A stretch of 64,000 nt of DNA, taken from NCBI RefSeq assembly GCF_030818955.1, contig NZ_JAUTBF010000001.1, positions 2,170,001-2,234,000 on the forward strand. Direction: 5' to 3'. Origin of the DNA: Microbacterium trichothecenolyticum. Its GTDB lineage: Bacteria > Actinomycetota > Actinomycetes > Actinomycetales > Microbacteriaceae. The notes under the pieces were generated by a model. The model was not told where the DNA came from. It did not search any database and saw only the letters and a program-made list of their open reading frames with translations. The position numbers and the translations under genes are program-made. Positions 1 to 64,000 of this stretch are shown here, piece by piece (position 1 is the stretch's first letter; every line of letters starts with the position of its first letter).

Positions 1-1093
1 GGACGAACGCACCGGTCCCGGCGATCGCGGTCGTGAACACCGGGGTGTACAGGGCCGCGCCCAGGATGCCGACCACCGCGGCGTTCGCACCCCGCATCGC
101 CGAGCGCACCGACGCACGCCCGCGCAGGGCGTCCCAGAACGGCAGCACGCCCACCAGCACGAGCAAGCCGGGGAGGAAGATCGCGACGAGGGCGACCGCC
201 GCGCCGACGACGCCGCCCGGGCCCACGCCCGACACGGCGCCGAGGTAGGCGGCGAAGGTGAACAGCGGGCCCGGCACGGCCTGCGCCGCGCCGTAACCCG
301 AGAGGAACGCCTCGGGAGACACCCATCCGCTCTCGACGACGCCCGCCTGCAGCAGGGGCAGCACGACGTGCCCTCCCCCGAACACCAGGGCACCCGAGCG
401 GAAGAAGACATCGGCGAGCGCGAGCGCGCCCGAACCCGTCACCGAGGCGAGCACCGGGAGTCCGACGAGTCCGACGCCGGCCGCCACGAGGCACGCGATC
501 GCGACCGCCCGGGGTACACCGAACGCGACCAGGTGAGACCCGGGAGGCTCTTCGGTTCCGCGAAGGAGCAGCAGGCCCGCGAGGAACCCCACGGCCAGGG
601 CGCCGATCTGCCCGAGCGCTCCGGGCACGAGCAGGGCGAGGGCGAGGGCGACGACCGCGATGCCCGCGCGGCGCGCGTCGGGGGCGAGGGTGCGGGCCAT
701 CCCCCACACCGCGTGGGCGACGATCGCAACCGCGATGATCTTCAAACCCGACAGCACCCCGTCGCCGACGGAGCCGCCCACCAGCGCCGCGCCCGCCGCG
801 AACGCGACGAGCAGGACCGCCGAGGGCACCGTGAACCCGACGAAGGCGGCGAGAGCCCCGAGGGCGCCGGCACGCTGCAAGCCGATCGCGAAGCCGACCT
901 GGCTCGATGCGGGGCCCGGGAGGAACTGGCACAGCGCCACGAGGTCGGCGTAGGCGCGGTCGTCCATCCAGCGACGTCGCTCGACGAAGTCGGAGCGGAA
1001 ATAGCCCAGGTGCGCGACGGGACCACCGAACGATGTCACCCCCAAGCGCAGGAACGCGAGGAACACCTCGCTCACGCGGCCCGGTCGTTGCAT
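1..1093 (-). CDS. chrA: Chromate transporter, ChrA family (3' end cut by window)
   Basis: Membrane protein of the CHR family, which exports chromate or related oxyanions. The visible 364 residues begin MQRPGRVSEVFLAFLRLG and contain the family's N-terminal signature FGGPVAHLGYFR around residues 22-33. Two homologous halves follow, each rich in Gly/Ala/Val membrane segments; the second half carries FGGGHVVLPLLQ and FTFAAYLGA, the mirrored counterpart of the first. ChrA proteins are usually about 390-400 residues, so only the last few dozen residues are missing. The start ATG at 1093 is the first one in frame with the signature. The gene is followed downstream by nothing visible, and upstream lies a convergently unrelated oxidoreductase on the same strand 40 bp away. 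Substrate is inferred from family membership only. Confidence 0.88.
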   Translation of the reverse strand, partial: MQRPGRVSEVFLAFLRLGVTSFGGPVAHLGYFRSDFVERRRWMDDRAYADLVALCQFLPGPASSQVGFAIGLQRAGALGALAAFVGFTVPSAVLLVAFAAGAALVGGSVGDGVLSGLKIIAVAIVAHAVWGMARTLAPDARRAGIAVVALALALLVPGALGQIGALAVGFLAGLLLLRGTEEPPGSHLVAFGVPRAVAIACLVAAGVGLVGLPVLASVTGSGALALADVFFRSGALVFGGGHVVLPLLQAGVVESGWVSPEAFLSGYGAAQAVPGPLFTFAAYLGAVSGVGPGGVVGAAVALVAIFLPGLLVLVGVLPFWDALRGRASVRSAMRGANAAVVGILGAALYTPVFTTAIAGTGAFV

Positions 1094-1133
1094 CCCTCGA
1101 TCATCGCGGCGTCAGGCGAACAACGGGTGAATG

Positions 1134-2090
1134 TCACGACAAGGGAACGCGCAACAGCTCGTCCACGAGTCGGAGCGTCACCCCCGTGAGCTCCTGGTCC
1201 GTCGAGACGTCGCCACCGGCGATGCTGTCGCGCAGTCGCTCCACCTCACCGACCATCGGATTGGCCGGCGCGTCGACCTCGATCACCTCGACCTGCCCCT
1301 CTCGGGGCGAAACGGTGAGGCGTCGCGGCGCGTCGATCGCGTCGATCGACAGCGAACCCTGTTCCCCCTGGATCTCACTCGGCAGGCCGGTGTCGGTGAT
1401 CTTCGACCAAGCGACGTCGGCGACGAACCCGTCGTAGGCGGCGATCGCGCTGCCCAGGCCGTCGGTGCCGGAGGCGATACCCACGCGCACGCCCCGTATC
1501 GCGCGCGGCGCGCCGAAGAGTCGCACGAGGGCGTGCAGGGGATAGACGCCGAGATCGCGCAGCGCGCTCCCGCCGAGGGCGGGGTCGAAGATGTTCGTCT
1601 GCTCGCCCGCCAGCACGTGGTCGTAGCGGGCCGAGCGCTTCTCGTAGCGGAACGAGACGCGGCGGATCTCGCCCAACCGCGGCAGCGCCGCCCGTACCGC
1701 GGCGAGACCGGGGTCGTACGCCGTGCGCATGGCCTCCAGCAGCACGACGCCGCGCGCGCGGGCGTGAGACACCGCGGCATCCCACTCCCCCGCCGTCAGC
1801 ACCGCGGGCTTCTCCACGAGCACCGGGATGCCGGCATCCACCGCCGCACGCACCTGGTCGCCGTGCAGGGCGTTGGGGCTCGCGAGATACACGGCATCGA
1901 CATCGGAGGCGGCGAGCAGTTCGTCGAGGCCGACCGCGATGCCCGGTGCGCCGATCGCATCGGCGAACGCGCGGGCACGCCGGCCGTCGCGGGAGGCCAC
2001 CCGCGAAACCTCCACGCCCTCGAGCTCGCCCACCGCCTCGGCAAGGCGCTCCGAGATGCTGCTGGTGCCAACGATGCCGATGCGGATCAT
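1134..2090 (-). CDS. Gfo/Idh/MocA family NAD(P)-dependent oxidoreductase
   Basis: A 318-residue Rossmann-fold dehydrogenase. The protein starts MIRIGIVGTSSISERL, a GxxGxxx dinucleotide-binding loop right at the N terminus. The family motif EKPAVLTAGEWD (the Lys-Pro of the EKP signature) is visible near residue 96, followed by a C-terminal alpha/beta domain of the GFO_IDH_MocA type. An ATG at 2090 was chosen rather than longer forms because GGGAGGA lies just upstream and the Rossmann motif begins immediately. Members oxidise sugars, inositols or related polyols; nothing here reveals the substrate. The next gene is divergent, with a 104-bp gap that must hold both promoters. Confidence 0.9.
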   Translation of the reverse strand: MIRIGIVGTSSISERLAEAVGELEGVEVSRVASRDGRRARAFADAIGAPGIAVGLDELLAASDVDAVYLASPNALHGDQVRAAVDAGIPVLVEKPAVLTAGEWDAAVSHARARGVVLLEAMRTAYDPGLAAVRAALPRLGEIRRVSFRYEKRSARYDHVLAGEQTNIFDPALGGSALRDLGVYPLHALVRLFGAPRAIRGVRVGIASGTDGLGSAIAAYDGFVADVAWSKITDTGLPSEIQGEQGSLSIDAIDAPRRLTVSPREGQVEVIEVDAPANPMVGEVERLRDSIAGGDVSTDQELTGVTLRLVDELLRVPLS

Positions 2091-2194
2091 GGGTCCATCC
2101 TCCCGTCCGGGATGCGCTCGCAGAAACCGTCCCGGAAATGCGCGAATCGTCCCGGTATGATCGGCCGGGTTCGCCACCCGAAGCCCGAGGCACC

Positions 2195-3349
2195 ATGACC
2201 ACCACCCGCGCACAGCACCGTCGCCGCGTCTCCCGGCGTGCCCGCGCCCGGCGAACGCTCTTCGCCTCCGTCGCCATCGTCCTCATCGCCGGAGGCGTCA
2301 CGGCCTTCGCGCTGACCCGCGGCCAGGCCGGTTCGCCCGTGGCCGACGCCCCCTCGGCCCTCGACACCCCCTCGGCCACGCCGACGCCCACTCCCACGCC
2401 GCTCACCGCCGCCCAACAGCTGCTCGCCACCACGACCGACACCAAAGCGTGTGCGGTGTCGTTCCAGGGCGAGGGCATCTCGATCGCCCCCGCGCTGCAG
2501 TCCGAGGGCACCCGCTACCAGGCTCTGCCCATCCCCCGCGCCGACGGCCGCGTCTTCGCCGGGTGGTACGCGACGCCCGCCGACGCGACCGCGATGAACC
2601 TGCCCGCCCGTCTGAACGGCGCCGACCTCGTCTCGTGCACGGACCGGGAGCGGACGCTGTTCGCCGGGTGGACGACGCCGGCAGCGAACGAGGCCGAGAA
2701 TGCCGGCATCCCGATCCTGATGTACCACCAGTTCACCCGGAACCCCGAGGGCGAAGACAACTGGCTCCGGCTGAACTACGCCTACATCGGCGACTTCGAC
2801 GCGCAGATGGCCTATATCCAGGAGTCCGGCTTCTACCTGCCCACCTGGGACGAGCTCAGCGCCTTCATCGACGGCCAGCTGTTCCTGCCGAAGCACTCGG
2901 TCATCATCACCGACGACGACGCGGACAGCTCGTGGCTCGAGCTCGCGGCGCCGATCGTCGACGCACGAAAGCTCCTCACGACGTCGTTCGTCATCACGTC
3001 GGCGCGTACCGAGCCCACCCCGAATCAGTGGGTGCTGCAGCGCTCGCACACGCACGACATGCACCGCGCCGGCGCCAACGGCAAGGGCCGCATGGTCAAC
3101 GAGGATGCCGACACGATCGCCGCGGACCTGGAGAAATCCGCCGAGATCCTCGGGGTGAAAGAAGTCGTGGCCTACCCCTACGGGCACTACAACGAAACGA
3201 CCAAAGAGGGCATGCGCAAAGCCGGCTTCGAGCTGGGCCGCACGATCGAGTCGGGCTATGTGCGCATCGGCACCGACAAGCTCGCACTCCCCGTCGTGCG
3301 GATGAACTACGGCATGAAGGTCGACGACCTGAAGGAATACATCGGCTGA
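2195..3349 (+). CDS. Membrane-anchored polysaccharide deacetylase (NodB homology)
   Basis: A 384-residue extracytoplasmic enzyme, probably removing N- or O-acetyl groups from cell-wall or capsular glycan. An Arg-rich cytoplasmic start is followed by one transmembrane segment (about residues 24-45) and a Thr/Pro linker. A short region with two F-A-G-W repeats resembling InlB-type beta repeats comes next (about residues 110-165). The NodB-type catalytic domain starts at ILMYHQF. Its metal/catalytic motifs are visible: TDDDADSS near residue 237 and SHTHDMH near residue 284 (the His-x3-His zinc pair), then AYPYGHYN. The ATG at 2195 follows CCCGAGGCACC and gives a proper N-in membrane anchor. Substrate is not determinable. 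Confidence 0.88.
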   Translation: MTTTRAQHRRRVSRRARARRTLFASVAIVLIAGGVTAFALTRGQAGSPVADAPSALDTPSATPTPTPTPLTAAQQLLATTTDTKACAVSFQGEGISIAPALQSEGTRYQALPIPRADGRVFAGWYATPADATAMNLPARLNGADLVSCTDRERTLFAGWTTPAANEAENAGIPILMYHQFTRNPEGEDNWLRLNYAYIGDFDAQMAYIQESGFYLPTWDELSAFIDGQLFLPKHSVIITDDDADSSWLELAAPIVDARKLLTTSFVITSARTEPTPNQWVLQRSHTHDMHRAGANGKGRMVNEDADTIAADLEKSAEILGVKEVVAYPYGHYNETTKEGMRKAGFELGRTIESGYVRIGTDKLALPVVRMNYGMKVDDLKEYIG

Positions 3350-3486
3350 ACCCCCGGCGGGTCTGCTCCTCCCCATGGGTGAAACACCCGGTACCTCTCA
3401 GGTAACTCCGAAATAATGCGGGATCGAGCACGCGTCGGCCCTTCTACGCTGTGTACTTCCGCCTTACTGAGAAAACGCGAGCATCC

Positions 3487-4614
3487 ATGCAACTTTCCGT
3501 CATCGTTCCGACCTTCAATGAGGGTCCCAACGTCGCCGAGCTCGTGCGGCGGACGGCACAGGCGTTGGTCGGTCGCGAGGTCGAGGTGATCTTCGTCGAC
3601 GACTCCACCGACGACACCCCCGACATCATCCGCGCGGTCGCGGCGACGGCGACGATCCCGGTGCGCCTGATCCACCGCGACGACCCCGTGGGCGGGCTCG
3701 GCGGCGCCGTCGTCGAGGGGATCCGCGCGGCGGCATCCGAGTACTGCGTCGTCATGGACGGCGACCTGCAGCACCCGCCCGAGGTCATCGCCGACCTGCT
3801 CGCCCGCGTCGAAGAAGGCGACGCCGACGTGGTCGTGGCCTCGCGATACATCGCCGGCGGCACCTCCGACGGGCTCGCCAACGCGGTGCGCACCACCGTG
3901 TCACGGGCGTCGACGCTGCTGACCAAGGCGATGTTCCCGAAGAAGCTGCACAACTGCTCCGACCCCATGACCGGGTTCTTCCTCATCGACCGCCGCGCGC
4001 TCGAGGTCGACGAACTGCGCCCGCGCGGGTTCAAGATCCTGCTCGAGATCCTCGCCCGCAAACAGATGCGCGTCGCCGAGGTGCCGTTCTCGTTCGCGCC
4101 GCGCTTCGCCGGGGAATCCAAGGCCTCGTTCAGCCAGGGCATGCGCTTCCTCACCCAGCTGACCATGCTGCGCTTCGGCCGCATGTCGGCATTCGCGATC
4201 GTGGGCGGTCTGGGCGCCGTCGCCAACCTCGTCATCATGTGGGCACTGACCGCGGTGGGCGTGCAGTACATCGTCGCCGCGATCGTCGCCAGCGTCATCA
4301 CGATCGTCGCCAACTTCCTCGCACTCGAATACCTCGTCTTCGCCGACATGCGGCAGGAGTCGGGGCTCATGCGCCACCGCTTCATCAAGTCGTTCACGTT
4401 CAACGGCGTCGAAGCGATCGTGCGAATCCCCGTCATCTGGCTGCTCGTGAACCAAGCGCACATCCAGAGCGTCGTCGCAGCCGCCCTCACCCTGATCGCC
4501 GCGTTCGTCGTACGCTTCGTCTTCCACGCCCTCGTCGTCTACGCCCCCACCAAGAGCCGCGTCGGCAAAGCCGTCCGCGCCATCGAACCCCTCGAAGACG
4601 AACTCACCGCCTGA
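3487..4614 (+). CDS. GT2 glycosyltransferase fused to GtrA-like membrane domain (polyprenol-phosphate mannosyltransferase-like)
   Basis: A 375-residue protein. The N-terminal ~230 residues are a family 2 glycosyltransferase with VIVPTFNEGPN, VIFVDDSTDD and the metal-binding VMDGDLQHPPE. This domain resembles dolichol/polyprenol-phosphate mannosyl- or glucosyltransferases. The C-terminal ~130 residues are a four-helix GtrA-type domain beginning FAIVGGLGAVANL, thought to flip or anchor lipid-linked sugars. The likely reaction is transfer of a hexose from a nucleotide or GDP sugar to polyprenyl phosphate at the membrane. The ATG at 3487 starts exactly at the GT2 beta strand; the in-frame upstream codons have no family similarity. 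It stands apart from its neighbours and is probably monocistronic. Confidence 0.9.
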   Translation: MQLSVIVPTFNEGPNVAELVRRTAQALVGREVEVIFVDDSTDDTPDIIRAVAATATIPVRLIHRDDPVGGLGGAVVEGIRAAASEYCVVMDGDLQHPPEVIADLLARVEEGDADVVVASRYIAGGTSDGLANAVRTTVSRASTLLTKAMFPKKLHNCSDPMTGFFLIDRRALEVDELRPRGFKILLEILARKQMRVAEVPFSFAPRFAGESKASFSQGMRFLTQLTMLRFGRMSAFAIVGGLGAVANLVIMWALTAVGVQYIVAAIVASVITIVANFLALEYLVFADMRQESGLMRHRFIKSFTFNGVEAIVRIPVIWLLVNQAHIQSVVAAALTLIAAFVVRFVFHALVVYAPTKSRVGKAVRAIEPLEDELTA

Positions 4615-4648
4615 CACCGGGCGGGCACGAGCGGCGTACGCTGGAACC

Positions 4649-4906
4649 ATGTCCAGCGAAGCCCCCATCCGTATGTTCGGCGCCGACTGGTGCCGTGACT
4701 GCATCCGCACCAAGAAGCAGCTCGACGAGCTCGGCGTCGCGTACGAGTACGTCGACCTCGTGGCCGAACCCGCCGCAGCCGATGTCGCGAAGGAGATCTC
4801 GGGCCGCACGAGCATCCCCGTCGTCGTCTACCCCGACTCCAGCCATCACGTCGAGCCGTCGAACGCCGACGTCGAGGCCAAGTTGCGCGAGCTGTCGCTG
4901 ATCTGA
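4649..4906 (+). CDS. Glutaredoxin-like / mycoredoxin-type thiol oxidoreductase
   Basis: An 85-residue thioredoxin-fold protein with an N-terminal active site WCRDC (CxxC, about residues 14-18), the cis-proline segment TSIPVVVYPDSS and the trailing SNADVEAKL helix. Length and motifs match the short actinobacterial glutaredoxins that use mycothiol (mycoredoxins), where the motif is commonly WCGYC or close to it. It probably reduces protein or low-molecular-weight mixed disulfides in the cytosol. It lies 34 bp after the glycosyltransferase and 10 bp before the broken amidohydrolase, so co-transcription is possible. The cofactor is inferred from lineage. Confidence 0.9.
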   Translation: MSSEAPIRMFGADWCRDCIRTKKQLDELGVAYEYVDLVAEPAAADVAKEISGRTSIPVVVYPDSSHHVEPSNADVEAKLRELSLI

Positions 4907-4916
4907 CCCGGTCGGC

Positions 4917-5686
4917 ATGGCCCTCACCACCGCGTGGCCGGTGCGCCGCGCGCTCACCGGCGAGGCGGGCACGGCGTTGCCCGCCTTCGTCGACCATCAC
5001 GTGCACCTGCATCTCATCGATGCCGCGGCGCTGCCGTCCCGCGGCATCGCCGCGGTGGTCGATCTGGGAGGCGACCCCGCAGCCCTCGCGCGTCACGCGG
5101 CGGGTCTGCCGCGCGTCGCGTATGCCGGCGCGTTCCTGACGGCCCCCGGTGGCCACCCGCGAGGGCGGGCGTGGGCGCCGGCCGCCATCGTGCACGAGGT
5201 GTGGTCGTCGTCGCGCACGCCCAGGGAGCGCGTCAGGTCGAGCGGGCGGTCGAGGCCGGCGCCACCGCACTCGCACACACCCCGTTCGACGCACCGGTGT
5301 CACGCCACCTGCTCTCGCGAGCCGTCGCGGCGGGCCAGGTATGGATCTCGACCCTCGACATCCACCGCGGTGCCGCGCGGGCACAGGCCATCGCCAACCT
5401 GCGGGCCTTCGCCGCTCGCGGGGGACGCGTGCTCTACGGCACCGATCTCGGCAACGGTCCGCTGCCCCTCGGCGTCAACCGTCGAGAACTGCTCGCCCTT
5501 GACGAGGCCGGCATCCACGGCGACGCACTCGTGAGCACCCTCACCGACCCGTGGCCGGCCGCCTCACCGTTGGACACCGTGTCGACGTTCATCGCGGGCG
5601 CCGCCCCCGCCTCCCCCGACGACGTACCGACGTGGCTGAGCCGCGCCGCCGTCGTCCCGACCGAGGAGCTCGCCCGTGCCGGCTGA
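4917..5686 (+). pseudogene. Amidohydrolase family protein, internal deletion plus frame change
   Basis: The first frame (4917 to about 5201) reads as an amidohydrolase N terminus with FVDHHVHLH (metal-binding HxH) and later WAPAAIVHEV. The remainder (about 5201-5686) is in another frame and begins VVVVAHAQGARQ, continuing through ALAHTPFDAPVS, LYGTDLGNGPLPLG and a normal family C terminus. In amidohydrolases of this type a segment of some tens of residues, holding the metal-bridging region, lies between these two blocks. Here they are directly abutted, so the gene appears to have lost that segment and its frame. The two blocks otherwise look well conserved, so the lesion seems recent. Assembly collapse is the alternative. 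Its stop overlaps the kynureninase start by 11 bp. Confidence 0.7.
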
Positions 5687-6918
5687 ACACGCGTACGACG
5701 CAGAGGCAGCGGCGCTCGACGCCGCCGACCCGCTCGCCGCTCATCGCGCCGCGTTCGTCGGCGCAGAAACACCGCTCGTCTACTTCGACGGCAACTCACT
5801 GGGCCGCCCGCCACGCGCCACGGCCGAGCGGCTGTCGCGCTTCGTCACCGAGGAGTGGGGCGGGCGCCTCATCCGCGGCTGGGACGAGAACTGGATGGAA
5901 CTCCCCTTCCTCATCGGCGATCGCATCGGCGGCCTGGCCCTCGGAGCGGCCGCCGGTCAGACCGTGATCGGCGACTCCACGACCGTGCTGCTGTACAAGC
6001 TCCTGCGCGCGGCCCTCGACGCGCAGTCCGCCCTCGACCCCGAGCGCGTCGAGATCGTCGTGGGCCGTGACGATTTCCCCACCGACCGCTACCTCGTCGA
6101 GGGCATCGCCGCCGAGCGCGGCGCCCGAGTCGTGTGGATCGAGGTCGACACCGCGCGAGGAGTGGATGCCGATCTGCTCCGCGCCGCCGTGGGTCCCCGC
6201 ACCGCGGTGGTGCTGCTGAGTCACGTGTCATACCGCTCCGGCTTCCTCGCCGACGGCCCCGGCCTCACCGCCATCGCGCACCAGGCCGGCGCGCTCGTGC
6301 TGTGGGACCTGTGCCATTCGGCCGGGTCCGTGTCCGTCGAACTCGATGCCTGGGGCGCCGACCTGGCCGTGGGATGCACCTACAAGTACCTCAACGGCGG
6401 GCCCGGGTCGCCGGCGTTCGCCTATGTCGCCGCGCGGCATCAGGCGACGCTCACGCAGCCCGGTGCAGGGGTGGATGGGGGCGGCCGACGTCTTCTCGAT
6501 GGGGCCCGTGTACCGCCCGGCCGACGGCATGCGCCGTTTCCTGTCGGGAACACCGCCGGTGCTGGCGATGGTGGCGATGCAGGACACGCTCGATCTGCTC
6601 GCGGCGGCCGGTATCGCCGCGGTGCGCGAGAAGTCGGTCGCGCTGACCGAGTTCGCGCTGCGCGTGGCCGACGGCATCCTGCATCCGCTGGGCGTGCGGC
6701 TGGCCTCGCCACGCGATCCCGCCGAGCGCGGCGGCCACGTGACGCTCTCGCATCCGGCGATGCGCGCCGTGACCGCGCGGCTGTGGGCGGGCGACGTGAT
6801 CCCCGACTACCGCGACCCGCACGGTCTGCGCATCGGACTGTCGCCCCTGTCGACGAGCTTCGCCGAGACACTCGCCGGCATGCGAGCCATCGCCGAAGCG
6901 GTGCACGCCGAGGCCTGA
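5676..6918 (+). pseudogene. kynU: Kynureninase, frameshifted by one inserted C
   Basis: Kynureninase (EC 3.7.1.3) splits kynurenine to anthranilate and alanine using PLP. From the GTG at 5676 the protein reads YFDGNSLGRPP, LIRGWDENW, LLYKLLRAAL, LWDLCHSAGS and the PLP lysine in GCTYKYLNGGPG (K237). The frame then breaks at 6459-6461: CAGCCCGGTGCAGGGG should read CAGCCGGTGCAGGGG to give the invariant QPVQGWMG. The rest of the enzyme (FSMGPVYRPADGMRRFLSG to the stop at 6918) is intact in the next frame. The restored product would be about 413 residues, the normal length. As written the protein would run out of frame after about residue 262. One extra C is as likely a sequencing error as a mutation. 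No other tryptophan-degradation gene is present. Confidence 0.85.
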
Positions 6919-6989
6919 GCCAGCGGGCTCCCGGTCGGTTCACGAAAACGACCGAGGGACCTCGAACCACCGCGGGCTAGCCTCGAACG

Positions 6990-8738
6990 GTGATCGATCC
7001 GCTCCTCATCGTCGTCGTGGGCGTGGTGGTGGTCGCCCTCGCAACGGTCATCGCGCCGCGCTTCAACATCGCCGGCCCCCTCGTTCTGCTGGCCATCGGT
7101 GCCGGGGTGAGTCTGCTGCCGTTCGTGCCGGCCTTCACGCTCGACCCCGAGGTACTGCTCGTGGGAGTGCTGCCCCCTCTGCTGTACTCGGCGGCCGTGC
7201 AGCTGCCGGCCGTGGAGTTCCGCCGCGATTTCGCCCCCATCGCCGGCCTCTCGGTGCTGCTGGTGGTGCTCAGCTCGCTCGCGCTCGGGCTGTTCTTCTG
7301 GGCGGTCGTCCCCGGTCTCGGCCTCGCCCTCGCGATCGCCCTCGGCGCGATCCTGAGCCCCACGGATGCCGTGGCCACCTCGATCGCCAAACGCCTGGGC
7401 ATCTCGCCGCGTGTGGTGACGATGCTCGAGGGCGAGAGCCTGCTGAACGACGCGACGGCCCTGGTGCTCCTGCGCACGGCGGTCGCCGCCGTGGCATCCG
7501 GTTTCGCCTTCGGCGATGCCCTGACGAACTTCGCGTGGGCGGTCGTCGTCGCCCTCGTGCTGGGCGCGGTCGTCGGGTGGGTCAACCTGCGCGTGCGGGA
7601 GCGGGTGATCAACTCCGCCGCCAACACCGCGCTGAGTTTCACCGTGCCCTTCATCGCGTACCTGCCGACCGAGCACCTCGGCGGCTCGGGGCTCGTGGCG
7701 GCGGTCGTTGCGGGGATCGTGACCGGCCAGGGCGCAGCTCGGCGCTTCACCCCCGAACAGCGCATGAGCGACCGACTCAACTGGCGCACCATCGAGCTCA
7801 TCCTCGAGGGCGGCGTCTTCCTCGCGTTCGGCCTCGAGCTGAAAGACATCGTCACGAGCAACCTGCGTGAGCACGAGGGGCTCTGGCACGGCACGTGGCT
7901 GGCCCTGTCGGCCCTCGGCATCACGCTCGTCGTGCGCGGGCTCTGGGTGGCGGGTCTGGTCTGGGTGCAGGGGCGCCGCAGCCGCAGGCTGGGGCTGCAT
8001 CAGGGACGCATCGAAGACGCGCAGCAGCGCCTCGACCGCTTCGAACAGGCCTACCGAAACGGCTCGATCGACGCGCGCGGCCGCGGCGACGACCCGGCTC
8101 GGGCAGCGCGACGCATCGGGTGGATGCGGCGCCGGATCTCGCGCACCATGGCCGATCTCGACTACTACCGCGGCACGCCGCTGGGGGCACGGCACGGCGC
8201 GGTCATCGTGTGGGCCGGCATGCGTGGGGTCGTCACCCTCGCCGCCGCGCAGACACTGCCCGAGGACACCACGCAGCGCCCACTGCTCATCTTCGTCGCT
8301 TTCCTCGTCGCCCTGTTCAGCCTGGTGCTGCAGGGGCTCACGCTGCCGGCCGTCGTTCGCGCGGTCGGTTTGGCCGGCGATGGCGGAGAGGGCCCCTCGC
8401 GCGAGGAGCAACAGTCGCTCGACGCGGAGCTCAGGGCGGCGGCCACCGACGCCCTGCGAGCGGGCTCGCTGGTGCGCCGCGACGGCGAGGCCTTTCCCGC
8501 CGACATCGTCGAACGCGCCGGAGCGCGACTGGCGCAGCCGCCCGACGACGAGGCCACGCACCGGGTGCGGGATCTGCTCGAACTGCGTCTGGCCTCGCTC
8601 GAGGCGATGCGCCGACGATTGCAGGATCTGGGCCACGATGGCCGGTACAGCACCGCCGCCCTGCGTCACGCCCTGGCGGAGCTCGACGCCGATCAGATCA
8701 GCCTCGAGCTGCGCCTCGACGACGGCCAGGACGACTGA
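6990..8738 (+). CDS. CPA1 family Na+/H+ antiporter
   Basis: A 582-residue membrane protein with about twelve hydrophobic segments in the first ~430 residues and a ~150-residue hydrophilic C terminus. CPA1 (NhaP/NhaE-like) signatures are visible: GVLPPLLYSAA, the ion-binding GAILSPTDAVATS, and LEGESLLNDATALV, with WAGMRGVVTLAAA in the later helices. Exchange of Na+ (or K+) for H+ across the cytoplasmic membrane follows from the family. GTG at 6990 is used because no ATG precedes the first membrane helix. The 71-bp gap upstream is spacer only. The acidic/Arg-rich tail is typical of regulatory domains in this family. Confidence 0.92.
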   Translation: MIDPLLIVVVGVVVVALATVIAPRFNIAGPLVLLAIGAGVSLLPFVPAFTLDPEVLLVGVLPPLLYSAAVQLPAVEFRRDFAPIAGLSVLLVVLSSLALGLFFWAVVPGLGLALAIALGAILSPTDAVATSIAKRLGISPRVVTMLEGESLLNDATALVLLRTAVAAVASGFAFGDALTNFAWAVVVALVLGAVVGWVNLRVRERVINSAANTALSFTVPFIAYLPTEHLGGSGLVAAVVAGIVTGQGAARRFTPEQRMSDRLNWRTIELILEGGVFLAFGLELKDIVTSNLREHEGLWHGTWLALSALGITLVVRGLWVAGLVWVQGRRSRRLGLHQGRIEDAQQRLDRFEQAYRNGSIDARGRGDDPARAARRIGWMRRRISRTMADLDYYRGTPLGARHGAVIVWAGMRGVVTLAAAQTLPEDTTQRPLLIFVAFLVALFSLVLQGLTLPAVVRAVGLAGDGGEGPSREEQQSLDAELRAAATDALRAGSLVRRDGEAFPADIVERAGARLAQPPDDEATHRVRDLLELRLASLEAMRRRLQDLGHDGRYSTAALRHALAELDADQISLELRLDDGQDD

Positions 8739-8929
8739 GGCGCATGCGGTTCCGCGGAATCCGCGGTAACGAGCACGCGACCGGACGACTCGGCACCGAC
8801 AGCGAGGTCGCCACGCACATCGCGACGGGCTCGCGTCGCCGGTGGGAAGCCTCGCCATCGGATGACGATGGATGGCTGCCCCCGCCGTATCGCAGCGCGC
8901 ATGCGGCACAATGGTGGCGGAGGTTTCCC

Positions 8930-9406
8930 ATGAGTGATCCGACCCCGACGGTGCCGTCACCCGCGGATGCCGCCGGGACGAGCCCCGTTCCGCTCGCGCA
9001 CGCAGCGGCCGAGTGCCCGAAGTGCTTCACCGAGTTGCAGAGCGACCGGGACTGGTGGCGTGCGCGCCCCGCCGGCTCCCGCCTCGTCGGCCTCGTCGTG
9101 GCGCGCGCCGACATGCCCACCATCAAGCAGCAGCGCGACGACCTGACCCGCTTCGGCGTGCCGATCGAGGGTTTCCGCCACCCCGCTCCCGAGACGCTCG
9201 AGGGCTGGGCGACCCGGCTCGACCGGTTCTTCGGCACCCTGACCCGGGGCGACGTCCTTGTCGTCGCGAGCGTCCACGCCCTCGGCCTCACACGCGAAGA
9301 CGAGACCCGCGCGGTCGCCGACCTGCGTCGTCGCGGCGTCATGGTCAAGGTGCTTCCGCACGGCGACCGTCATCTGCACGACGCCGCGCTCAGCACGCAC
9401 CCCTGA
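8930..9406 (+). CDS. Small resolvase-fold protein without catalytic serine
   Basis: A 158-residue protein I do not recognise by name. After a short CxxC-containing start (AECPKCFTEL) it follows the layout of a serine-recombinase N-terminal domain: a first strand LVGLVVARAD, QQRDDLTRFGVPIEGF, a middle RLDRFFGTLTRGDVLVVASVHALGLT, and ADLRRRGVMVKVL. In true resolvases the first strand is followed by the catalytic serine (YxRVS); here the position is Ala-Asp, and the DNA-binding C-terminal half is absent. The start is set by the strong GGAGG at 8919-8923, although the frame is open further upstream. It may be a regulatory or orphan remnant of a recombinase. The 191 bp between the antiporter and this gene contain nothing else I can identify. 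Confidence 0.7.
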   Translation: MSDPTPTVPSPADAAGTSPVPLAHAAAECPKCFTELQSDRDWWRARPAGSRLVGLVVARADMPTIKQQRDDLTRFGVPIEGFRHPAPETLEGWATRLDRFFGTLTRGDVLVVASVHALGLTREDETRAVADLRRRGVMVKVLPHGDRHLHDAALSTHP

Positions 9407-9495
9407 GGTGTCGGCGGTTCGCCGCGCCGGACGGGCCACGTCCGGGTGCCCCCTCAGGCGGCATCCTGGTCCACCCGTGCGCGGGCGAGCGCCGT

Positions 9496-9891
9496 CTAAG
9501 GACGGGAATCGCCCGCCGTCTGGGCGTCGAAGGCCTCGCGCACCGACACCGTGTCGTAGACGATGTGCAACCGCTCGATCCGCCCGTCGGGGGCGAGCTC
9601 GGCGACGTCGACCACGGTGAAGGGAGCGGGCGAGCCGTCGGCGAGCACCCAGTCGAAGTCGAACCAGAAGCTGACGACGGGGCCGCCGTCGGCATCCTGC
9701 ATGACGCTGCGCAGCGTCAGGCGCGACGACTGCGTGTCGGCGAAGAGCAGCGGATAGAACTCGGCGGCGGCGAGCTCACCGTACAGCGGCGACGAGACGC
9801 GGGCGGACGGGGCGAACAGCGCGAGAACGGCCTCGAGATCGGCGTGCTCCAACGCGGTGAGGTAACGCTCCACGAGCGTAGACGGGGTCAT
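9496..9891 (-). CDS. NTF2-like (SnoaL-type) family protein
   Basis: A 131-residue protein of the nuclear-transport-factor-2 fold. It starts MTPSTLVERYLTALEHADLEAVLALFAPSARV, the helix-plus-strand entry typical of SnoaL-like proteins, and continues with WFDFDWVLADG and VVDVAELAPDGRIERLHIVYD. These small cone-shaped proteins range from isomerases and cyclases to non-enzymatic binding proteins, so no function can be assigned. GGAAGGA sits six bases before the ATG at 9891. It is downstream of and co-directional with the DEAD-box helicase gene across a 191-bp gap, so it is probably separately transcribed. Confidence 0.85.
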   Translation of the reverse strand: MTPSTLVERYLTALEHADLEAVLALFAPSARVSSPLYGELAAAEFYPLLFADTQSSRLTLRSVMQDADGGPVVSFWFDFDWVLADGSPAPFTVVDVAELAPDGRIERLHIVYDTVSVREAFDAQTAGDSRP

Positions 9892-10082
9892 CGAAGTCCT
9901 TCCGGGCGGCGGCGGCCCGTCGTGGGCCGACCGCCTCATCATTCTGCCCGTCGTGACCTCGTCGCTTCCGCCGCAGATCTGCCAGCCAGGCCCACACCGG
10001 CGGGGAATCTGCCGCGCCCCGCCGCGACCATGACGACGGTGCCCCCGCAGACGTATCCGCGAGGGCACCGATGGAGACGAGG

Positions 10083-11633
10083 TCAGCCCTGAGCGCGACG
10101 GTTGGTGCGCGGGTTGCGCGCGCCGACGACCATGCCGGTCGTGGGAGCACCGGATGCCGAGCGGCCCGCGCCCTGCGGACGGGCGGCGCCGGAGCCGGCA
10201 CGCTGTGCGCCGCCGGTACCCTGGCCGCGACCGGTGCCGGAGCGCTGGCCCTGACCACGGCCGCCCTGCGAGGCGCGACCGGCGGCCGGAGCGTCGGCCG
10301 ACTGGCCCGAGCCACCGCGGCCGGGACGACGGCGACCGCCACCGGCGACCGGGGCCGCGGCATCCTGAGCCTGACCGCGGGCGGCGCGCTTGCGCTGCGC
10401 GTTGGCGCCCTGCGAGCGTCCGCCGCCCTGGGGCTGCGCGACGACCGGCTCGGGCTTGACGTAAGGGGCGACCTCGCCGACGAGCGCGACGACCTCGGGC
10501 GACGTCGGGGTCACCGCGGTCGGAGTGGCCGAGATCTTGGCCTTGCGCAGGATGTCGAGGGTGTCGCGGCGCTGCTCGGGCAGCATGATCGTGACGACGT
10601 CACCGGCGGTGCCGGCGCGGGCGGTGCGACCCGAGCGGTGCAGGTAGGCCTTGTGCTCGACGGGCGGGTCGACGTGCACGACCAGCTCGACGCCATCGAC
10701 GTGCACGCCGCGGGCGGCGACGTCGGTCGCGACGAGCACCTTCGCGCGGCCGTCGCCGAAGGCGGCGAGGTTGCGGTCACGCGCGGGCTGCGACAGGTTG
10801 CCGTGCAGATCGACGGCGGGGATGCCGGACGCGGTGAGCTGCTTCGCGAGCTTCTTGGCCTGGTGCTTGGTGCGCATGAACAGGATGCGGCGGGCGGTCC
10901 CCGAGGCGAGAGCCTGCACGAGGTCCTTCTTGGCGTCAGCGTCGGCCGGGGCGAAGACGTGGTGGGTCATCGCGGCGACGTGCGAGTGCGCCTCGTCGAC
11001 CGAGTGCAGCACCTCGTTGCGGAGGAACCGCTTGACGAGCTTGTCCACGCCGTTGTCGAGCGTCGCCGAGAACAGCAGGCGCTGACCGTCGGCGGGCGTG
11101 CGGGCGAGCAGGCGGGTGACGCCCGGGAGGAAGCCGAGGTCGGCCATGTGGTCGGCCTCGTCGAGCACGGTGATCTCGACGTCGCCGAGGTTCGCGAAGC
11201 CCTGACCGATGAGGTCTTCGAGGCGACCGGGGCACGCGACGAGGATGTCGACCCCGGCGTTCAGCGCGTCGACCTGACGCTTCTGGTTCACGCCGCCGTA
11301 GACGGTGGTGGTCACCAGACCGAAGGGCTGGGCGAGGGGCTTGATGACCTCGTCGATCTGGTTCGCCAGCTCGCGCGTCGGGGCGAGCACGAGCGCGCGG
11401 GGCTTGCGGCCACGACGACGATCGGTGTTCGCCGCGAGGCGCGCGACCAGCGGCAGCGAGAAGGCGAGGGTCTTGCCCGAGCCCGTCTTGCCGCGGCCGA
11501 GCACGTCTCGCCCGGCGAGGGTGTCGGGCAGGGTGTCGGCCTGGATCGGGAAGGGCTCGTTCTTGCCCTGGGCGGCGAGAACGTCGATGAGGGGGGCGGG
11601 TACGCCGAGGTCGGCGAAAGTCTGGGACGTCAT
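10083..11633 (-). CDS. DEAD-box ATP-dependent RNA helicase with basic Gly/Arg tail
   Basis: A 516-residue helicase. Conserved motifs appear in order: Q motif (PFPIQADTLPD), motif I (GKTGSGKT), Ia (PTRELANQ), DEAD (VLDEADHM), SAT (LFSATLD), then in the second RecA domain RILFMRTKHQAKKLAKQL, ARGVHVDG and HRSGRTARAG. It unwinds short RNA duplexes, usually in ribosome assembly or cold adaptation. After about residue 380 the sequence becomes a low-complexity Gly/Ala/Gln/Arg tail (GGGRSQG, RGQGQRSGTGRGQG), common in actinobacterial RhlE/CsdA-like enzymes and RNA-binding in nature. The ATG at 11633 is preceded by AGGAG. A ~245-bp upstream region separates it from its divergent neighbour. Confidence 0.95.
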   Translation of the reverse strand: MTSQTFADLGVPAPLIDVLAAQGKNEPFPIQADTLPDTLAGRDVLGRGKTGSGKTLAFSLPLVARLAANTDRRRGRKPRALVLAPTRELANQIDEVIKPLAQPFGLVTTTVYGGVNQKRQVDALNAGVDILVACPGRLEDLIGQGFANLGDVEITVLDEADHMADLGFLPGVTRLLARTPADGQRLLFSATLDNGVDKLVKRFLRNEVLHSVDEAHSHVAAMTHHVFAPADADAKKDLVQALASGTARRILFMRTKHQAKKLAKQLTASGIPAVDLHGNLSQPARDRNLAAFGDGRAKVLVATDVAARGVHVDGVELVVHVDPPVEHKAYLHRSGRTARAGTAGDVVTIMLPEQRRDTLDILRKAKISATPTAVTPTSPEVVALVGEVAPYVKPEPVVAQPQGGGRSQGANAQRKRAARGQAQDAAAPVAGGGRRRPGRGGSGQSADAPAAGRASQGGRGQGQRSGTGRGQGTGGAQRAGSGAARPQGAGRSASGAPTTGMVVGARNPRTNRRAQG

Positions 11634-11878
11634 GAAATAACTCCTGCCGCGGCGCACGCGCGCACGGCGGTTCGGGATGCCGCGATGCTGCGGCTGCAAT
11701 GGGCGAAGGCGCCGGGTGGCGCATCCGTTCGCCGTGAAGGTCAAAGGCCCGAGAAGAGGGGGCCGGTGCGTTCGACGACGCTCGGAGCGAAAGCTCCAGC
11801 CATCAGTCTAGCGGGTGGGGCGGTGTTCTCCGTCGCCCGACGGAGGCGCCGCGGTTCGCGGCCCCGTAGCGTCGACGC
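11634..11878. other. Intergenic region upstream of the helicase (possible long 5' leader)
   Basis: This 245-bp gap between divergent genes must carry the helicase promoter. Reading the minus strand, TAGACT near 11806-11811 is a possible -10, which would give a leader of roughly 170 bases. A perfect 5-bp stem with a four-base loop lies at 11784-11797. Long structured leaders are usual in cold-inducible helicase genes, but the sequence alone does not prove one here. Confidence 0.35.
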
Positions 11879-12019
11879 ATGGACACCGCCTCGATGATCA
11901 TGGGCGCCGCGATCGCCTCCGTGGCCTGGATCGGCTTCTATCCGTGGGCGAAGCTGCGCCGCCTCCGGGAGCTCGAAGCGCAGATCGCCCCTTCGGGGAC
12001 AGCGAGCGCGCAGGACTGA
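11879..12019 (+). CDS. Small single-pass membrane protein, 46 residues
   Basis: A short open frame starting MDTASMIMGAAIASVAWIG and ending SGTASAQD. Residues 5-22 form one hydrophobic helix, followed by a basic/acidic amphipathic stretch (WAKLRRLRELEAQI). The layout is that of small actinobacterial membrane proteins of unknown role. It is divergent from the helicase, convergent with the glycosylase gene 3 bp away, and has no obvious Shine-Dalgarno beyond GCGTCGACGC. It is called on hydrophobicity and codon style alone. Confidence 0.5.
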   Translation: MDTASMIMGAAIASVAWIGFYPWAKLRRLRELEAQIAPSGTASAQD

Positions 12020-12022
12020 GCC

Positions 12023-12595
12023 TCACGCCGCCGCGCGCCAACACCCCCGCACGTGGTCGTCGACCATGCCGGAGGACTGCATGAGCGCGTACATCGTGGT
12101 GGGGCCCACGAAGCGGAGTCCGCGGCGACGCAGCTCTTTGCTCATCGCCGTGGACTCCGGCGTCACCGCCGGCACCTCGGCGAACGTGGTCGGGGGCTCG
12201 TGCGTCGCGGGCGCGAAGGACCACATCAGTTCGTCGAACTCGCCGTCGGCCATGCCGGCGACGATCTTCGCGTTGCCGATCACGGCCTCGATCTTTCCGC
12301 GGTGGCGGATGATGCCGGCATCCTGAAGCAACCGCTCGACGTCGTCGGGGCCGAACGCGGCGACGGTCGCCGGCTCGAAGCCGTGGAACACCTCGCGAAA
12401 GCGCGGGCGCTTGCGCAGGATCGTGATCCAGGCGAGGCCGGCCTGGAAGCCCTCGAGGCTCATCTTCTCGAACAGCGGGCGGTCGCCGCGCAGCTCGGTG
12501 CCCCACTCTTCGTCGTGGTAGCGCTGGTACTCGGCGTCGGATCCCGCCCAGGCGCAGCGGGTGATGCCGTCGGCACCGGTGGTGAGGTCGCTCAT
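12023..12595 (-). CDS. tag: DNA-3-methyladenine glycosylase I
   Basis: A 190-residue base-excision repair enzyme that removes 3-methyladenine from alkylated DNA. Family motifs are clear: RCAWAGSDAEYQRYHDEEWG, FEKMSLEGFQAGLAWITILRKR, and RFVGPTTMYALMQSSGMVDDH. The zinc ligands expected for Tag are present: Cys14, His27 and a C-terminal His-x3-Cys (HVRGC). Length matches the family (about 185-195). ATG at 12595 is the first Met before the conserved Cys. It ends 3 bp from the stop of the small membrane protein, so the two transcripts converge. Confidence 0.95.
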   Translation of the reverse strand: MSDLTTGADGITRCAWAGSDAEYQRYHDEEWGTELRGDRPLFEKMSLEGFQAGLAWITILRKRPRFREVFHGFEPATVAAFGPDDVERLLQDAGIIRHRGKIEAVIGNAKIVAGMADGEFDELMWSFAPATHEPPTTFAEVPAVTPESTAMSKELRRRGLRFVGPTTMYALMQSSGMVDDHVRGCWRAAA

Positions 12596-12650
12596 ACCCC
12601 TCAGGCTAGGGGCGACCTCCGACACCGTGTCTCGACTGCGGAGCGGCGGC

Positions 12651-12850
12651 GGCACCAGAACAGGTGATCGCACGAGAGCAGGCCCTCCCGCGGGGCTCCC
12701 GCCCTGTTCCGGGCGTATCCCCTGTTCTCGCGGCCTCAGGCACCGCGGTTGCGACGGCGACGGCGACGGCGACGACAGGGGATGCCACCAGAACAGGCCG
12801 CACCCACGGCACATCGACCTGTTCTCGCCGGATCCCCTGTTCTCGACGCG
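12651..12850. repeat. Cluster of CTGTTC / GAACAG repeats
   Basis: The 266 bp between tag and the S51 peptidase gene contain no credible gene but repeat the same words on both strands. CACCAGAACAGG occurs at about 12653-12664 and again at 12786-12797. CCCCTGTTCTCG occurs at 12719-12730 and about 12834-12845. Further CCTGTTC copies lie at about 12703 and 12818, and ACAGGGGATGCC at about 12775. Four tandem GCGACG hexamers lie at 12751-12774. Opposed copies can pair into large hairpins, so this resembles an extragenic palindromic element. Confidence 0.6.
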
Positions 12851-12861
12851 CGCGCCCCGCA

Positions 12862-13572
12862 TCACAGCAGCCGCGTCGGCAGGGCCTCCTCGACCACGCC
12901 GTCGCCGTCGCGGTCGACGCGGTAGACGGCGCCCCCGGGCAGCTCGGTGACGACGTCCACGGCGCGGGAGCCCTCGTACAGCACGCCCGTGCCCTCGTCG
13001 AGGCCGAACCCGCCCGGGAGCGCCCCCGACCCCACCGCCGCGTGCAGAGCCGGGCGCCGCTGGGCTTGCGAGTCGTAGTGGACCCCGAGCGAGCCGGGGA
13101 TGAAGCCCAGGCCGTCGGTGATCGTGCGGATCTCGCCGAAGCCCGAGGTCGGGCCGCCCTCGTGCCAGCAGATCGCCCCCGCGGAGGTCCCGGCCAACAG
13201 TGTCCCGCCCTCCCACGCGCGGCGCAGCACGGTGTCGAGACCGTGCGTCCGCCACACCGGCAGCAGGTTCGCGACGCTCCCGCCGCCCACCCACACGAGG
13301 TCGGCCGCGTCGACGACCTCGGCCAGGTCGGGCGCGGTGCGTCCGAAGAGGCGCAGGTGCGAGGCATCCACCCCGGCCGCCATCGCCGCGGCGAGCTCGC
13401 GCCCCTCGTCGACGCGCTGATCTCCCCCGGCGGTGTTGACGAACAGCACCCGCGGGCGCCCCTCGACTCCCGTCAGGTCGAGCGCGAAGCGCAGCAGGGG
13501 GCCGAAGCCCACGTCGCCCCACGAGGCCTCGACCCAGCCGCCGCAGGTCGCGAGGATGCGCGGCGAGGTCAC
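12862..13572 (-). CDS. Peptidase S51 family / class I glutamine amidotransferase-like protein
   Basis: A 236-residue serine hydrolase of the peptidase E (alpha-aspartyl dipeptidase)/cyanophycinase-like fold. Visible features are RILATCGGW at the N terminus, VLFVNTAGGDQ, WVGGGSVANLLPVW, and the nucleophile elbow GTSAGAICW around residue 130, followed by GLGFIPGSLGVHYD. The GTG at 13572 is chosen because it overlaps the preceding stop in a GTGA arrangement, indicating translational coupling to the GH2 gene. That makes it the last gene of an operon of sugar permeases and glycosidases, an unexpected place for a peptidase. It may act on a glycopeptide or glycosyl-amino-acid product, which is inference. 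Confidence 0.82.
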   Translation of the reverse strand: MTSPRILATCGGWVEASWGDVGFGPLLRFALDLTGVEGRPRVLFVNTAGGDQRVDEGRELAAAMAAGVDASHLRLFGRTAPDLAEVVDAADLVWVGGGSVANLLPVWRTHGLDTVLRRAWEGGTLLAGTSAGAICWHEGGPTSGFGEIRTITDGLGFIPGSLGVHYDSQAQRRPALHAAVGSGALPGGFGLDEGTGVLYEGSRAVDVVTELPGGAVYRVDRDGDGVVEEALPTRLL

Positions 13573-16364
13573 GACGTCACCGCCACGGCATCCGCGTTCC
13601 ACGCTCGCACGCGGGGCTCACGCCACGAAGCCCCCGCCAGGGAGAACGCGATCAGACGCTCCTCCCCCGCCTCGAGCCCGAAGGCGTTGTCGTCGAGCCA
13701 GGCCCCGGGGGCGGTGGGGAACCCGTCGACGAGTACGATCGGTGCCGGGACCTCACCGACGTTGCGAACGTGCAGCCCCCCGTCGCCGAAGCGGGCCTCG
13801 AGGCGCGTCCGCGGCTGCTCCTTCAACGGGGCCGGGCCGGTCCGGTACGGCGCGAGCAGCTCCTCGATCGGCCGCTCGGTGAGGCTCTCCAGCGGCTCGG
13901 CCTCGAGGGCTTCGACCTCGGCGCTGCGCGGCTGCGCGTTCAGCGCGTACCAGGCCGACGAGATCCGGCGGCCGTCCGCGTCGCGCAGATACACCGCCAG
14001 CACGAGCGGGCCGGCGTCGGGCACCTCGGCCTCGAGCGTGAACGCGAGGGCGTGGGCGTCGGCATCCAGATCGACGGATGCCGTGCGCTCGGCGATCACG
14101 CCGAACCGGGCGTCGTAGATGCGGGCTGTGACGGTCGCGGCGAGGGCCGCGGGAGTGTCGTTGGCGACGTGCACCTCGGCCGAGAACACCTCCCCGGCCT
14201 CGAACGACGTGCGGTCGTACACCGCGAACGCCGACCGGGGCGCACCGAACTGCCGCGCCCGGTAGTACGACAGCTTCGCGCGGCCGTAATAGTCGACGAT
14301 CGCCCAGGACGCTCCGGGGAAGACCTCGCCGACCTTGTAGAACCAGTACGCCGCGGTGCGCTCCCCCGCGTGGGCGCGCAGGCGTTCCGAGGCGAAGCGG
14401 AGGGCATCGCCCTGGGCGAGCTGCGCGTACTCCACGAACGTCGCCCAGTCGGTGAGCGGTCCGTAGTGGGCGTAGCGCGCCTGCTTGAACAGGTCGAAGA
14501 GCGAGAACTGCGCCTGGTGCTGCACGATCGCGCCGTGCGCCGGCGGCGGCCACTCCTCCAGCAGCGCCGGATCGAGGAAGCGCGCCATGCTGTCGAGGTC
14601 GCACGGGCTCGACAGACCGTACTCGCCGAACACCGGCGGGACGTGCGTCGCATACGCCTCGACGGGCTCGCCCTCGTGGTAGACGCCGTAGTAGTGCTCG
14701 CTGCCGCCCCACGGGTCGGTGCGGTGGAAGGGGCGCGTCGGGTCGTACTGCCGCACGCGCGTGCCGATGACGGTGAGCAGGTCGTCGCCCGACACCGTCT
14801 CGGGGTTCTCGTTGCCCCCGCCCCACATCACGAGAGAGGGGTGCGACCGCAGCCGCCGCACGATGCGCGAGGCCTGCTCGTCGACCGTCGCGAGCGTCCG
14901 GCCCGTGGCATCCAGTCCGAAGCTCAGGGGGAACTCCTGCAGCACGAGGATGCCGCGGCGATCGCACTCGTCGTAGAACGCGTCGCTCTCGACGGTGCCG
15001 CCGCCCCACGCGCGGAGCATCTGCAGGTTCGCACGGACGCACAGGTCGAGCAGGTGCCGGTCGATTCCGAAGCCGCGGCGGGCCATGGGGTCGGTGAAGC
15101 ACCAGTTCGCGCCCTTGAGGAACAGCGCGCGGCCGTTGACGACGAAGCGCCAATCGTAGACGTCGTCGCCCGACACCTCGGGGAGCGGGCGCATGTCGAC
15201 GGTGCGGATGCCGACGGCCACCGCCCGCGCGGAATCCTCCACGCTCGCCTCGACGCGGTACAGGGGCTGGTCGCCGTAGCCGAACGGCCACCAGAGCCGC
15301 GCGTCCGGCACATCGACCTCGACCGCGTGCCGGGACGTGCCCGGGGAGGCCACGGCCTCCGCCGTGACGTCGGCGACGACCGTGCCGTCGGGGTCGAGCA
15401 CGCGCACGCGAGTCCGGACGGCACCGCCCTCGGTGTGCGCGATCAGGTCCCACTGCACGCGGAGGCGCGCATGCCCTTCGGTCGCGGCCACGGTGGAGAC
15501 GAACAGGTCGTCGAGCTCGAGGTCGGGCACGCGTTCGAGGCGGACGCTGCGCCAGATGCCCATCGAGATGAGGTGGCCGTAGTGCCAGCCCCAGCCGGGC
15601 GACGGCTTGAGGACGCCGTGCCAGTCGCGCGGCGGCGGGTCGATGCGCACGACGACCTCGTCCGTGCCGTCGCCGCGCAGGAGGGAGGTCACGTCGATCT
15701 CGGGGCCGCCGTACATGCCCGAGTGCCGTGCGATCGGTTCGCCGTTGACCCAGAAGGATGCCGTCTCGTCGACGCCGTCGAACGCCAGGCGCACGCGCTG
15801 CCCGCGCCAGGCGCCCGGAACGTCGAAGCGGCGCGCGTACCACCACTGCTGCTCCTCGACGCGGGTGCGCCGGAACTGCCACGGCCACTCACGCGGGACG
15901 CCGTGCTCGACGAGTTCGGCGTAGGTGTGGTCGTGCAGCAGCGGGTCGGGGATCTCACCCGCGGCGGTGAGGGCGGCCTGAACCGTGCCGGGAACCGCGG
16001 CGGGCATCCACCCCGAGCGGTCGGTGTCGGGGCGGTGCCAGCTGACGGGGTCCGCGGGGCGCGGACCGGCGAACCAGCGCTCGATCGCGAACTCGCGGCC
16101 GACGGGCGCGCCGGCGAGCAGCCACTCCCCGTCGAGCGAGACCACGTCGCGCTCCGCGGCCGGGATACCCGTGACCACGGCACCCGAGGCCGGCGAGGCG
16201 CCGCCTGGACGTGCCGCACCGCCCGGCGCCGCCGCGTCGAGGCCGCGGGGCCGCACCACCGTCGCTTCGCGCACGGGCAGCGTCGCATGCTCCTGCACCC
16301 ACCGGTCGCCGTACAGCGGCGAGGCGAGCGAACGCGCCCGCTCGCGGTCGTCGAGCGAGGTCAT
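13569..16364 (-). CDS. Glycoside hydrolase family 2, beta-mannosidase-like (931 aa)
   Basis: An intracellular GH2 enzyme with no signal peptide. A jelly-roll sugar-binding domain (about residues 80-280, with WWYARRFDVP and VDETASFWVNGEPI) is followed by an Ig-like domain. The TIM barrel then starts near FLKGANW. The acid/base glutamate lies in WGGGNENPE, and a nucleophile-like glutamate in VFGEYGLSSP. MLRAWGGGTVESDAFYDECDRRGILVLQEFP is the barrel entry, given here as its key words MLRAWGGG and LVLQEFP. A Gly/Ala/Pro-rich N-terminal stretch (about residues 38-65) is unusual. It lies 4 bp after the permease gene. GH2 of this type includes beta-mannosidases, but galactosidase or other specificity is possible. 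Confidence 0.88.
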   Translation of the reverse strand: MTSLDDRERARSLASPLYGDRWVQEHATLPVREATVVRPRGLDAAAPGGAARPGGASPASGAVVTGIPAAERDVVSLDGEWLLAGAPVGREFAIERWFAGPRPADPVSWHRPDTDRSGWMPAAVPGTVQAALTAAGEIPDPLLHDHTYAELVEHGVPREWPWQFRRTRVEEQQWWYARRFDVPGAWRGQRVRLAFDGVDETASFWVNGEPIARHSGMYGGPEIDVTSLLRGDGTDEVVVRIDPPPRDWHGVLKPSPGWGWHYGHLISMGIWRSVRLERVPDLELDDLFVSTVAATEGHARLRVQWDLIAHTEGGAVRTRVRVLDPDGTVVADVTAEAVASPGTSRHAVEVDVPDARLWWPFGYGDQPLYRVEASVEDSARAVAVGIRTVDMRPLPEVSGDDVYDWRFVVNGRALFLKGANWCFTDPMARRGFGIDRHLLDLCVRANLQMLRAWGGGTVESDAFYDECDRRGILVLQEFPLSFGLDATGRTLATVDEQASRIVRRLRSHPSLVMWGGGNENPETVSGDDLLTVIGTRVRQYDPTRPFHRTDPWGGSEHYYGVYHEGEPVEAYATHVPPVFGEYGLSSPCDLDSMARFLDPALLEEWPPPAHGAIVQHQAQFSLFDLFKQARYAHYGPLTDWATFVEYAQLAQGDALRFASERLRAHAGERTAAYWFYKVGEVFPGASWAIVDYYGRAKLSYYRARQFGAPRSAFAVYDRTSFEAGEVFSAEVHVANDTPAALAATVTARIYDARFGVIAERTASVDLDADAHALAFTLEAEVPDAGPLVLAVYLRDADGRRISSAWYALNAQPRSAEVEALEAEPLESLTERPIEELLAPYRTGPAPLKEQPRTRLEARFGDGGLHVRNVGEVPAPIVLVDGFPTAPGAWLDDNAFGLEAGEERLIAFSLAGASWREPRVRAWNADAVAVTS

Positions 16365-16368
16365 CCCC

Positions 16369-17229
16369 TCACTTCACCGCCCCGGCGTACAGGCCGCTGA
16401 CGAAGAAGCGCTGCGCGAAGACGAACAGCAGCAGGATCGGCAGGCTCATGATGAGCACGGCCGCCATGATGTTGCCCCAGTCGGCCAGGTATTGGGCCTT
16501 GAAGTACAGCACTCCCGTGGTCAGGGTGCGCTTCGACGGGTCGGTGAGCAGCAGCTGCGGCACGAGGTAGTCGTTCCACACCCCGACGCCCTGCAGCACC
16601 CAGAACGTCGCGATCGCGGGGCGCGCGAGCGGCAGGAAGATGCGGCGGAACAGGGTGAAGTAGCCCGCGCCGTCGATGACCGCGGCCTCGACGATCTCCT
16701 TGGGCACCTGCCGCATGAACGCCGCCATGAGGAACACGCCGAAGGGCAGGGCTCCCGCGATGTAGAGCAGGATGACGCCGACGTAGTTGTTGATGAGCCC
16801 CAGGTCGCGTACGACGCGGAACTGCGGCACGAGAGCGAGCTGCATGGGCAGGAAGATGCCCGCGGCCAGCAGCAGGTAGATCCCCGACCCGATGCGGGTG
16901 GCCTGGCGCACGATCGCGTATGACGCCAGCGCCGCCACGAACGTCGCCACGGTCATGCTCGTCACCGTCAGCAGCACCGAGTTGAAGAAGAGGTTGGCGA
17001 AGCCGGCATCCTGCCACGAGGTGACGAAGTTGTCGAAGGTCGGCGCGATCGGCAGACCCGTGGGGTTGGTGAGCACCTCGAGATTGGGCTTGAACGCCGT
17101 GATGACGATGATGACCAGGGGGTAGATCATCACGATGCTCAGCGCGATGAGCAGGAGGTTGATCGGGATGCGACGGGCCAGGCGCAGCGCCGACCGCGAC
17201 GTCGTCCGGGTGTTCACGTGGGTGCTCAT
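16369..17229 (-). CDS. Carbohydrate ABC transporter permease (MalG type)
   Basis: A 286-residue inner-membrane permease with six predicted helices. The EAA loop that contacts the ATPase reads EAAVIDGAGYFTLFRRIFLP, with the conserved EAA, G and P positions. The C terminus YAGAVK matches the MalG/AraQ group that ends GLxxGAVK. It overlaps the preceding permease gene by 4 bp (ATGA). Together the two form the membrane core of a CUT1 sugar importer, fed by the binding proteins encoded just upstream. No ATPase gene is nearby; CUT1 systems commonly share one encoded elsewhere. Confidence 0.95.
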   Translation of the reverse strand: MSTHVNTRTTSRSALRLARRIPINLLLIALSIVMIYPLVIIVITAFKPNLEVLTNPTGLPIAPTFDNFVTSWQDAGFANLFFNSVLLTVTSMTVATFVAALASYAIVRQATRIGSGIYLLLAAGIFLPMQLALVPQFRVVRDLGLINNYVGVILLYIAGALPFGVFLMAAFMRQVPKEIVEAAVIDGAGYFTLFRRIFLPLARPAIATFWVLQGVGVWNDYLVPQLLLTDPSKRTLTTGVLYFKAQYLADWGNIMAAVLIMSLPILLLFVFAQRFFVSGLYAGAVK

Positions 17230-18215
17230 CGGTTGCCCTCCTCGTCGGCGACGCGGTTGTTCAGCTTGTTCTGCACCGCGGCGATCGCGATCAGCACGAT
17301 CAGCACGAGCACGGCCATGGCCGACGCGTAGCCGAAGTTGTTGTTCACCAGACCCTCCTGGAAGACCTGCGTCATATAGAGCTGCGTCGAATTGCCCGGC
17401 CCGCCCCTCGTCATCAGGTACACGGTGTCGAACGCGCGGAGGGCACCGTTGATCGAGAGCACGAGCACCAGGCCGATCGAGGGCAGCATGAGCGGGATCG
17501 TGATGAAGCGCATCGCCTTCCAGCCGCGCGCGCCGTCGACCTTCGCCGCCTCGAGGATCTCGCCCGGAATGGTCGAGAGGCCGGCGAGGAAGATCACGAC
17601 GTTGAATCCGAGCCCGCTCCACAGGTCGACGAGGATCACGCTGTAGAGCGCGAGGTCGTAGTTGCCGAGCCAGTCCTGCGCGAGGCCCCCGAGCCCGATG
17701 CTGCGCAGCAGCGTGTTGAACGTGCCCGTGGTGGGGTCGTACATGAAGCTCCACGTGAACACGATCGCCACCGGCGAGATGACCATCGGCGCGAAGAAGA
17801 TCGCACGGTAGATGTTGCCGAGCCGCAGCTGACGGTGCAGCAGCACGGCGATGAGGAACGCCAGGATCGTCTGCACGACGATCTTGAAGAACCCGTAGAT
17901 CGCGGTGTTGCCGATGGCTTCCATGAGCACCGGGTCGCCCGAGAAGATGCGGACGAAGTTGTCGGCCCCCACGAACTCCCACGCGCGGTTGAAGCCGCGG
18001 GCATCGGTGAAGCTGGCGACGATCACCTGCCCCATGGGGTACACCGTGAACACGGCGTAGAGCACGAGCGCGGGAGCGACGGCGATCCAGAACTTTCCCG
18101 TCGACGACCGCCCGGTCCACAGGCGCGCCTTCAGCGAGTGCGTCGTCAACGCCTGTGTCGCGGTGGGGTCGTCGAGGGCGAGGACCCGCGGGTCTTCGAC
18201 GCGTGTGCTGCTCAT
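17226..18215 (-). CDS. Sugar ABC transporter permease (MalF type)
   Basis: A 329-residue permease partner of the following gene. It has a hydrophilic N terminus of about 40 residues, then six helices. The EAA loop is LEAAKVDGARGWKAMRFITIPLM in its key positions EAA, DGA and P. FDTVYLMTRGGPGNST is the usual CUT1 periplasmic/cytoplasmic loop signature. Its ATG overlaps the stop of the upstream DUF6259-like gene by 4 bp, so both permeases are translationally coupled to an intracellular glycan-active protein. It imports an oligosaccharide or monosaccharide not identifiable from sequence. Confidence 0.95.
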   Translation of the reverse strand: MSSTRVEDPRVLALDDPTATQALTTHSLKARLWTGRSSTGKFWIAVAPALVLYAVFTVYPMGQVIVASFTDARGFNRAWEFVGADNFVRIFSGDPVLMEAIGNTAIYGFFKIVVQTILAFLIAVLLHRQLRLGNIYRAIFFAPMVISPVAIVFTWSFMYDPTTGTFNTLLRSIGLGGLAQDWLGNYDLALYSVILVDLWSGLGFNVVIFLAGLSTIPGEILEAAKVDGARGWKAMRFITIPLMLPSIGLVLVLSINGALRAFDTVYLMTRGGPGNSTQLYMTQVFQEGLVNNNFGYASAMAVLVLIVLIAIAAVQNKLNNRVADEEGNR

Positions 18216-20287
18216 TGCGGTCCAATCGGGTCGGAAGAGGGGATGACGACGCTCACTCCTCGGGCGGACACGTCGATGCGTCCGTCCGTGATGCGGGAGC
18301 GGAGCCCGTCGAGGTCGTCGGTCTCACCCGCGTCGAGGCCGGTGAGTCGGAGCGACAGGGGCTCGTCGTCGTACGTGGCCACCACGACCGCGCGGGCGCC
18401 GTCGGCGCCCTCCCACACGGTGAGGAGGTCGTGCACCGAGCCGTCGGGTCGATGGGCGCGCACCCCGTGGTCGACGATGAGCCGGCCGTTCCAGAGCACG
18501 TCGCGATGGCGAGCGCGAAGGGCATCCGCCTGTCGCGCGAGGGCCACCGTGGCGGGCATGTCGCCCGGGCGTCCCTTGAAGTTGTACGGCTCGAGGCTCA
18601 GGGCGTAGCCGTACAGCAGGCACTGCGCGATCATCGAGCGGTCGTCGAACCCGGTCAGGGCCGTGACGATGCGGGCGTCGGGGCGCAGCATGCGCCCGAG
18701 CGGGCGGTGCGAGGGCGAGGCGCTACGGAAGTACGACACGTCGTAGTGCGCGAACTGGTCGTCGTACGCCCCCTCGGCCGCGATGACGAAGCTCTCGCCG
18801 CGCTCCCCGAGAGCCGCGCGAATGTCGTCGACGAAGGCGTCGTCCCACGAAAAGGCGCTCGCGCCCACCTCGTGCCCGTGGTCGTCGGCGAAGCACAGCA
18901 GAGCACGCCCGTGGTACAGCGACTCGTCGGCCAGGATGCCATCCGCTCCCCAGTCCGCCAGCTGCACGACCTCGTCGGCGAAGCGTCGTCGCAGCGCCTC
19001 GACGCCGAAGCACAGCGGCACGTACCAGGGGGTGGCGATGCCGTAGCGCTTCCGGGACGAGTGATAGACCGGCCCGGGCTGCGCGTAGGGCTGGCCGTTC
19101 GCGTCGCGCGAGACGAAGGGCTCGAGATCGTCCCACAGGGGGCCGGGCTTCTCGACCCAGACGTACTTCACATAGAGCACGGTCGCGACGTCGAGCTCGC
19201 GGGCGCGATCAAGCGCCCGGCGCAGCCCTTCCTCCCCGCCGAGCTTCGCGGCGGGCCGGTGCTGCGGCACGAGACCGTCTTGCCCGCCCTCGTTCCATCC
19301 CACGATCTGGATCGCGCCGATCCCCTCCCGGGCGCACTCCTCGATGATGTCGACGAGTGCGTCGAAGTCGTAGCGGGGCTCGCCCTCCGTCGACATCAGC
19401 TGCACCTGGAGCCACGAGCGCGGTTCGTCGAGCCAGGCCGCCCGGGAGCGGCGCGTGGACTCCTGCGTCGGCAGATACGCGGCAAGGCCGCGCTCCCAGG
19501 TGCCGGCGAAAGGCACGACATCCATGTCGGGGAGGGTCGCTCCGGTGCCGTCGCCGGAGGGGAAGTGGATGGCATCCAGCGTGACGGCCGCGTCGTCGCC
19601 CGCGCGGCGCAGCAGGCTGTCGGCGAAGCCGGGCTCGAGGCTCGCGCGCCACCCGATGAACTGCAGCGTCCGCTCGGTGGGCTGCACGGTGAACCCGCCC
19701 CGCGCACCGGCGAGGACGACGAACGGAGAGGTGGGTGTGCCCACGAGCTCGGGACGCAGATTGCCGCTGGCGTAGTCGGGGAACGTGGTGCCCCAGTACG
19801 GCGCGTTCGAGTCGAACACGGGCAGCAGCGAGACGCGCGTGCCCGTGGAGTAATCCACGCCCCGCAGCTCGAGCGGACCCTCGGAGGGCCGGATGCCGCG
19901 CAGCGACGGAAAACGGACGGCTTCGACGCCGCCCTCGTCGAGGTGGAACGACAGGCTCAGGCGCACCGAGCCGTCGACGATCCGGGCGCCCACCGCGATC
20001 TCGCCGCCCAGACGCTCGCCGTTCGAGGCGACGGGGTCACGCCAGACGAGTCGCACCGCGTGGCGGCCATCGAGCTCGGCGTGCGAGAGGGTCTGCGCGG
20101 ACGTCTCGATCACGACGGTGCGATCGCCCCCGCGCGGGACCTCGACGACGAAGAGCGACGCTCCCGCGGCATCCCCCCTCGTGAGGCCCGTCTCGTCCGC
20201 GACGAAGCGCACGATTCCCCCGCTGACGGGGTCGAAAGTCACCGCGATGCGATCGTCGGCGATCGTCAAATCGGAGGTCACAAGCAC
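18212..20287 (-). CDS. DUF6259-like putative glycoside hydrolase (691 aa)
   Basis: A large cytoplasmic protein without signal peptide. It resembles proteins annotated DUF6259: an N-terminal beta-sandwich of about 270 residues, then a TIM-barrel-like domain with LDEPRSWLQVQL and IQIVGWNEGGQDG (about residue 326). WGADGILADES (about residue 447) and FVIAAEGAYDDQFAHYDVSYF (key acidic residues in AAEGA) follow, ending in a small beta domain. The acidic residues at barrel strand ends fit a retaining glycosidase, but I cannot name catalytic residues. GTG at 20287 follows GAACGAGGAT. An RpiR-type operator lies 17 bp upstream, and the gene heads the permease/GH2/peptidase operon. Family assignment is from memory and tentative. 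Confidence 0.6.
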   Translation of the reverse strand: MLVTSDLTIADDRIAVTFDPVSGGIVRFVADETGLTRGDAAGASLFVVEVPRGGDRTVVIETSAQTLSHAELDGRHAVRLVWRDPVASNGERLGGEIAVGARIVDGSVRLSLSFHLDEGGVEAVRFPSLRGIRPSEGPLELRGVDYSTGTRVSLLPVFDSNAPYWGTTFPDYASGNLRPELVGTPTSPFVVLAGARGGFTVQPTERTLQFIGWRASLEPGFADSLLRRAGDDAAVTLDAIHFPSGDGTGATLPDMDVVPFAGTWERGLAAYLPTQESTRRSRAAWLDEPRSWLQVQLMSTEGEPRYDFDALVDIIEECAREGIGAIQIVGWNEGGQDGLVPQHRPAAKLGGEEGLRRALDRARELDVATVLYVKYVWVEKPGPLWDDLEPFVSRDANGQPYAQPGPVYHSSRKRYGIATPWYVPLCFGVEALRRRFADEVVQLADWGADGILADESLYHGRALLCFADDHGHEVGASAFSWDDAFVDDIRAALGERGESFVIAAEGAYDDQFAHYDVSYFRSASPSHRPLGRMLRPDARIVTALTGFDDRSMIAQCLLYGYALSLEPYNFKGRPGDMPATVALARQADALRARHRDVLWNGRLIVDHGVRAHRPDGSVHDLLTVWEGADGARAVVVATYDDEPLSLRLTGLDAGETDDLDGLRSRITDGRIDVSARGVSVVIPSSDPIGPQ

Positions 20288-20304
20288 ATCCTCGTTCTCG
20301 TTGT

Positions 20305-20317
20305 GTAGCCATACTAC
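20305..20317. promoter_or_regulatory. Putative RpiR operator, GTAG-N5-CTAC
   Basis: GTAGCCATACTAC, flanked to give TGTAG..CTACA, lies 17 bp before the GTG of the DUF6259-like gene. The 13-bp core is identical to the copy in front of the RpiR gene at 28141. On the minus strand TAAGTA sits just upstream of it, a possible -10. Confidence 0.75.
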
Positions 20318-20448
20318 ATACTTATGCGCGTAATGCGTCTAAATCGTTTCACTTGCGGCGTGGATCGCACCTGGCCCGTAGCCCAGCTACCCGCATCGCT
20401 GGGCGGCCCCGAGGCATGCGGCACGCGATCCCCGCCTGAGCCGCGCCA

Positions 20449-20521
20449 CGGTTTGGGGCGGAGAATGTGCATTCGGGGCGGGCGATACCCGCCCCAGATG
20501 CACGTTTCGCGCCCCAAACCG
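20449..20521. repeat. Long imperfect palindrome (34-bp arms)
   Basis: Two 34-base arms (20449-20482 and 20488-20521) separated by CGATA match at 28 of 34 positions. The outer 12 bases are perfect (CGGTTTGGGGCG against CGCCCCAAACCG), and an inner TGCAT/ATGCA pair is also kept. It lies just downstream of the second binding-protein gene, so it could end that transcript, but its size and lack of a T tract suggest an extragenic palindromic repeat. The rest of the 20288-20555 gap holds only the operator at 20305. Confidence 0.7.
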
Positions 20522-20555
20522 TCAGTTCATGCGCAGGGACGCCGGGCGTCCGACG

Positions 20556-21821
20556 TCAGCCGGCGTTCGCGCGGATCTCCTCGAGCGCGGCGTCGAGCTC
20601 GCCGATGACTTCGCCTACGTCCGTGCGCCCGGCGATGAGGTTCTGCATCCCGACCAGGAGCGTCTCCTGCAGCTGCGGGTGCGCGGGGATCACCACGGGG
20701 CGGAAGGTCTTGCCCTCCCACGCCGCGACCATGTCGGGGAAGAGCGGATCGTTCGCCGTCACGTCGATCCCGGTGGTGGTGGGGAACGCCTTCACCGACG
20801 TGAGGAATTCGGTGTAGACCTCGTCTTGGAAGAAGAAGTCGATGAAGCGCTCCGCCGCGTCGACCCGGTCATTGCCGGGGTTGACGCCCCACGCCACGAG
20901 GTAGCTCCCCCACATGTCGGGCACGTCGGCGTCGACGGTCGGGAAGTTCATGTACCCCGGCTCCACCCCGGCCGCCCGCGCGTCGGAGAGGATCCACGTC
21001 GCCGGGAACATCGCCGCCTGGCCGGTGAGGAAGGCCGACTTCGCCGCCGACTGGTTCGTCCCCAGGGGGTCGGGCATGTAGTACGGCACCAGGTCCTTCA
21101 CGACCTCGAGCGCCTGCGCGTACCCCGGCGTGTCGGCGAAAGTCCGCTCCCCGTCGAGCAGTTCGTCGATCGCGTCGGGATCGTCGGGGAAGACATGCTG
21201 CGCCATCGCGTAGTAGGCGATGAACTGCGGCCACCAGCTGTCTTGCGCGCTCATCGCGAACGGGGTGATGCCGGCATCCTTCAGGCGCTGCGCCACCTGC
21301 TTCAGCTCGTCGTAGGTACGCGGGACCTCGGTGATGCCGGCCTGCGCGAAGAGGGCGGCGTTGTAGACGATGCCGTTGCCCGACTGCGAGATGGGTACCG
21401 AGTAGGCGGCATCTCCCTCCGCTCCGCGACGGGCCTCCTGCGCTGCCGCATCGTCGAGCCGGCCGAAGAACTCCGCACCCGACAGGTCGGTCGCAAAGCC
21501 GTCACGCACGAAGTCGTCGATGTTCTTGGGGTCGAAGCCGTACACGTCGGGCCCGGCCCCGCCCGACAGGCGCGTCTTGAGCACGTTGTCGTAGTCGTTG
21601 GTGTTGACGAACTCGGCGTTGACGGTCACGCCGGGGTTCTCAGCCTCGAACGCCTCGATGACCTTCTCATAGGCCTTCTGGGTGTCGCCGCCGTCGCCCC
21701 ACATGAGGAAGCTGAGGCTGGTGTCGCCTCCGGCCGAGGAGCCGCACCCGGTGAGGGATGCCAGAGCGAGGGCGGTCAGGGTGGTCGCGGCCGCGAGGGT
21801 GGTGGCGGTACGTCGGCGCAT
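20556..21821 (-). CDS. Sugar ABC transporter substrate-binding lipoprotein, paralogue B
   Basis: A 421-residue extracellular solute-binding protein (family 1). The signal peptide MRRRTATTLAAATTL ends in a lipobox SLTGC (Cys about 26) that would be lipidated. The mature protein begins SLSFLMWGDGGDTQKAYEKVI and carries YDNVLKTRLSGGAGPDVYGFD and GQAAMFPATWILSDARAAG. It delivers a sugar or oligosaccharide to the permeases encoded at 16369-18215. It is clearly a duplicate of the gene at 21888-23150: the same motifs occur at the same spacing throughout. A terminator-like hairpin separates the two, so this copy may be expressed at a lower level. Confidence 0.93.
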   Translation of the reverse strand: MRRRTATTLAAATTLTALALASLTGCGSSAGGDTSLSFLMWGDGGDTQKAYEKVIEAFEAENPGVTVNAEFVNTNDYDNVLKTRLSGGAGPDVYGFDPKNIDDFVRDGFATDLSGAEFFGRLDDAAAQEARRGAEGDAAYSVPISQSGNGIVYNAALFAQAGITEVPRTYDELKQVAQRLKDAGITPFAMSAQDSWWPQFIAYYAMAQHVFPDDPDAIDELLDGERTFADTPGYAQALEVVKDLVPYYMPDPLGTNQSAAKSAFLTGQAAMFPATWILSDARAAGVEPGYMNFPTVDADVPDMWGSYLVAWGVNPGNDRVDAAERFIDFFFQDEVYTEFLTSVKAFPTTTGIDVTANDPLFPDMVAAWEGKTFRPVVIPAHPQLQETLLVGMQNLIAGRTDVGEVIGELDAALEEIRANAG

Positions 21822-21844
21822 GGGGGATCCGTTCTCTCAAGGCG

Positions 21845-21878
21845 ACGCCCCGCCCCGCGACGACGCGGAGCGGGGCGT
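21845..21878 (-). terminator. Hairpin between the two binding-protein genes
   Basis: Arms 21845-21859 and 21864-21878 pair over 15 bases with one mismatch around the loop ACGA. It follows the stop of the first binding-protein gene by about 10 bp. There is no strong T run, so it may attenuate rather than fully terminate, or stabilise the upstream message. Confidence 0.6.
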
Positions 21879-21887
21879 TCGGCGGTG

Positions 21888-23150
21888 TCAGCGGTTGTTC
21901 GCTCGGTACTGCTCGAGGGCCGCGTCGAGGTCAGCGAGCACCTGCTCGGTGCTCTTCTGCCCGCTGATGATGTTCTGCAGACCCACCAGCAACGAGTCCT
22001 GGATGCTGGGGTCGGTGGGCGAGAAAGCCGCGACGAACGTCTTGCCCTCCCACGCCTGCTGCATCTCGGGGAACAGCGGGTCGACGTCGGCGCCGATCTG
22101 CACCCCGGTCGTGGTGGGGAACAGCTTGACCTTCGACAAGAACTCGCCGTAGGTGTCGTCCTGCAGGAAGAAGTCGAGGAACTTCTGCGAGGCGGCCAGC
22201 TTCGCATCGCCGTTGTCGGGGTTGACGCCGAAGCGCACCTGGTAGGTGCCCCAGATGTCGTTCGAGGGTTGGTCCACCGTGGGGAAGTTCATGTACCCGA
22301 GGTCGAGACCGGCCTCGCGGGCGTCGGAGAGGATCCAGGTCGCCGGGAACATCGCGGCCTGTCCACCGAGGAACGCCGACTGCGCCGCGGTCTGGCTCGT
22401 ACCCACCGGGTTCGGCATGTAATACGGCGTCAGGTCGCGCACGACGTCGAGCGACTCGGCCCACGCGTCGCTCTGCGAGAACGTCGTCTCACCCGCGGCC
22501 ATCTGCTCGCCGAGCTCCTCGTTGGCTCCGTGCTCCGCCAGGGCGTAGTACACGATGAACTGCGGCCACCAGTTGTCCTGCGCGCTCATCGCGAATGGGA
22601 TGACACCGGCATCCGAGAGCTTCTTCGCGTCGGCGAGCAGTTCGCTGTAGGTGGTGGGCGGCGCCGAGATTCCCGCCTTCTCGAACAGCGCCTTGTTGTA
22701 GATGATGCCGTTGCCCGAGAGCGAGATCGGCAGATTGTAGGTGCCGCCCGCGCGCTGGCTGTCTTTCGCCGCCTCCGGGGTGAGCTTGGACAGGTAGCTC
22801 TCGCCCCCGTCCGAGAGGTCGGCGGCGAAGCCGTCGGCGACGAAGCTGTCGATGTTGCCGAGGTCGAAGCCGTAGACGTCGGGGCCGGCGCCACCCGACA
22901 GACGCGTCTTGAGGATGTTGTCGTAGTCGTTGGTGTTGAAGAACTCGGCGTTGACGGTGATGTCAGGGTTGGCCTCTTCGAACTTCGTGATCACGTCTTC
23001 GTAGGCGGTCTGCGTGTCGCCGCCATCGCCCCACATCAGGAAGCTGATCTCGGTCGGGCCGCCGCTCGAGCCTCCCGCGCACCCGCTCAGCGCCCCCACC
23101 GCGGTCAGTGCGACGACGGCGGTCGCGGTGTTCCTCAGCCACTTCGTCAT
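21888..23150 (-). CDS. Sugar ABC transporter substrate-binding lipoprotein, paralogue A
   Basis: A 420-residue family 1 solute-binding protein. The signal peptide MTKWLRNTATAVVALTAVG leads to the lipobox ALSGC (about residue 24). Mature sequence begins TEISFLMWGDGGDTQTAYEDVI, with DYDNILKTRLSGGAGPDVYGFD and AMSAQDNWWPQFIVYYALAE; the latter word is shared with the paralogue. The ATG at 23150 has a GGGGATT Shine-Dalgarno and places the lipobox correctly. A putative RpiR operator lies 59 bp upstream. It is the first gene of the minus-strand side and is divergent from the GH78 operon. Confidence 0.93.
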   Translation of the reverse strand: MTKWLRNTATAVVALTAVGALSGCAGGSSGGPTEISFLMWGDGGDTQTAYEDVITKFEEANPDITVNAEFFNTNDYDNILKTRLSGGAGPDVYGFDLGNIDSFVADGFAADLSDGGESYLSKLTPEAAKDSQRAGGTYNLPISLSGNGIIYNKALFEKAGISAPPTTYSELLADAKKLSDAGVIPFAMSAQDNWWPQFIVYYALAEHGANEELGEQMAAGETTFSQSDAWAESLDVVRDLTPYYMPNPVGTSQTAAQSAFLGGQAAMFPATWILSDAREAGLDLGYMNFPTVDQPSNDIWGTYQVRFGVNPDNGDAKLAASQKFLDFFLQDDTYGEFLSKVKLFPTTTGVQIGADVDPLFPEMQQAWEGKTFVAAFSPTDPSIQDSLLVGLQNIISGQKSTEQVLADLDAALEQYRANNR

Positions 23151-23208
23151 GGCCAATCCCCTTATCTCCATTGATCGCCGGACGGCTTCGTACCGCGGCG
23201 TTGCTGTG

Positions 23209-23221
23209 GTAGCGATACTAC
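23209..23221. promoter_or_regulatory. Putative RpiR operator, GTAG-N5-CTAC
   Basis: GTAGCGATACTAC with extended symmetry TGTGGTAG..CTACACA, in the 177-bp divergent gap between the binding-protein gene and the DUF3863-like/GH78 operon. It is placed to act on the minus-strand promoter. Confidence 0.7.
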
Positions 23222-23281
23222 ACAATTCATGAGCTTTCGCGAGCATTTCTTGCCACATATTCGGCGAGAGCACCTCAATTG

Positions 23282-23294
23282 CTAGTAAGACTAC
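23282..23294. promoter_or_regulatory. Weak RpiR operator-like site
   Basis: CTAGTAAGACTAC differs from GTAG-N5-CTAC at one position and lies 33 bp before the ATG at 23328. It may be a second operator serving the plus-strand operon in the same divergent gap. The match could be chance. Confidence 0.4.
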
Positions 23295-23327
23295 GCATCG
23301 CGGCGGTTCGGTGGTTAGGGTGACCCC

Positions 23328-24638
23328 ATGAACACCCTCTCGACGCCCATCGGCCGCCGATTGACCGTCAACACGATCGTGCGACGCCACCAGATCGAGG
23401 CAACTCGCGACCGCTCCCTCTGGGAGGACGAGACCGACCTGCACTCCGCGGAGCTGGTGGAGCGTTTCTCCGACGCGGTGCGCAACGCCGTGCCGGGAGC
23501 CTCCCTGACCTGGGCGCTCTCGTGGGGCGCGCTCACCGACGACTCCCCCCGCTACCGCGACATCCGCCGCACGATCGCACGACTGGCGGCCGACCACGAC
23601 GACGACGTCACGTTCGTCCCCGGCGGGTTCTTCGCGAACCTCTACGGCACGCGCGACGAGGTCGCCCGCGACATCTCCGACGCCGTCGATCTGCTGCACA
23701 CCCACTTCGACCGCGCGACCACCTCGCTCGTCGCCGGGTTCCTCTCGGCCGACAACATCGCGCGCGCCCGCGATCTCGGCATCCGTACCGTCCAGGGAAA
23801 CATCTGGAGCCAGTTCGACATCGACCTGCAGGACGGCGACGGCTCACTCGCCTACCCCTACTACCCCTCGCGCGACCACTTCCTCGTGCCCGGACGCGGC
23901 GAAGACCGCATCGACGCCGTGCAGCTCGACGGATGGACGGTCGACCTCGTCGCCGCCCGCGGAGCCGGAATGTCGTCGCAGTTCAACTCGCGCCTCGGCC
24001 TCGGACCCATCGAGACGCTGCATCGCCTCCCCCGGGCCGAGGCCCTTCGGGAATTGGATGCCACGAGCGAGGCGCACTTGAACGACCGCAACGTCGCGCG
24101 AAACGGTCTCGGCTGGCTGACCGTGAACTACGAGATCAGCGAGGTCGCGCGCGGGCTCGCCCACGACCCCACGACTCTCGACGCGTGGGCCGGTTGGCTG
24201 GGCGGGCTGAAGCAGCGTTGGAGCGATCTGCAGGTCACCACGATCGGCCGCTTCGGCGACGAGTGGCGCGAGCGGCACCCCGACAACGAGGGCCTCGCCT
24301 ACCTGCTGCAGCAGAGCGGCAGCGGCGTGCAGGGCTCACGGGCGGGCGAGACGGTGACGTGGTTCATGACCGCCGACTTCCGCCTCGGGGTGGTGCACAC
24401 CGGCGACGACGTCGAGGTGTTCGACTACACCGCCTACGCCGACGCACCCGGCGAGCCGCGAACGCTCGGCGACCGGCGCTGGAGCCTGCTCGGCGAGATC
24501 AACCAGAAGCAGACCCGCCCGCAGGACCGCCCCGTCGCCGTCGGCCGCTTCTTCGCCGCCCACCCCGGCGTCGAGGCGGCTCTCGAACGCACGTGGCGCG
24601 ACGCGCCCGAGCTCGCCGCGCTGAAGGTCGCATCGTGA
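23328..24638 (+). CDS. Uncharacterised glycan-associated protein, tentative DUF3863/DUF3864 type
   Basis: A 436-residue cytoplasmic protein that I only tentatively place. It starts MNTLSTPIGRRLTVNTIVRRHQIE and has several aromatic-rich conserved-looking blocks: SLTWALSWGALTDDS, FVPGGFFANLYGT, GNIWSQFDID and SLAYPYYPSRDHF. The middle resembles the carbohydrate-active deacetylase-like domain annotated DUF3863 with a C-terminal DUF3864. The C terminus (GETVTWFMTADFRLGVVH) looks like a beta-rich domain. Its stop overlaps the GH78 start in a GTGA junction, so the two proteins are made together and probably act on the same glycan. No catalytic residues can be named. Confidence 0.55.
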   Translation: MNTLSTPIGRRLTVNTIVRRHQIEATRDRSLWEDETDLHSAELVERFSDAVRNAVPGASLTWALSWGALTDDSPRYRDIRRTIARLAADHDDDVTFVPGGFFANLYGTRDEVARDISDAVDLLHTHFDRATTSLVAGFLSADNIARARDLGIRTVQGNIWSQFDIDLQDGDGSLAYPYYPSRDHFLVPGRGEDRIDAVQLDGWTVDLVAARGAGMSSQFNSRLGLGPIETLHRLPRAEALRELDATSEAHLNDRNVARNGLGWLTVNYEISEVARGLAHDPTTLDAWAGWLGGLKQRWSDLQVTTIGRFGDEWRERHPDNEGLAYLLQQSGSGVQGSRAGETVTWFMTADFRLGVVHTGDDVEVFDYTAYADAPGEPRTLGDRRWSLLGEINQKQTRPQDRPVAVGRFFAAHPGVEAALERTWRDAPELAALKVAS

Positions 24639-27142
24639 TCGCGGTGACGGGCCTCACGGTCGAGCACACGGTGGATCCGGTCGGCGTCCCGGCGGCGCCG
24701 CGGTTCGGGTGGACCGTCGAGGCCGACACCGCTGGCGTGCACCAGCTCGCCTACCGGCTCACGGTGCACTCCCCCGGCGGCGTCGTGTGGTCCACCGGGC
24801 GAGTGGATGCCGCGGACAGCATCGACATCCCCTACGACGGCCCCGCCCTGGCACCCCTGCGGCGCTACACGTGGGACGTCGTGGTCACGACCACCGCGGG
24901 CGAAGCCGTCGGCTCGGGCAGCTTCGTCACAGCCGTTCTCGACGACGACTGGCCAGGCGCAGCGTTCGTCGCGGGACCGCCCGACAGCGTGGCCGCCCCG
25001 TTGCTGCGCACGACCTTCGACGTGCAGGAACAACCCGCCGAGGCCTACCTCGTCGTGGCCGCGGGCGGTCTCGCTCGCGTCGAGCTCGACGGCCGTGCGC
25101 CCGACGAGAGCGTGCTGGGCCCCGGCTTCACCGATTACGACGTCACCACGCAGTACACCGTCGTCGACGTGACCGACCGGCTCACGCCGGGCCGTCACGC
25201 GATCGGCGTCGAGCTGGGCCGCGGGTTCTACGGCATGCTCGGCCGCAACACGTGGGATTGGGAGAGCGCGCCCTGGCACGACGAGCCGTGTGCGCGGGTG
25301 CTGCTGATCCTGCGCGACGGCCGGGGGGAGCACATCGTCGCGAGCGGCCCCCACTGGAGGACGACCGCCGGCCCCACCCTTGTCGACGACCTCTACGCGG
25401 GCGAGGACTACGACGCCCGCCGCGAGCAGCCGGGATGGAGCACGGCGACCTTCGACGATGAGGGATGGATGCCGGTACGCGAGGTGGAGGGCCCGCGCGG
25501 TCGACCCGTCGCGCAACGCCAGCCCCCGATCGTCGAGGGCGAGCTTCTCGAGCCCACCGCGATCACCACGCTCGACGACGGCCGCTGGGTCGTGTCGTTC
25601 GAGCGCGTGATCGCCGGCTGGGCGGAGGTCGAGGCCGAGCCCGACGACGGCGCCGTGATCGAGCTGCGCTCCGGCGAATCGCTCCGCGCCGACGGCACGC
25701 CCAACTCCGACGACGAGAAGGGGTACTTCGACGGGCGCTTCCAGACCGACCGCGTCACCCTGGCGGATCGGCCGCTGCACTGGCATCCCCGATTCACCTG
25801 GCACGGCTTCCAGCACGTCGAGGTGCGCGCCCGGACGCTGCCCGTGCTGCGCGCGCGCGTCGTGCACACGCGAGCGCCGCGCACCGGACGCTTCGCGTGC
25901 TCGTCCCCGATGCTGAACACGCTGCACGAGCTCACCGTGCGCACGATCCTCAACAACCTGCACGGCATCCCCACCGACACCCCGAAGTACGAGAAGAACG
26001 GGTGGACCGGTGACGGCATGGTCGGCGCCGAGATGATGCTGCAGAACCTCGACGTGCACGAGCTGCTCGCGAAATGGGTCGACGACATCGCGGCATCCCG
26101 TCACGGCGAGGGTGCCCCCGAGGTGATCGCCCCGCACGGTGGGTGGCACATGGACTGGTCGCCCGCTCCGACCTGGCACTCCGCGCTGCTGCTCGTGCCG
26201 TGGGACCTGTACCGCCTACGGGGTGACGAGCGCGTACTCGCCGACGTGTGGCCCGACGCGAGCGCCTACCTGCGCTTCGAGCTGGACCGCGGCGTCGAGG
26301 GCCTGTTCGACACCACGCTGGGCGACTGGGTGAGCCCCGAGACCGACGCCGGCGGCGGCAACGCCCCCGAAGACACCCGGGTGGCGGCCACGGCCTACGT
26401 GATCGCGATGTGCGACACGGCAGCGGCCATCGCCGAGGTGCTCGGCGACGACCCCGCCCCGTGGCGGGCCGCGGCCGAGACCTCGCGTTCGGCGTTCGTG
26501 CGCGAGTTCTGGGATGCCGAGGCGGCCGAGGTCCGCGGCACGGGCGACGCCGGGTACCGCCAGGCGCACACCGTGCTCGCCTTGGCGTTCGGCATCCTGC
26601 CCGCCGCGGATCGCCAACGCGCCGCCGACCGGCTCGCGCGCGACGTCGTGGAACGCGGGCACCACCTCTCGACGGGCGCGCTCGCGACCAAACACCTGCT
26701 GCCGCAACTGACGCGGTGGGGGCACGCCGACGTCGCCGTCGGGGTCGCCCTGCAGACGACGTTCCCCAGTTGGGGGTTCTGGATCGAACGCGGAGCGACG
26801 TCGCTGTGGGAGCACTGGAAAGAGGAGTCCCGCTCGCGCGGGCACTACTTCTTGGGCACGATCGAGGACTGGTTCTACGCCGATGTCGCGGGGCTCGAGG
26901 CGGGCGCGCCGGGATGGCGTGAGGCGCGCATCGCGCCGAAAGTGCTCGGCACCGAGCTGTCGTCGGCATCCGCCGCCGTCCGCACCCCCTACGGCGAGCT
27001 GTCGGTGGCCTGGCGCGTCGAGGGCGGAGAGGTGGCTCTCTCGTGCGAGGTGCCGACCGGCATCCGCGCCGAGATCGAGCTCCCGGGCCTGCGGCGGCGC
27101 GTCGACGCGGGGCGTCACGAGGTGCGGGTGACGCTGGCGTAG
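24635..27142 (+). CDS. Alpha-L-rhamnosidase, GH78 (intracellular)
   Basis: An 835-residue enzyme releasing terminal alpha-L-rhamnose. No signal peptide is present, so it works on imported glycosides. Domains in order: fibronectin-like start (VEHTVDPVGVPAAPRFGW), N-terminal jelly roll with GPGFTDYDV and LGRGFYGMLGRNTWDW, and the rhamnosidase beta domain. The (alpha/alpha)6 catalytic barrel follows from about residue 420, then a C-terminal beta domain. The catalytic region reads HGIPTDTPKYEKNGWTGDG, the counterpart of the GH78 DCPxRxERxGWTGD motif, with HFAT-type residues later in TFPSWGFWIERGATSLWEHW. GTG at 24635 overlaps the preceding stop. Transcription ends at the palindrome at 27162. Confidence 0.9.
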   Translation: MIAVTGLTVEHTVDPVGVPAAPRFGWTVEADTAGVHQLAYRLTVHSPGGVVWSTGRVDAADSIDIPYDGPALAPLRRYTWDVVVTTTAGEAVGSGSFVTAVLDDDWPGAAFVAGPPDSVAAPLLRTTFDVQEQPAEAYLVVAAGGLARVELDGRAPDESVLGPGFTDYDVTTQYTVVDVTDRLTPGRHAIGVELGRGFYGMLGRNTWDWESAPWHDEPCARVLLILRDGRGEHIVASGPHWRTTAGPTLVDDLYAGEDYDARREQPGWSTATFDDEGWMPVREVEGPRGRPVAQRQPPIVEGELLEPTAITTLDDGRWVVSFERVIAGWAEVEAEPDDGAVIELRSGESLRADGTPNSDDEKGYFDGRFQTDRVTLADRPLHWHPRFTWHGFQHVEVRARTLPVLRARVVHTRAPRTGRFACSSPMLNTLHELTVRTILNNLHGIPTDTPKYEKNGWTGDGMVGAEMMLQNLDVHELLAKWVDDIAASRHGEGAPEVIAPHGGWHMDWSPAPTWHSALLLVPWDLYRLRGDERVLADVWPDASAYLRFELDRGVEGLFDTTLGDWVSPETDAGGGNAPEDTRVAATAYVIAMCDTAAAIAEVLGDDPAPWRAAAETSRSAFVREFWDAEAAEVRGTGDAGYRQAHTVLALAFGILPAADRQRAADRLARDVVERGHHLSTGALATKHLLPQLTRWGHADVAVGVALQTTFPSWGFWIERGATSLWEHWKEESRSRGHYFLGTIEDWFYADVAGLEAGAPGWREARIAPKVLGTELSSASAAVRTPYGELSVAWRVEGGEVALSCEVPTGIRAEIELPGLRRRVDAGRHEVRVTLA

Positions 27143-27161
27143 CGGCGGGGGCGGTCCCGGG

Positions 27162-27244
27162 CCCCGCACGCATAAACGCGATCGACGCGCATAAACGCGT
27201 GGAGAGCGCGTTTCCGCGCGCGAATCGCGTTTATGCGTGCGGGG
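27162..27244. repeat. Long palindrome between convergent genes (38-bp arms)
   Basis: Arms 27162-27199 and 27207-27244 match at 33 of 38 positions, the outer 21 being perfect. The left arm itself contains the word GCATAAACGCG twice. Sitting between the convergent GH78 and SDR genes it may be a bidirectional terminator, but the internal duplication and size fit an extragenic repeat. The remaining gap (to 27332) is a run of CCGCCGACC-type C-rich repeats and nothing else recognisable. Confidence 0.75.
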
Positions 27245-27332
27245 ACGGCGCCGCACCCCCGCCGACCCCGCCGACCCCGCCGCCCGCGCCGGCCGCGCCG
27301 ACCACCCGCTGCCCCCGCGAGCGGCGCGGGGG

Positions 27333-28091
27333 TCACCAGGCGGCGTAGCCGCCGTCGATCAGCACGACCGAGCCGGTCATATACGACGCGGCGTCGGAGG
27401 CGAGGAAGGCCACGAGCGAGCCGATCTCCTCGGGGGCGCCGAGGCGGCCCATCGGGGTGCGGCGCACCCAGTCGTCCCACCACTGGTCGGGCACGCCCTG
27501 CTTCGTCAGCTCGGTGCCGACGTACCCGGGGGCCACGGCGTTGACACGGATGCCCTGCTCGGCGAACTCGATCGCGAGCGACTTCACCGCCAGGTGGACG
27601 GCGCCCTTCGAGGCGTTGTAGGCCGCCTGCCGCTGCGGGGCGTTGGCGAGCTCGCCCGACATCGAACCGATCGCGACGATCGAGCCGCCGCGGTCCTGCA
27701 TGTGGCGAGCGGCCTCGCGCGCGCACCAGAACGTCCCGGTGGCGTTGACGGCGAGCACGCGATCCCACGCCTCGCGTTCGAGCTCGAGCGACGGCTGGTG
27801 ATTGGCGATGCCGGCCGAGGTGACGAGCACGTCGATCGATCCGTGCCGCTGGGCGATGTCGGCGAAGGTGCGCTCGACGGCGCCGGCGTCGGTGACGTCG
27901 AGATGCACGTACGACACGCGGCCGTCGGGGAAGGATGCCGCGGAGGCCTCGCCGGCTTCGTCAAGCACGTCGGCGATGACGACCCGCGCACCGAACTCCA
28001 CCAGGGCCGTCACGACGGCGAGTCCGATGCCGCGCGAGCCCCCCGTGACCACCGCGACGCGATCGGTCAATTCCAGCCGTTCTCGGTACAT
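27333..28091 (-). CDS. SDR family NAD(P)-dependent oxidoreductase (sugar/polyol dehydrogenase-like)
   Basis: A 252-residue classical short-chain dehydrogenase. Cofactor loop VVTGGSRGIGLAV (TGxxxGIG), NAG-type strand as TSAGIANHQPS, catalytic Ser in SIVAIGSMSGE, and catalytic YNASKGAV (YxxxK) are all visible; it ends LIDGGYAAW as in many sugar and polyol dehydrogenases. An acidic Asp at the end of the second strand (VVIADV) suggests NAD+ rather than NADP+. GAGGGG precedes the ATG at 28091. The gene is divergent from the RpiR regulator and shares its operator region, so it is likely in the same regulon, oxidising a sugar or its derivative. Confidence 0.9.
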   Translation of the reverse strand: MYRERLELTDRVAVVTGGSRGIGLAVVTALVEFGARVVIADVLDEAGEASAASFPDGRVSYVHLDVTDAGAVERTFADIAQRHGSIDVLVTSAGIANHQPSLELEREAWDRVLAVNATGTFWCAREAARHMQDRGGSIVAIGSMSGELANAPQRQAAYNASKGAVHLAVKSLAIEFAEQGIRVNAVAPGYVGTELTKQGVPDQWWDDWVRRTPMGRLGAPEEIGSLVAFLASDAASYMTGSVVLIDGGYAAW

Positions 28092-28134
28092 CGTCGTCCC
28101 CTCACCCGCGCTCCGCCATGGAGCGCGCGTCCGC

Positions 28135-28153
28135 TAAGATGTAGCCATACTAC
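28135..28153. promoter_or_regulatory. RpiR gene -10 box abutting a GTAG-N5-CTAC operator
   Basis: TAAGAT (28135-28140), a good -10 for the plus strand, is followed directly by GTAGCCATACTAC (28141-28153), within the larger palindrome ATGTAG..CTACAT. A repressor here would block the transcription start of the RpiR gene, so autoregulation is likely; the divergent SDR gene starts 50 bp away. Confidence 0.75.
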
Positions 28154-28169
28154 ATGGAAGGAGCTCACG

Positions 28170-29072
28170 ATGACCCTCGACGTGGAGCAGGCCAGCGAAG
28201 AGTCCACCGATACTCTCCTCGAGCGCGTCACGCGCCAATTGCCGCATCTGCGCCGCTCCGAGCAGCGCGTGGCGGCCATCGTGCTCGACGACCCCGTGGG
28301 GGCTGCCCAGTTCACGATGGCGGGCCTCGCCGAGGCAGCCGAGGTGAGCGAGCCGACCGTCATGCGCTTCTGCAGCTCGGTGGGGTGCGAGGGCTTCCAG
28401 GACTTCAAGATCCAGCTCGCCCAGACGCTCGCCCTCGGCCTGCCGGTGACGCACTCGACCATCACCGACGCCGACTCCCCCGCCGACGTCGCCGAGAAGA
28501 TCTTCGACCACACCATCTCGAGCCTCGATCGCGCCCGCCGCACGCTCGCTCCCGCCGCGGTCGCCCAGGCGATCGATGCGATCCTGGATGCCAGCGACAT
28601 CCTCTTCGTCGGCTTCGGCGCGAGCGGCATCATCGCCCAGGACGCCCAGCAGAAGTTCCCGCTGTTCGGCGTGCCGTGCCAGGCGCCCGAGGACTTCCAC
28701 CAGCAGTTCATCGCCGCGACCATGTCGGGGCCGCGCAGCGTCACCGTGGCCATCTCGAACACCGGTCACACCGAGCAGACCCTCACGGTCGCCCGCGCCG
28801 CGCGGAAAGCCGGTGGAACCGTGATCTCACTCACGGGTCGGGTCAGCCCCCTCTCGGAGATCGCCGATATACCCCTGATCGTGCGTACTTTCGAAGACAC
28901 CGATGTCTATACGCCCTCCACGAGCCGTCTCGCCGGCCTGGTGGTGATCGACATCCTCGCCACGGGGGTCGCGCTGCGCCGATCGCCGGAGCACACCGAC
29001 GCCATACGGCGCATGAAGAGCGAGCTCGCCACGATGCGCCACGCCGACGAGACCACCGTGGAGGAGCCGTGA
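28170..29072 (+). CDS. MurR/RpiR family transcriptional regulator (HTH + SIS)
   Basis: A 300-residue regulator. Residues about 14-90 form the RpiR helix-turn-helix domain, with LRRSEQRVAAIVLDDP and the recognition region AEAAEVSEPTVMRFCSSVGCEGFQDFK in its key words SEPTVMRF and GFQDFK. Residues about 125-265 are a SIS sugar-phosphate-binding domain: LFVGFGASGIIAQDAQQKF and SVTVAISNTGHTEQTL (the S-N-T-G phosphate loop). Such proteins sense phosphosugars, here plausibly a product of the kinase at 36169. GGAAGGAG lies before the ATG at 28170. It is the first gene of an overlapping run with the next two enzymes, and the only regulator in the region 2 locus. Confidence 0.93.
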   Translation: MTLDVEQASEESTDTLLERVTRQLPHLRRSEQRVAAIVLDDPVGAAQFTMAGLAEAAEVSEPTVMRFCSSVGCEGFQDFKIQLAQTLALGLPVTHSTITDADSPADVAEKIFDHTISSLDRARRTLAPAAVAQAIDAILDASDILFVGFGASGIIAQDAQQKFPLFGVPCQAPEDFHQQFIAATMSGPRSVTVAISNTGHTEQTLTVARAARKAGGTVISLTGRVSPLSEIADIPLIVRTFEDTDVYTPSTSRLAGLVVIDILATGVALRRSPEHTDAIRRMKSELATMRHADETTVEEP

Positions 29073-30025
29073 GCGGCACCGTCCTGGTGACGTCGCGGTC
29101 GTTCGGCTCGGGCGGTTTCGACGCCGAGGCGGCTCTGACGGCCGAGGGGTACCGGGTCGTGCGCGCCGGCGCCGCCCACGACCTCGGAGAGCTCGCCCCG
29201 CTGCTCGCCGATGCGGACGGGTGGATCGCCGGAACCGGCCCCGTCACCGCCGCACACCTCGACCTCGCACCCCGCCTGCGCGGCATCGCGCGCTACGGCG
29301 TGGGCGTCGACAACATCGATCTGGCCGCGGCGGCTGCGCGCGGCATCCCGGTCACGAACACCCCCGGCGCCAACTCCACGGCCGTGGCCGAGCACACGAT
29401 CGCGCTTCTGCTGACGGCCCTGCGGGGGATCCCGGCGGCCGACCGGCGCGTGCGGGTCGGCGACTGGTCGGGGCGCTCGGCGCGCGAGCTGTCGGCGCTC
29501 ACCGTGGGCGTCGTCGGGCTCGGCCGCATCGGACGGCTCGTGATCGAGCGCCTGCGGGCCTTCGGCGCCACCGTGATCGGCGCGGACCCGTGGGTCGACG
29601 CGGCCGATCCGATCTTCGACGCCGTCGAACGCGCCGACGCGGAGAGCCTCGCGACCCGCTGCGATGTCGTGACACTACATGCTCCCGGCGGGCAGACCGT
29701 CATCGACGAGCGCTGGCTGGCGGCCGACGACCGCCCGGTGCTGCTGGTCAACACCGCCCGCGCCGACCTCGTCGACGAAGAGGCGGTGGCCCGCGCCGCC
29801 CGGCGGGGACGCGTCGCCGCCTACGCCGCCGACACCCTCGCGAAAGAGAACGCCGGAGATTCCGCCTCCCCGTTGCTCGCCGCAGATCTGGCCGACCGGG
29901 TGGTCGTCACGGCGCACCTGGGTGCGCAGACCCGCGAGGGCGTCGACGGCATGGGACGCATGGCGGTGGCCGACATGGTCGCGCTGCTGACCGGATCCGC
30001 GCCCGCGCACCCGGTTCGCGCATGA
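29069..30025 (+). CDS. D-isomer specific 2-hydroxyacid dehydrogenase (phosphoglycerate dehydrogenase-like)
   Basis: A 318-residue NAD-dependent dehydrogenase. IARYGVGVDNIDLAAA and VTNTPGANSTAVAEHTIALLL form the substrate-domain/hinge motifs. GVVGLGRIGRLV is the NAD loop, VTLHAPGG and LLVNTARADLVDEEA carry the catalytic Arg region, and a His appears in VVTAHLGAQT. GTG at 29069 overlaps the regulator stop (GTGA). Family members interconvert 2-keto and 2-hydroxy acids; in this operon the substrate may be a sugar-derived keto acid such as an aldolase product. The ACT domain of true SerA is absent. Confidence 0.9.
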   Translation: MSGTVLVTSRSFGSGGFDAEAALTAEGYRVVRAGAAHDLGELAPLLADADGWIAGTGPVTAAHLDLAPRLRGIARYGVGVDNIDLAAAAARGIPVTNTPGANSTAVAEHTIALLLTALRGIPAADRRVRVGDWSGRSARELSALTVGVVGLGRIGRLVIERLRAFGATVIGADPWVDAADPIFDAVERADAESLATRCDVVTLHAPGGQTVIDERWLAADDRPVLLVNTARADLVDEEAVARAARRGRVAAYAADTLAKENAGDSASPLLAADLADRVVVTAHLGAQTREGVDGMGRMAVADMVALLTGSAPAHPVRA

Positions 30026-30951
30026 CGGGCTTCGTCCGCGCAGTCACGGGCGATGTCGACCCCGCGCACCTGGGGCACGTGGACTACCACGAGCACCTCT
30101 TCCAGGCATCGCCGCTGCTCCCGGGGGATGACCTCGACGACGAAGACCTCAGTCGCGAAGAAGCGGCCCAGCTCGCGGCATCCGGTTTCGACGCGATGGT
30201 GGATGCCACTCCCCTGGGCCTCGGCCGACGCCCCGCCGCCATCCGACGCATCGCGGAGGCGACGGGTCTGACCGTCGTGCTGACGACGGGTCTGCACCGG
30301 CGGGAGCACTACGCCGACGGCCACCCCCTGCTGGCGCTCGACGTCGACGAACTGACCGACGCCTTCACGAGCGACCTGCTGCGCGGGGCCGCCGAGCCCG
30401 GCGGCGAGCGCGACGCGTCCGTGCGCGCGGGCGTGCTGAAGGCCGGCCTCGGATACTGGCGACTGGACGCCGTGACCGGACGCGCGATCGAGGCCATCGG
30501 CCGCGCCCACGCGGCGACCGGCGCGCCCGTGATGGTGCACCTGGAGCACGGCACCGCCGCGTTCGAGGCGCTCGACGCGCTCGCGGCTGAGGGTGTGGCC
30601 GCCGACCGCGTGGCACTCGCTCACATCGACCGCAATCCCGACCCGGGGCTGCATGCCGAGCTCGCCGCGCGCGGCGCGTTCCTCGGCTACGACGGTCCGG
30701 CGCGCGCCCGCGAGCACCCCGACTCGGTGGTGCTCGCGTGTCTGCTGCAGGCGGCCGCTTCGGGCGCCGCGAGTCGCATCCTGCTCGGGGGCGACGTCGC
30801 CCGCCGCACGCGGTACGCCGCGTACGGCGGCATCCCGGGGCTGCGCTACCTCGGCGACCGGTTCGTCCCGCGGCTCCGGCGCGAGGGCGGCGAGGACCTC
30901 GCGCACGCCGTGCTGCGGCGAAACCCCGCGGCGTGGCTCACGTGGCGGTGA
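30022..30951 (+). CDS. Phosphotriesterase-family metal hydrolase, possible sugar lactonase
   Basis: A 309-residue TIM-barrel amidohydrolase of the phosphotriesterase homology group. The metal ligands expected for the family can be lined up: HEHL (about residue 20), a bridging Lys in RAGVLKAGLGYW (about residue 140), His in MVHLEHG, His in LAHIDRNPD and Asp in LLGGDVARRT. Bacterial members include lactonases acting on furanose or phospho-furanose lactones, which fits a locus rich in sugar dehydrogenases; this specificity is inference. ATG at 30022 overlaps the dehydrogenase stop by 4 bp. The gene ends 15 bp from the convergent cupin gene. Confidence 0.85.
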   Translation: MTGFVRAVTGDVDPAHLGHVDYHEHLFQASPLLPGDDLDDEDLSREEAAQLAASGFDAMVDATPLGLGRRPAAIRRIAEATGLTVVLTTGLHRREHYADGHPLLALDVDELTDAFTSDLLRGAAEPGGERDASVRAGVLKAGLGYWRLDAVTGRAIEAIGRAHAATGAPVMVHLEHGTAAFEALDALAAEGVAADRVALAHIDRNPDPGLHAELAARGAFLGYDGPARAREHPDSVVLACLLQAAASGAASRILLGGDVARRTRYAAYGGIPGLRYLGDRFVPRLRREGGEDLAHAVLRRNPAAWLTWR

Positions 30952-30966
30952 CGGCCGACGGCGGCC

Positions 30967-31314
30967 TCACGCCTCGAGCGCGCCCATCGTCAGTTCCGGT
31001 TCCACGCCGGGTGGCACGGGAAACCACGCGAGGAACGTCACGCCCTCGGCGGTCGCGTCGAAGCGGCTGATCGTCTCGACGCCCGGCTCGTAGAAGGTGT
31101 CGCCGGCGTGCAGCACCGTCTCCTCGCCGTCGCCCACACGGAAGAACACCGACCCCGACTCGATCACTCCGAAGACCGGCCCGTTGTGCCAGTGCGCTCC
31201 GACGTGGAAGTCGGGCGCGATCGTGATGCGCCGCACCTCGACGGCGGCGAACCGCGGCGCACCGGGCAGGGTATGAGTGTCGAGCTTGATGCGGCGGAAG
31301 GGACTATCGCTCAT
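30967..31314 (-). CDS. Small cupin-domain protein
   Basis: A 115-residue single-domain cupin. Metal-binding motif 1 reads FHVGAHWHNGPVFGVIESGSVFF (the H-x-H and later Glu region) and motif 2 GDTFYEPGVETI. The second motif lacks the usual His, so metal binding may differ. It overlaps the GH2 stop by 4 bp (ATGA), so it is translated with the glycosidase. Cupins of this size include mutarotase-like and isomerase-like proteins and simple binding proteins; function cannot be assigned. Confidence 0.85.
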   Translation of the reverse strand: MSDSPFRRIKLDTHTLPGAPRFAAVEVRRITIAPDFHVGAHWHNGPVFGVIESGSVFFRVGDGEETVLHAGDTFYEPGVETISRFDATAEGVTFLAWFPVPPGVEPELTMGALEA

Positions 31315-33779
31315 GTACCGACTATCGCACCGGACGGTATGCGCGCGCCCTCGACGAGGTCGTTCGCCGACCGCAGCACGGGTGCCACAGTGAAGGCGGC
31401 CGGGTCGAGTCCGCCCGGCGCGCGCACGCGGAACACCGCGGTCTCGCCCGGCAGCAGCGTGACGAGCCCGCGGTCCACTCGCGCCGCAGCATGGACGCGG
31501 TCGACCAGCAGCGTGACGTCTTTGGCGAGCGCTCGAGCGGTCACCGTCACCTCGTACCCGTCGCCCGCGACCTCCGCCACGGCCGTGACCGCTGCGGCAT
31601 CCAGGGCCAGGGCGGGATCCTCGTCGAAGAACCACAGGGCCCGCACCGACCCGGGGAGATCGGCGACGAGGACCTCGTTCGCTGTATCGATCGCGCTCGT
31701 CACGGCATCCGGGACGATGAGGATCGCCGACCCCCGGGCGGAGACGTGCACGGGCATCTCGGCGCGAGCCCGCTCCGCACCGTCCAGCGTCATCCGGCGC
31801 ACCACGGCCGCTCCCTCCCAGTCGTCGTCGCGGTCGTTGTGCAGCGCCAGCACGGGTTCGCCTCCGCGCGGTTGGAACGAGGCGAACCGATCCGCGAACA
31901 CCGCCCGCAGCGCATGCCAGAGGGGCTTGCGGATGCCGTGGGAGTCGACCGCCGCCCACGAGATCACCGGCCAGCAGTCGTTCAGCTGCCATACGATCGC
32001 CCCCCGGTTGAGGGGATGCAGCGAGCGGAAGTGCGCGATGCCGAACGCCACGGCCCTCGCCTGGTTGAGTTGTGTCGCCCAGTGCCAGTCGTCGATGGTC
32101 TGCGGCACGGGCAGGTGCGCCCCGAGTCCACGCTCGAGCTTGCCGTTGCCGTCCACGGCTTTCTGGTGCACGAGCATGAGCGGCCCGTACGGATCGGCGG
32201 GCTCGTCGTGCACGACCGAGAACAGCGTCGACCACGCCGGCGGGCCCTGGAATCCGAACTCCGACACGAACCGCGGTCGATACGAGCGATAGACGTCGTA
32301 GTCGACCTGGTTCCACACGTCCCAGATGTGCGTGGTCCCGTGGGCCGGGTCGTTGGGGTGCACGTAGCGAGTGAACCCGTAGGGGCTGCCGGGCGCGTAG
32401 GGCGTCGCCGGCGCGAGCTCCGCCACGATCGCGGGAAACAGCCGCTGGTAGTAGCCGTCACCCCACGTCGCGCCCTTCAGCTGCGGACGCCACTTCCAGT
32501 CGACCCAGCCCCAGATGTTCTCGTTGCCTCCGTTCCACACGACGAGACTCGCGTGGCTCGACAGACGCGTGACGTTGTCGTGCGCCTCCGCGGCGAACTC
32601 GCCCCACAGCTCCGCATCTTCGCTGTAGGCCGCGCACGCGAGCAGGAAGTCCTGCCAGACGAGGATGCCGCGCTCGTCGGCGAGATCGTAGAAGTCGTCG
32701 GACTCGTAGATGCCGCCGCCCCACACCCGCAGCAGGTTCATGCCCGCCTGGGTCGCGTCGTCGAAGCGTTCGGCCAGCCGGTCGCGCGTCACCCGCGGGA
32801 AGAAGGTGTCCTCGGGGATCCAGTTCGCACCGCGCACGTACACGTCGCGGCCGTTGATGCGGACGACGAAGGGCGTTCCCTCGTCGTCGGGAGTCGTGTC
32901 GATCTCGGCCGCGCGGAAACCGATCCGCCGTTCCCAGCGGTCCATGCCGGCCGTCACGACCAGCGCCGAGAGTGCGGGATCGCCGTATCCGCGGGGCCAC
33001 CACAACTCGGCATCCGGCACCACCGTCTCCAACACGGCCGTCGTCTCCTCCTCCGCCACGACCGCCTCGAGCATCGTCCCGGCCACTTCCGCACGCACGG
33101 TCACCGGGCCGAGGGCCTCGCGCTGCACCTCCACCTCGACGCGCAAACGGCGCGGGTCGCCGCCGACGCCCGTCTGCGGCCGCACCGCCGCGATACGGCA
33201 TCCACTCCAGGACTCGGTGCCGATGCGGCGCCAGATGCCGCTCGTCACGAGCGCCGGACCCCAGTCCCAGCCGAAGTTGCACGCCGACTTGCGGATCGCG
33301 TTGAAGGGATGCACGTACGAGTGCGGGCGTTCGCCGAGCACGGCCTCGCGCTCTCGTGCGAAGGCGATCGGCGAGGCGAACTCCACGCGCAGGCGGTTCT
33401 CGCCCTCGCGCAGGATGCCGTCGACCCGCCAGCGGTACACGCGGTGCTGGTTGCGGGTGCGGGCGATCTCGACGTCGTTCAGCGTCACGATCGCAACGGT
33501 GTCGAGGCCCTCTGCGACGAGCTCGTGCACGCTCTCGTCGTCGGGGCTCCACGCGAAGGTGGTCTCGTAGGCCCAGGCACTGTGGCCGATCCACGCCAGC
33601 AGCTGCTCGTTGTCGTCGACGTACGGGTCGGGGATGAGACCCGCGTCCCGCAGATCGGTGTGCACGACGCCGGGCACGGTGGCGGGGATGGCGCGCGTGG
33701 CGATCGACGCGAAGGCCGGCGGAACGTCACCGGTGACGTGCTGCAACATCCACCCGTGGGAAAGTTCGCGGAAGCTCAT
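31311..33779 (-). CDS. Glycoside hydrolase family 2 beta-mannosidase (822 aa)
   Basis: An intracellular GH2 enzyme that reads like a classical beta-mannosidase. It starts LSHGWMLQHV, then VPGVVHTDLRDAGLIPDPYVDDNE, a very typical beta-mannosidase N terminus (key words VPGVVHTDL and DPYVDDNE). FGWDWGPALVTSGIW and GANWIPEDTFFPRV follow, with NLLRVWGGGIYESDDFYD. The acid/base Glu is in WNGGNENIWGW and the nucleophile Glu in RFVSEFGFQG. Upstream in-frame start codons to 33872 would run across two operator palindromes and are rejected; the ATG at 33779 is used though its Shine-Dalgarno is weak. It likely releases beta-linked mannose from imported oligosaccharides. Confidence 0.92.
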   Translation of the reverse strand: MSFRELSHGWMLQHVTGDVPPAFASIATRAIPATVPGVVHTDLRDAGLIPDPYVDDNEQLLAWIGHSAWAYETTFAWSPDDESVHELVAEGLDTVAIVTLNDVEIARTRNQHRVYRWRVDGILREGENRLRVEFASPIAFAREREAVLGERPHSYVHPFNAIRKSACNFGWDWGPALVTSGIWRRIGTESWSGCRIAAVRPQTGVGGDPRRLRVEVEVQREALGPVTVRAEVAGTMLEAVVAEEETTAVLETVVPDAELWWPRGYGDPALSALVVTAGMDRWERRIGFRAAEIDTTPDDEGTPFVVRINGRDVYVRGANWIPEDTFFPRVTRDRLAERFDDATQAGMNLLRVWGGGIYESDDFYDLADERGILVWQDFLLACAAYSEDAELWGEFAAEAHDNVTRLSSHASLVVWNGGNENIWGWVDWKWRPQLKGATWGDGYYQRLFPAIVAELAPATPYAPGSPYGFTRYVHPNDPAHGTTHIWDVWNQVDYDVYRSYRPRFVSEFGFQGPPAWSTLFSVVHDEPADPYGPLMLVHQKAVDGNGKLERGLGAHLPVPQTIDDWHWATQLNQARAVAFGIAHFRSLHPLNRGAIVWQLNDCWPVISWAAVDSHGIRKPLWHALRAVFADRFASFQPRGGEPVLALHNDRDDDWEGAAVVRRMTLDGAERARAEMPVHVSARGSAILIVPDAVTSAIDTANEVLVADLPGSVRALWFFDEDPALALDAAAVTAVAEVAGDGYEVTVTARALAKDVTLLVDRVHAAARVDRGLVTLLPGETAVFRVRAPGGLDPAAFTVAPVLRSANDLVEGARIPSGAIVGT

Positions 33780-33789
33780 GCATCCAGAA

Positions 33790-33802
33790 GTAGCACAACT
33801 AC
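33790..33802. promoter_or_regulatory. Putative RpiR operator, GTAG-N5-CTAC
   Basis: GTAGCACAACTAC lies only 10 bp before the ATG of the beta-mannosidase gene, inside its ribosome-binding region, and faces a second copy at 33863 across the divergent gap. Confidence 0.65.
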
Positions 33803-33856
33803 CTCGCTCGCATCTCTCGACGCTGATTCGGGTGGGCGATTGTCTTGCAGCCGCAT

Positions 33857-33875
33857 TATCTTGTAGTCTCACTAC
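33857..33875. promoter_or_regulatory. -10-like TATCTT abutting a GTAG-N5-CTAC operator
   Basis: TATCTT (33857-33862) is followed directly by GTAGTCTCACTAC (33863-33875), the same arrangement as in front of the RpiR gene. It lies 41 bp before the ATG at 33917 and would control the six-gene enzyme operon that starts there. Confidence 0.7.
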
Positions 33876-33916
33876 TCACAGCGGCCCCCCGGTCGCGTTC
33901 GAAGGAGACCGACTGC

Positions 33917-34519
33917 ATGTGCGCCGCTGCACGACCAGCCGAACCGGCCCGGCTCACCGTCGACTCCGCCCGCGGGCTGTTCGACGGGCGGAGCGAGCGG
34001 TACGAGAAGCATCTGCCCGACCTCGTCGGCGTCTACCGCGACGACGCCGCCTTCGCGCGCGCCCTGGATCAGGATGCCGGTGAGCCGGTGTACTGGGTCG
34101 AGAGCAGCACGCCCGAGAACGGCCGAGGTGCCCTCACCATCGGGCTCAGCGTGCTGCGGCCGGGACGCGTCGGCGACGAGTTCGCGATGACGCGCGGGCA
34201 CCTGCACGCCCAAGCCGAGTTCGCGGAGCTCTACTACGGCGTCGCCGGCTCGGGCGTGATGCTGCTCGAATCCGTCGAGGGCGAGTCCCGCGCGCTCCCC
34301 ATCGGCCCCGGCGTCGCGGTGCACGTTCCGGGCGGCTGGATCCATCGCAGCGTCAACGTCGGCGACGATACGCTCGTCACCCTCTTCGCGTATGCGACCG
34401 AGGCCGGTCAGGACTACGCGATCATCGCCGACGCCGGGGGCATGCGCCAGCTCGTCGTCGCCGATGGCGACGGCTGGACCACCCGCCCCAACCCCGACCA
34501 CGGAGGCTACCGTGCCTGA
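33917..34519 (+). CDS. Cupin-type glucose-6-phosphate isomerase-like protein
   Basis: A 200-residue cupin resembling the metal-dependent phosphoglucose isomerases of archaea. The key block MTRGHLHAQAEFAELYYGVAGSGVML contains the H-x-H-x5-6-E metal triad, and VHVPGGWIHRSVNVGD supplies the last His. FAYATEAGQDYAII matches the conserved end. It would interconvert an aldose- and ketose-phosphate, or another sugar, in the cytoplasm. GAAGGAG precedes the ATG at 33917, and the product's C terminus overlaps the next start by 8 bp. It leads an operon of isomerase, aldolase, dehydrogenase, kinase, SDR and second aldolase under an RpiR-type operator. Confidence 0.8.
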   Translation: MCAAARPAEPARLTVDSARGLFDGRSERYEKHLPDLVGVYRDDAAFARALDQDAGEPVYWVESSTPENGRGALTIGLSVLRPGRVGDEFAMTRGHLHAQAEFAELYYGVAGSGVMLLESVEGESRALPIGPGVAVHVPGGWIHRSVNVGDDTLVTLFAYATEAGQDYAIIADAGGMRQLVVADGDGWTTRPNPDHGGYRA

Positions 34520-35201
34520 TGCCGACACCGTGCTGAGCGACCTCGCCGGCCACATCGACATCAGCTGCGTCCAGGCGCAACACACGCGCGACGACGTCGA
34601 CGACCTCGCCCGCCGCGCGATCACCGGCGGTTTCGTGAGCGCACACGTGCTACCCACCTGGCTCCCGTATCTGCGCGAGCGCCTCGAGGGCAGCACGGTG
34701 CTGGCCGGCTCGCCCGTGGCCTTTCCCAGCGGCGGCGCCAGCACGGCGACGAAGGTCGCCGAGGCCCTCGATCTGCTCGCGCAGGGGGTGCAAGAGCTCG
34801 ACGTCGTCGTGGCGATCGGCCGCCTGCGCTCGGGCGACGACCCTTTCGTCGAGCGCGAGCTCGGCGCCGTCGTCGAGGCCGTGGACGGCCGGGTGCCGCT
34901 GCGCGCGATCCTCGAGGTCGGCCGGCTCGACGGCGACGACATCCGCCGCGGCGTGGATGCCGCGATCGCCGCGGGCGTCCCGTGGATCAAGACCGGCACG
35001 GGGTGGTCGGGCGTTCCCACCTCCCTCGACCACATCCGCTTGATCGCCGAGCGTGCAGCCGGCCGCGCCGCGCTGAAGGCGGCGGGCGGTATCCGCGACA
35101 TCGAGACGGTCCGTGCGATGGCCGGGCTGGGCGTCACCCGATTCGGCATGAACGCCGAGGCCGCGCTCGTCGCCGTCTCGGCCGCGAAGGAGCAGCGATG
35201 A
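34512..35201 (+). CDS. Deoxyribose-phosphate aldolase family (DeoC-like)
   Basis: A 229-residue class I aldolase. The Schiff-base lysine is in VPWIKTGTGW (family form VKTSTGF). VQELDVVVAIGRLRSGDD corresponds to the DeoC strand bearing the proton-relay region, and LKAAGGIRD to the phosphate-binding KxxGGIRD loop. Canonical DeoC cleaves 2-deoxyribose 5-phosphate to glyceraldehyde 3-phosphate and acetaldehyde. Divergent members are known to work on other deoxy or keto sugars, and here the GTGW variant and the catabolic-operon setting argue for another substrate. GTG at 34512 overlaps the preceding stop. Confidence 0.83.
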   Translation: MPDADTVLSDLAGHIDISCVQAQHTRDDVDDLARRAITGGFVSAHVLPTWLPYLRERLEGSTVLAGSPVAFPSGGASTATKVAEALDLLAQGVQELDVVVAIGRLRSGDDPFVERELGAVVEAVDGRVPLRAILEVGRLDGDDIRRGVDAAIAAGVPWIKTGTGWSGVPTSLDHIRLIAERAAGRAALKAAGGIRDIETVRAMAGLGVTRFGMNAEAALVAVSAAKEQR

Positions 35202-36166
35202 CCTTTCCCACTCTGACGGCCGAGGCGCTTCGACCGGCCACCTCGCCGACGCTGTACTTCATCGGCGTCACGACGGGCCGTTCCTCGATTCAGCACGTCT
35301 TCCCCCGGTGGGCCGAGCACCTCGGCCTCGACGGCGCCGTGCTGCAGGGCATCGATCTGCCGCTGCACGCCCCGGCCGAGGACTACCGCCGCGTCGTGCG
35401 CTTCATCGCCGACGACCCGCTGAGCCTGGGTGCGCTCGTGACCACGCACAAGATCGACCTCTTCGCTGCCTGCCGCGACCTCTTCGATGAGATCGACGAG
35501 TTCGCGGCGCTCATGGGCGAGACCAGCTGCCTGTCCAAGCGCGACGGCCGATTGATCTGCCACGCGAAGGACCCCATCTCCAGCGGCCTGGCCCTCGATG
35601 CCTTCCTCCCCGCGGGCTTCTGGTCGCGAGGTCCGGCCGATGCGCTGCTGCTGGGCGCGGGCGGCTCGACCATCGCGATCAGCTGGTACCTCTCCCAGCG
35701 CGAGCGCGGCCTCGATCGGCCCGCGCGCATCGTCGTGACCAATCGCTCCCCCGAGAGGCTGGCGCACCTGCGCGAGATCCACGAGGCCCTGCCGACCGAC
35801 ACCCGCTTCGAGTACCACCTCACCCCCACCCCGGCCGACAACGCCCGGGTACTGGCCGAGCTCGCCCCGCGCTCGCTCGTGGTCAACGCCACGGGCCTCG
35901 GCAAGGACGCCCCGGGCTCGCCGCTCCCCGACGACGCGGTGTTCCCCGTCGACGGCGTCGCGTGGGACCTGAACTACCGCGGCGACCTGGTGTTCCTCGA
36001 CCAGGCCCGCGCCCAGGCCGACGCGCGCGACCTGCGCGTCGAGGACGGGTGGATCTACTTCGTGCACGGGTGGACGCAGGTCATCGCCGAGGTCTTCCAC
36101 CGCGACCTCCCCACCGCCGGGCCCGACTTCGAGCACCTGAGCGACCTGGCGCTCGCGACCCGCTGA
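35198..36166 (+). CDS. Shikimate dehydrogenase-like oxidoreductase
   Basis: A 322-residue two-domain enzyme of the shikimate/quinate dehydrogenase family. The N-terminal substrate domain has YFIGVTTGRSSIQHVFPRW in place of the shikimate-binding GxPxxxSxSPxxHN and a Lys in LVTTHK equivalent to the catalytic NVTxPxK. The NAD(P) domain has LLLGAGGSTIAISW, VTNRSPERL and VVNATGLGKDAPGS. Replacement of the substrate-binding words suggests the substrate is not shikimate. In this operon it probably oxidises or reduces a sugar-derived cyclic or linear polyol. The ATG at 35198 overlaps the aldolase stop by 4 bp. Confidence 0.82.
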   Translation: MTFPTLTAEALRPATSPTLYFIGVTTGRSSIQHVFPRWAEHLGLDGAVLQGIDLPLHAPAEDYRRVVRFIADDPLSLGALVTTHKIDLFAACRDLFDEIDEFAALMGETSCLSKRDGRLICHAKDPISSGLALDAFLPAGFWSRGPADALLLGAGGSTIAISWYLSQRERGLDRPARIVVTNRSPERLAHLREIHEALPTDTRFEYHLTPTPADNARVLAELAPRSLVVNATGLGKDAPGSPLPDDAVFPVDGVAWDLNYRGDLVFLDQARAQADARDLRVEDGWIYFVHGWTQVIAEVFHRDLPTAGPDFEHLSDLALATR

Positions 36167-36168
36167 CC

Positions 36169-37680
36169 ATGGGCCCGCTCGCTCTCGCTCTCGACCTCGG
36201 CACCGGGGGATGCAAGGCGTCGCTGTGGTCGGTCGACGGGCGCTCCGTCGCGGAGACGGTCGTCAGCTACCCGACGCGGCATCCTGCTCCCGGCCGTGCC
36301 GAGCAGCGCCCCGAGGAGTGGTGGGATGCCGTGGCCTCCGCCACGCGGACGGTCGTCGACGGCGTCCCGGGCGCGCGCGAGAACGTCGCGGGCATCGCCC
36401 TGTCGGGGCAGAGCCTCGGCGTCGTGCAGGTCGACGCGCACGGCCGGCTCGTCTCGGCGGACACCCCGATCTGGTCGGACACGCGAGGTCGCACCGACGA
36501 CGTCTTCGACCGCCTCGACGAGCACGCCTGGTACGCGCGCACGGGCAACGGCTTCGGCCCCACGCTCTACCCGGTCTTCAAGGCCCGCACGCTTCGCGCG
36601 GAAGACCCCGACGGCTGGGCGCGCACGCGCCGACTGCTGGGATCGAAGGACTGGATCACGCTGCGTCTGACCGGTGAGAGCGTCACCGATCACTCCATGG
36701 CATCCGGAACCGGCGCGTACGACCTGCTCGCCGGCGCGTACGCCGACGACATCCTGGATGCCGTCGGCCTCGACCGCGCGCTCCTGCCCGAGCCGCGCGA
36801 GTCGGCGGAGGTGGTCGGCACGCTCCGCGCGGAGGCGGCGGACGCGCTCGGACTTCCCGCGGGCATTCCCGTGCACGCCGGAGCGGTCGACAACGCCGCG
36901 ATGGCCCTGGGCTCGCGCGGCACTCGCGACGGACGCCTGTACGCCGCCCTCGGCTCGTCGAGCTGGATGACGGTCACCTCACGCGCACCCGTGCTCGACG
37001 TCGCGACGCGGCCGTACGTCTTCCGACACGCCATACCGGGGCTCTACGTCAGCGCGCTGTCGACCTTCAGCAGCGGCACGAGCCTGACGTGGCTTCGCGA
37101 CATCGTCGCCCCCGGCGCCGACATCGGCGCGCTCATCGACCGTGCGGGCGAGAGCCCCCGGGGCGCGCGCGGTGCGGTGTTCGTGCCCACGCTCGCCGGC
37201 GGGACACCGCTCGAGGGCGGCAGCGACGTGCGCGGGACCCTGGCGGGGCTCGAGCTCGGCACCGGCGCAGACGACCTCGTGCGCGCGTGCCTCGAGGGGG
37301 TGGCCTTCGCTCTGGCGCGCAGTCTGGGGCACATGCGCGAGTTGAGCGGCCTGCCCGCCGGCGACGACCTGCTGATCTCGGGCGGAGGCAGCCGGTCGGC
37401 CGTGTGGAACCGTATCTACGCCGATGTCCTCGCGACGCCGTTGCTACGCACCTCCGTCGACCAGCAGGCCGCCACCCTCGGCGCCGCGGCCCTCGTCTTC
37501 ACCGGTTCGGGGCTGTGGTCCTCGTTCGACGCGGTCGACGACGCCCATGAGGTTCTCGAACGCATCGAGCCCGATCCCGAGGGCGTGGGCGCCTACGCGA
37601 GACTCGCCGCCCGCTTCTGCGCCGCCGCCGACGCCGCGGCGCTGTTCGCCCGATCCTCGCCCGCGAAGGAGACCCCATGA
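36169..37680 (+). CDS. FGGY-family carbohydrate kinase (xylulokinase-like)
   Basis: A 503-residue two-domain sugar kinase. LALDLGTGGCKASLW is the first phosphate loop, WSDTRG and LLGSKDWITLRLTG follow, VHAGAVDNAAMALGS is the second-domain loop, and ALGSSSWM and LLISGGGSRSAVWNRIYADVL complete the ATP site. Xylulokinases carry MHG after SGQ; here the word is SGQSLG, so the sugar is probably different. The enzyme would trap an imported sugar or keto sugar as a phosphate, plausibly the inducer seen by the SIS domain of the RpiR regulator. It starts 2 bp after the preceding stop and overlaps the next gene by 4 bp. Confidence 0.9.
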   Translation: MGPLALALDLGTGGCKASLWSVDGRSVAETVVSYPTRHPAPGRAEQRPEEWWDAVASATRTVVDGVPGARENVAGIALSGQSLGVVQVDAHGRLVSADTPIWSDTRGRTDDVFDRLDEHAWYARTGNGFGPTLYPVFKARTLRAEDPDGWARTRRLLGSKDWITLRLTGESVTDHSMASGTGAYDLLAGAYADDILDAVGLDRALLPEPRESAEVVGTLRAEAADALGLPAGIPVHAGAVDNAAMALGSRGTRDGRLYAALGSSSWMTVTSRAPVLDVATRPYVFRHAIPGLYVSALSTFSSGTSLTWLRDIVAPGADIGALIDRAGESPRGARGAVFVPTLAGGTPLEGGSDVRGTLAGLELGTGADDLVRACLEGVAFALARSLGHMRELSGLPAGDDLLISGGGSRSAVWNRIYADVLATPLLRTSVDQQAATLGAAALVFTGSGLWSSFDAVDDAHEVLERIEPDPEGVGAYARLAARFCAAADAAALFARSSPAKETP

Positions 37681-38402
37681 CATCCCTCCCCCTCGTCGTC
37701 ATCACCGGAGCCAGCTCCGGCATCGGCGCCGCCACCGCCCGCGCCTTCTCGGACGCGGGGCACCCCCTGCTGCTGATCGCCCGACGCCTGGCGCCCATGC
37801 GGGATCTGGGCCTGCCCGACGCCGAGCTCGCCGAGGCCGACGTCACCGACACCGCAGCCGTCGCCGCCGCGCTCGCGCGCGCCGAGGAGCGCTTCGGCCC
37901 CGTCGACCTGCTCGTCAACAACGCCGGGCTCATGGCCCTGTCGGCCGTCGCCGAGCAGGACCCGGCGCTCGTTCAGAAGCAGTTCGACGTCAACTGCGTC
38001 GCCCTGGTGAAGAACAGCCAGCTCGTGCTCCCCGGCATGCAGAAGCGCGGTCGCGGCACCATCGTGAACATCGGATCCATCGCGGGCAAGCAGCTGTACG
38101 ACAACCACGTCGTGTACAACGGCACCAAGTACGCGGTGCACGCGATGACCGAGGGACTGCGGCGCGAGAACGCCGCCCACGGTGTGCGGGTGCTGCTGGT
38201 CGCTCCGGGCATGGTCGACACCGGCCTGCTCGGCAACACCGGCGAGGGCGACGTGCTCGACGGCTACAACGACTACAAGAAGAGCATCGGCGGCGGACTC
38301 GTGCCCGACGACATCGCCTCGGCCATCCTCACCGCCTATCAGCTTCCGCAGCACGTGAGCTTCCGCGAGATCGTCGTGGCGCCCACCTCTCAAGACGCAT
38401 GA
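37677..38402 (+). CDS. SDR family oxidoreductase
   Basis: A 241-residue classical short-chain dehydrogenase. VVITGASSGIGAATA is the cofactor loop, LLVNNAGLMAL the NNAG motif, IVNIGSIAGKQLYDNHVVYNGTKYAV carries catalytic Ser and YxxxK (words NIGSIAG and YNGTK). An Arg pair after the second strand (LLIARRLAP) suggests NADP(H). It is more like the YdfG/serine-dehydrogenase type than the sugar SDR at 27333. It is translationally coupled on both sides (ATGA junctions), so it is a true member of the operon. Confidence 0.9.
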   Translation: MTSLPLVVITGASSGIGAATARAFSDAGHPLLLIARRLAPMRDLGLPDAELAEADVTDTAAVAAALARAEERFGPVDLLVNNAGLMALSAVAEQDPALVQKQFDVNCVALVKNSQLVLPGMQKRGRGTIVNIGSIAGKQLYDNHVVYNGTKYAVHAMTEGLRRENAAHGVRVLLVAPGMVDTGLLGNTGEGDVLDGYNDYKKSIGGGLVPDDIASAILTAYQLPQHVSFREIVVAPTSQDA

Positions 38403-39031
38403 GCCAGACCGACGTGCTGCACGGCAGCCGCATCGTCCCGGTCGTCGTGCTCGACGACGCCTCCTTCGCGCCCGACCTCGCCGACGCGCTCACCGCCGGC
38501 GGCATTCCCTGCGCCGAGATCACCCTGCGCACTCCCGCCGCCCTCGACGCCATCCGCGCGATCGCCGGACGATCCGACTTCACCGTCGGCGCCGGCACGG
38601 TGACCACGGCCGCGCAGGTCGACGCGGCCGTCGACGCGGGGGCGACGTATCTCGTCTCGCCGGGGTTCGACGACGCCGTCGCCGAGCGCGCAGCCGCCCG
38701 CGGCGTCACGTTCATCCCCGGGGTGGCGACGGCGACCGAGATCCAGCGGGCGATCGCCGCCGGCCTCGACCGCCTCAAGCTCTTCCCCGCGGATGCGATC
38801 GGCGGTCCGGCGGCGATCCGCGCCTTCGGCGGCCCGTTCCCGCAGGTACGGTTCCTGCCGTCGGGTGGGGTCTCGGCGACGAACGCCGCGGAGTACCTCT
38901 CCCTCGGCAACGTCTTCGCGGTCAGCGGCTCGTGGATGCTCCCCTCGGCGGCGCTCGCGGCGAAGGATGCCGGAACGGTGCGCGCGCTGGCAGCATCGGC
39001 GTCGGCGGCGGTCTTGGCCTCGGCGGCCTGA
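38399..39031 (+). CDS. KDPG/KHG aldolase family protein (Eda-like)
   Basis: A 210-residue class I aldolase. RIVPVVVLDD starts the barrel, AEITLRTPAALDAI supplies the catalytic Glu, VGAGTVTTAAQV the phosphate/carboxylate loop, and RLKLFPADAIGGP the Schiff-base lysine. LPSGGVSATN and VSGSWML finish the barrel. It would cleave a 2-keto-3-deoxy (phospho)sugar acid to pyruvate and an aldehyde or triose phosphate. This is a second aldolase in the same operon as the DeoC-like enzyme, yet no sugar-acid dehydratase is present in the window. It is the last gene of the operon. Confidence 0.92.
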   Translation: MSQTDVLHGSRIVPVVVLDDASFAPDLADALTAGGIPCAEITLRTPAALDAIRAIAGRSDFTVGAGTVTTAAQVDAAVDAGATYLVSPGFDDAVAERAAARGVTFIPGVATATEIQRAIAAGLDRLKLFPADAIGGPAAIRAFGGPFPQVRFLPSGGVSATNAAEYLSLGNVFAVSGSWMLPSAALAAKDAGTVRALAASASAAVLASAA

Positions 39032-39205
39032 CGGGAGCTGCGGCGCCGGGACCGTCCTGCGGAGTCCCCGCCGACACACCCAGCCCACGGCATCCCCCAC
39101 CGGCGCGCCGCCGCCGGACTCCGCCCGACGGCACACCCGCACGATGGCCGACGAGCGCAGACCGGCGCGGGCGGGGGTCGGGATGCGCGTGCCCGCGAGG
39201 CCCTC

Positions 39206-39234
39206 TTGACAGGGGATGACTCCTCCCTCATGAT
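39206..39234 (+). promoter_or_regulatory. Sigma-70-like promoter TTGACA-N17-CATGAT
   Basis: A perfect -35 hexamer at 39206-39211 and CATGAT at 39229-39234, 17 bp apart, upstream of the ricin-lectin gene. Expected start of transcription is near 39241, just before the LacI-type operator at 39250. The rest of the 39032-39440 gap shows no gene. Confidence 0.6.
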
Positions 39235-39249
39235 CGCTCGTAGGTGGAC

Positions 39250-39263
39250 TGTTAGCGAAAACA
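39250..39263. promoter_or_regulatory. LacI-type operator
   Basis: TGTTAGCGAAAACA, centred on CG, placed just downstream of the predicted transcription start, where a repressor would act as a roadblock. It matches the five further sites in front of the arabinosidase genes. Confidence 0.65.
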
Positions 39264-39440
39264 TTCTCTGCGGCCCACCCCACGCCCCCCGCGATTCACC
39301 GGCGCCGACGAAGCAGTCGGGGCCTCGATCCTCGGCCGGAGTCCGTGTCACGCAACCGACCACGCCTCCCCGTACGCGATGGGCACCTATCCCCCGGGAG
39401 GACCACCGCGGGTGGTCCCGAAACGAAAGGCGAAGAGATC

Positions 39441-40487
39441 ATGGCTCGGACGACGATGTCCCCCACGAAGCGGCGAGGCCGGAGGATGAGGGCGCTCGGC
39501 GCAGTCCTCGGCGCACTCGTCATCGGCCTCACCTCCCTCGGCGCGGCAGCCCCCGCCAGCGCGGCACCGACCGCACCGGTCGGCACCGGCCTCAACCAGG
39601 AGATCCGCAATCAGCAGAACACCCTCTGCCTCGACGACTACGCGTTCAACACGCAACCCGGCGCCGAGGTGCGCCAGTGGACCTGCCTCGAGGGACAGAA
39701 CCAGCTCTGGGCGGTCACTGATCTCGGCAACGGGTACGCCGAGATCAAGAACACGCACAGCAACCTCTGCCTCGACAACTTCAACTTCGCGACGGCTCCC
39801 GGTTCCGAGGTGCGGCAGTGGACGTGCAACGGCGCCGACGTGCAGCAGTGGCAGCTCACCGACGTCGGAGGCGGCTGGACCGAGATCCGCAACAAGTACA
39901 ACGACCTCTGCCTCGAAAGCGCCGCCTCGCCCGTGGATGGGGGCCTACTGGCTCAGCAGACCTGCAACAACTCCGGCGTGCAGCGTTGGCGCCTGACCGA
40001 CCCGAGCGTGTCGAAGCTGACGTACAGCCTCGCGCGCTCGGCCAACCCCACCGAAGACGAGGCCGACGCCTACGCCCGCATCACCGACGCCATGGACCGT
40101 GCCGTCGCGCGGTACAACAAATTCAACAACACCTGGCGGCACCTGACGGTGGAATACGCCCCGTGGGTGCAGACCGCGGATGCCAGCATCAACGGCAACA
40201 TCCGCTTCGGCTCCAACCGCGGGTTCATGCAGGAGGGCACGGCCCTGCACGAGATCTCGCACACCGTGGGCGTGGGCACCGCGGGACACTTCCAGGGCAA
40301 GTGCGACGCACAGGACTGGCCCTCGGCTCTTCCCCTGCTGCAGTCGTGGGACGGCCCGGACGCGAGGATCAACTGCGGCGGCGGCCACTTCTGGCCCTAC
40401 GGCCTGAACTATTCCAACGAGTACAACGAGACCAGCTTCGACCGCAACGTCCGCCTCGTCCAGGCCATGCACCACGACGGTCTCTGA
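39441..40487 (+). CDS. Secreted ricin-B lectin protein with HExxH metalloprotease-like domain
   Basis: A 348-residue exported protein. The Arg-rich start and hydrophobic core lead to the cleavage site APASA-AP (about residue 40). Residues about 48-185 are a ricin-type beta-trefoil with repeated Q-x-W words (VRQWTC twice, VQQWQL, VQRWRL) and paired CLD motifs, which usually bind galactose- or arabinose-type sugars. The C-terminal ~160 residues contain ALHEISHTVGVGTAGHF, a zinc HExxHxxG motif. The third metzincin ligand is displaced: the residue expected to be His is Thr, with a His four residues later. It may be a glycan-targeted peptidase acting on plant glycoproteins. Promoter and LacI operator are at 39206-39263. 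Confidence 0.8.
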   Translation: MARTTMSPTKRRGRRMRALGAVLGALVIGLTSLGAAAPASAAPTAPVGTGLNQEIRNQQNTLCLDDYAFNTQPGAEVRQWTCLEGQNQLWAVTDLGNGYAEIKNTHSNLCLDNFNFATAPGSEVRQWTCNGADVQQWQLTDVGGGWTEIRNKYNDLCLESAASPVDGGLLAQQTCNNSGVQRWRLTDPSVSKLTYSLARSANPTEDEADAYARITDAMDRAVARYNKFNNTWRHLTVEYAPWVQTADASINGNIRFGSNRGFMQEGTALHEISHTVGVGTAGHFQGKCDAQDWPSALPLLQSWDGPDARINCGGGHFWPYGLNYSNEYNETSFDRNVRLVQAMHHDGL

Positions 40488-40580
40488 GAGGCATGGCGAT
40501 GAATCGTGACCGCGTGACGACCGAAGGGGAGCACGCGGGACCGCGAGCCATCGCCGCCCCGGAATGAATCGCGGAGTCGC

Positions 40581-40619
40581 CGAGGGGCACCGTCCGGTAC
40601 AACCGGGCGGTGCCCCTCG
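40581..40619 (+). terminator. Terminator hairpin after the ricin-lectin gene
   Basis: Arms 40581-40597 and 40603-40619 pair over 17 bases with one G-T type mismatch around TACAA, 94 bp after the stop. The rest of the 40488-40965 gap holds the repeat at 40846 and a second hairpin. Confidence 0.8.
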
Positions 40620-40845
40620 TCGTTCCTGCACGCGTGCTCGACGCTGTGGGTTCAGACCCGCGGCGTGACGTCGCGGGCGGGGAGGGATGCCGTGAGCCGG
40701 CGCCACGGGCGCCATGACGAGAGCCACGGGGCCGGCGCCGCTCCCGATTCACTCTTCGACGCAGACAGCTCGACGCCCCGGAGGCTGAACCACCGGGACG
40801 GCTGGACCCCCGAGCCGACTGAACCACCGAGCCGCCTGAGCCGCG

Positions 40846-40877
40846 CAGCCGACCGACCGCTCAGCCGACCGACCGCT
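40846..40877. repeat. Tandem 16-bp direct repeat
   Basis: CAGCCGACCGACCGCT occurs twice in immediate succession, inside a longer stretch (about 40780-40880) of degenerate GCCGACTGAACCACC-like words. No function is apparent. Confidence 0.6.
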
Positions 40878-40889
40878 GAGCGCGACACG

Positions 40890-40924
40890 GGGGTGGGCCC
40901 CGGCCGAAGCCGGGACCCACCCCC
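40890..40924 (-). terminator. Terminator hairpin after the double-GH43 gene
   Basis: Arms of 15-16 bases (40890-40905 and 40910-40924) with one mismatch around a CGAA loop, 41 bp beyond the stop of the minus-strand gene. Confidence 0.75.
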
Positions 40925-40965
40925 TCGTCTCTGGATGCACCGGACCGGGGCGACCAGCCGACGTG

Positions 40966-43900
40966 TCAGCCGCAGCGGCGCGCGCCGTAGGCCGCCTTCA
41001 CCTGCGTCGCGGCACCGCCCGCATCGGTGGCCTTGATCGTCACCGTGCCGGCCGGAATCGACGACTTGCGAACCGTGAAGGTCTGCGTCGAGGTCTTCCC
41101 GGCGGCGAGCGAGGCGACCGTGCGCGACCCGAAGGCCGAGGTGAGCGCCACCGACACCGGTGCGTCATCGCGGTTGGTGACCGACACGGCCACGATCACC
41201 TTGCCCGACACGCAGCGGCTGGTCACTGCCCTCGAGATCTCGGGGCCGGGCGCCGGGACCGTCTGCGGCGCAACGCTCTGCAGCGTGGGAACGATCTTCT
41301 GCATCAGGCCGTCGGCGCCGAAGGTCACCCGATCGATCGTCGTCTCGCGATTGGTGCCGTTGCCGTTGGGCATCGCGAACCGGTGGTAGGCGATGTACCA
41401 GTCGTCGGTGCCGGGCACGTTGATGATCGAGCTGTGGGCCGGTCCCTTGATACCGAGCGCGAGATCCTTCTCGAGGATCACCCCGCGGTACGTCCACGGA
41501 CCGTTCATGCTGGTCGCGGTGGCGTAGCCGACCCGGTAGTTCTCGCTGCCGGTGTCGTCGATGGCGTACGTGAGGTGGTAGAGGCCCTTCCGGTAGTTGA
41601 AGAACACGCCCTCGCGGAAGTCGGTCAGTCCGTTGATGCGCTGGTACGTCCCCGGCTTGATCGACTTCATGTCGTCGGACAGCTCCGCGAGCACGGGCGA
41701 ACCGTTGCCCCAGCCCAGGTACCACTTGCCTGTCACCGGGTCGTGGAACGCCGCCGGGTCGATCGCCTGTCCCGAGGTGACGGCCTCGTTGTTGAGGATC
41801 ATCGCGTTCGGCTCCGCCGTGAACGGCCCCTCGGGGCTGTCGGCCACGGCGACACCGATCGTCTTGCGGTCCAGCGAGGGGTTGTGCCCGCTGAAGTAGA
41901 AGTAGTACTTCCCGCCCCGCTCGATGATGGTCGGAGCCCACGCGTTGCCCGTCGCCCACGGCACGTTGCCGTTGGCTCCATCGAGCGTCAGGAACGGCTT
42001 GTCGGAGCGCGTCCAGTCGACGAGGTTCTTCGACTTCCAGACGTAGAACTCCTTGCCGCCCCACCCGTCGAAGCCGTCGGTCGTGGCGTAGATGTAGTAG
42101 GTGTCGCCGAACACCGCGATGTTCGGGTCGGCGTACAGGCCCGGCAGCACGGGGCTGTTGACGACGAGCGCTTCGATCTTCCAGTCGGTCTTGACACCCT
42201 TCGAGGTCGTCACGGTGTAGGTGACGGGCGAGCGCAGGTCGACCGTGGTGCCCGACGCCGGCGACGCCGTCGACCCGGGGACCAGGCCGAAGGTCGGAGC
42301 CAGCTTCGACACGTCGGTGCCCTTGACCACCGGCAGCTTCACCGTGCGCGCCGCGTTGTCGACGATCGGCGCCATCTTGAGCTTCTCGGGCTGCGTCAGC
42401 GAGACGTCGACCAGGTGGTCTTCGACGCCCGCGTTCTGCAGGACCTCGGTGCTCGAGAGCGCACGGTTGTACACGCGGATGTCGTCGTACCAGCCCTGGA
42501 AGTAGCCGTCCCCGCCGTAGAACGACCGGCCCAGGTACCCGGCGAGGTTCGAGCCGAGCTCGCTCACCGTGGCGTTGAGGGCGAGGTTCTCGTCGACCTT
42601 CACGCCGTCGATGTACATGCGCATGGTCCGGCCGTCGTACACGAGGTCGTACTTATGCCACTGGCCGCTCGAGATGGAGCCCGAGACGTCGGACTCCCCC
42701 TGCCACGTCGCCTTGGTGATGGCGTTGCGCGCCTCGTCGCCACGAACCCGCAGGAACGAGTAGCGGTCCTGGCTCTGCCCGAAGGCGAAGGTGAAGAAGT
42801 TGCCGCTCGTGCGCTCGGACTTCACGTCCATCGAGACCGTCATCGTGTTGCGACCGTCGAAGAAGCCGGTCGGGAACGAGGCGAAGCCGTTCGCGGCGCC
42901 GGTGAGGCGCAGAGCCGAACCCTTCGTGGCATCCGTCGCGACGGCGGCCGTGCCCGATGCGGTCAGGTCGGCGTCGCCGACCGAGTCGGCGAGGGATCCG
43001 TTCTCGAAGGTGTACTCCGCGATCGGGCCCTGCTGCGGCTCCTCGGGGTCGGTCGGCGTGACCGGGGCGTCGCCGTAGGCGGCGAGCAGACGCGCCTCCT
43101 CCGCCTTCGACAGGCGCAGCACCGACCCGTGACGGAAGGTCTGGTCGAACGAGAACTGGTCGGCGCCCGGCCCGCTGCTGAGCTGACGGAATTTCAGGCT
43201 CGACAGCGTGTCGGCGATGTGGGCGTAGTAGTTGAACTCGTCGCCCATGACCGACCAGCGGCCGTCGGGCAGTTGGTAGACCGTCAGGCCCTCCATGCGG
43301 GTGCGCATACCGGCGGCTGCGGCTTGTCCGGGCTCGATCTTGCGCGTCCAGGGGCCGTCGAGCGACGGCGCCGTGTCGACGAGCGTGTCCCAGTCGGAGG
43401 TCGAGAAGCGGTAGTAGGTGTCGCCCTCCTTGGCGATGGTCGAGTCGATGACGTTGCGACCGCCCTGACCGTCACCCTTGGGGTTCATCGTCGTCCAGAT
43501 CTCGGGCGTGGTGAACGTGACGAAGTCGCGCGTCTTGGTGAGGTACATCCGCAGCGCCCAGTCGGGGGTGTTGTTGTCGGTCTGGTCTCGTGCCGCCCAG
43601 TAGACGTAGTACTCGCCGGTGGCCTCGTTGTAGATCGCCTCGGGCGCCCACACGCAGCCGGCCTTGTCGAGCCCCGCGAACACGATCCGCTGGTCGCTCC
43701 AGGTGACCAGGTCGGTGGACTCCCAGACGACGAGGTTCTTGCTCGCGTTCAGCTGGTCCCAGCCCGATCCGCCGGGGCCGCCCCCTTCGGCGTGCAGGTC
43801 GGTTCCGATGATCCAGTACTTGTCACCCTCGGGCGAGCGGACGAGGTGCGGGTCGCGCACACCGAGGTCACCACCGAGGTTGGCGAGGATCGACTTGTTG

Positions 43901-45303
43901 TCGTTGAGCTTCTCCCAGTGCAGGCCGTCAGTGCTGTGGCCGTAGAAGATCTTCTCGTAGCCGCCCTCGACGCCGAAGTGCGTCCACAGGTAGCCGGCCG
44001 AGTAGTCCTTGTCGAGGCCTGCGGGCGCCGCCTTGACGGTCACCTCGATCTGTCGGGTGACGGAGGTTCCGGATGCCGTGGCGGTCAGCGTCACTCTCGT
44101 GTCGGCGCCACCGCGCGTGACGACGCCCGCGGCCTTGCCGCCGGCGGCCGAGGTGGTGATCACGCCCGCGGGAGAGGCCGACCAGGTGATGGCGGTGCCG
44201 TTGACCGACCCCTTCGCGGGCAGCGTGATGTTGCCGCGCACGTCGTTCGCGTTGGGGATGCTGATGGCGTCGAGGTCGGCTTTGGCGAGCTCGGCGGCAC
44301 CGGGCATCGGCGCGACGGTGACCGCGAAGGTCTTCGTCTGGGTGGCCGCGTTGCGGGTGAGCTTGGCCGTCAGGGTGGCGGTGGCCGCGGGCTGGCCGGC
44401 GGCGGGACGCGTGACCTTGCCGGTGGCGCTCACGACGTTGGCGTTGCTCGTCGACCATCCGATCGTCGAGCCGTTGACGCCGGTGGCGGGCAGGGCGAGG
44501 TCGGCCGTGACGGCGCTCAGGTCTCCGAGCGAGAGAGCCGCGACGTCGCGCTGCAGGCGGGTGGCGTCGGTGGGGACGAGCGCTGCGACCTCGGATGCCG
44601 AGAGAGCGGCGTTGTACACGCGGAAATCGCGCACGCTGCCGGCGAGGCGCCGGTCTGCGTCGTAGACGGAACGTCCGATGTAGTTCGCCGTGGTCAGCCC
44701 GCCTCCGATGGCGCTGGGCTTGGTCGTGACGCCGGTGGCCTGGCCCACCTGCGCGCCGTCGAGGTAGATGCGCGCGGTGTCGGTCGCGTCGTCGAGGGTG
44801 TAGGTGATGGTCTTCCACACGTCGCGCGGGAGATCGGCGTTGCTGTTCGCCGTCTGCTCCGTCTGCCAGTTGCCCGTGGCGATCGACGTACGGTAGGCGT
44901 TGCCGGTCGAGAAGAGGTAGCCGTTGCCGGCCCCGCCCGAGGTGTTGCCGAGACCGTAGATGAAGTACGGCGTGCCCTGGTCGCCGCGGATCAGCACCTC
45001 GGTGCTGATGGTGATCGAGTCGAGACCCTGGAGAAGATCGTCGGGCAGGTCGACGTAGTCGTCGGTGCCGTCGAGGCGCACACCCTCACCGCCCGTGAGG
45101 GTCGCCCCTTCTTTATAGGCCGCGTCACGGCCTTTGCCGGACGCGTCGACGGCGACGGTGCCATCGGTCTCGGTCAGCGGGTACGAGGCGACCAGCCGAT
45201 CGTCGGCTGCGGCAGCTGGCTGCGCGGCGACGAGGGCGCCGGTCAGGGCCAGGGCCAGGCTCGTGACGCCCGCCAGGGCGCGACGGAAAAGGGTCTGCTC
45301 CAT
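40966..45303 (-). CDS. Secreted multi-modular glycosidase with two GH43 catalytic modules (1445 aa)
   Basis: Signal peptide to about residue 33 (AQPAAAADD). Modules in order: LamG-like jelly roll (35-235), two Ig-like segments, GH43 module 1 (about 430-740), LamG-like (758-940), linker, GH43 module 2 (about 1050-1350), and C-terminal module (1360-1445). Module 1 shows LGVRDPHLV, GCVWAPEAIY and MEGLTVYQL. Module 2 shows the three GH43 acids clearly: YADPNIAV, GQAIDPAAF and FREGVFF. GH43 covers arabinofuranosidases, arabinanases and xylosidases; the neighbouring GH127 and araA favour arabinose-containing polymers. The ATG at 45303 has GGAAGGA upstream. A LacI operator fused to the promoter lies 50 bp upstream. 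Confidence 0.88.
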   Translation of the reverse strand: MEQTLFRRALAGVTSLALALTGALVAAQPAAAADDRLVASYPLTETDGTVAVDASGKGRDAAYKEGATLTGGEGVRLDGTDDYVDLPDDLLQGLDSITISTEVLIRGDQGTPYFIYGLGNTSGGAGNGYLFSTGNAYRTSIATGNWQTEQTANSNADLPRDVWKTITYTLDDATDTARIYLDGAQVGQATGVTTKPSAIGGGLTTANYIGRSVYDADRRLAGSVRDFRVYNAALSASEVAALVPTDATRLQRDVAALSLGDLSAVTADLALPATGVNGSTIGWSTSNANVVSATGKVTRPAAGQPAATATLTAKLTRNAATQTKTFAVTVAPMPGAAELAKADLDAISIPNANDVRGNITLPAKGSVNGTAITWSASPAGVITTSAAGGKAAGVVTRGGADTRVTLTATASGTSVTRQIEVTVKAAPAGLDKDYSAGYLWTHFGVEGGYEKIFYGHSTDGLHWEKLNDNKSILANLGGDLGVRDPHLVRSPEGDKYWIIGTDLHAEGGGPGGSGWDQLNASKNLVVWESTDLVTWSDQRIVFAGLDKAGCVWAPEAIYNEATGEYYVYWAARDQTDNNTPDWALRMYLTKTRDFVTFTTPEIWTTMNPKGDGQGGRNVIDSTIAKEGDTYYRFSTSDWDTLVDTAPSLDGPWTRKIEPGQAAAAGMRTRMEGLTVYQLPDGRWSVMGDEFNYYAHIADTLSSLKFRQLSSGPGADQFSFDQTFRHGSVLRLSKAEEARLLAAYGDAPVTPTDPEEPQQGPIAEYTFENGSLADSVGDADLTASGTAAVATDATKGSALRLTGAANGFASFPTGFFDGRNTMTVSMDVKSERTSGNFFTFAFGQSQDRYSFLRVRGDEARNAITKATWQGESDVSGSISSGQWHKYDLVYDGRTMRMYIDGVKVDENLALNATVSELGSNLAGYLGRSFYGGDGYFQGWYDDIRVYNRALSSTEVLQNAGVEDHLVDVSLTQPEKLKMAPIVDNAARTVKLPVVKGTDVSKLAPTFGLVPGSTASPASGTTVDLRSPVTYTVTTSKGVKTDWKIEALVVNSPVLPGLYADPNIAVFGDTYYIYATTDGFDGWGGKEFYVWKSKNLVDWTRSDKPFLTLDGANGNVPWATGNAWAPTIIERGGKYYFYFSGHNPSLDRKTIGVAVADSPEGPFTAEPNAMILNNEAVTSGQAIDPAAFHDPVTGKWYLGWGNGSPVLAELSDDMKSIKPGTYQRINGLTDFREGVFFNYRKGLYHLTYAIDDTGSENYRVGYATATSMNGPWTYRGVILEKDLALGIKGPAHSSIINVPGTDDWYIAYHRFAMPNGNGTNRETTIDRVTFGADGLMQKIVPTLQSVAPQTVPAPGPEISRAVTSRCVSGKVIVAVSVTNRDDAPVSVALTSAFGSRTVASLAAGKTSTQTFTVRKSSIPAGTVTIKATDAGGAATQVKAAYGARRCG

Positions 45304-45352
45304 TGCGATCCTTCCAACCATCATTGGTCGAGGTTCAAGTCGGTGTTCATAG

Positions 45353-45381
45353 ATGTTATCGCTCACATAGAAATCGGACAA
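45353..45381 (-). promoter_or_regulatory. Promoter TTGTCC-N17-TAACAT overlapping a LacI-type operator
   Basis: On the minus strand, -35 TTGTCC (45376-45381) and -10 TAACAT (45353-45358) are 17 bp apart. The operator TGTGAGCGATAACA (45354-45367) covers the -10, so repressor and RNA polymerase would compete directly for the double-GH43 gene. Confidence 0.7.
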
Positions 45382-45474
45382 GACCCTGCTCTCGAGCGGC
45401 TGCAACGCGGCGGCCGCGGGTCGGGCGCGGCCCGCGCGCGGAGCAGCCGAAGATCTTCCCGCCCCACACGCTCG

Positions 45475-45488
45475 TGTTACCACTAACA
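45475..45488. promoter_or_regulatory. LacI-type operator before the GH127 gene
   Basis: TGTTACCACTAACA, whose right half gives TAACAT, a possible -10 on the plus strand. It is the second operator in this divergent gap and lies 103 bp before the GH127 start. The centre is CA rather than CG, so it may be a weaker site. Confidence 0.6.
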
Positions 45489-45591
45489 TGAGGGCGTCGA
45501 CCGTATGCGAGGCCCCCGGCGAACGCGCCCTTCCATCGGGACGACTGCACCGAGCACACCGATATCTGCAGAGCCGCAGAGAGGAACGACG

Positions 45592-48500
45592 ATGTCTTCT
45601 ATCCGGAAAGCGGTGGCGCTCAGCGCTACCGCGATGATGATCGCCAGCGGATTGGCGGTGATCGCCCCCACCGCCGCGACGGCAGCAACCCTCGACTCGG
45701 CCAAGGTCCTCGACCTCCGCTTCGACGGGAATCTCACCGACGCGGGTCCCGACAAGGTCGGGACGTCGATGCTGAGAGGTCAGGACACCTACGTCACCGG
45801 CATCCACGATCAGGCGCTGAACCTGCGCGGTGGCGACGCGGTGAACCTCGGCACGAGCGCTGCGCTCCAACCCGAGAACCTGACCCTCTCGTTCTGGTTC
45901 AAGCCCACGGGCTCGATGGGCGCAGGCGAGCAGGTCTTCACCTGGAACAAGAGCGCGTACAACTCGGCGGGCTGGTACCTGACCGCCGAGAACGCCAACA
46001 CCCCGCTCGCCCTGTCGATCGGCCCCAGCTCGGGTCAGCCGTACAAGGTCGTGGTGAACGGTTCGCGCGATGCCTTCTTCCCCGCCGACCAGTGGACGCA
46101 CGTGGTCGTCACGTACAACCAGGCGAGCAAGGCCGTCACCTTCTACCGCAACGGCGAGCAGCAGGTCTCGTCGATCGCGAACGCCATCGGCGCAGACGCC
46201 ACCGGCGCGCTGACGTCCGAGAGCACGACGACGAAGTCCATCGGCTTCAACGGCCCGCAGTACAACAGCGCCTACGTCAACGGTGCACTCGACGACTACA
46301 CCCTCTACAACGCCGTGGCCTCGGCATCCGATGTCGTCGCCCTCACCCAGGCGAACAACCCCGCCTTCGATCCGGCCGACGTCGCCCAGCGCGGCCTCGA
46401 TCAGGTGTCGGTGCCGGCGAGCGCCTCGACCAGCTTCGGCCTGACGACGTCCGCCTCCAACGGCACCGCGTTCACCTGGACCTCGTCGACGCCGGGCGTC
46501 ATCGTCGTCAACGGCGGCCAGGCGAGCGTGACGCGGCCGAAGGACGCCGAGGCCACGGTCACCCTCACCGCATCGGCGACGTACGCCGGAAGCACGCCCC
46601 GCACCAAGACCTTCCAGGTCACGGTGCCGAAGGAGGGTGTCGCGACCTCGATCTACGTCGACGACACCGACCTCAACGAGGTCCTCGTCACCGACCCGTA
46701 CCTGCAGAACAGCAACGCCAAGATGGTCGACTGGCTCCTCACGCTCGACCCCAAGCGCTTCCTCTACTCCTTCGATCAGCTCGCGGGCATCCCGACCAGC
46801 GCGCAGCCGTACGGCGGATGGGAGCGCACCACGGGTGCACGCTTCCAGGGCCACTTCTTCGGCCACTTCGTCTCGGCGCTGTCGCAGGCGTACTCGACCG
46901 AGACCGACGCGGGTCGAAAGGCCCAGCTGCTGGCGAAGCTCACCACCGCGGTCGACGGTCTCGCCGCCGCGCAAGCCGCCTACGCGCAGAAGGACCCGTC
47001 GAACACCGGTTACGTCGCGCCCTTCCCGGTGTCGTACCTGCCGCACGGGGCCGATGGCCTCATCGTGCCGTTCTACAACCTGCACAAGGTGCTCGCCGGC
47101 CTCATCGACGCCTACCGCTACGCGCCGAAAGACGTCTCCGACAAGGCCCTGTCGGTCGCGAGCGGCTTCGGTTCGTGGCTGAACGTCTGGGGTTCGCGTC
47201 AGGCCAACCCCAGCGCGCTGCTCAGCACCGAGTACGGCGGCATGAACGAGGCGCTGTACGAGCTGTACAGCATCACCGAGAACGACCAGCACAAGGAAGC
47301 CGCCGAGCTCTTCGACGAGGTGCAGCTGTTCCAGCAGCTCGCCGCGAACCAGGACGTCCTGGCCGGTAAGCACGCCAACACCACCATCCCGAAGCTGGTG
47401 GGTGCTCTCAAGCGCTACACCGTCTTGACCGACAACCCGACGCTGTACGCCCGTCTGACGGATGCCGAGAAGTCGAACCTCGACATGTACCGTCGCGCGG
47501 CCGAGAACTTCTGGCAGATGGTCGTGAACGACCACTCCTACATCGGCGGCGGCAACAGCTACTCGGAGCACTTCCAGCAGCCGGGCACCCTGCACGAGTT
47601 CGCCACCAACGGCATCACCACCGGCTACGGCGAGCAGTCCACGGTCGAGGGATGCAACGAGTACAACATGCTCAAGCTCACGCACGGGCTCTTCCGCGTG
47701 AACCCCGACGTGAAGTACGCGGACTACTACGAGAACACGTACATCAACACGATCCTCGCGTCGCAGAACCCCGAGACGGGCATGATGACGTACTTCCAGC
47801 CGCAGACCGCCGGTTACGCCAAGGTCTTCGGCCGGAAAGAGGACGAGTTCTGGTGCGATCACGGCACGGCGACCGAGAGCTTCACCAAGCTCGGTGACTC
47901 GATCTACTTCCGCAAGGGCCAGTCGGTGTACGTGAACGTGTTCCGCTCGACGGAGTTCTCGTCCACGCCGCAGAACCTGAAGCTGACGCAGACGGCTGAC
48001 ATCCCCAACACCGACACGGCCACCTTCACCGTCGCCGCTCTCGATGGGGGAACGCTGGCGGAGGGCACCACCCTGCGCCTGCGGGTGCCGTCGTGGTCGC
48101 CGAACCCCACCCTGACGGTGAACGGCCAGACGCGCGACGTCGCGGCCGCGACCGACAAGGGGTACGTCGTGGTCCCCGTCTCCGCCGGTGACACCATCGC
48201 GTACAAGCTCCCCGCCAAGGTCCAGGTCGAAGCCGGCACGGAAGACCCCAACTGGGTCGCATTCCGTTACGGTCCCGTCGTGCTGTCGACCGAGCTCAAC
48301 CGCGCGAACGTCGAGGCGACCACCCCGGCCGGCATCCTCGTTCGCATGAGCGCCGCCGACAAGTCGGTCATCAACAGCGTCCGCGTCGGCGACACCGAGG
48401 GCTTCAAGAAGGACATCGAGAAGAACCTCGTGCGTCAGCCCAACGGCCTGGACAACAACGGTCGCACCGTCATGAAGTTCACGCTGCAGAACGTCGACGC

Positions 48501-49731
48501 CGCCTCCGCGGGGCTGACCTTCGAGCCGTACTACAGCATGTACAACGCCCGCTACGCGATCTACATGAACCTCATCCAGCCCGACTCGGCCGCCGCCCAG
48601 GCGCTGATCAAGAGCGAGAAAGAGAAGCTCCGCATCGACGAGATGACCACGGACGCCCTCACCTCGTTCGACAACAACAACAGCGAGGCGGGGAAGAACT
48701 ACAGATTCAACCGCTCGTCGGTGGGCACCTGGCTCGGACAGCAGTACCGCGACGGTGAGATGTCGGCCGAGGCGTTCTTCCAGTACGACATGGCCGTCGA
48801 CACGACCGCGCCGAAGAACTACCTCGGCGTCCGGTACTTCGGAGGTGACAACGGCCGCACGTTCGACGTCTACATCAACGACGTCAAACTGAAGTCGGAG
48901 CGCGTCACCAACGCCAACGGCGCGGACTCGTTCTACATCCAGTACGACGAGATTCCCGCTTCGGCGCTGGCCGACATCGCCGCGAAGGACCGCTACAAGC
49001 GCGACCAGGCGGGCAACTACGTGCTCGATGACAAGGGGAACAAGATCCCCATCATCACCGTGCGCTTCCAGGGCACCGGCGCCAGCTACGTGGGCGGCGT
49101 GTTCGGGGTCTACACGACCACGACCACGACGTACTCGACCGACACCGAGCTCAACGCGCTGACGTTCGACGGCGGCACGCTGAGCCCCAAGCTGGCCGAC
49201 GGGACCTACGACTACACCGTCACGGTCGCGCGCGACGCGACGACGGCGACGTTCGACGTCGATCCGGCCACCCCCAGCGGCCTGGTCTACGTCGGTGACA
49301 TCCTCATCGACGACACGCAGAAGCGCACCGTGAACCTCAGCACGGACGGCACGCCGACCGCGCTGACCCTGCGCTCCGTGGCGCAGGACCACACGACGGC
49401 CAAGACCTACAACGTCAAGATCGTCCGGGCCGCGGCCTCCGCGATCACGACCTCGGTCACGGCCTCGTCGCGGTGCGTCTCCGGACGCGTCACGCTCACC
49501 ACGACGGTGAAGAACACCAGCACCGTGCCGGTGTCGTTCGAGGTCACCACCCCGTTCGGCAAGAAGAGCGTGACGCGCCTCGCTCCGGGCAAGAGCGCCA
49601 GCCAGGCGTTCAGCACCCGGCAGAAGTCGATCACCGCGGGCGAGGTGTCGGTGACCGCCAAGGCCCAGGTCGACGGTGCCACGTCGACGGCGACGAAGAA
49701 GGCGGGGTACACCGCCCGCAGCTGCGGCTGA
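45592..49731 (+). CDS. Secreted GH127 beta-L-arabinofuranosidase, multi-modular (1379 aa)
   Basis: Signal peptide to about residue 37 (PTAATAAT). A LamG-like domain (about 38-270) and an Ig-like segment (280-345) come first. The GH127 (DUF1680) barrel follows from about residue 353 (LYSFDQLAG, YGGWERTTG, GHFFGHFVSAL, YGGMNEALYELY). Key metal residues: E686 and C688 in VEGCNEYN and C755 in FWCDHG. In the studied GH127 enzyme HypBA1 zinc is held by Glu, Cys and a Cys-Cys pair of which the first is the nucleophile; here the second Cys is Asp756. A cadherin-like beta sandwich (about 1185) and the shared C-terminal module (1293-1379) end the protein. It should release beta-L-arabinofuranose from plant glycans or extensin. 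Confidence 0.88.
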   Translation: MSSIRKAVALSATAMMIASGLAVIAPTAATAATLDSAKVLDLRFDGNLTDAGPDKVGTSMLRGQDTYVTGIHDQALNLRGGDAVNLGTSAALQPENLTLSFWFKPTGSMGAGEQVFTWNKSAYNSAGWYLTAENANTPLALSIGPSSGQPYKVVVNGSRDAFFPADQWTHVVVTYNQASKAVTFYRNGEQQVSSIANAIGADATGALTSESTTTKSIGFNGPQYNSAYVNGALDDYTLYNAVASASDVVALTQANNPAFDPADVAQRGLDQVSVPASASTSFGLTTSASNGTAFTWTSSTPGVIVVNGGQASVTRPKDAEATVTLTASATYAGSTPRTKTFQVTVPKEGVATSIYVDDTDLNEVLVTDPYLQNSNAKMVDWLLTLDPKRFLYSFDQLAGIPTSAQPYGGWERTTGARFQGHFFGHFVSALSQAYSTETDAGRKAQLLAKLTTAVDGLAAAQAAYAQKDPSNTGYVAPFPVSYLPHGADGLIVPFYNLHKVLAGLIDAYRYAPKDVSDKALSVASGFGSWLNVWGSRQANPSALLSTEYGGMNEALYELYSITENDQHKEAAELFDEVQLFQQLAANQDVLAGKHANTTIPKLVGALKRYTVLTDNPTLYARLTDAEKSNLDMYRRAAENFWQMVVNDHSYIGGGNSYSEHFQQPGTLHEFATNGITTGYGEQSTVEGCNEYNMLKLTHGLFRVNPDVKYADYYENTYINTILASQNPETGMMTYFQPQTAGYAKVFGRKEDEFWCDHGTATESFTKLGDSIYFRKGQSVYVNVFRSTEFSSTPQNLKLTQTADIPNTDTATFTVAALDGGTLAEGTTLRLRVPSWSPNPTLTVNGQTRDVAAATDKGYVVVPVSAGDTIAYKLPAKVQVEAGTEDPNWVAFRYGPVVLSTELNRANVEATTPAGILVRMSAADKSVINSVRVGDTEGFKKDIEKNLVRQPNGLDNNGRTVMKFTLQNVDAASAGLTFEPYYSMYNARYAIYMNLIQPDSAAAQALIKSEKEKLRIDEMTTDALTSFDNNNSEAGKNYRFNRSSVGTWLGQQYRDGEMSAEAFFQYDMAVDTTAPKNYLGVRYFGGDNGRTFDVYINDVKLKSERVTNANGADSFYIQYDEIPASALADIAAKDRYKRDQAGNYVLDDKGNKIPIITVRFQGTGASYVGGVFGVYTTTTTTYSTDTELNALTFDGGTLSPKLADGTYDYTVTVARDATTATFDVDPATPSGLVYVGDILIDDTQKRTVNLSTDGTPTALTLRSVAQDHTTAKTYNVKIVRAAASAITTSVTASSRCVSGRVTLTTTVKNTSTVPVSFEVTTPFGKKSVTRLAPGKSASQAFSTRQKSITAGEVSVTAKAQVDGATSTATKKAGYTARSCG

Positions 49732-49737
49732 CATGTC

Positions 49738-49773
49738 ACCGGGCGGCTGACGCACGACGCGCAGCCGCCCGGT
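49738..49773 (+). terminator. First hairpin after the GH127 gene
   Basis: Perfect 12-base arms (49738-49749 and 49762-49773), 6 bp after the stop codon. Confidence 0.7.
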
Positions 49774-49781
49774 CCACTCCC

Positions 49782-49824
49782 GGAACGCCCCGGGTCATCT
49801 CCTTCGGATGACCCGGGGCGTTCC
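49782..49824 (+). terminator. Second, very strong hairpin after the GH127 gene
   Basis: A perfect 18-bp stem (49782-49799 with 49807-49824) around a seven-base loop. With the preceding hairpin it forms a double terminator. The remaining 49825-50017 sequence shows nothing recognisable. Confidence 0.85.
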
Positions 49825-50017
49825 GTTGTGGGTGGGAGAGGGATGCCGCGCACGCGGCCGGCGAGAGCTGCACGCCTGCGCACACGCCGCTGTCGTGAGA
49901 ACTCGGCCGCGAGCCGCACGTGTCGGCCCGTCCCTCGCCCGCGTGGGCCCCGGCCCTCCTGCCATGCTCCGCAACCTCCCGGACCGCGTGCGCGTGGCGG
50001 TGCCCCGACCGGGAAAA

Positions 50018-50061
50018 GGCGATCTCCGCCCCCGGGCCGTGGCTCGGGGGCGGAGATCGCC
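50018..50061 (-). terminator. Terminator hairpin after the 1210-residue GH43 gene
   Basis: A perfect 17-bp stem (50018-50034 with 50045-50061) and 10-base loop, 24 bp beyond the stop of the minus-strand gene. Confidence 0.85.
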
Positions 50062-50085
50062 GGGGAGGTCGCTGCGCTCAGACCG

Positions 50086-53000
50086 TCACGAGCAGCTCCG
50101 CGCCTTGTAGGCGGCGTTCGTCTGGCTCGAGACGCTCTTGCCGCCCACGACGGCCGTGGCCGTGACCCCGACCGAGCCGGCCGAGACGGCGGCGGCGCGG
50201 GTGGTGACCGCCGACGACGCCGTCGCACCAGGGGCGAGGGAACGCATGGTCTTCTTTCCCCAGGCCGTGCTGAGCGCGACGCTCACCGACGACGAGCTCG
50301 TGTTCTTCACGGTCACCGCCAGCGTGACCTTCCCGGCGACGCATCGCGTGCTCGCGGTCGCCGCCACACTCACGGGAGCGGTGACCGTGACCGTCGTCGA
50401 GACGGTTCGCAGCGACGGCAGCACCTCCTCGTCGCGGGTCATGTCGAAGATCGGCCGGTCGCCCGCGGCGTAGTGGATGCGGGTGATGCGGGTATCGCGC
50501 CCGTTCCCACCGACCCCGTCACCCCACGTGTGGTAGACGTACAGGTCGTTGCCGTCTTCGTCGGTCGTGACCGCTCCGTGGCCCGGGCCCTGCTCGTAGG
50601 TGCGGTAGTCCCACACGCCCACCGGCATCGCCTCGCTCTTGAGCAGGGGCATGTCGTACTTGTGCCAGCTGTCGATGTCGGTCAGGTCGCTCGACTCGTC
50701 GGCCCACGCACCGCCCACGATGTACTTCGGGCTCACACCGTCGCTCGAGTAGATCAGGGTGATGCGCCCGTCGCGCTGGATGGCGAACGCCCCTTCGGCC
50801 AGGCGTTCCTCGAACGACATGCTCGGAACGATGATCGGCACGGGAGTTCCGATGATCCGGGTGGGGTTGCTCGGATCGACCTTGGCGATCCACGTGGCCG
50901 GGTCGCTGAGGGGCGCGCCCTCGGGCGTGTACCGCTGCGACCACGCGTAGTACGCGGTGCCGCCCGACTCGAAGTACGTCATGTCGAGGCTGATGTTGCG
51001 CCCGAACTCCGCGCGGCCCAGCGCCGAGCCGTCGGACTTCAGGACGGCAGCCGGCTGGGACCAGTCGGCGGGGTTGCCCGGGTCGCCGCCGTCGCGCAGC
51101 TGCATGATGTGCGCCTGCACGGTGTACCACTGCCCGCCCTCGTTGGACTGCGAGTTCGAGGGGTTGAAGCACGGAGCGAACAGGATCGACAGCTTTCCGC
51201 CGACCTCGTGGATCTCGGGCGCCCAGTAGCATCCGGCGATCACCCGACCGTCGGTGGTGCGGTCGCCGCGCGTGTAGCGATTGAGCAGATCGACCTCGCG
51301 GTCGCGTCCGCCGTTGTCGTCGGCCAGCTGATCGATCGTGTCGGCGACACGGATCGGCAGGTGCGCCGATGCGATGTTGTTGTTGTTGGTGTCATCGGTG
51401 GCGATGAACAGGTAGCGGGTCTTGCCGTCGCGCTCGTACCGGTAGATCGTCGGGTCGGCCCGGTTGTAGGCGAAGGGTTCCGCGTACTGGTGCTGCCGAA
51501 CGGTCCCCGACAGGGTGTACGTGCCGGGGCCGGCCGTGGCGAGCCGCTCGAACTGCTCCTTGTTCCAATCGATCCCGAGCTTCGCGGTCGAGCCGTCGGA
51601 GTAGGCGAGGTTCGCCTTCGCCTTCGCGAGGGCAGCCGTGTCGCCCGACGTGATGGTCTGCGGGTCGACCGTGACTGCCGTGTTGACGACCCGGCCGAGC
51701 CGATCCGTGAGCGCCTTCGCGGTCGAGGCCGTCACGGCGAGCGTGCCGGCGGGTCGGGCGTCGGCGACGCGACCGGCGAAGCCGGACAGGTCGGGGGCGG
51801 CCACGGTCAAGGCACCACCCGAGCGCAGCTCGCCCCGGTTGCCCTCGGTCACGACCCAGGAACGCTTTCCGCCGTCTTCGGGCCAGAACGGCGCGGTGCG
51901 CAGCTCGGTACGGGCGAGGTCGGCGACCGTGGTCGACTTCGCCGCGCCCGTGGCATCCGTCCACGAGACGAGGTAGCGCTTCTCGGCGGAGTCGTAGACC
52001 GCGCGAGGGGCGACGACGCCGCCGGTGGTGCCCAGATCGATCAGGCCGAGCTCGTCGAAGTCGGTGGCGGCGGCGTCGCGCGCCTTGAACACGAGAGCGC
52101 TCGAGGATTCGGTGCCGTCGGCTCCTCCCCCCTGCAGCACGCGCGTCGCGATCACGCCGATCGTGCCGTCGGCGAAGGTGAACAGCGAGGGGTTCGAGAT
52201 GCCGCGATGGTCGATGCGATCGACGGCGAAGAATTCACCCTCGGCGAAGACCACGCCGCCGTTCTTGTAGAGCGGGGCCGCGTCATCGACCGACGTGCCC
52301 AGCGCCAGGTGCAGGCTGCGTGCGACGGAGTCGTGGTTGGCGTCGTGCTCGCCCGTGGCGTTGCGGGTGTACGAGACCAGCTGGCGGCCGGTCGAGGCGC
52401 TCAAAACGGTCACCGAGAAGGTCTTCTCGACGGTGGTCGCCCCCACGGCGACACGCGCCGTGATCCGACGGACCTGATCGGATGCCGTGGTGTTGGTCAG
52501 CACGCGGGAGTCGAGGGTAGTGCCGTCGGCGCTCCACTGGATGCTGTACCCGCTCGCTTCGGGCAGGCTCGTGCCCGAGGCGACGACGGGCGGCACCACG
52601 AGGGCGGCGCGCAGGCGCTCGGCGGCGTCGGCGTCGCTGTCGGCGCGCACGGTGAGGGTGGCGGTCGCACCGGTGGCCGTGGCACCCGCGAAGGCGGCCG
52701 TGGGGGTCAGGGTGACGGTGGCGTCGGGAGAGCCGGCCGCGGGCCGGGTCACCTTGCCGGTGGCGTCGATCACCGCGGGGTTGCTGCTGGCCCAGGTGAG
52801 CGACGATCCGCCGGCTCCCGAGGTGGGCAGGGCGATGTCGGAGGTGACGGTGCCCGAGACCGGCGGGCGCGCGGCGTCGGCGTCGGCGCGCGCGATGGCG
52901 GTTGCGGCGGGCGCGGCGTCTTCCTTCACCTGCGCGGCGGTCAACGCCTGGTCGTAGACGTGCACGTCGTCGAGCGCGCCGACGAAGAAGGGGTCGGGCC

Positions 53001-53718
53001 CGTAGAACGATTTGCCGAGCAGGCCCGAGAAGGTCGAGGTGCCCACGGTGGCGGCGCCCGTCGCCGACGTCGGTGTGGTCTGGGCCAGTTCCCCGTCGAC
53101 GTAGGTCGAGACGCTGACGCCGCTGCGCAGCACGACGGCGACGTGCGACCATCGGCCGACCGCTGCGGGGGCGTCGTCGGAAGCGCGTTGTTCGCTGCCG
53201 GACTTGACCGCGCCGATCAAGCGGCCGCCGCACTCGGGGGTGGTGAAGAGGTATCGGTCGGACGACTGGCCCAGCGTGTAGGCCCAGGCGCAACTCTGCC
53301 CACCCTCCCAGCGCATCCACGCCGACATCGTCACGTCGGTGGTGGCGGCCGTGGTGAGACCCGGCGCGATCTCGACGAAGGCCGCGTTGGACCCTGCGGC
53401 TCCACCCGGCAGGCGCAGCGCCGTGTCGCCGGAGCCGCGTGGGCCGGCGACGACGCTCGCGCCTGTTCCGCGTACCGTTCCGGCGTGCGCACCGGCGCCG
53501 TCGCTGACGGTGCTGCCGGCTGCGACGCCGGTTCCGACACCCGCGGAGGCCGAGAAATCGTACGACAGGATGGGGCTCGGGACCGCGGCTTCGGCGGGCG
53601 CGGCGCTCATCGTGAGCGCCCCCGTGGTCAGCGCCGCGGCCATCAGCAGCGCGAGGGGCCGTCGCCCTCTCGACGATCGACTTCTGTCCGTGTGCGTGGA
53701 TACGCTGTGCGTCGTCAT
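50086..53718 (-). CDS. Secreted GH43 family glycosidase, multi-modular (1210 aa)
   Basis: Signal peptide to about residue 44 (SAAPAEAAV). A LamG-like jelly roll (about 48-240), Ig-like segments and a degenerate beta-propeller half (ISNPSLFTFADGTIGVIATR, VVAPRAVYDSAEKRYLVSW) come first. The working GH43 propeller follows with the three acids in NRADPTIYRY (about 754), ISLDMTYFES (about 911) and RLAEGAFAI (about 974), and GCYWAPEIHEV between. The shared C-terminal module with RCVAGK and terminal Cys ends the protein. ATG at 53718 follows AAAGGGG and gives a clean signal peptide; the upstream in-frame Mets do not. A LacI operator lies 91 bp upstream. Probable arabinan- or arabinoxylan-active enzyme. 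Confidence 0.87.
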   Translation of the reverse strand: MTTHSVSTHTDRSRSSRGRRPLALLMAAALTTGALTMSAAPAEAAVPSPILSYDFSASAGVGTGVAAGSTVSDGAGAHAGTVRGTGASVVAGPRGSGDTALRLPGGAAGSNAAFVEIAPGLTTAATTDVTMSAWMRWEGGQSCAWAYTLGQSSDRYLFTTPECGGRLIGAVKSGSEQRASDDAPAAVGRWSHVAVVLRSGVSVSTYVDGELAQTTPTSATGAATVGTSTFSGLLGKSFYGPDPFFVGALDDVHVYDQALTAAQVKEDAAPAATAIARADADAARPPVSGTVTSDIALPTSGAGGSSLTWASSNPAVIDATGKVTRPAAGSPDATVTLTPTAAFAGATATGATATLTVRADSDADAAERLRAALVVPPVVASGTSLPEASGYSIQWSADGTTLDSRVLTNTTASDQVRRITARVAVGATTVEKTFSVTVLSASTGRQLVSYTRNATGEHDANHDSVARSLHLALGTSVDDAAPLYKNGGVVFAEGEFFAVDRIDHRGISNPSLFTFADGTIGVIATRVLQGGGADGTESSSALVFKARDAAATDFDELGLIDLGTTGGVVAPRAVYDSAEKRYLVSWTDATGAAKSTTVADLARTELRTAPFWPEDGGKRSWVVTEGNRGELRSGGALTVAAPDLSGFAGRVADARPAGTLAVTASTAKALTDRLGRVVNTAVTVDPQTITSGDTAALAKAKANLAYSDGSTAKLGIDWNKEQFERLATAGPGTYTLSGTVRQHQYAEPFAYNRADPTIYRYERDGKTRYLFIATDDTNNNNIASAHLPIRVADTIDQLADDNGGRDREVDLLNRYTRGDRTTDGRVIAGCYWAPEIHEVGGKLSILFAPCFNPSNSQSNEGGQWYTVQAHIMQLRDGGDPGNPADWSQPAAVLKSDGSALGRAEFGRNISLDMTYFESGGTAYYAWSQRYTPEGAPLSDPATWIAKVDPSNPTRIIGTPVPIIVPSMSFEERLAEGAFAIQRDGRITLIYSSDGVSPKYIVGGAWADESSDLTDIDSWHKYDMPLLKSEAMPVGVWDYRTYEQGPGHGAVTTDEDGNDLYVYHTWGDGVGGNGRDTRITRIHYAAGDRPIFDMTRDEEVLPSLRTVSTTVTVTAPVSVAATASTRCVAGKVTLAVTVKNTSSSSVSVALSTAWGKKTMRSLAPGATASSAVTTRAAAVSAGSVGVTATAVVGGKSVSSQTNAAYKARSCS

Positions 53719-53809
53719 CGACGCCCCTTTCCGATTCGTCATCGAACTCAGATGCCCCGGACATTCAGCCGGGGAAGCGAATGGTGCTGACACCGACGGT
53801 AGCGAAGAA

Positions 53810-53823
53810 TGTTTGCGCTAACA
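53810..53823. promoter_or_regulatory. LacI-type operator before the 1210-residue GH43 gene
   Basis: TGTTTGCGCTAACA; on the minus strand its end gives AAACAT at the position used as -10 in the sister sites. The 53719-53863 gap holds nothing else. Confidence 0.65.
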
Positions 53824-53863
53824 AGCACAGGAGATCCGCCGCCGTCCGCGAAAGGTCGAGTCG

Positions 53864-55243
53864 TCATGCGCACCAGTTGGGGCGCGTGCCCGGCACGTCG
53901 GCGAGGACGTCGCCCGTCGTGAGATCGACCACCGCGGAGTCACGCCCGAGCCACTCCGCCCGCGTGGGGTACTGGTCGATCTGCGCGTCGGAGCTCACGA
54001 GGCCCACCGCCGCGTATCGACCGCTCGGCGACACGCAGACCTCTTCGATGCGCTCTCCGGCACCGGAGCGGAGGATCTCGGTCCCGCCGTCCGCGGAGGT
54101 ACGGCGTACCACATCGGTCGCCGTCCACCGCACGGACGACGAGTCCGAGAGGAACACGGAGCCCGTCGACGCGTCCTCGGTCGCGGCGCCCACGATGTCG
54201 GCGAGCGAGCCGTTCGTCAGGTCCAGGATCGCGGGACCCGTGGCGCCCTGGACGACGAGCGATGTCGACGCGGGGAGCACTCCGCGCAGCGCGCCCACCT
54301 CGCCGAGCGGGCGCGGAGGTGCGGAGCCGGTGGCATCCACCAGCACGAGCGACCCGACCGGCGTCTGCGCCACGAGGTACGCGCTGCCGGGGATGAAGAA
54401 CCACAGGTCGGCCTGGAGCGGCTGACCGCCGATGTCGACCGCGGCGCGAGCGCCTGCCCCGGGATCGGCGGGATCGATGAGGAAGAGCGTGCTGGTGTAC
54501 TGCTGCTGATCGTCGCCCGTTCCCGTGAACACGAACCCGGCGCGGCCGGCGTCGCCCGATGCCCGCAGCAGGCCCACGGTCCCCTGCCCGGGCAGGGGCA
54601 GCGGGACCGGGTCTGTTCCCGGGCCGGCACGGGTCAGACTCGCGCGACCGTCCTGGTCGAGCACCGCGGCGACCACGCCCGCTCCGTCGTCGGAGTACTC
54701 CTGGATGCGGGGTGCCGAGAAGAGGACCTCGTCGGTGTCGGACGACAGGTCGTGTCGCACGATCCGATCATCGTCGCCTCCCGACCTGTCGAAGCCGCCC
54801 CCGCGCTCCAGAGTGGTGAGGGTCAGGGGCGGTGTGGTGAAGTCGAACGCCGCGTCGGCGGTCACACCGGTCGCGCGTCCGCGCAGAGCAGGAATGCTCA
54901 CGCGATAGTCCCGGGCGTGGTCGACCGTGTCGGTGAAACGCAGACGGATCGTCGATCCGGCGACCTCGACCTGGAACGGCGCCGCAGGGTCGACCCGCAC
55001 CCCCTCCGCCGAGCTCGGGTCGAGGGGCTGGTCGGCGCGGAACACCAGGGTCACCCCCGCCTGCTCCACCGCGAGCGCGATGTCTCCGTCCACCCCGCGG
55101 ATGCGCGGACCACGCTCGAGCGCGCCCGCGGCGAGCGCCGAACTGAGTGCGGCGAGACAGACGACGACGGCGATGGCGGCCACTGCCCAGCGGCGCGACG
55201 AGCGCGGTCGTGCGGCAGCCCCCTCACGAGAGGTACGGATCAT
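53864..55243 (-). CDS. Membrane-anchored protein with Ig-like and beta-propeller domains, unknown function
   Basis: A 459-residue protein I cannot name. After an Arg-rich start comes one transmembrane segment (about residues 19-42). An Ig-like domain of the bacterial type with VEQAGVTLVFRADQPLDPSSAEGV and YRVSIPALRGRA follows. About 300 residues of WD40/TolB-like beta-propeller repeats (RIVRHDLSSDTDEVLFSA, AILDLTNGSLADIVG, SAVVDLTTGDVLADV) end with PNWC. GGAGGAG lies before the ATG at 55243. It overlaps the TIGR03943-like gene by 20 bp and is probably its operon partner, so a role at the cell surface linked to metal handling is possible but unproven. Confidence 0.7.
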   Translation of the reverse strand: MIRTSREGAAARPRSSRRWAVAAIAVVVCLAALSSALAAGALERGPRIRGVDGDIALAVEQAGVTLVFRADQPLDPSSAEGVRVDPAAPFQVEVAGSTIRLRFTDTVDHARDYRVSIPALRGRATGVTADAAFDFTTPPLTLTTLERGGGFDRSGGDDDRIVRHDLSSDTDEVLFSAPRIQEYSDDGAGVVAAVLDQDGRASLTRAGPGTDPVPLPLPGQGTVGLLRASGDAGRAGFVFTGTGDDQQQYTSTLFLIDPADPGAGARAAVDIGGQPLQADLWFFIPGSAYLVAQTPVGSLVLVDATGSAPPRPLGEVGALRGVLPASTSLVVQGATGPAILDLTNGSLADIVGAATEDASTGSVFLSDSSSVRWTATDVVRRTSADGGTEILRSGAGERIEEVCVSPSGRYAAVGLVSSDAQIDQYPTRAEWLGRDSAVVDLTTGDVLADVPGTRPNWCA

Positions 55244-55965
55244 CGGGCTCCTCCACGGCATCCACGGTGACGGGATCGAGGTGGGTCGCGCCGTCGTCGT
55301 CGGTGAACGTCCCGCTCAGGTGCACCCAGTCGCCCGAACGCAGGTCGGTCGGAAGGTCGGCGGCGACGACGGGAACCGCGAACAGTTGGGCGTCGACGGT
55401 GCAGCAGGTGACGGCGTAGCGCCCGACGCGGACGGCGCCGTCATCGTCGATGAGCAGGGAACCCCGTCACCTCGGCCTGCTGACCGACGAGGTCGGCAGC
55501 TGTGGCGCCACTGCCCAGAATGCTCGCCCAGTCCCTGATCGAGAAGCGGGTGGGGTCGTTGCCGATGAGCGAGGGTCGCGACACGTCTCCCCCGTCGACG
55601 GCGCTCTCGATCAAGAGTGCCCGTTCCGCACTCAGGGTCGTCGGCGGCGCGACCAGGAGAGCCAGCCCCGAGACGATGACGAGCGCACCCGTCGTGGCGA
55701 TCGACAGGGTGTACCCGCGGCGACGCGGGGCGTGATGCTCGTGGTCGTGCTCGTCGCCGTGGCCGTGGCCGTCATCGCGACGGGTGGCCGTGACCCACAC
55801 GGCCGCGGCGAAGAGCCCGGCGCCCACGACGCTGAGCACCACGGTGAAGACGACGTAGCGGGGGTGGATGTACAGCGCAAGGTCGCCCGCGGCGGCGAGG
55901 ACGAAGGTCGCGACGAGGCCGATGCCGCAGAGGACCAGACCCGCCCAGCGGGAGACGGGCGTCAG
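55224..55965 (-). pseudogene. TIGR03943-like membrane protein, frameshifted by one inserted base
   Basis: The first frame (CTG at 55965, overlapping the permease stop as CTGA) gives helices WAGLVLCGIGLVATFVLA and YVVFTVVLSVVGAGLFAAAV. A His/Asp-rich loop (words HGHGDEHDHEHH) follows, then a third helix and IRDWASILGSG. The frame breaks at 55457-55459, where GGG on the plus strand should be GG to read VTGFLLIDDDG. The rest continues in the next frame as RVGRYAVTCCTVDAQLFAVPV and ends EEPDDPYLS. Restored length is about 246 residues, normal for proteins paired with UPF0718-type permeases. The His-rich loop suggests metal binding. Either a real lesion or a one-base sequence error. Confidence 0.78.
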
Positions 55966-56993
55966 ACAAGCAGATTCACCCCCAGACCGAGGGTCAGGGC
56001 GCCCAGAGCGATGACCAGGGTGATCCCCGCGAGCGCGCGCAGACGGAACGTGGTCGAGAGCATCACCATCATCTTCACGTCGATCATGGGGCCGAGCACG
56101 AGGAAGGCGACGAGCGCTCCCGGCGAGAACGTCGACGCCAGCGACAGCGCGAAGAACGCGTCGACGTTCGAGCAGATGGCGATCACGAAGGCCAGCATCA
56201 TGAGGGCCAGGATGCCGAGCACCGGGTGCCCGCCGATCCCCGTGAGCGTGTCGCGCGAGACGGCCACCTGGATGACGCCGGCGACGCCCGCGCCCAGGAA
56301 CAGCGCCGGGAGCATGGCCGAGACCTCGTCGCGGAACATCACCGCCGCCCGCTGCAGCGTCGCCGGCGGTCGCTGCGACGACGACGCCGAGGCGCACACC
56401 GCCGCCCACTGCGGCGTGAGCAGCCGTTCCGGCTCGGGGTGCAGGCTCACCAGCCAGCCGACCAGGTTGGCGATCACGAAGCCGCCGACCATGCGCGACA
56501 CCAGGATGCCGTCGTTCCAGCCGAACGCCTGGTAGGTCGTGATGAGGGTCACCGGGTTCAGGATCGGGGCCGCGAGCAGGAACGTGACGGAATCGGCCAC
56601 CGAGAACCCGCGCATCATCAATCCCCGAGCCAGTGGCACGTTGCCGCACTCGCACACGGGGAGCACCACGCCCAGCAGCGACAGCACGGCACGTCGGAGC
56701 ACGCCGGAACGCGGGATGACGGCATCCAGCACGCGCGAGGGGACCCAGAGCTGCACCGCGATCGAGATCGAGATGCCGAGGAAGACGAAGGGCAGCGACT
56801 CGATGACGACGCTCGCGGCGAGCGTGATGCCGTCGGAGAGGGCGCTCGGCAGGGAGGCGTCGACGTCGATCGTCACCCACCGCACGACGACGGCGATCGC
56901 GACGAGCGACGCCGCGACCACCAGCGCCCGGCGCGCACCGGCACCGATCACCGCGGGTGCGGGCAGCGGCTGCCGCGAGCGCGTCTCAGGCAT
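55962..56993 (-). CDS. Permease, UPF0718/YraQ type (putative metal exporter)
   Basis: A 343-residue polytopic protein with about eight to ten helices. The motif VLPVCECGNVPLARGLMMRG carries the conserved CxCGxxP of the YraQ family, and a second mirrored motif lies in AICSNVDAFFALSLA. AAPILNPVTLITTYQAFGW is also conserved. Related proteins have been linked to Cu/Zn or arsenical efflux and are commonly encoded beside a TIGR03943 protein, as here (CTGA/TGA overlap). It is flanked on both sides by arabinosidase genes but has no LacI-type operator in front of it. Confidence 0.85.
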   Translation of the reverse strand: MPETRSRQPLPAPAVIGAGARRALVVAASLVAIAVVVRWVTIDVDASLPSALSDGITLAASVVIESLPFVFLGISISIAVQLWVPSRVLDAVIPRSGVLRRAVLSLLGVVLPVCECGNVPLARGLMMRGFSVADSVTFLLAAPILNPVTLITTYQAFGWNDGILVSRMVGGFVIANLVGWLVSLHPEPERLLTPQWAAVCASASSSQRPPATLQRAAVMFRDEVSAMLPALFLGAGVAGVIQVAVSRDTLTGIGGHPVLGILALMMLAFVIAICSNVDAFFALSLASTFSPGALVAFLVLGPMIDVKMMVMLSTTFRLRALAGITLVIALGALTLGLGVNLLV

Positions 56994-57060
56994 ATGTCGT
57001 CCTCTCGGGGACCGCCGCCCACGGCCGGACGAGCGATGACGCGAGCCCGGCCGTGGCGGG

Positions 57061-59769
57061 TCAGCGGCAGGTGATCGCCGCGTACGTCGCGGTCAGCTTC
57101 GTGGCGGCTCCACCCGCGGTCGCTGTGACCGTCACCTCGCCCGCGGGCATCGGGTTCTTGCGCGCCGTCACGGTCGCGCTCGTGCTCTTGCCCGCGGCGA
57201 GGGAGGCGATCGTCTTCGAGCCGTGGGCCGAGTCCACCTTCACCGCCACGGGCGCCGTGCCGCCGTTGGCGACGCGCGCGACGACGACGGGCTTGCCGGC
57301 GACGCACCGCGTCTCGGCCGTGGCCGTGACCGCCAGGGCGGGAGCGGTGACGACCACGTCTGCCGAGACCGTCAGCGCGGTCGAGCTGAACAGGCGCCGA
57401 TCGGCGGCGTTGTACGCGGTCGAGCCGTTCGCCCCCACCCACTGGTTGAGATTGGCTCCGATCGTGCGCACCGTTCCGGTGACCGGGTAGGTACCGGGCC
57501 GTGCGGTGTCGACGCCGGCCAGGTTCCACGTCACCGGTTGCGCGGCCGTGCCGCGGCCGTAGGCCAACCTCACCTGCGCCTCACGGGGAAGGGCGGCCGA
57601 GACCGCCTGCGCGTTCGCGCCCTGGGCCACGGTCGCGTCGCCGAGGTCGCCGGTGACGACCGCCGCGGCATCCGCCTGGCGGATCCCGTCGTACTGCGCG
57701 AGGGTCAGCGGCACGATCCCGCCGTGCTTGGTGCTGGGCGCCATCGAGAAGGTGTCCGACACGAGCTGCGTCCAACCGGCATCCAGGTTCTCGGTCTGCA
57801 TCGGCCGGTAGCCGGTCGAGGGGATGACGTCGACGTACAGGTACCAGTGGTCTTCGCCGTGGCGCTGGAACACCGCCGGGCCTTCGACGCCACCGGCGTT
57901 GCCGCCCGCCCACACGGCGCCGATGCGCTCCTGCACGGTCGTCCACGCCGTGGTGGGCTTCCACCAGTCGGTGGCCGTCGTCGACTCCATGTAGATGCCC
58001 CGGCCGAAGGCGTTGTCCTTCGTGACGCGGTAGGTCGTGCCGTCGTTCTGGATGACGGTGGTGTCGATGGCGTTGCCGCCGGTGTCGATCATCTTTCCGC
58101 CGTAGCGGTAGGTCTGCTGCGTGAAGTCGGTGGTCGCTCCCCACAGCACGCGCGAGGAGGTGGAACCCGTGTGGGCGGCGTTGTCGTACATGGTGGACGA
58201 CCAGTACAAGACGAACGCACCGCTGCCGTCGGCGTTGTAGCCGGGGACCCACGTGGCCTCGGGCGCCCAGGCCATGCCGAGTTCGGCGGCCTTGGCACCG
58301 GCGGGAGAGAGAGCGACGTCGAACTGGCGCAGGTCGCTCCAGGTGACCAGATCTTTCGACTCCCACACGTTCAGCTTCGTGCTCCCCCGCGATTCCCAGT
58401 AGCACCAGTCCGTGCAGGAGCCGGTGCCGCGGTCGCCGCCGAACACGCGCAGGTCGGTGGCGATGATGTAGTACGTCTTGGTCTCGGGGTTGTAGGTCAG
58501 GTACGGGTCGCGGACGCCGGTGGTGCCCAGCTGCGACGCGAGGATGGGCTTGCCCCCGTTCAGCGGGTCCCACGCCTCGGGGTCGTCGCCGCGCGAGACG
58601 TCGAGGTAGATCTTCTCGGCGTAGCCGTTGGCGTCTTCAACGAAGTGCACCATCGCGTAGCCGAAGGCGTCGCCGGCCGAGCGGGCGGGCTCGACGGTGA
58701 CGGGCACCGAGCGGGTGGCCGCCACGCCGCGCACCGTCGCGGTCGCCGTCAGCGACGTGGTGCGCGCGGCCGCACCCGGCGCGGGCTGCTGCGCGGTGAC
58801 GGTCGCTCCGTCCGCGGCGACGGTGAGACCGGGGTCGGTCGAGCTCCACGACACGCTGCCGCCCGAGGTGGGCAGGGTCGTGACGCTCTCGTCGACGGTG
58901 ACGGGGGCGAGAGCGTCGACCACGGCCTGCGCGGCACGCCGGTGCTCGTCGGAGTGGATCGACGCGTCAGCCGTCGACACGCGCGCGACCTCGTCAGCGG
59001 TCAGGGCCCGGTCGTAGACGCGGAACGTGGAGATTTCGCCCTTGTACATGGGGTCGGGGTAGGGCGCACGACCGATCGTGTTGAGGGTCTGATCGGTGAT
59101 GTCGGCGGGAGAGAGGGCGGTGGGGGTGGATGCCACCTGCTCGCCGTCGACGAAGAAGGTGATGCGTCCGGCCGCGCCGTCGATGACCGAGGTGAGGCTG
59201 TACCAGCGATCGGCAGAGAGGGCCGAGCCGGAGCGGGCGTTGACCTCGCCACCGCCGCCGTTCGTGGTGATGACGGTGCGGGGGTTGTCGCGCACCGACG
59301 CGAAGTACGACCGCGTCGGTGAGTCACTGCCGATGTTCCAGAGGAAGTTCCAGGTGTTCTTCATCGACGCGTCGAGCTTGGTCTCGATGGTCACCGTCGC
59401 CGATCGCGCGCCGGCGAGAACGTCGCCCGGCAGTCGCACCCAGCTGGCCGTCGGGCTGGTCTTCTCACCGCCGGTGAAGACGAGCGACGATCCGGTCCAC
59501 AGCGCATCGGAGCCGTTGACGACGGTGGCGGCGCCCAGCGCGGTCGGCGCGCTGTTGGGCACGCTCGAGCCGGCGGTCTCGTCGAAGACGTATTCCGCGC
59601 GCAGGTTCGTCGAGGGGATCGTCGTGTCGGCCACGGCCGGAGCCGTCGCCAGGGGCAGGAGGCCGCCGGTGAAGAGGGCGGCGCCCGTGACGAGGCCGAG
59701 CAGGGCACGTCGACGCCGACGGGGAGTCGGTGCGTCGGGCGCGGGGGGCGCGGTCGGGTGCGTGGTCAT
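57061..59769 (-). CDS. Secreted GH43 family glycosidase (902 aa)
   Basis: Signal peptide to about residue 46 (LATAPAVAD). A LamG-like jelly roll (about 55-255) and an Ig-like segment (270-360) precede the GH43 propeller. Candidate acids are in TGVRDPYLTY (about 420), NAIDTTVIQN (about 570) and GGVEGPAVFQ (about 630), with MAWAPEATW in between. A beta linker (about 700-810) and the shared C-terminal module (RCVAGK to the terminal Cys-Arg) follow. AAAGGAG precedes the ATG at 59769. The promoter and LacI operator lie directly upstream, in a divergent gap with the next GH43 gene. Likely target: arabinan or related plant polysaccharide. Confidence 0.87.
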   Translation of the reverse strand: MTTHPTAPPAPDAPTPRRRRRALLGLVTGAALFTGGLLPLATAPAVADTTIPSTNLRAEYVFDETAGSSVPNSAPTALGAATVVNGSDALWTGSSLVFTGGEKTSPTASWVRLPGDVLAGARSATVTIETKLDASMKNTWNFLWNIGSDSPTRSYFASVRDNPRTVITTNGGGGEVNARSGSALSADRWYSLTSVIDGAAGRITFFVDGEQVASTPTALSPADITDQTLNTIGRAPYPDPMYKGEISTFRVYDRALTADEVARVSTADASIHSDEHRRAAQAVVDALAPVTVDESVTTLPTSGGSVSWSSTDPGLTVAADGATVTAQQPAPGAAARTTSLTATATVRGVAATRSVPVTVEPARSAGDAFGYAMVHFVEDANGYAEKIYLDVSRGDDPEAWDPLNGGKPILASQLGTTGVRDPYLTYNPETKTYYIIATDLRVFGGDRGTGSCTDWCYWESRGSTKLNVWESKDLVTWSDLRQFDVALSPAGAKAAELGMAWAPEATWVPGYNADGSGAFVLYWSSTMYDNAAHTGSTSSRVLWGATTDFTQQTYRYGGKMIDTGGNAIDTTVIQNDGTTYRVTKDNAFGRGIYMESTTATDWWKPTTAWTTVQERIGAVWAGGNAGGVEGPAVFQRHGEDHWYLYVDVIPSTGYRPMQTENLDAGWTQLVSDTFSMAPSTKHGGIVPLTLAQYDGIRQADAAAVVTGDLGDATVAQGANAQAVSAALPREAQVRLAYGRGTAAQPVTWNLAGVDTARPGTYPVTGTVRTIGANLNQWVGANGSTAYNAADRRLFSSTALTVSADVVVTAPALAVTATAETRCVAGKPVVVARVANGGTAPVAVKVDSAHGSKTIASLAAGKSTSATVTARKNPMPAGEVTVTATAGGAATKLTATYAAITCR

Positions 59770-59824
59770 CACTCCAGCTCCTTTGCCAGGATGATCGGGG
59801 CTCCTGGGGCACAGGAACGTTTGG

Positions 59825-59853
59825 ATGTTACCGCTCACTACGAGGTGGGGCAA
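59825..59853 (-). promoter_or_regulatory. Promoter TTGCCC-N17-TAACAT with LacI-type operator
   Basis: On the minus strand -35 TTGCCC (59848-59853) and -10 TAACAT (59825-59830) are 17 bp apart, and the operator (plus strand TGTTACCGCTCACT, 59826-59839) covers the -10, the same layout as at 45353. Confidence 0.7.
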
Positions 59854-59948
59854 CACCGGCCGATCCGCGGCCCCCAGAAACGGGCTCTCGAACGCCCGCG
59901 CCGGCGCACGGCACGTCATCGGTGTTCAAATCGAGACGCAGCGGCTAC

Positions 59949-59962
59949 TGTGAGCGATAACA
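59949..59962. promoter_or_regulatory. LacI-type operator before the frameshifted GH43 gene
   Basis: TGTGAGCGATAACA, identical in core to the site at 45354, lies 37 bp before the ATG at 60000. TAACAC inside it could be the -10. Confidence 0.7.
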
Positions 59963-59999
59963 CAACACCTCACGGTCATTCACTTAATGGAGAGTGGAC

Positions 60000-62900
60000 A
60001 TGCACCTGCCCTTCGCGGCGCGCCCGACGACGCCCCCTGAGTGCCCCGGCCTCTCACCCGCACGCGCGCGCCGGCACCGAACGGCCGCGGTCGCCCTGAG
60101 CGCCACCGCCGCCCTCGCGCTGTGCGCGGGGCTGCTCACCCCCGGTGCGGCCAGCGCCTCCGGAGCGGAAGACGCGCTGATCGCCGACTTCACGTTCGAC
60201 AGCGGCACGACCAGCTTCACGGGCGCGGGCGCCACCGCCACCACGCGCGGCACGGCGCAGCTCGCACCCGGCGTCAGCGGCAACGCGGCTCAGCTGAGCA
60301 GCAGCTTCTGGCTCGATGTGGCCAAGACCGACGGCACACCGCTGCTCGCGGGGCTCGACGACGTCACCATCTCGTACGACAGCAAGCCGAGCGCCTCGGG
60401 CAACGTCGGCTGGACGGTGTTCGCGGCCCGCAGCGCCGCGACGCAGGCGTTCGCGCAGGAGCACTACCTCGGATACCTCGACCGCACTACCAGCGTCACC
60501 GTCGAGCGGTACGACAACTCCGGCTCCCGCAACACCGCGGGCAACCTCGTTTCGACTGTTGCCACCACGGAGTGGAAGCACGTCGACCTCGTGCTGTCGG
60601 GCGCAACGGCTCGTCTGTTCGTCGACAAGAAGCTCGTCTCGACGAACACGACCGGACCCGCCCTCTCCCAAATCCTCGGAGCCTCGGGCGGCGTGCTCCA
60701 GGTGGGCAAGGCCAACTGGGGCGGCGGCGAGTACTTCGCAGGGCTCCTCGACAACCTCCGCATCTACAACCGCGCCCTGACCCCGTCGGAGCTCGGTGTG
60801 GGCGCGGTCGCCAGCGACCCGGCGGCGGCTCTCAGCATCCCGGCGCGCATCACCGGCGACCTCCCCTCCTCCGTCCTCGGAAACGCCGTGACGTGGTCGG
60901 CCACCGGCGCCGGCGCCTCGCTCGTCTCGGCCGACGGAAAGGTCACCCGCCCGGCATCCGGTCCCGTCGCGGTCCAGCTGACCGCCACCATCGCCGGCGT
61001 CGCGCAGCCCGTCACCGCCGCAGCCCAGATCCTCGATGCCGGTGGCGACATCGCCACGTACGTCAAGACCGTCACGACCACGGGCGGCGTCAAAGACGAC
61101 CCGCTCGCGTACAACGACGACCGCCGCTCCGACGCGCTGTTCGTCTCGGCCCGCCCCGCGGGCGCGTCGACCTGGGAACCGCTGAACCGCTCGCAGGCCA
61201 TCCTCTACGCCACCTGGAACGGGGCGCAGAACGCGAACCCGAACGCCCAGGTCGGCTCTCCCACGCTCATCCGCTTCGCCAACGGCTCCCTGGGTGCGGT
61301 GGCGGCGCAGAACAACGCGACCGACTCGGTCTTCGTGTGGGACGCCCCCGACGGCGCGACGTTCCGCAACCAGCGCACCGTCAAGATCGCCTCCGACGGG
61401 TCGATCGTGAAAGACCCGCGCATCGAGTACGACGCCGCGACGCAGAAGTACACGGCGTTTCTGGACCGACGAGCTCACCGGTGAAGGGCGCGTGGCCCGT
61501 CTCGACGGCCTCACCGGTGCCAGCACGCCGACCACGGCGACCAAGGCCGACCTGCGCACGCTCGGTGTGAGCGGAACGGGCCTGCCCGGCTTCGCGACGC
61601 AGACGCAGGCGAGCTCGTTCGCGCTGTCCAAGAGCGAGTTCGATGTGTTCTCCAAGAACTACGTCGACCTGCAGAACACCGGTGTGCGCACCCCGGCCGA
61701 TGTGCGGGTCGACAACGGCAAGAAGGTGGGCGCGTCCACCCTGCCCGCCACCGTCACGCTCGACTACAACGACGGCTCCACCAAGAACCTGCCGGTGGAA
61801 TGGGATGCCGCCGACCTCGCCGCCATCGACTCGCGCAAGGCCGGCGTGTACGAGGTGTCCGGAACCGTGCAGCAGACGGCCGAAGAGATGGTCAACGATG
61901 CGCGGGCCGATCCGCACCTCTTCTTCAACGAGGACGACGGCTACTGGTACCTCACCGGTTCGCACTACTCGATCCCCTCGAACGCACCCGACGACCAGCT
62001 CATCGACGCCAACGCCTATCGGAAGATCGGCCTGAAGCGCGCCACCACCATCGCGGGGCTCAAGGACGCCCCCGAGCAGATCGTCATCGACCCCGACGGC
62101 GGTACCCCCGGCAAGCAGGCCCAGTACCCCAACACCTTCTACGGCTGGGGCGGATACATCTGGGCGCAGGAGTTCCACAAGATCAACGGGCGGTGGTGGA
62201 TCGTCGCCGGCATGAACCGCGGCTACGCGCCCACCAACGGCTGGTGCGACAACACCGTGCTCATCCCCTACACGGGCACCGAGGAGTCGCTGCGAAACGG
62301 GGGGCTCGTGAACCAGGCGAACTGGGGCGAGCCGACCATCCTCGAGGGCGCCGCCTTCGACGTCTCGTACCTCGAGCGCCAGGAGAACGGTGCCACCCAG
62401 GGCTACTGGGTGATGCCGAACGGCGGCCGCGTGCTGGTGGGCAAGGCCAAGATGGGCGCGACCGGCACTGTTCCGCTGCTCGACGGCGGACTGAGCGAGA
62501 TCTACGCGCTCAGCCAGCCGTGGGAGTACGGCAAGCAGGCCCCGACGCCCTCCGACACGAACGAGGGCGCCGACCAGGGCATCGTCGAAGCGCCCTTCAT
62601 GGTCGAGCACGGCGACTACATCTACCTCACCTACTCGGGCGGCACGGTCGACAAGTACTACGACCTCGGCATGCTGCGCGCCCCGAAGGGCGCTGACCTG
62701 ACGAACCGCGCGAGCTGGACGCAGGTGCCCTCCCCCGTGCTCACCACGAACGACACCTTCACCGGCCGCATCGGTGGAGCACCGCAGGCCGGAACCGGCC
62801 ACAACTCCTTCGCGACCGACCCGGCCGGCAACCTCGTGCTGGCGTACCACGCGCGCCCCTACCCGGAGCCGCACTCGGGCGACGCGGCGGGCGGCCTGTT

Positions 62901-63309
62901 CGACCCCGACCGCAACAGCTGGTTCAAGGCGGTCAACGTCCGCGCCAACGGCATGCTCGACCTGTCGCTCACCTCGGCACAGGAAGTCGCTCCGGCGAAC
63001 CGGACGGTGACCGCACGGGTGATCGTCGCAGCTGCCCCTCCCGGCGTGAAGGCCACCGTCGCCACGCGCTGCGTCTCGGGCAAGGTGACGCTCATCACCA
63101 CGGTGACCAACACCGGCGCCACCGCGGTGTCGGGAACCATCGCCAGCAGCTACGGCTCGAGCGCGTTCACCAACCTGGCCGCGGGTAAGGCCGTCTCCAA
63201 GACGCAGTCCACCCGCAGCGCCTCCGTCGACGCGGGCACCGTGACCGCGACCGTGCGGGGCAGCTCCACCCCGGTGACCGCGACCTACCGCGCCACGAGC
63301 TGCAAGTGA
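60000..63309 (+). pseudogene. Secreted GH43 family glycosidase, frameshifted by one inserted T
   Basis: Signal peptide MHLPFAARPTT onward to GAASASGAED. A LamG-like domain (about 60-265), Ig-like segment and a degenerate propeller half (LIRFANGSLGAVAAQNNATDS) are in the first frame, which breaks at 61458-61460. GCGTTTCTGG should be GCGTTCTGG, giving AFWTDELTGEGRVARL as in its paralogue. The second frame carries the GH43 module (ARADPHLFFNEDDGYWYLTG about 636, GYIWAQEFH, VEAPFMVEHGDYIYLTYSGG about 863) and the shared C-terminal module. As written the enzyme would stop at about residue 494 without its catalytic module. Restored length is 1102 residues. It may be a sequencing artefact. Confidence 0.82.
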
Positions 63310-63371
63310 CCGTCGGACTCGCGAGGGCGGCGGGGTCTCGAGCGCGTCCGACAGCCGCATCACCGTCACCG

Positions 63372-63398
63372 GGCTACACCGCACGCAGCTGCGGCTGA
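63372..63398 (+). pseudogene. Vestige of a C-terminal module tail
   Basis: Sixty bases after the GH43 stop, one frame reads GYTARSCG followed by TGA, exactly the last eight residues of the GH127 protein. Nothing upstream in that frame is recognisable. It looks like the leftover end of a replaced or recombined gene tail; chance is possible for so short a stretch. Confidence 0.45.
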
Positions 63399-63407
63399 CG
63401 ACGGCGA

Positions 63408-63449
63408 GAACGAGGGTGCATCCGGCTTCGGCCGGGCGCACCCTCGTTC
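63408..63449 (+). terminator. Terminator hairpin after the GH43 gene
   Basis: Perfect 12-base arms (63408-63419 and 63438-63449) with further CCGG pairing inside, directly after the vestigial tail. Confidence 0.8.
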
Positions 63450-63531
63450 GTGTACCCGGAGGCGGGATGTCTCCCGGAGGTCGGACGTCTCGGGAAGGGA
63501 GGCGACGACCGGGGCAGCCCATGAACGCAGA

Positions 63532-63578
63532 CGTGCCCCGATCCCGGGCAGCCCACCGCTACCGGGGATCGGGGCACG
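63532..63578 (-). terminator. Hairpin downstream of araA
   Basis: Perfect 14-base arms (63532-63545 and 63565-63578). It lies about 100 bp beyond the araA stop and could end transcripts from both directions. The remaining 63579-63682 holds nothing recognised. Confidence 0.7.
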
Positions 63579-63682
63579 ATCCGGATGCCGGGAACCCAGC
63601 GACCCGGCACGCGCCCGAGCGAACGGGACGCGCGAGTGCCGCACCGCCCCGGGGCTGAACGCGACCCGGGACGGCGGGGGTC

Positions 63683-64000
63683 TTACAGGCCCTGGGCCAG
63701 GCGGTAGTACGCCTGGTTCCAGCGCAGCTCGCTCTGGAAACCGCGGACCGTGGTGTCCTCGTCGATGACGACGAGCTCGGTCCCCGCGATCTCGGCGAAG
63801 TCGCGGAACACCTCGATGCCCACGGCCGTCGTCATGACGGTGTGGTGCGCGGCTCCCGCGGCGAGCCAGCAGGCGGCCGAGGTGGCGAAGTCGGGGGCGG
63901 GCTTCCACACCGCGCGGCCCACGGGGAGCTTCGGCAGGTCGGGCGCCTCGACGTTCTCGACGACGTTCGCGGTCAGGCGGAAACGATCGCGCATGTCGCT
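63683..64000 (-). CDS. araA: L-arabinose isomerase, C-terminal part (cut by window)
   Basis: The last 105 residues of an enzyme converting L-arabinose to L-ribulose. The visible part reads [47 protein letters not shown] (with the conserved His pair), [20 protein letters not shown] and [11 protein letters not shown], all characteristic of AraA C termini, which are about 500 residues in full. It is in the first step of arabinose catabolism and explains the fate of arabinose released by the secreted GH43 and GH127 enzymes to its left. The upstream part, probably with araB/araD and perhaps the LacI-type regulator, lies outside the window. Confidence 0.95.

Follow-up and report, generated by a model that had tools for sequence, protein, structure and literature searches.

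A C-terminal Ig-fold module of secreted actinobacterial proteins that may hold enzymes at the cell surface

Known C-terminal surface-retention systems

Retention of secreted proteins at the cell surface by a C-terminal element is an established principle. Parts of PMC13251363 describe sortase signals, with motifs that include LAXTG, as being cleaved for a covalent link. The CW_binding_2 domain (CWB2, PF04122) is presented in parts of PMC5817068 as a non-covalent wall-polymer-binding domain of about 90 residues that is reported in Micrococcales, and parts of PMC10202324 describe the type A C-terminal domain (CTD) of type IX secretion as C-terminal, seven-stranded, and Ig-like, with conserved surface residues.

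The module described here was found in five genes of the window, which is the whole 64,000-nucleotide stretch of the Microbacterium trichothecenolyticum genome that was analyzed. It resembles the sortase sorting signal (LPXTG or LAXTG, a transmembrane [TM] stretch, and a basic tail) in taking the same place in orthologues and in being carried by many unrelated secreted proteins; in contrast to that cleaved, covalently linked signal, it is a folded domain without motif or TM stretch. With CW_binding_2 it shares a size of about 90 residues, and CW_binding_2 replaces it in six orthologues, but CW_binding_2 mostly comes as three adjacent domains whereas the module is nearly always single and has no match to that profile. 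Like the type A CTD (PF18962/TIGR04183), the module is C-terminal, seven-stranded, and Ig-like; unlike that domain, which belongs to Bacteroidota and is tied to a diderm export machine, it occurs in proteins of the window that have no match to the CTD profiles. The module may represent an undescribed way of holding enzymes at the actinobacterial cell surface.

Module copies and their gene cluster

The five C termini to which a first-pass annotation had assigned a shared unit do carry one homologous module of about 90 residues, with two Cys residues and flush with the stop codon. Gene A (40966..45303, minus strand) encodes a signal peptide, LamG and aBig_2 domains, an alpha-arabinofuranosidase-like region below the cut-off, a GH43 domain, and the module, which ends at the stop (40966..41247) and was delimited by alignment, profile search, and modeled structure. 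The start of gene A was picked by the position of its signal peptide, and these limits replace the 2929-aa open reading frame (ORF) assumed at first. A secreted ricin-lectin protein that lacks the module adjoins gene A (39345-40484, plus strand), and an HExxH stretch was noted in it by eye.

The modules of the other four genes are C-terminal and were delimited by alignment and profile search. Gene B (45592..49731, plus strand) encodes a signal peptide, LamG, aBig_2, a GH127 beta-L-arabinofuranosidase, a cadherin-like domain, and the module (49441..49731). Gene C (50086..53742, minus strand) encodes a signal peptide, LamG, aBig_2, Big_4, GH43, and the module (50086..50376). Gene D (57061..59769, minus strand) encodes a signal peptide, LamG, an aBig_2 domain and an alpha-arabinofuranosidase-like region that are both below cut-off, Big_4, and the module (57061..57342). 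An ArsP_1-type predicted permease lies between the glycosidase genes (55965-56993, minus strand). Gene E, a GH43 gene at 59994-63309, seems to be split into two ORFs by a frameshift near 61480, either real or a sequencing error. Its 5' fragment (59994..61484, plus strand) encodes a signal peptide, LamG, and an aBig_2 domain below cut-off, and its 3' fragment (61492..63309, plus strand) encodes Big_4, GH43, and the module (63037..63309). The protein ending at 63309 is the 3' part of this apparently split gene.

The catalytic parts beside the modules include the unrelated families GH43 and GH127, as had been proposed. The proposal does not extend to protein D, in which a Pfam GH43 match is absent at E ≤ 1 and which scores 106.5 bits against the NCBIfam alpha-arabinofuranosidase model NF052546, far below the cut-off of 500. 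Downstream of the cluster we found genes for an FGGY kinase, a class II aldolase, two BPD_transp_2 permeases, and a LacI regulator. These genes and the GH43 and GH127 enzymes suggest that the cluster serves arabinose-rich glycans. The closest named relatives of the window proteins are from Microbacterium.

In the genome itself (3.74 Mb, one contig) the number of copies rises from five to seven. A profile built from the seven recovered a sixth module at G000:C1:2246205-2246486 (minus strand) and a seventh at G000:C1:2252262-2252534 (plus strand), 12 to 19 kb past the edge of the window. All seven lie on both strands of a single cluster of about 42 kb (G000:C1:2210969-2252534). One copy used as the query against this genome found the other six at E values of 5.9e-19 to 1.0e-9; an eighth match (E, 0.047) is regarded as chance. 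The other copies share 37 to 51% identity with copy A, and the alignment of all seven has 11 invariant columns, both Cys residues included.

Searches for a known family

The module had been called unrecognized, and this description stands: in the window proteins, none of the Pfam and NCBIfam families scores at or above its cut-off across the module. Just two Pfam families overlap it, both below cut-off, namely CARDB with 12.1 of 22.7 bits and Ig_CFAP65_7th with 18.9 of 28 bits, and no NCBIfam match overlaps it. Neither CW_binding_2 (PF04122), PF18962, nor TIGR04183 is matched by a window protein at E ≤ 1, and the Pfam and NCBIfam profiles gave no described carbohydrate-binding module (CBM) or wall-domain family, a match that the first-pass annotation had named as evidence against its view.

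When 112 modules were scanned singly, the best E value among the families listed (the first 25 of 43 and of 28, with cut-offs given for the first member only) was 5.2e-05, for DUF4232 with five members, and none of the listed families matched more than 12 modules. PLipase_C_C (PF05506) matched 12 of the 112 at E ≤ 0.1 (best E, 0.0028) and no window protein at E ≤ 1. Homology to a named family in Pfam, NCBIfam, or the solved structures found no support, the listed matches being either below cut-off or generic to Ig folds. A C-terminal putative CBM has been reported for the arabinanase EndoMA1 in parts of PMC10509167; PDB sequence searches with the module returned no EndoMA1-type entry among the matches listed. 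A literature search that included motif strings, with most subscription journals outside its coverage, listed no paper that describes the module in its title or the opening of its abstract; the motif strings returned no paper at all. C-terminal surface retention is already known as a principle, and it is as a domain family, without a name in the Pfam and NCBIfam copies that were searched, that the module appears to be new.

Fold, cysteines, and conserved residues

Structure prediction gave a seven-stranded Ig-like beta-sandwich (pLDDT, 98.1) that aligns with solved Ig folds. Foldseek searches with this model returned a best E value of 1.8e-3 and nothing at or below 1e-3, and many unrelated Ig folds tied at the same Z score; the Ig-like domains of GH2 enzymes are among the described domains with similar folds.

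The position of the module is nearly constant. Of 213 distinct modules, 201 stop 0 to 2 residues before the stop codon, and those from outside the order are terminal in 25 of 29 cases. Both Cys residues are present in 193 and both absent in 12 of 205 modules with the stop in view, an aligned length above 70, and a wider tail allowed; none has a single one. A narrower rule finds a single Cys only in four odd rows, in which the Cys lies farther from the end or the module is cut by the end of the ORF or locus. In 156 of 179 modules, the final Cys is either the very last residue or the one before it. It is very likely that the module is closed by a disulfide, as had been supposed, since the pair is kept or lost together in every module counted. 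On L215:4351-7955 (plus strand), neighboring genes have closely similar modules, one with both Cys residues and the next with both replaced.

The conserved cluster consists of R11, K16, Y/F39, G40, K/R42, R60, Y87, and the Cys residues 12 and 92 (numbered by the first row of the alignment). Positions 39 and 87 are 95 to 96% aromatic, counting His. Among nine Cys-less rows, R11 is missing in four and R60 in six. Conservation was 2.36 bits at the end away from the enzyme versus 1.45 at the other (one-sided Mann-Whitney P, 0.002), in a test whose ends were assigned after conservation had been seen and whose tip was taken from strand order rather than coordinates. The median net charge of the module is +1, compared with a mean of -4.7 per 90 residues for the rest of the carrier (123 carriers), and the module is net positive in about 54%. 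A strong basic charge as the anchoring principle was rejected because this median is only +1 and because just 35 of the 123 carriers have the module as their most positive 90-residue window.

Carrier proteins

The 124 full-length carriers fall into 15 groups, the largest with 99 members, when they are linked by common segments of at least 180 residues outside the module. By a simple rule, 117 of them have a signal-peptide-like N terminus. Twenty further regions, mostly from low-copy genomes, were added to offset sampling biased toward dense clusters; the module was at most 4 residues from the stop in all 20, and 15 of them were included in the Pfam scan.

Most carriers seen are glycan active. 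GH43 was found on 22 of the 42 carriers scanned, and the other glycosidase families are GH127, GH59, GH51-type, GH95, GH78, GH53, GH30, GH20, and GH32. Further carriers contain GSDH, ThuA, cutinase, subtilase, a phytase-like domain with LTD, an SdrD_B/CarboxypepD-type protein, or multicopper oxidase. The module is therefore not confined to glycosidases, as the first five proteins had implied, for a subtilase, phytase-like proteins, sugar-dehydrogenase-type proteins, and a copper oxidase also carry it. In the source annotation, several carriers are named "LamG-like jellyroll fold domain-containing protein."

The module is nearly always single. A 3010-aa PKD/Big_1/cutinase protein (L126:1488-10517, plus strand) has three modules near and at its C terminus that lack the Cys pair, and P0090 is a second tandem case, with modules at residues 811-901 and 910-1000 of 1001. 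In two genomes outside the order (L210 and L211), two module-like domains stand side by side at the C termini of proteins with lengths of 754 and 767 aa, and the first of the two is a partial match. On L217:1110-4435, divergently transcribed genes encode a multicopper oxidase and a protein that weakly matches plastocyanin/azurin; the module ends both proteins, and they are perhaps a surface electron-transfer pair.

Module and wall anchor in orthologues

What the sequence of the window could not show is that orthologues have, where the module would stand, sortase-type tails or repeats of CW_binding_2. Among 68 module-less orthologues from three unrelated families, 50 have sortase-type tails, 6 have CW_binding_2, and 12 have neither, so that an anchor is present in 56. 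Relatives of the catalytic part of D (120 of 402, query included) have a terminal module in 104 cases, LA[AS]TG followed by a TM stretch and a basic end in 11, CW_binding_2 in 3, and a partial sequence in 1 (P0136); P0044, in which the module is followed by 102 more residues, was not counted as module-less. Among relatives of the GH127 part of B (120 of 4230, query included), 95 have the module, 13 have sortase-type tails (one LAVSG), 3 have CW_binding_2, and 9 have neither. In both sets, each row that lacked a terminal module had its tail read individually. The third family consists of phytase-like/LTD relatives of a carrier that does not act on glycans (30 loci of 53 matches, which came from 52 of 199 genomes): 2 have the module, one being the query, 26 have sortase-type tails, and 2 have neither. 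Three related subtilase loci, with the C terminus out of view in all, were left out of this comparison.

An automated sortase-tail rule was satisfied by 23 of 40 module-less GH43 and GH127 rows (GH127, 12 of 25; GH43, 11 of 16, with P0044 among the 16), whereas all 199 rows that end in the module failed it. Control ORFs near module genes came from heuristic gene calls and were chosen to begin like a signal peptide, to lack the module, and to have at most one internal TM stretch (33 multi-TM ORFs excluded); they satisfied the rule in 3 of 78 cases, and a further 4 had a TM-like tail. The rule also flagged one module ORF near module genes, and four such ORFs show a TM-like stretch that is, by its letters, part of the module. 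A Fisher P value was set aside because orthologues are not independent of one another and one row had been miscounted.

The trees require a minimum of 4 switches between module and anchor for GH127 and of 1 for GH43, which is a small number of independent events. A first count of 7 forced changes for GH127 and 3 for GH43 had included broken and tail-less proteins and was discarded. With the tail-less proteins kept and two broken rows set aside, the GH127 tree has 8 changes, about half of which are losses to nothing. P0157, a protein named as Microbacterium and 81% identical over the GH127 part, ends in an LAATG tail, and proteins at 86 to 98% identity have the module. P0195 and P0236, which have no anchor, look broken. 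Seven GH127 proteins (P0205, P0208, P0212, P0220, P0235, P0243, and P0268) simply end with neither module nor anchor, and retention is thus dispensable. Two sortases are present in the M. trichothecenolyticum genome, so the module is no stand-in for a missing sortase system.

Possible functions of the module

The module is a homologous, terminal, seven-stranded domain on unrelated secreted proteins, its Cys residues are absent only together, and anchors stand at the same place in orthologues. On unrelated proteins its place is taken by either of two kinds of anchor, and no protein with both module and anchor was seen, so the reading that we favor is that it does the same job as those anchors. 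We put a probability of about 0.47 on the reading that this C-terminal Ig-fold module keeps secreted actinobacterial proteins at the cell surface non-covalently, doing what a sortase signal or CW_binding_2 does in orthologues. The enzyme would join the sandwich at one end; the conserved cluster, as judged from strand order, would lie at the opposite, outward end, where it might grip an anionic or glycan component of the wall. The basic and aromatic character of this end suggests that the ligand is a wall polymer. If the module retains enzymes, it would show where many polymer-degrading enzymes of soil- and plant-associated actinobacteria act, it would offer a short portable tag for surface display, and names such as that of the LamG-like proteins would become testable. 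A wider formulation is doubtful: that monoderm Actinomycetota have a display route in which a terminal Ig-fold tag, bound by a wall receptor specific to it, has repeatedly replaced sortase signals and CWB2, as a folded counterpart of the type IX CTD.

It is unlikely that the module is instead a CBM that directs the enzyme to its substrate by binding a polysaccharide of plants or microbes through the conserved aromatic and basic end. The prevalence of glycan-active carriers, the two aromatic positions, and the sugar kinase, aldolase, sugar permease, and LacI genes beside the copies in M. trichothecenolyticum are all consistent with such a role. However, the recognized LamG, ricin, CBM6, CBM35, and F5/8 domains of the same carriers stand upstream in varied places while the module is terminal, it is also found on a subtilase, phytase-like proteins, and a copper oxidase, and wall anchors replace it in most module-less orthologues. 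Of the roles offered in the first-pass annotation (a common anchor, sorting, or glycan-binding unit), anchoring and sorting are kept as options, and a freely placed CBM-like unit does not agree with the nearly constant terminal position.

The substitution of module and anchor is also compatible, less well, with a shift from anchored to released enzymes. A stapled, ligand-free Ig domain could then be a structural cap that shields the C terminus from proteolysis or helps folding after export, with the module enzymes released and the anchored orthologues needing no cap. The Cys pair, the last Cys at the very end, and the compact, confidently modeled fold would suit a cap, as would the substitution if module forms are the released forms. 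We consider this improbable, since a cap alone leaves the four conserved basic residues of one end unexplained, copies without the Cys pair are maintained (12 of 205), and the seven tail-less GH127 relatives do with neither cap nor anchor.

A sorting signal that a dedicated machine for export or surface attachment would recognize, as with the type IX CTD in Bacteroidota, is very unlikely, and a monoderm cell lacks an outer membrane that proteins would need to cross: the size, C-terminal place, and seven-stranded Ig-like build of the module resemble those of type A CTDs (parts of PMC10202324), and there are up to 26 copies per genome, but the N termini of 117 of 124 carriers are of the ordinary signal-peptide-like kind and PF18962/TIGR04183 are unmatched in the window proteins.

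Taxonomic distribution

Whatever its function proves to be, the module is a domain family that is nameless in the libraries searched and reaches high copy numbers. The seven-copy profile detected it in 40 of 299 genomes at the level of the family, in 53 of 396 at that of the order, and in 7 of 396 at that of the phylum, where one match is partial and marginal. A broad profile built from 112 diverse module copies found it in 68 of the 149 genomes from the genus, a single genome having as many as 26 copies, and in 30 of 296 genomes from the class (own genome included in these counts); copy numbers are lower bounds, because only part of the first-look candidates were scored. Restriction to the order, which the narrow profile had suggested, is refuted by the broad one, since 19 of the class genomes with the module are outside the order. 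The 13 named records comprise 4 from Microbacterium, 7 from Cellulosimicrobium, 1 labeled Sphaerisporangium, and 1 labeled Archangium, the last a weak and partial match. Protein names among the matches add Rathayibacter, Agromyces, Arachnia, and Glycomyces.
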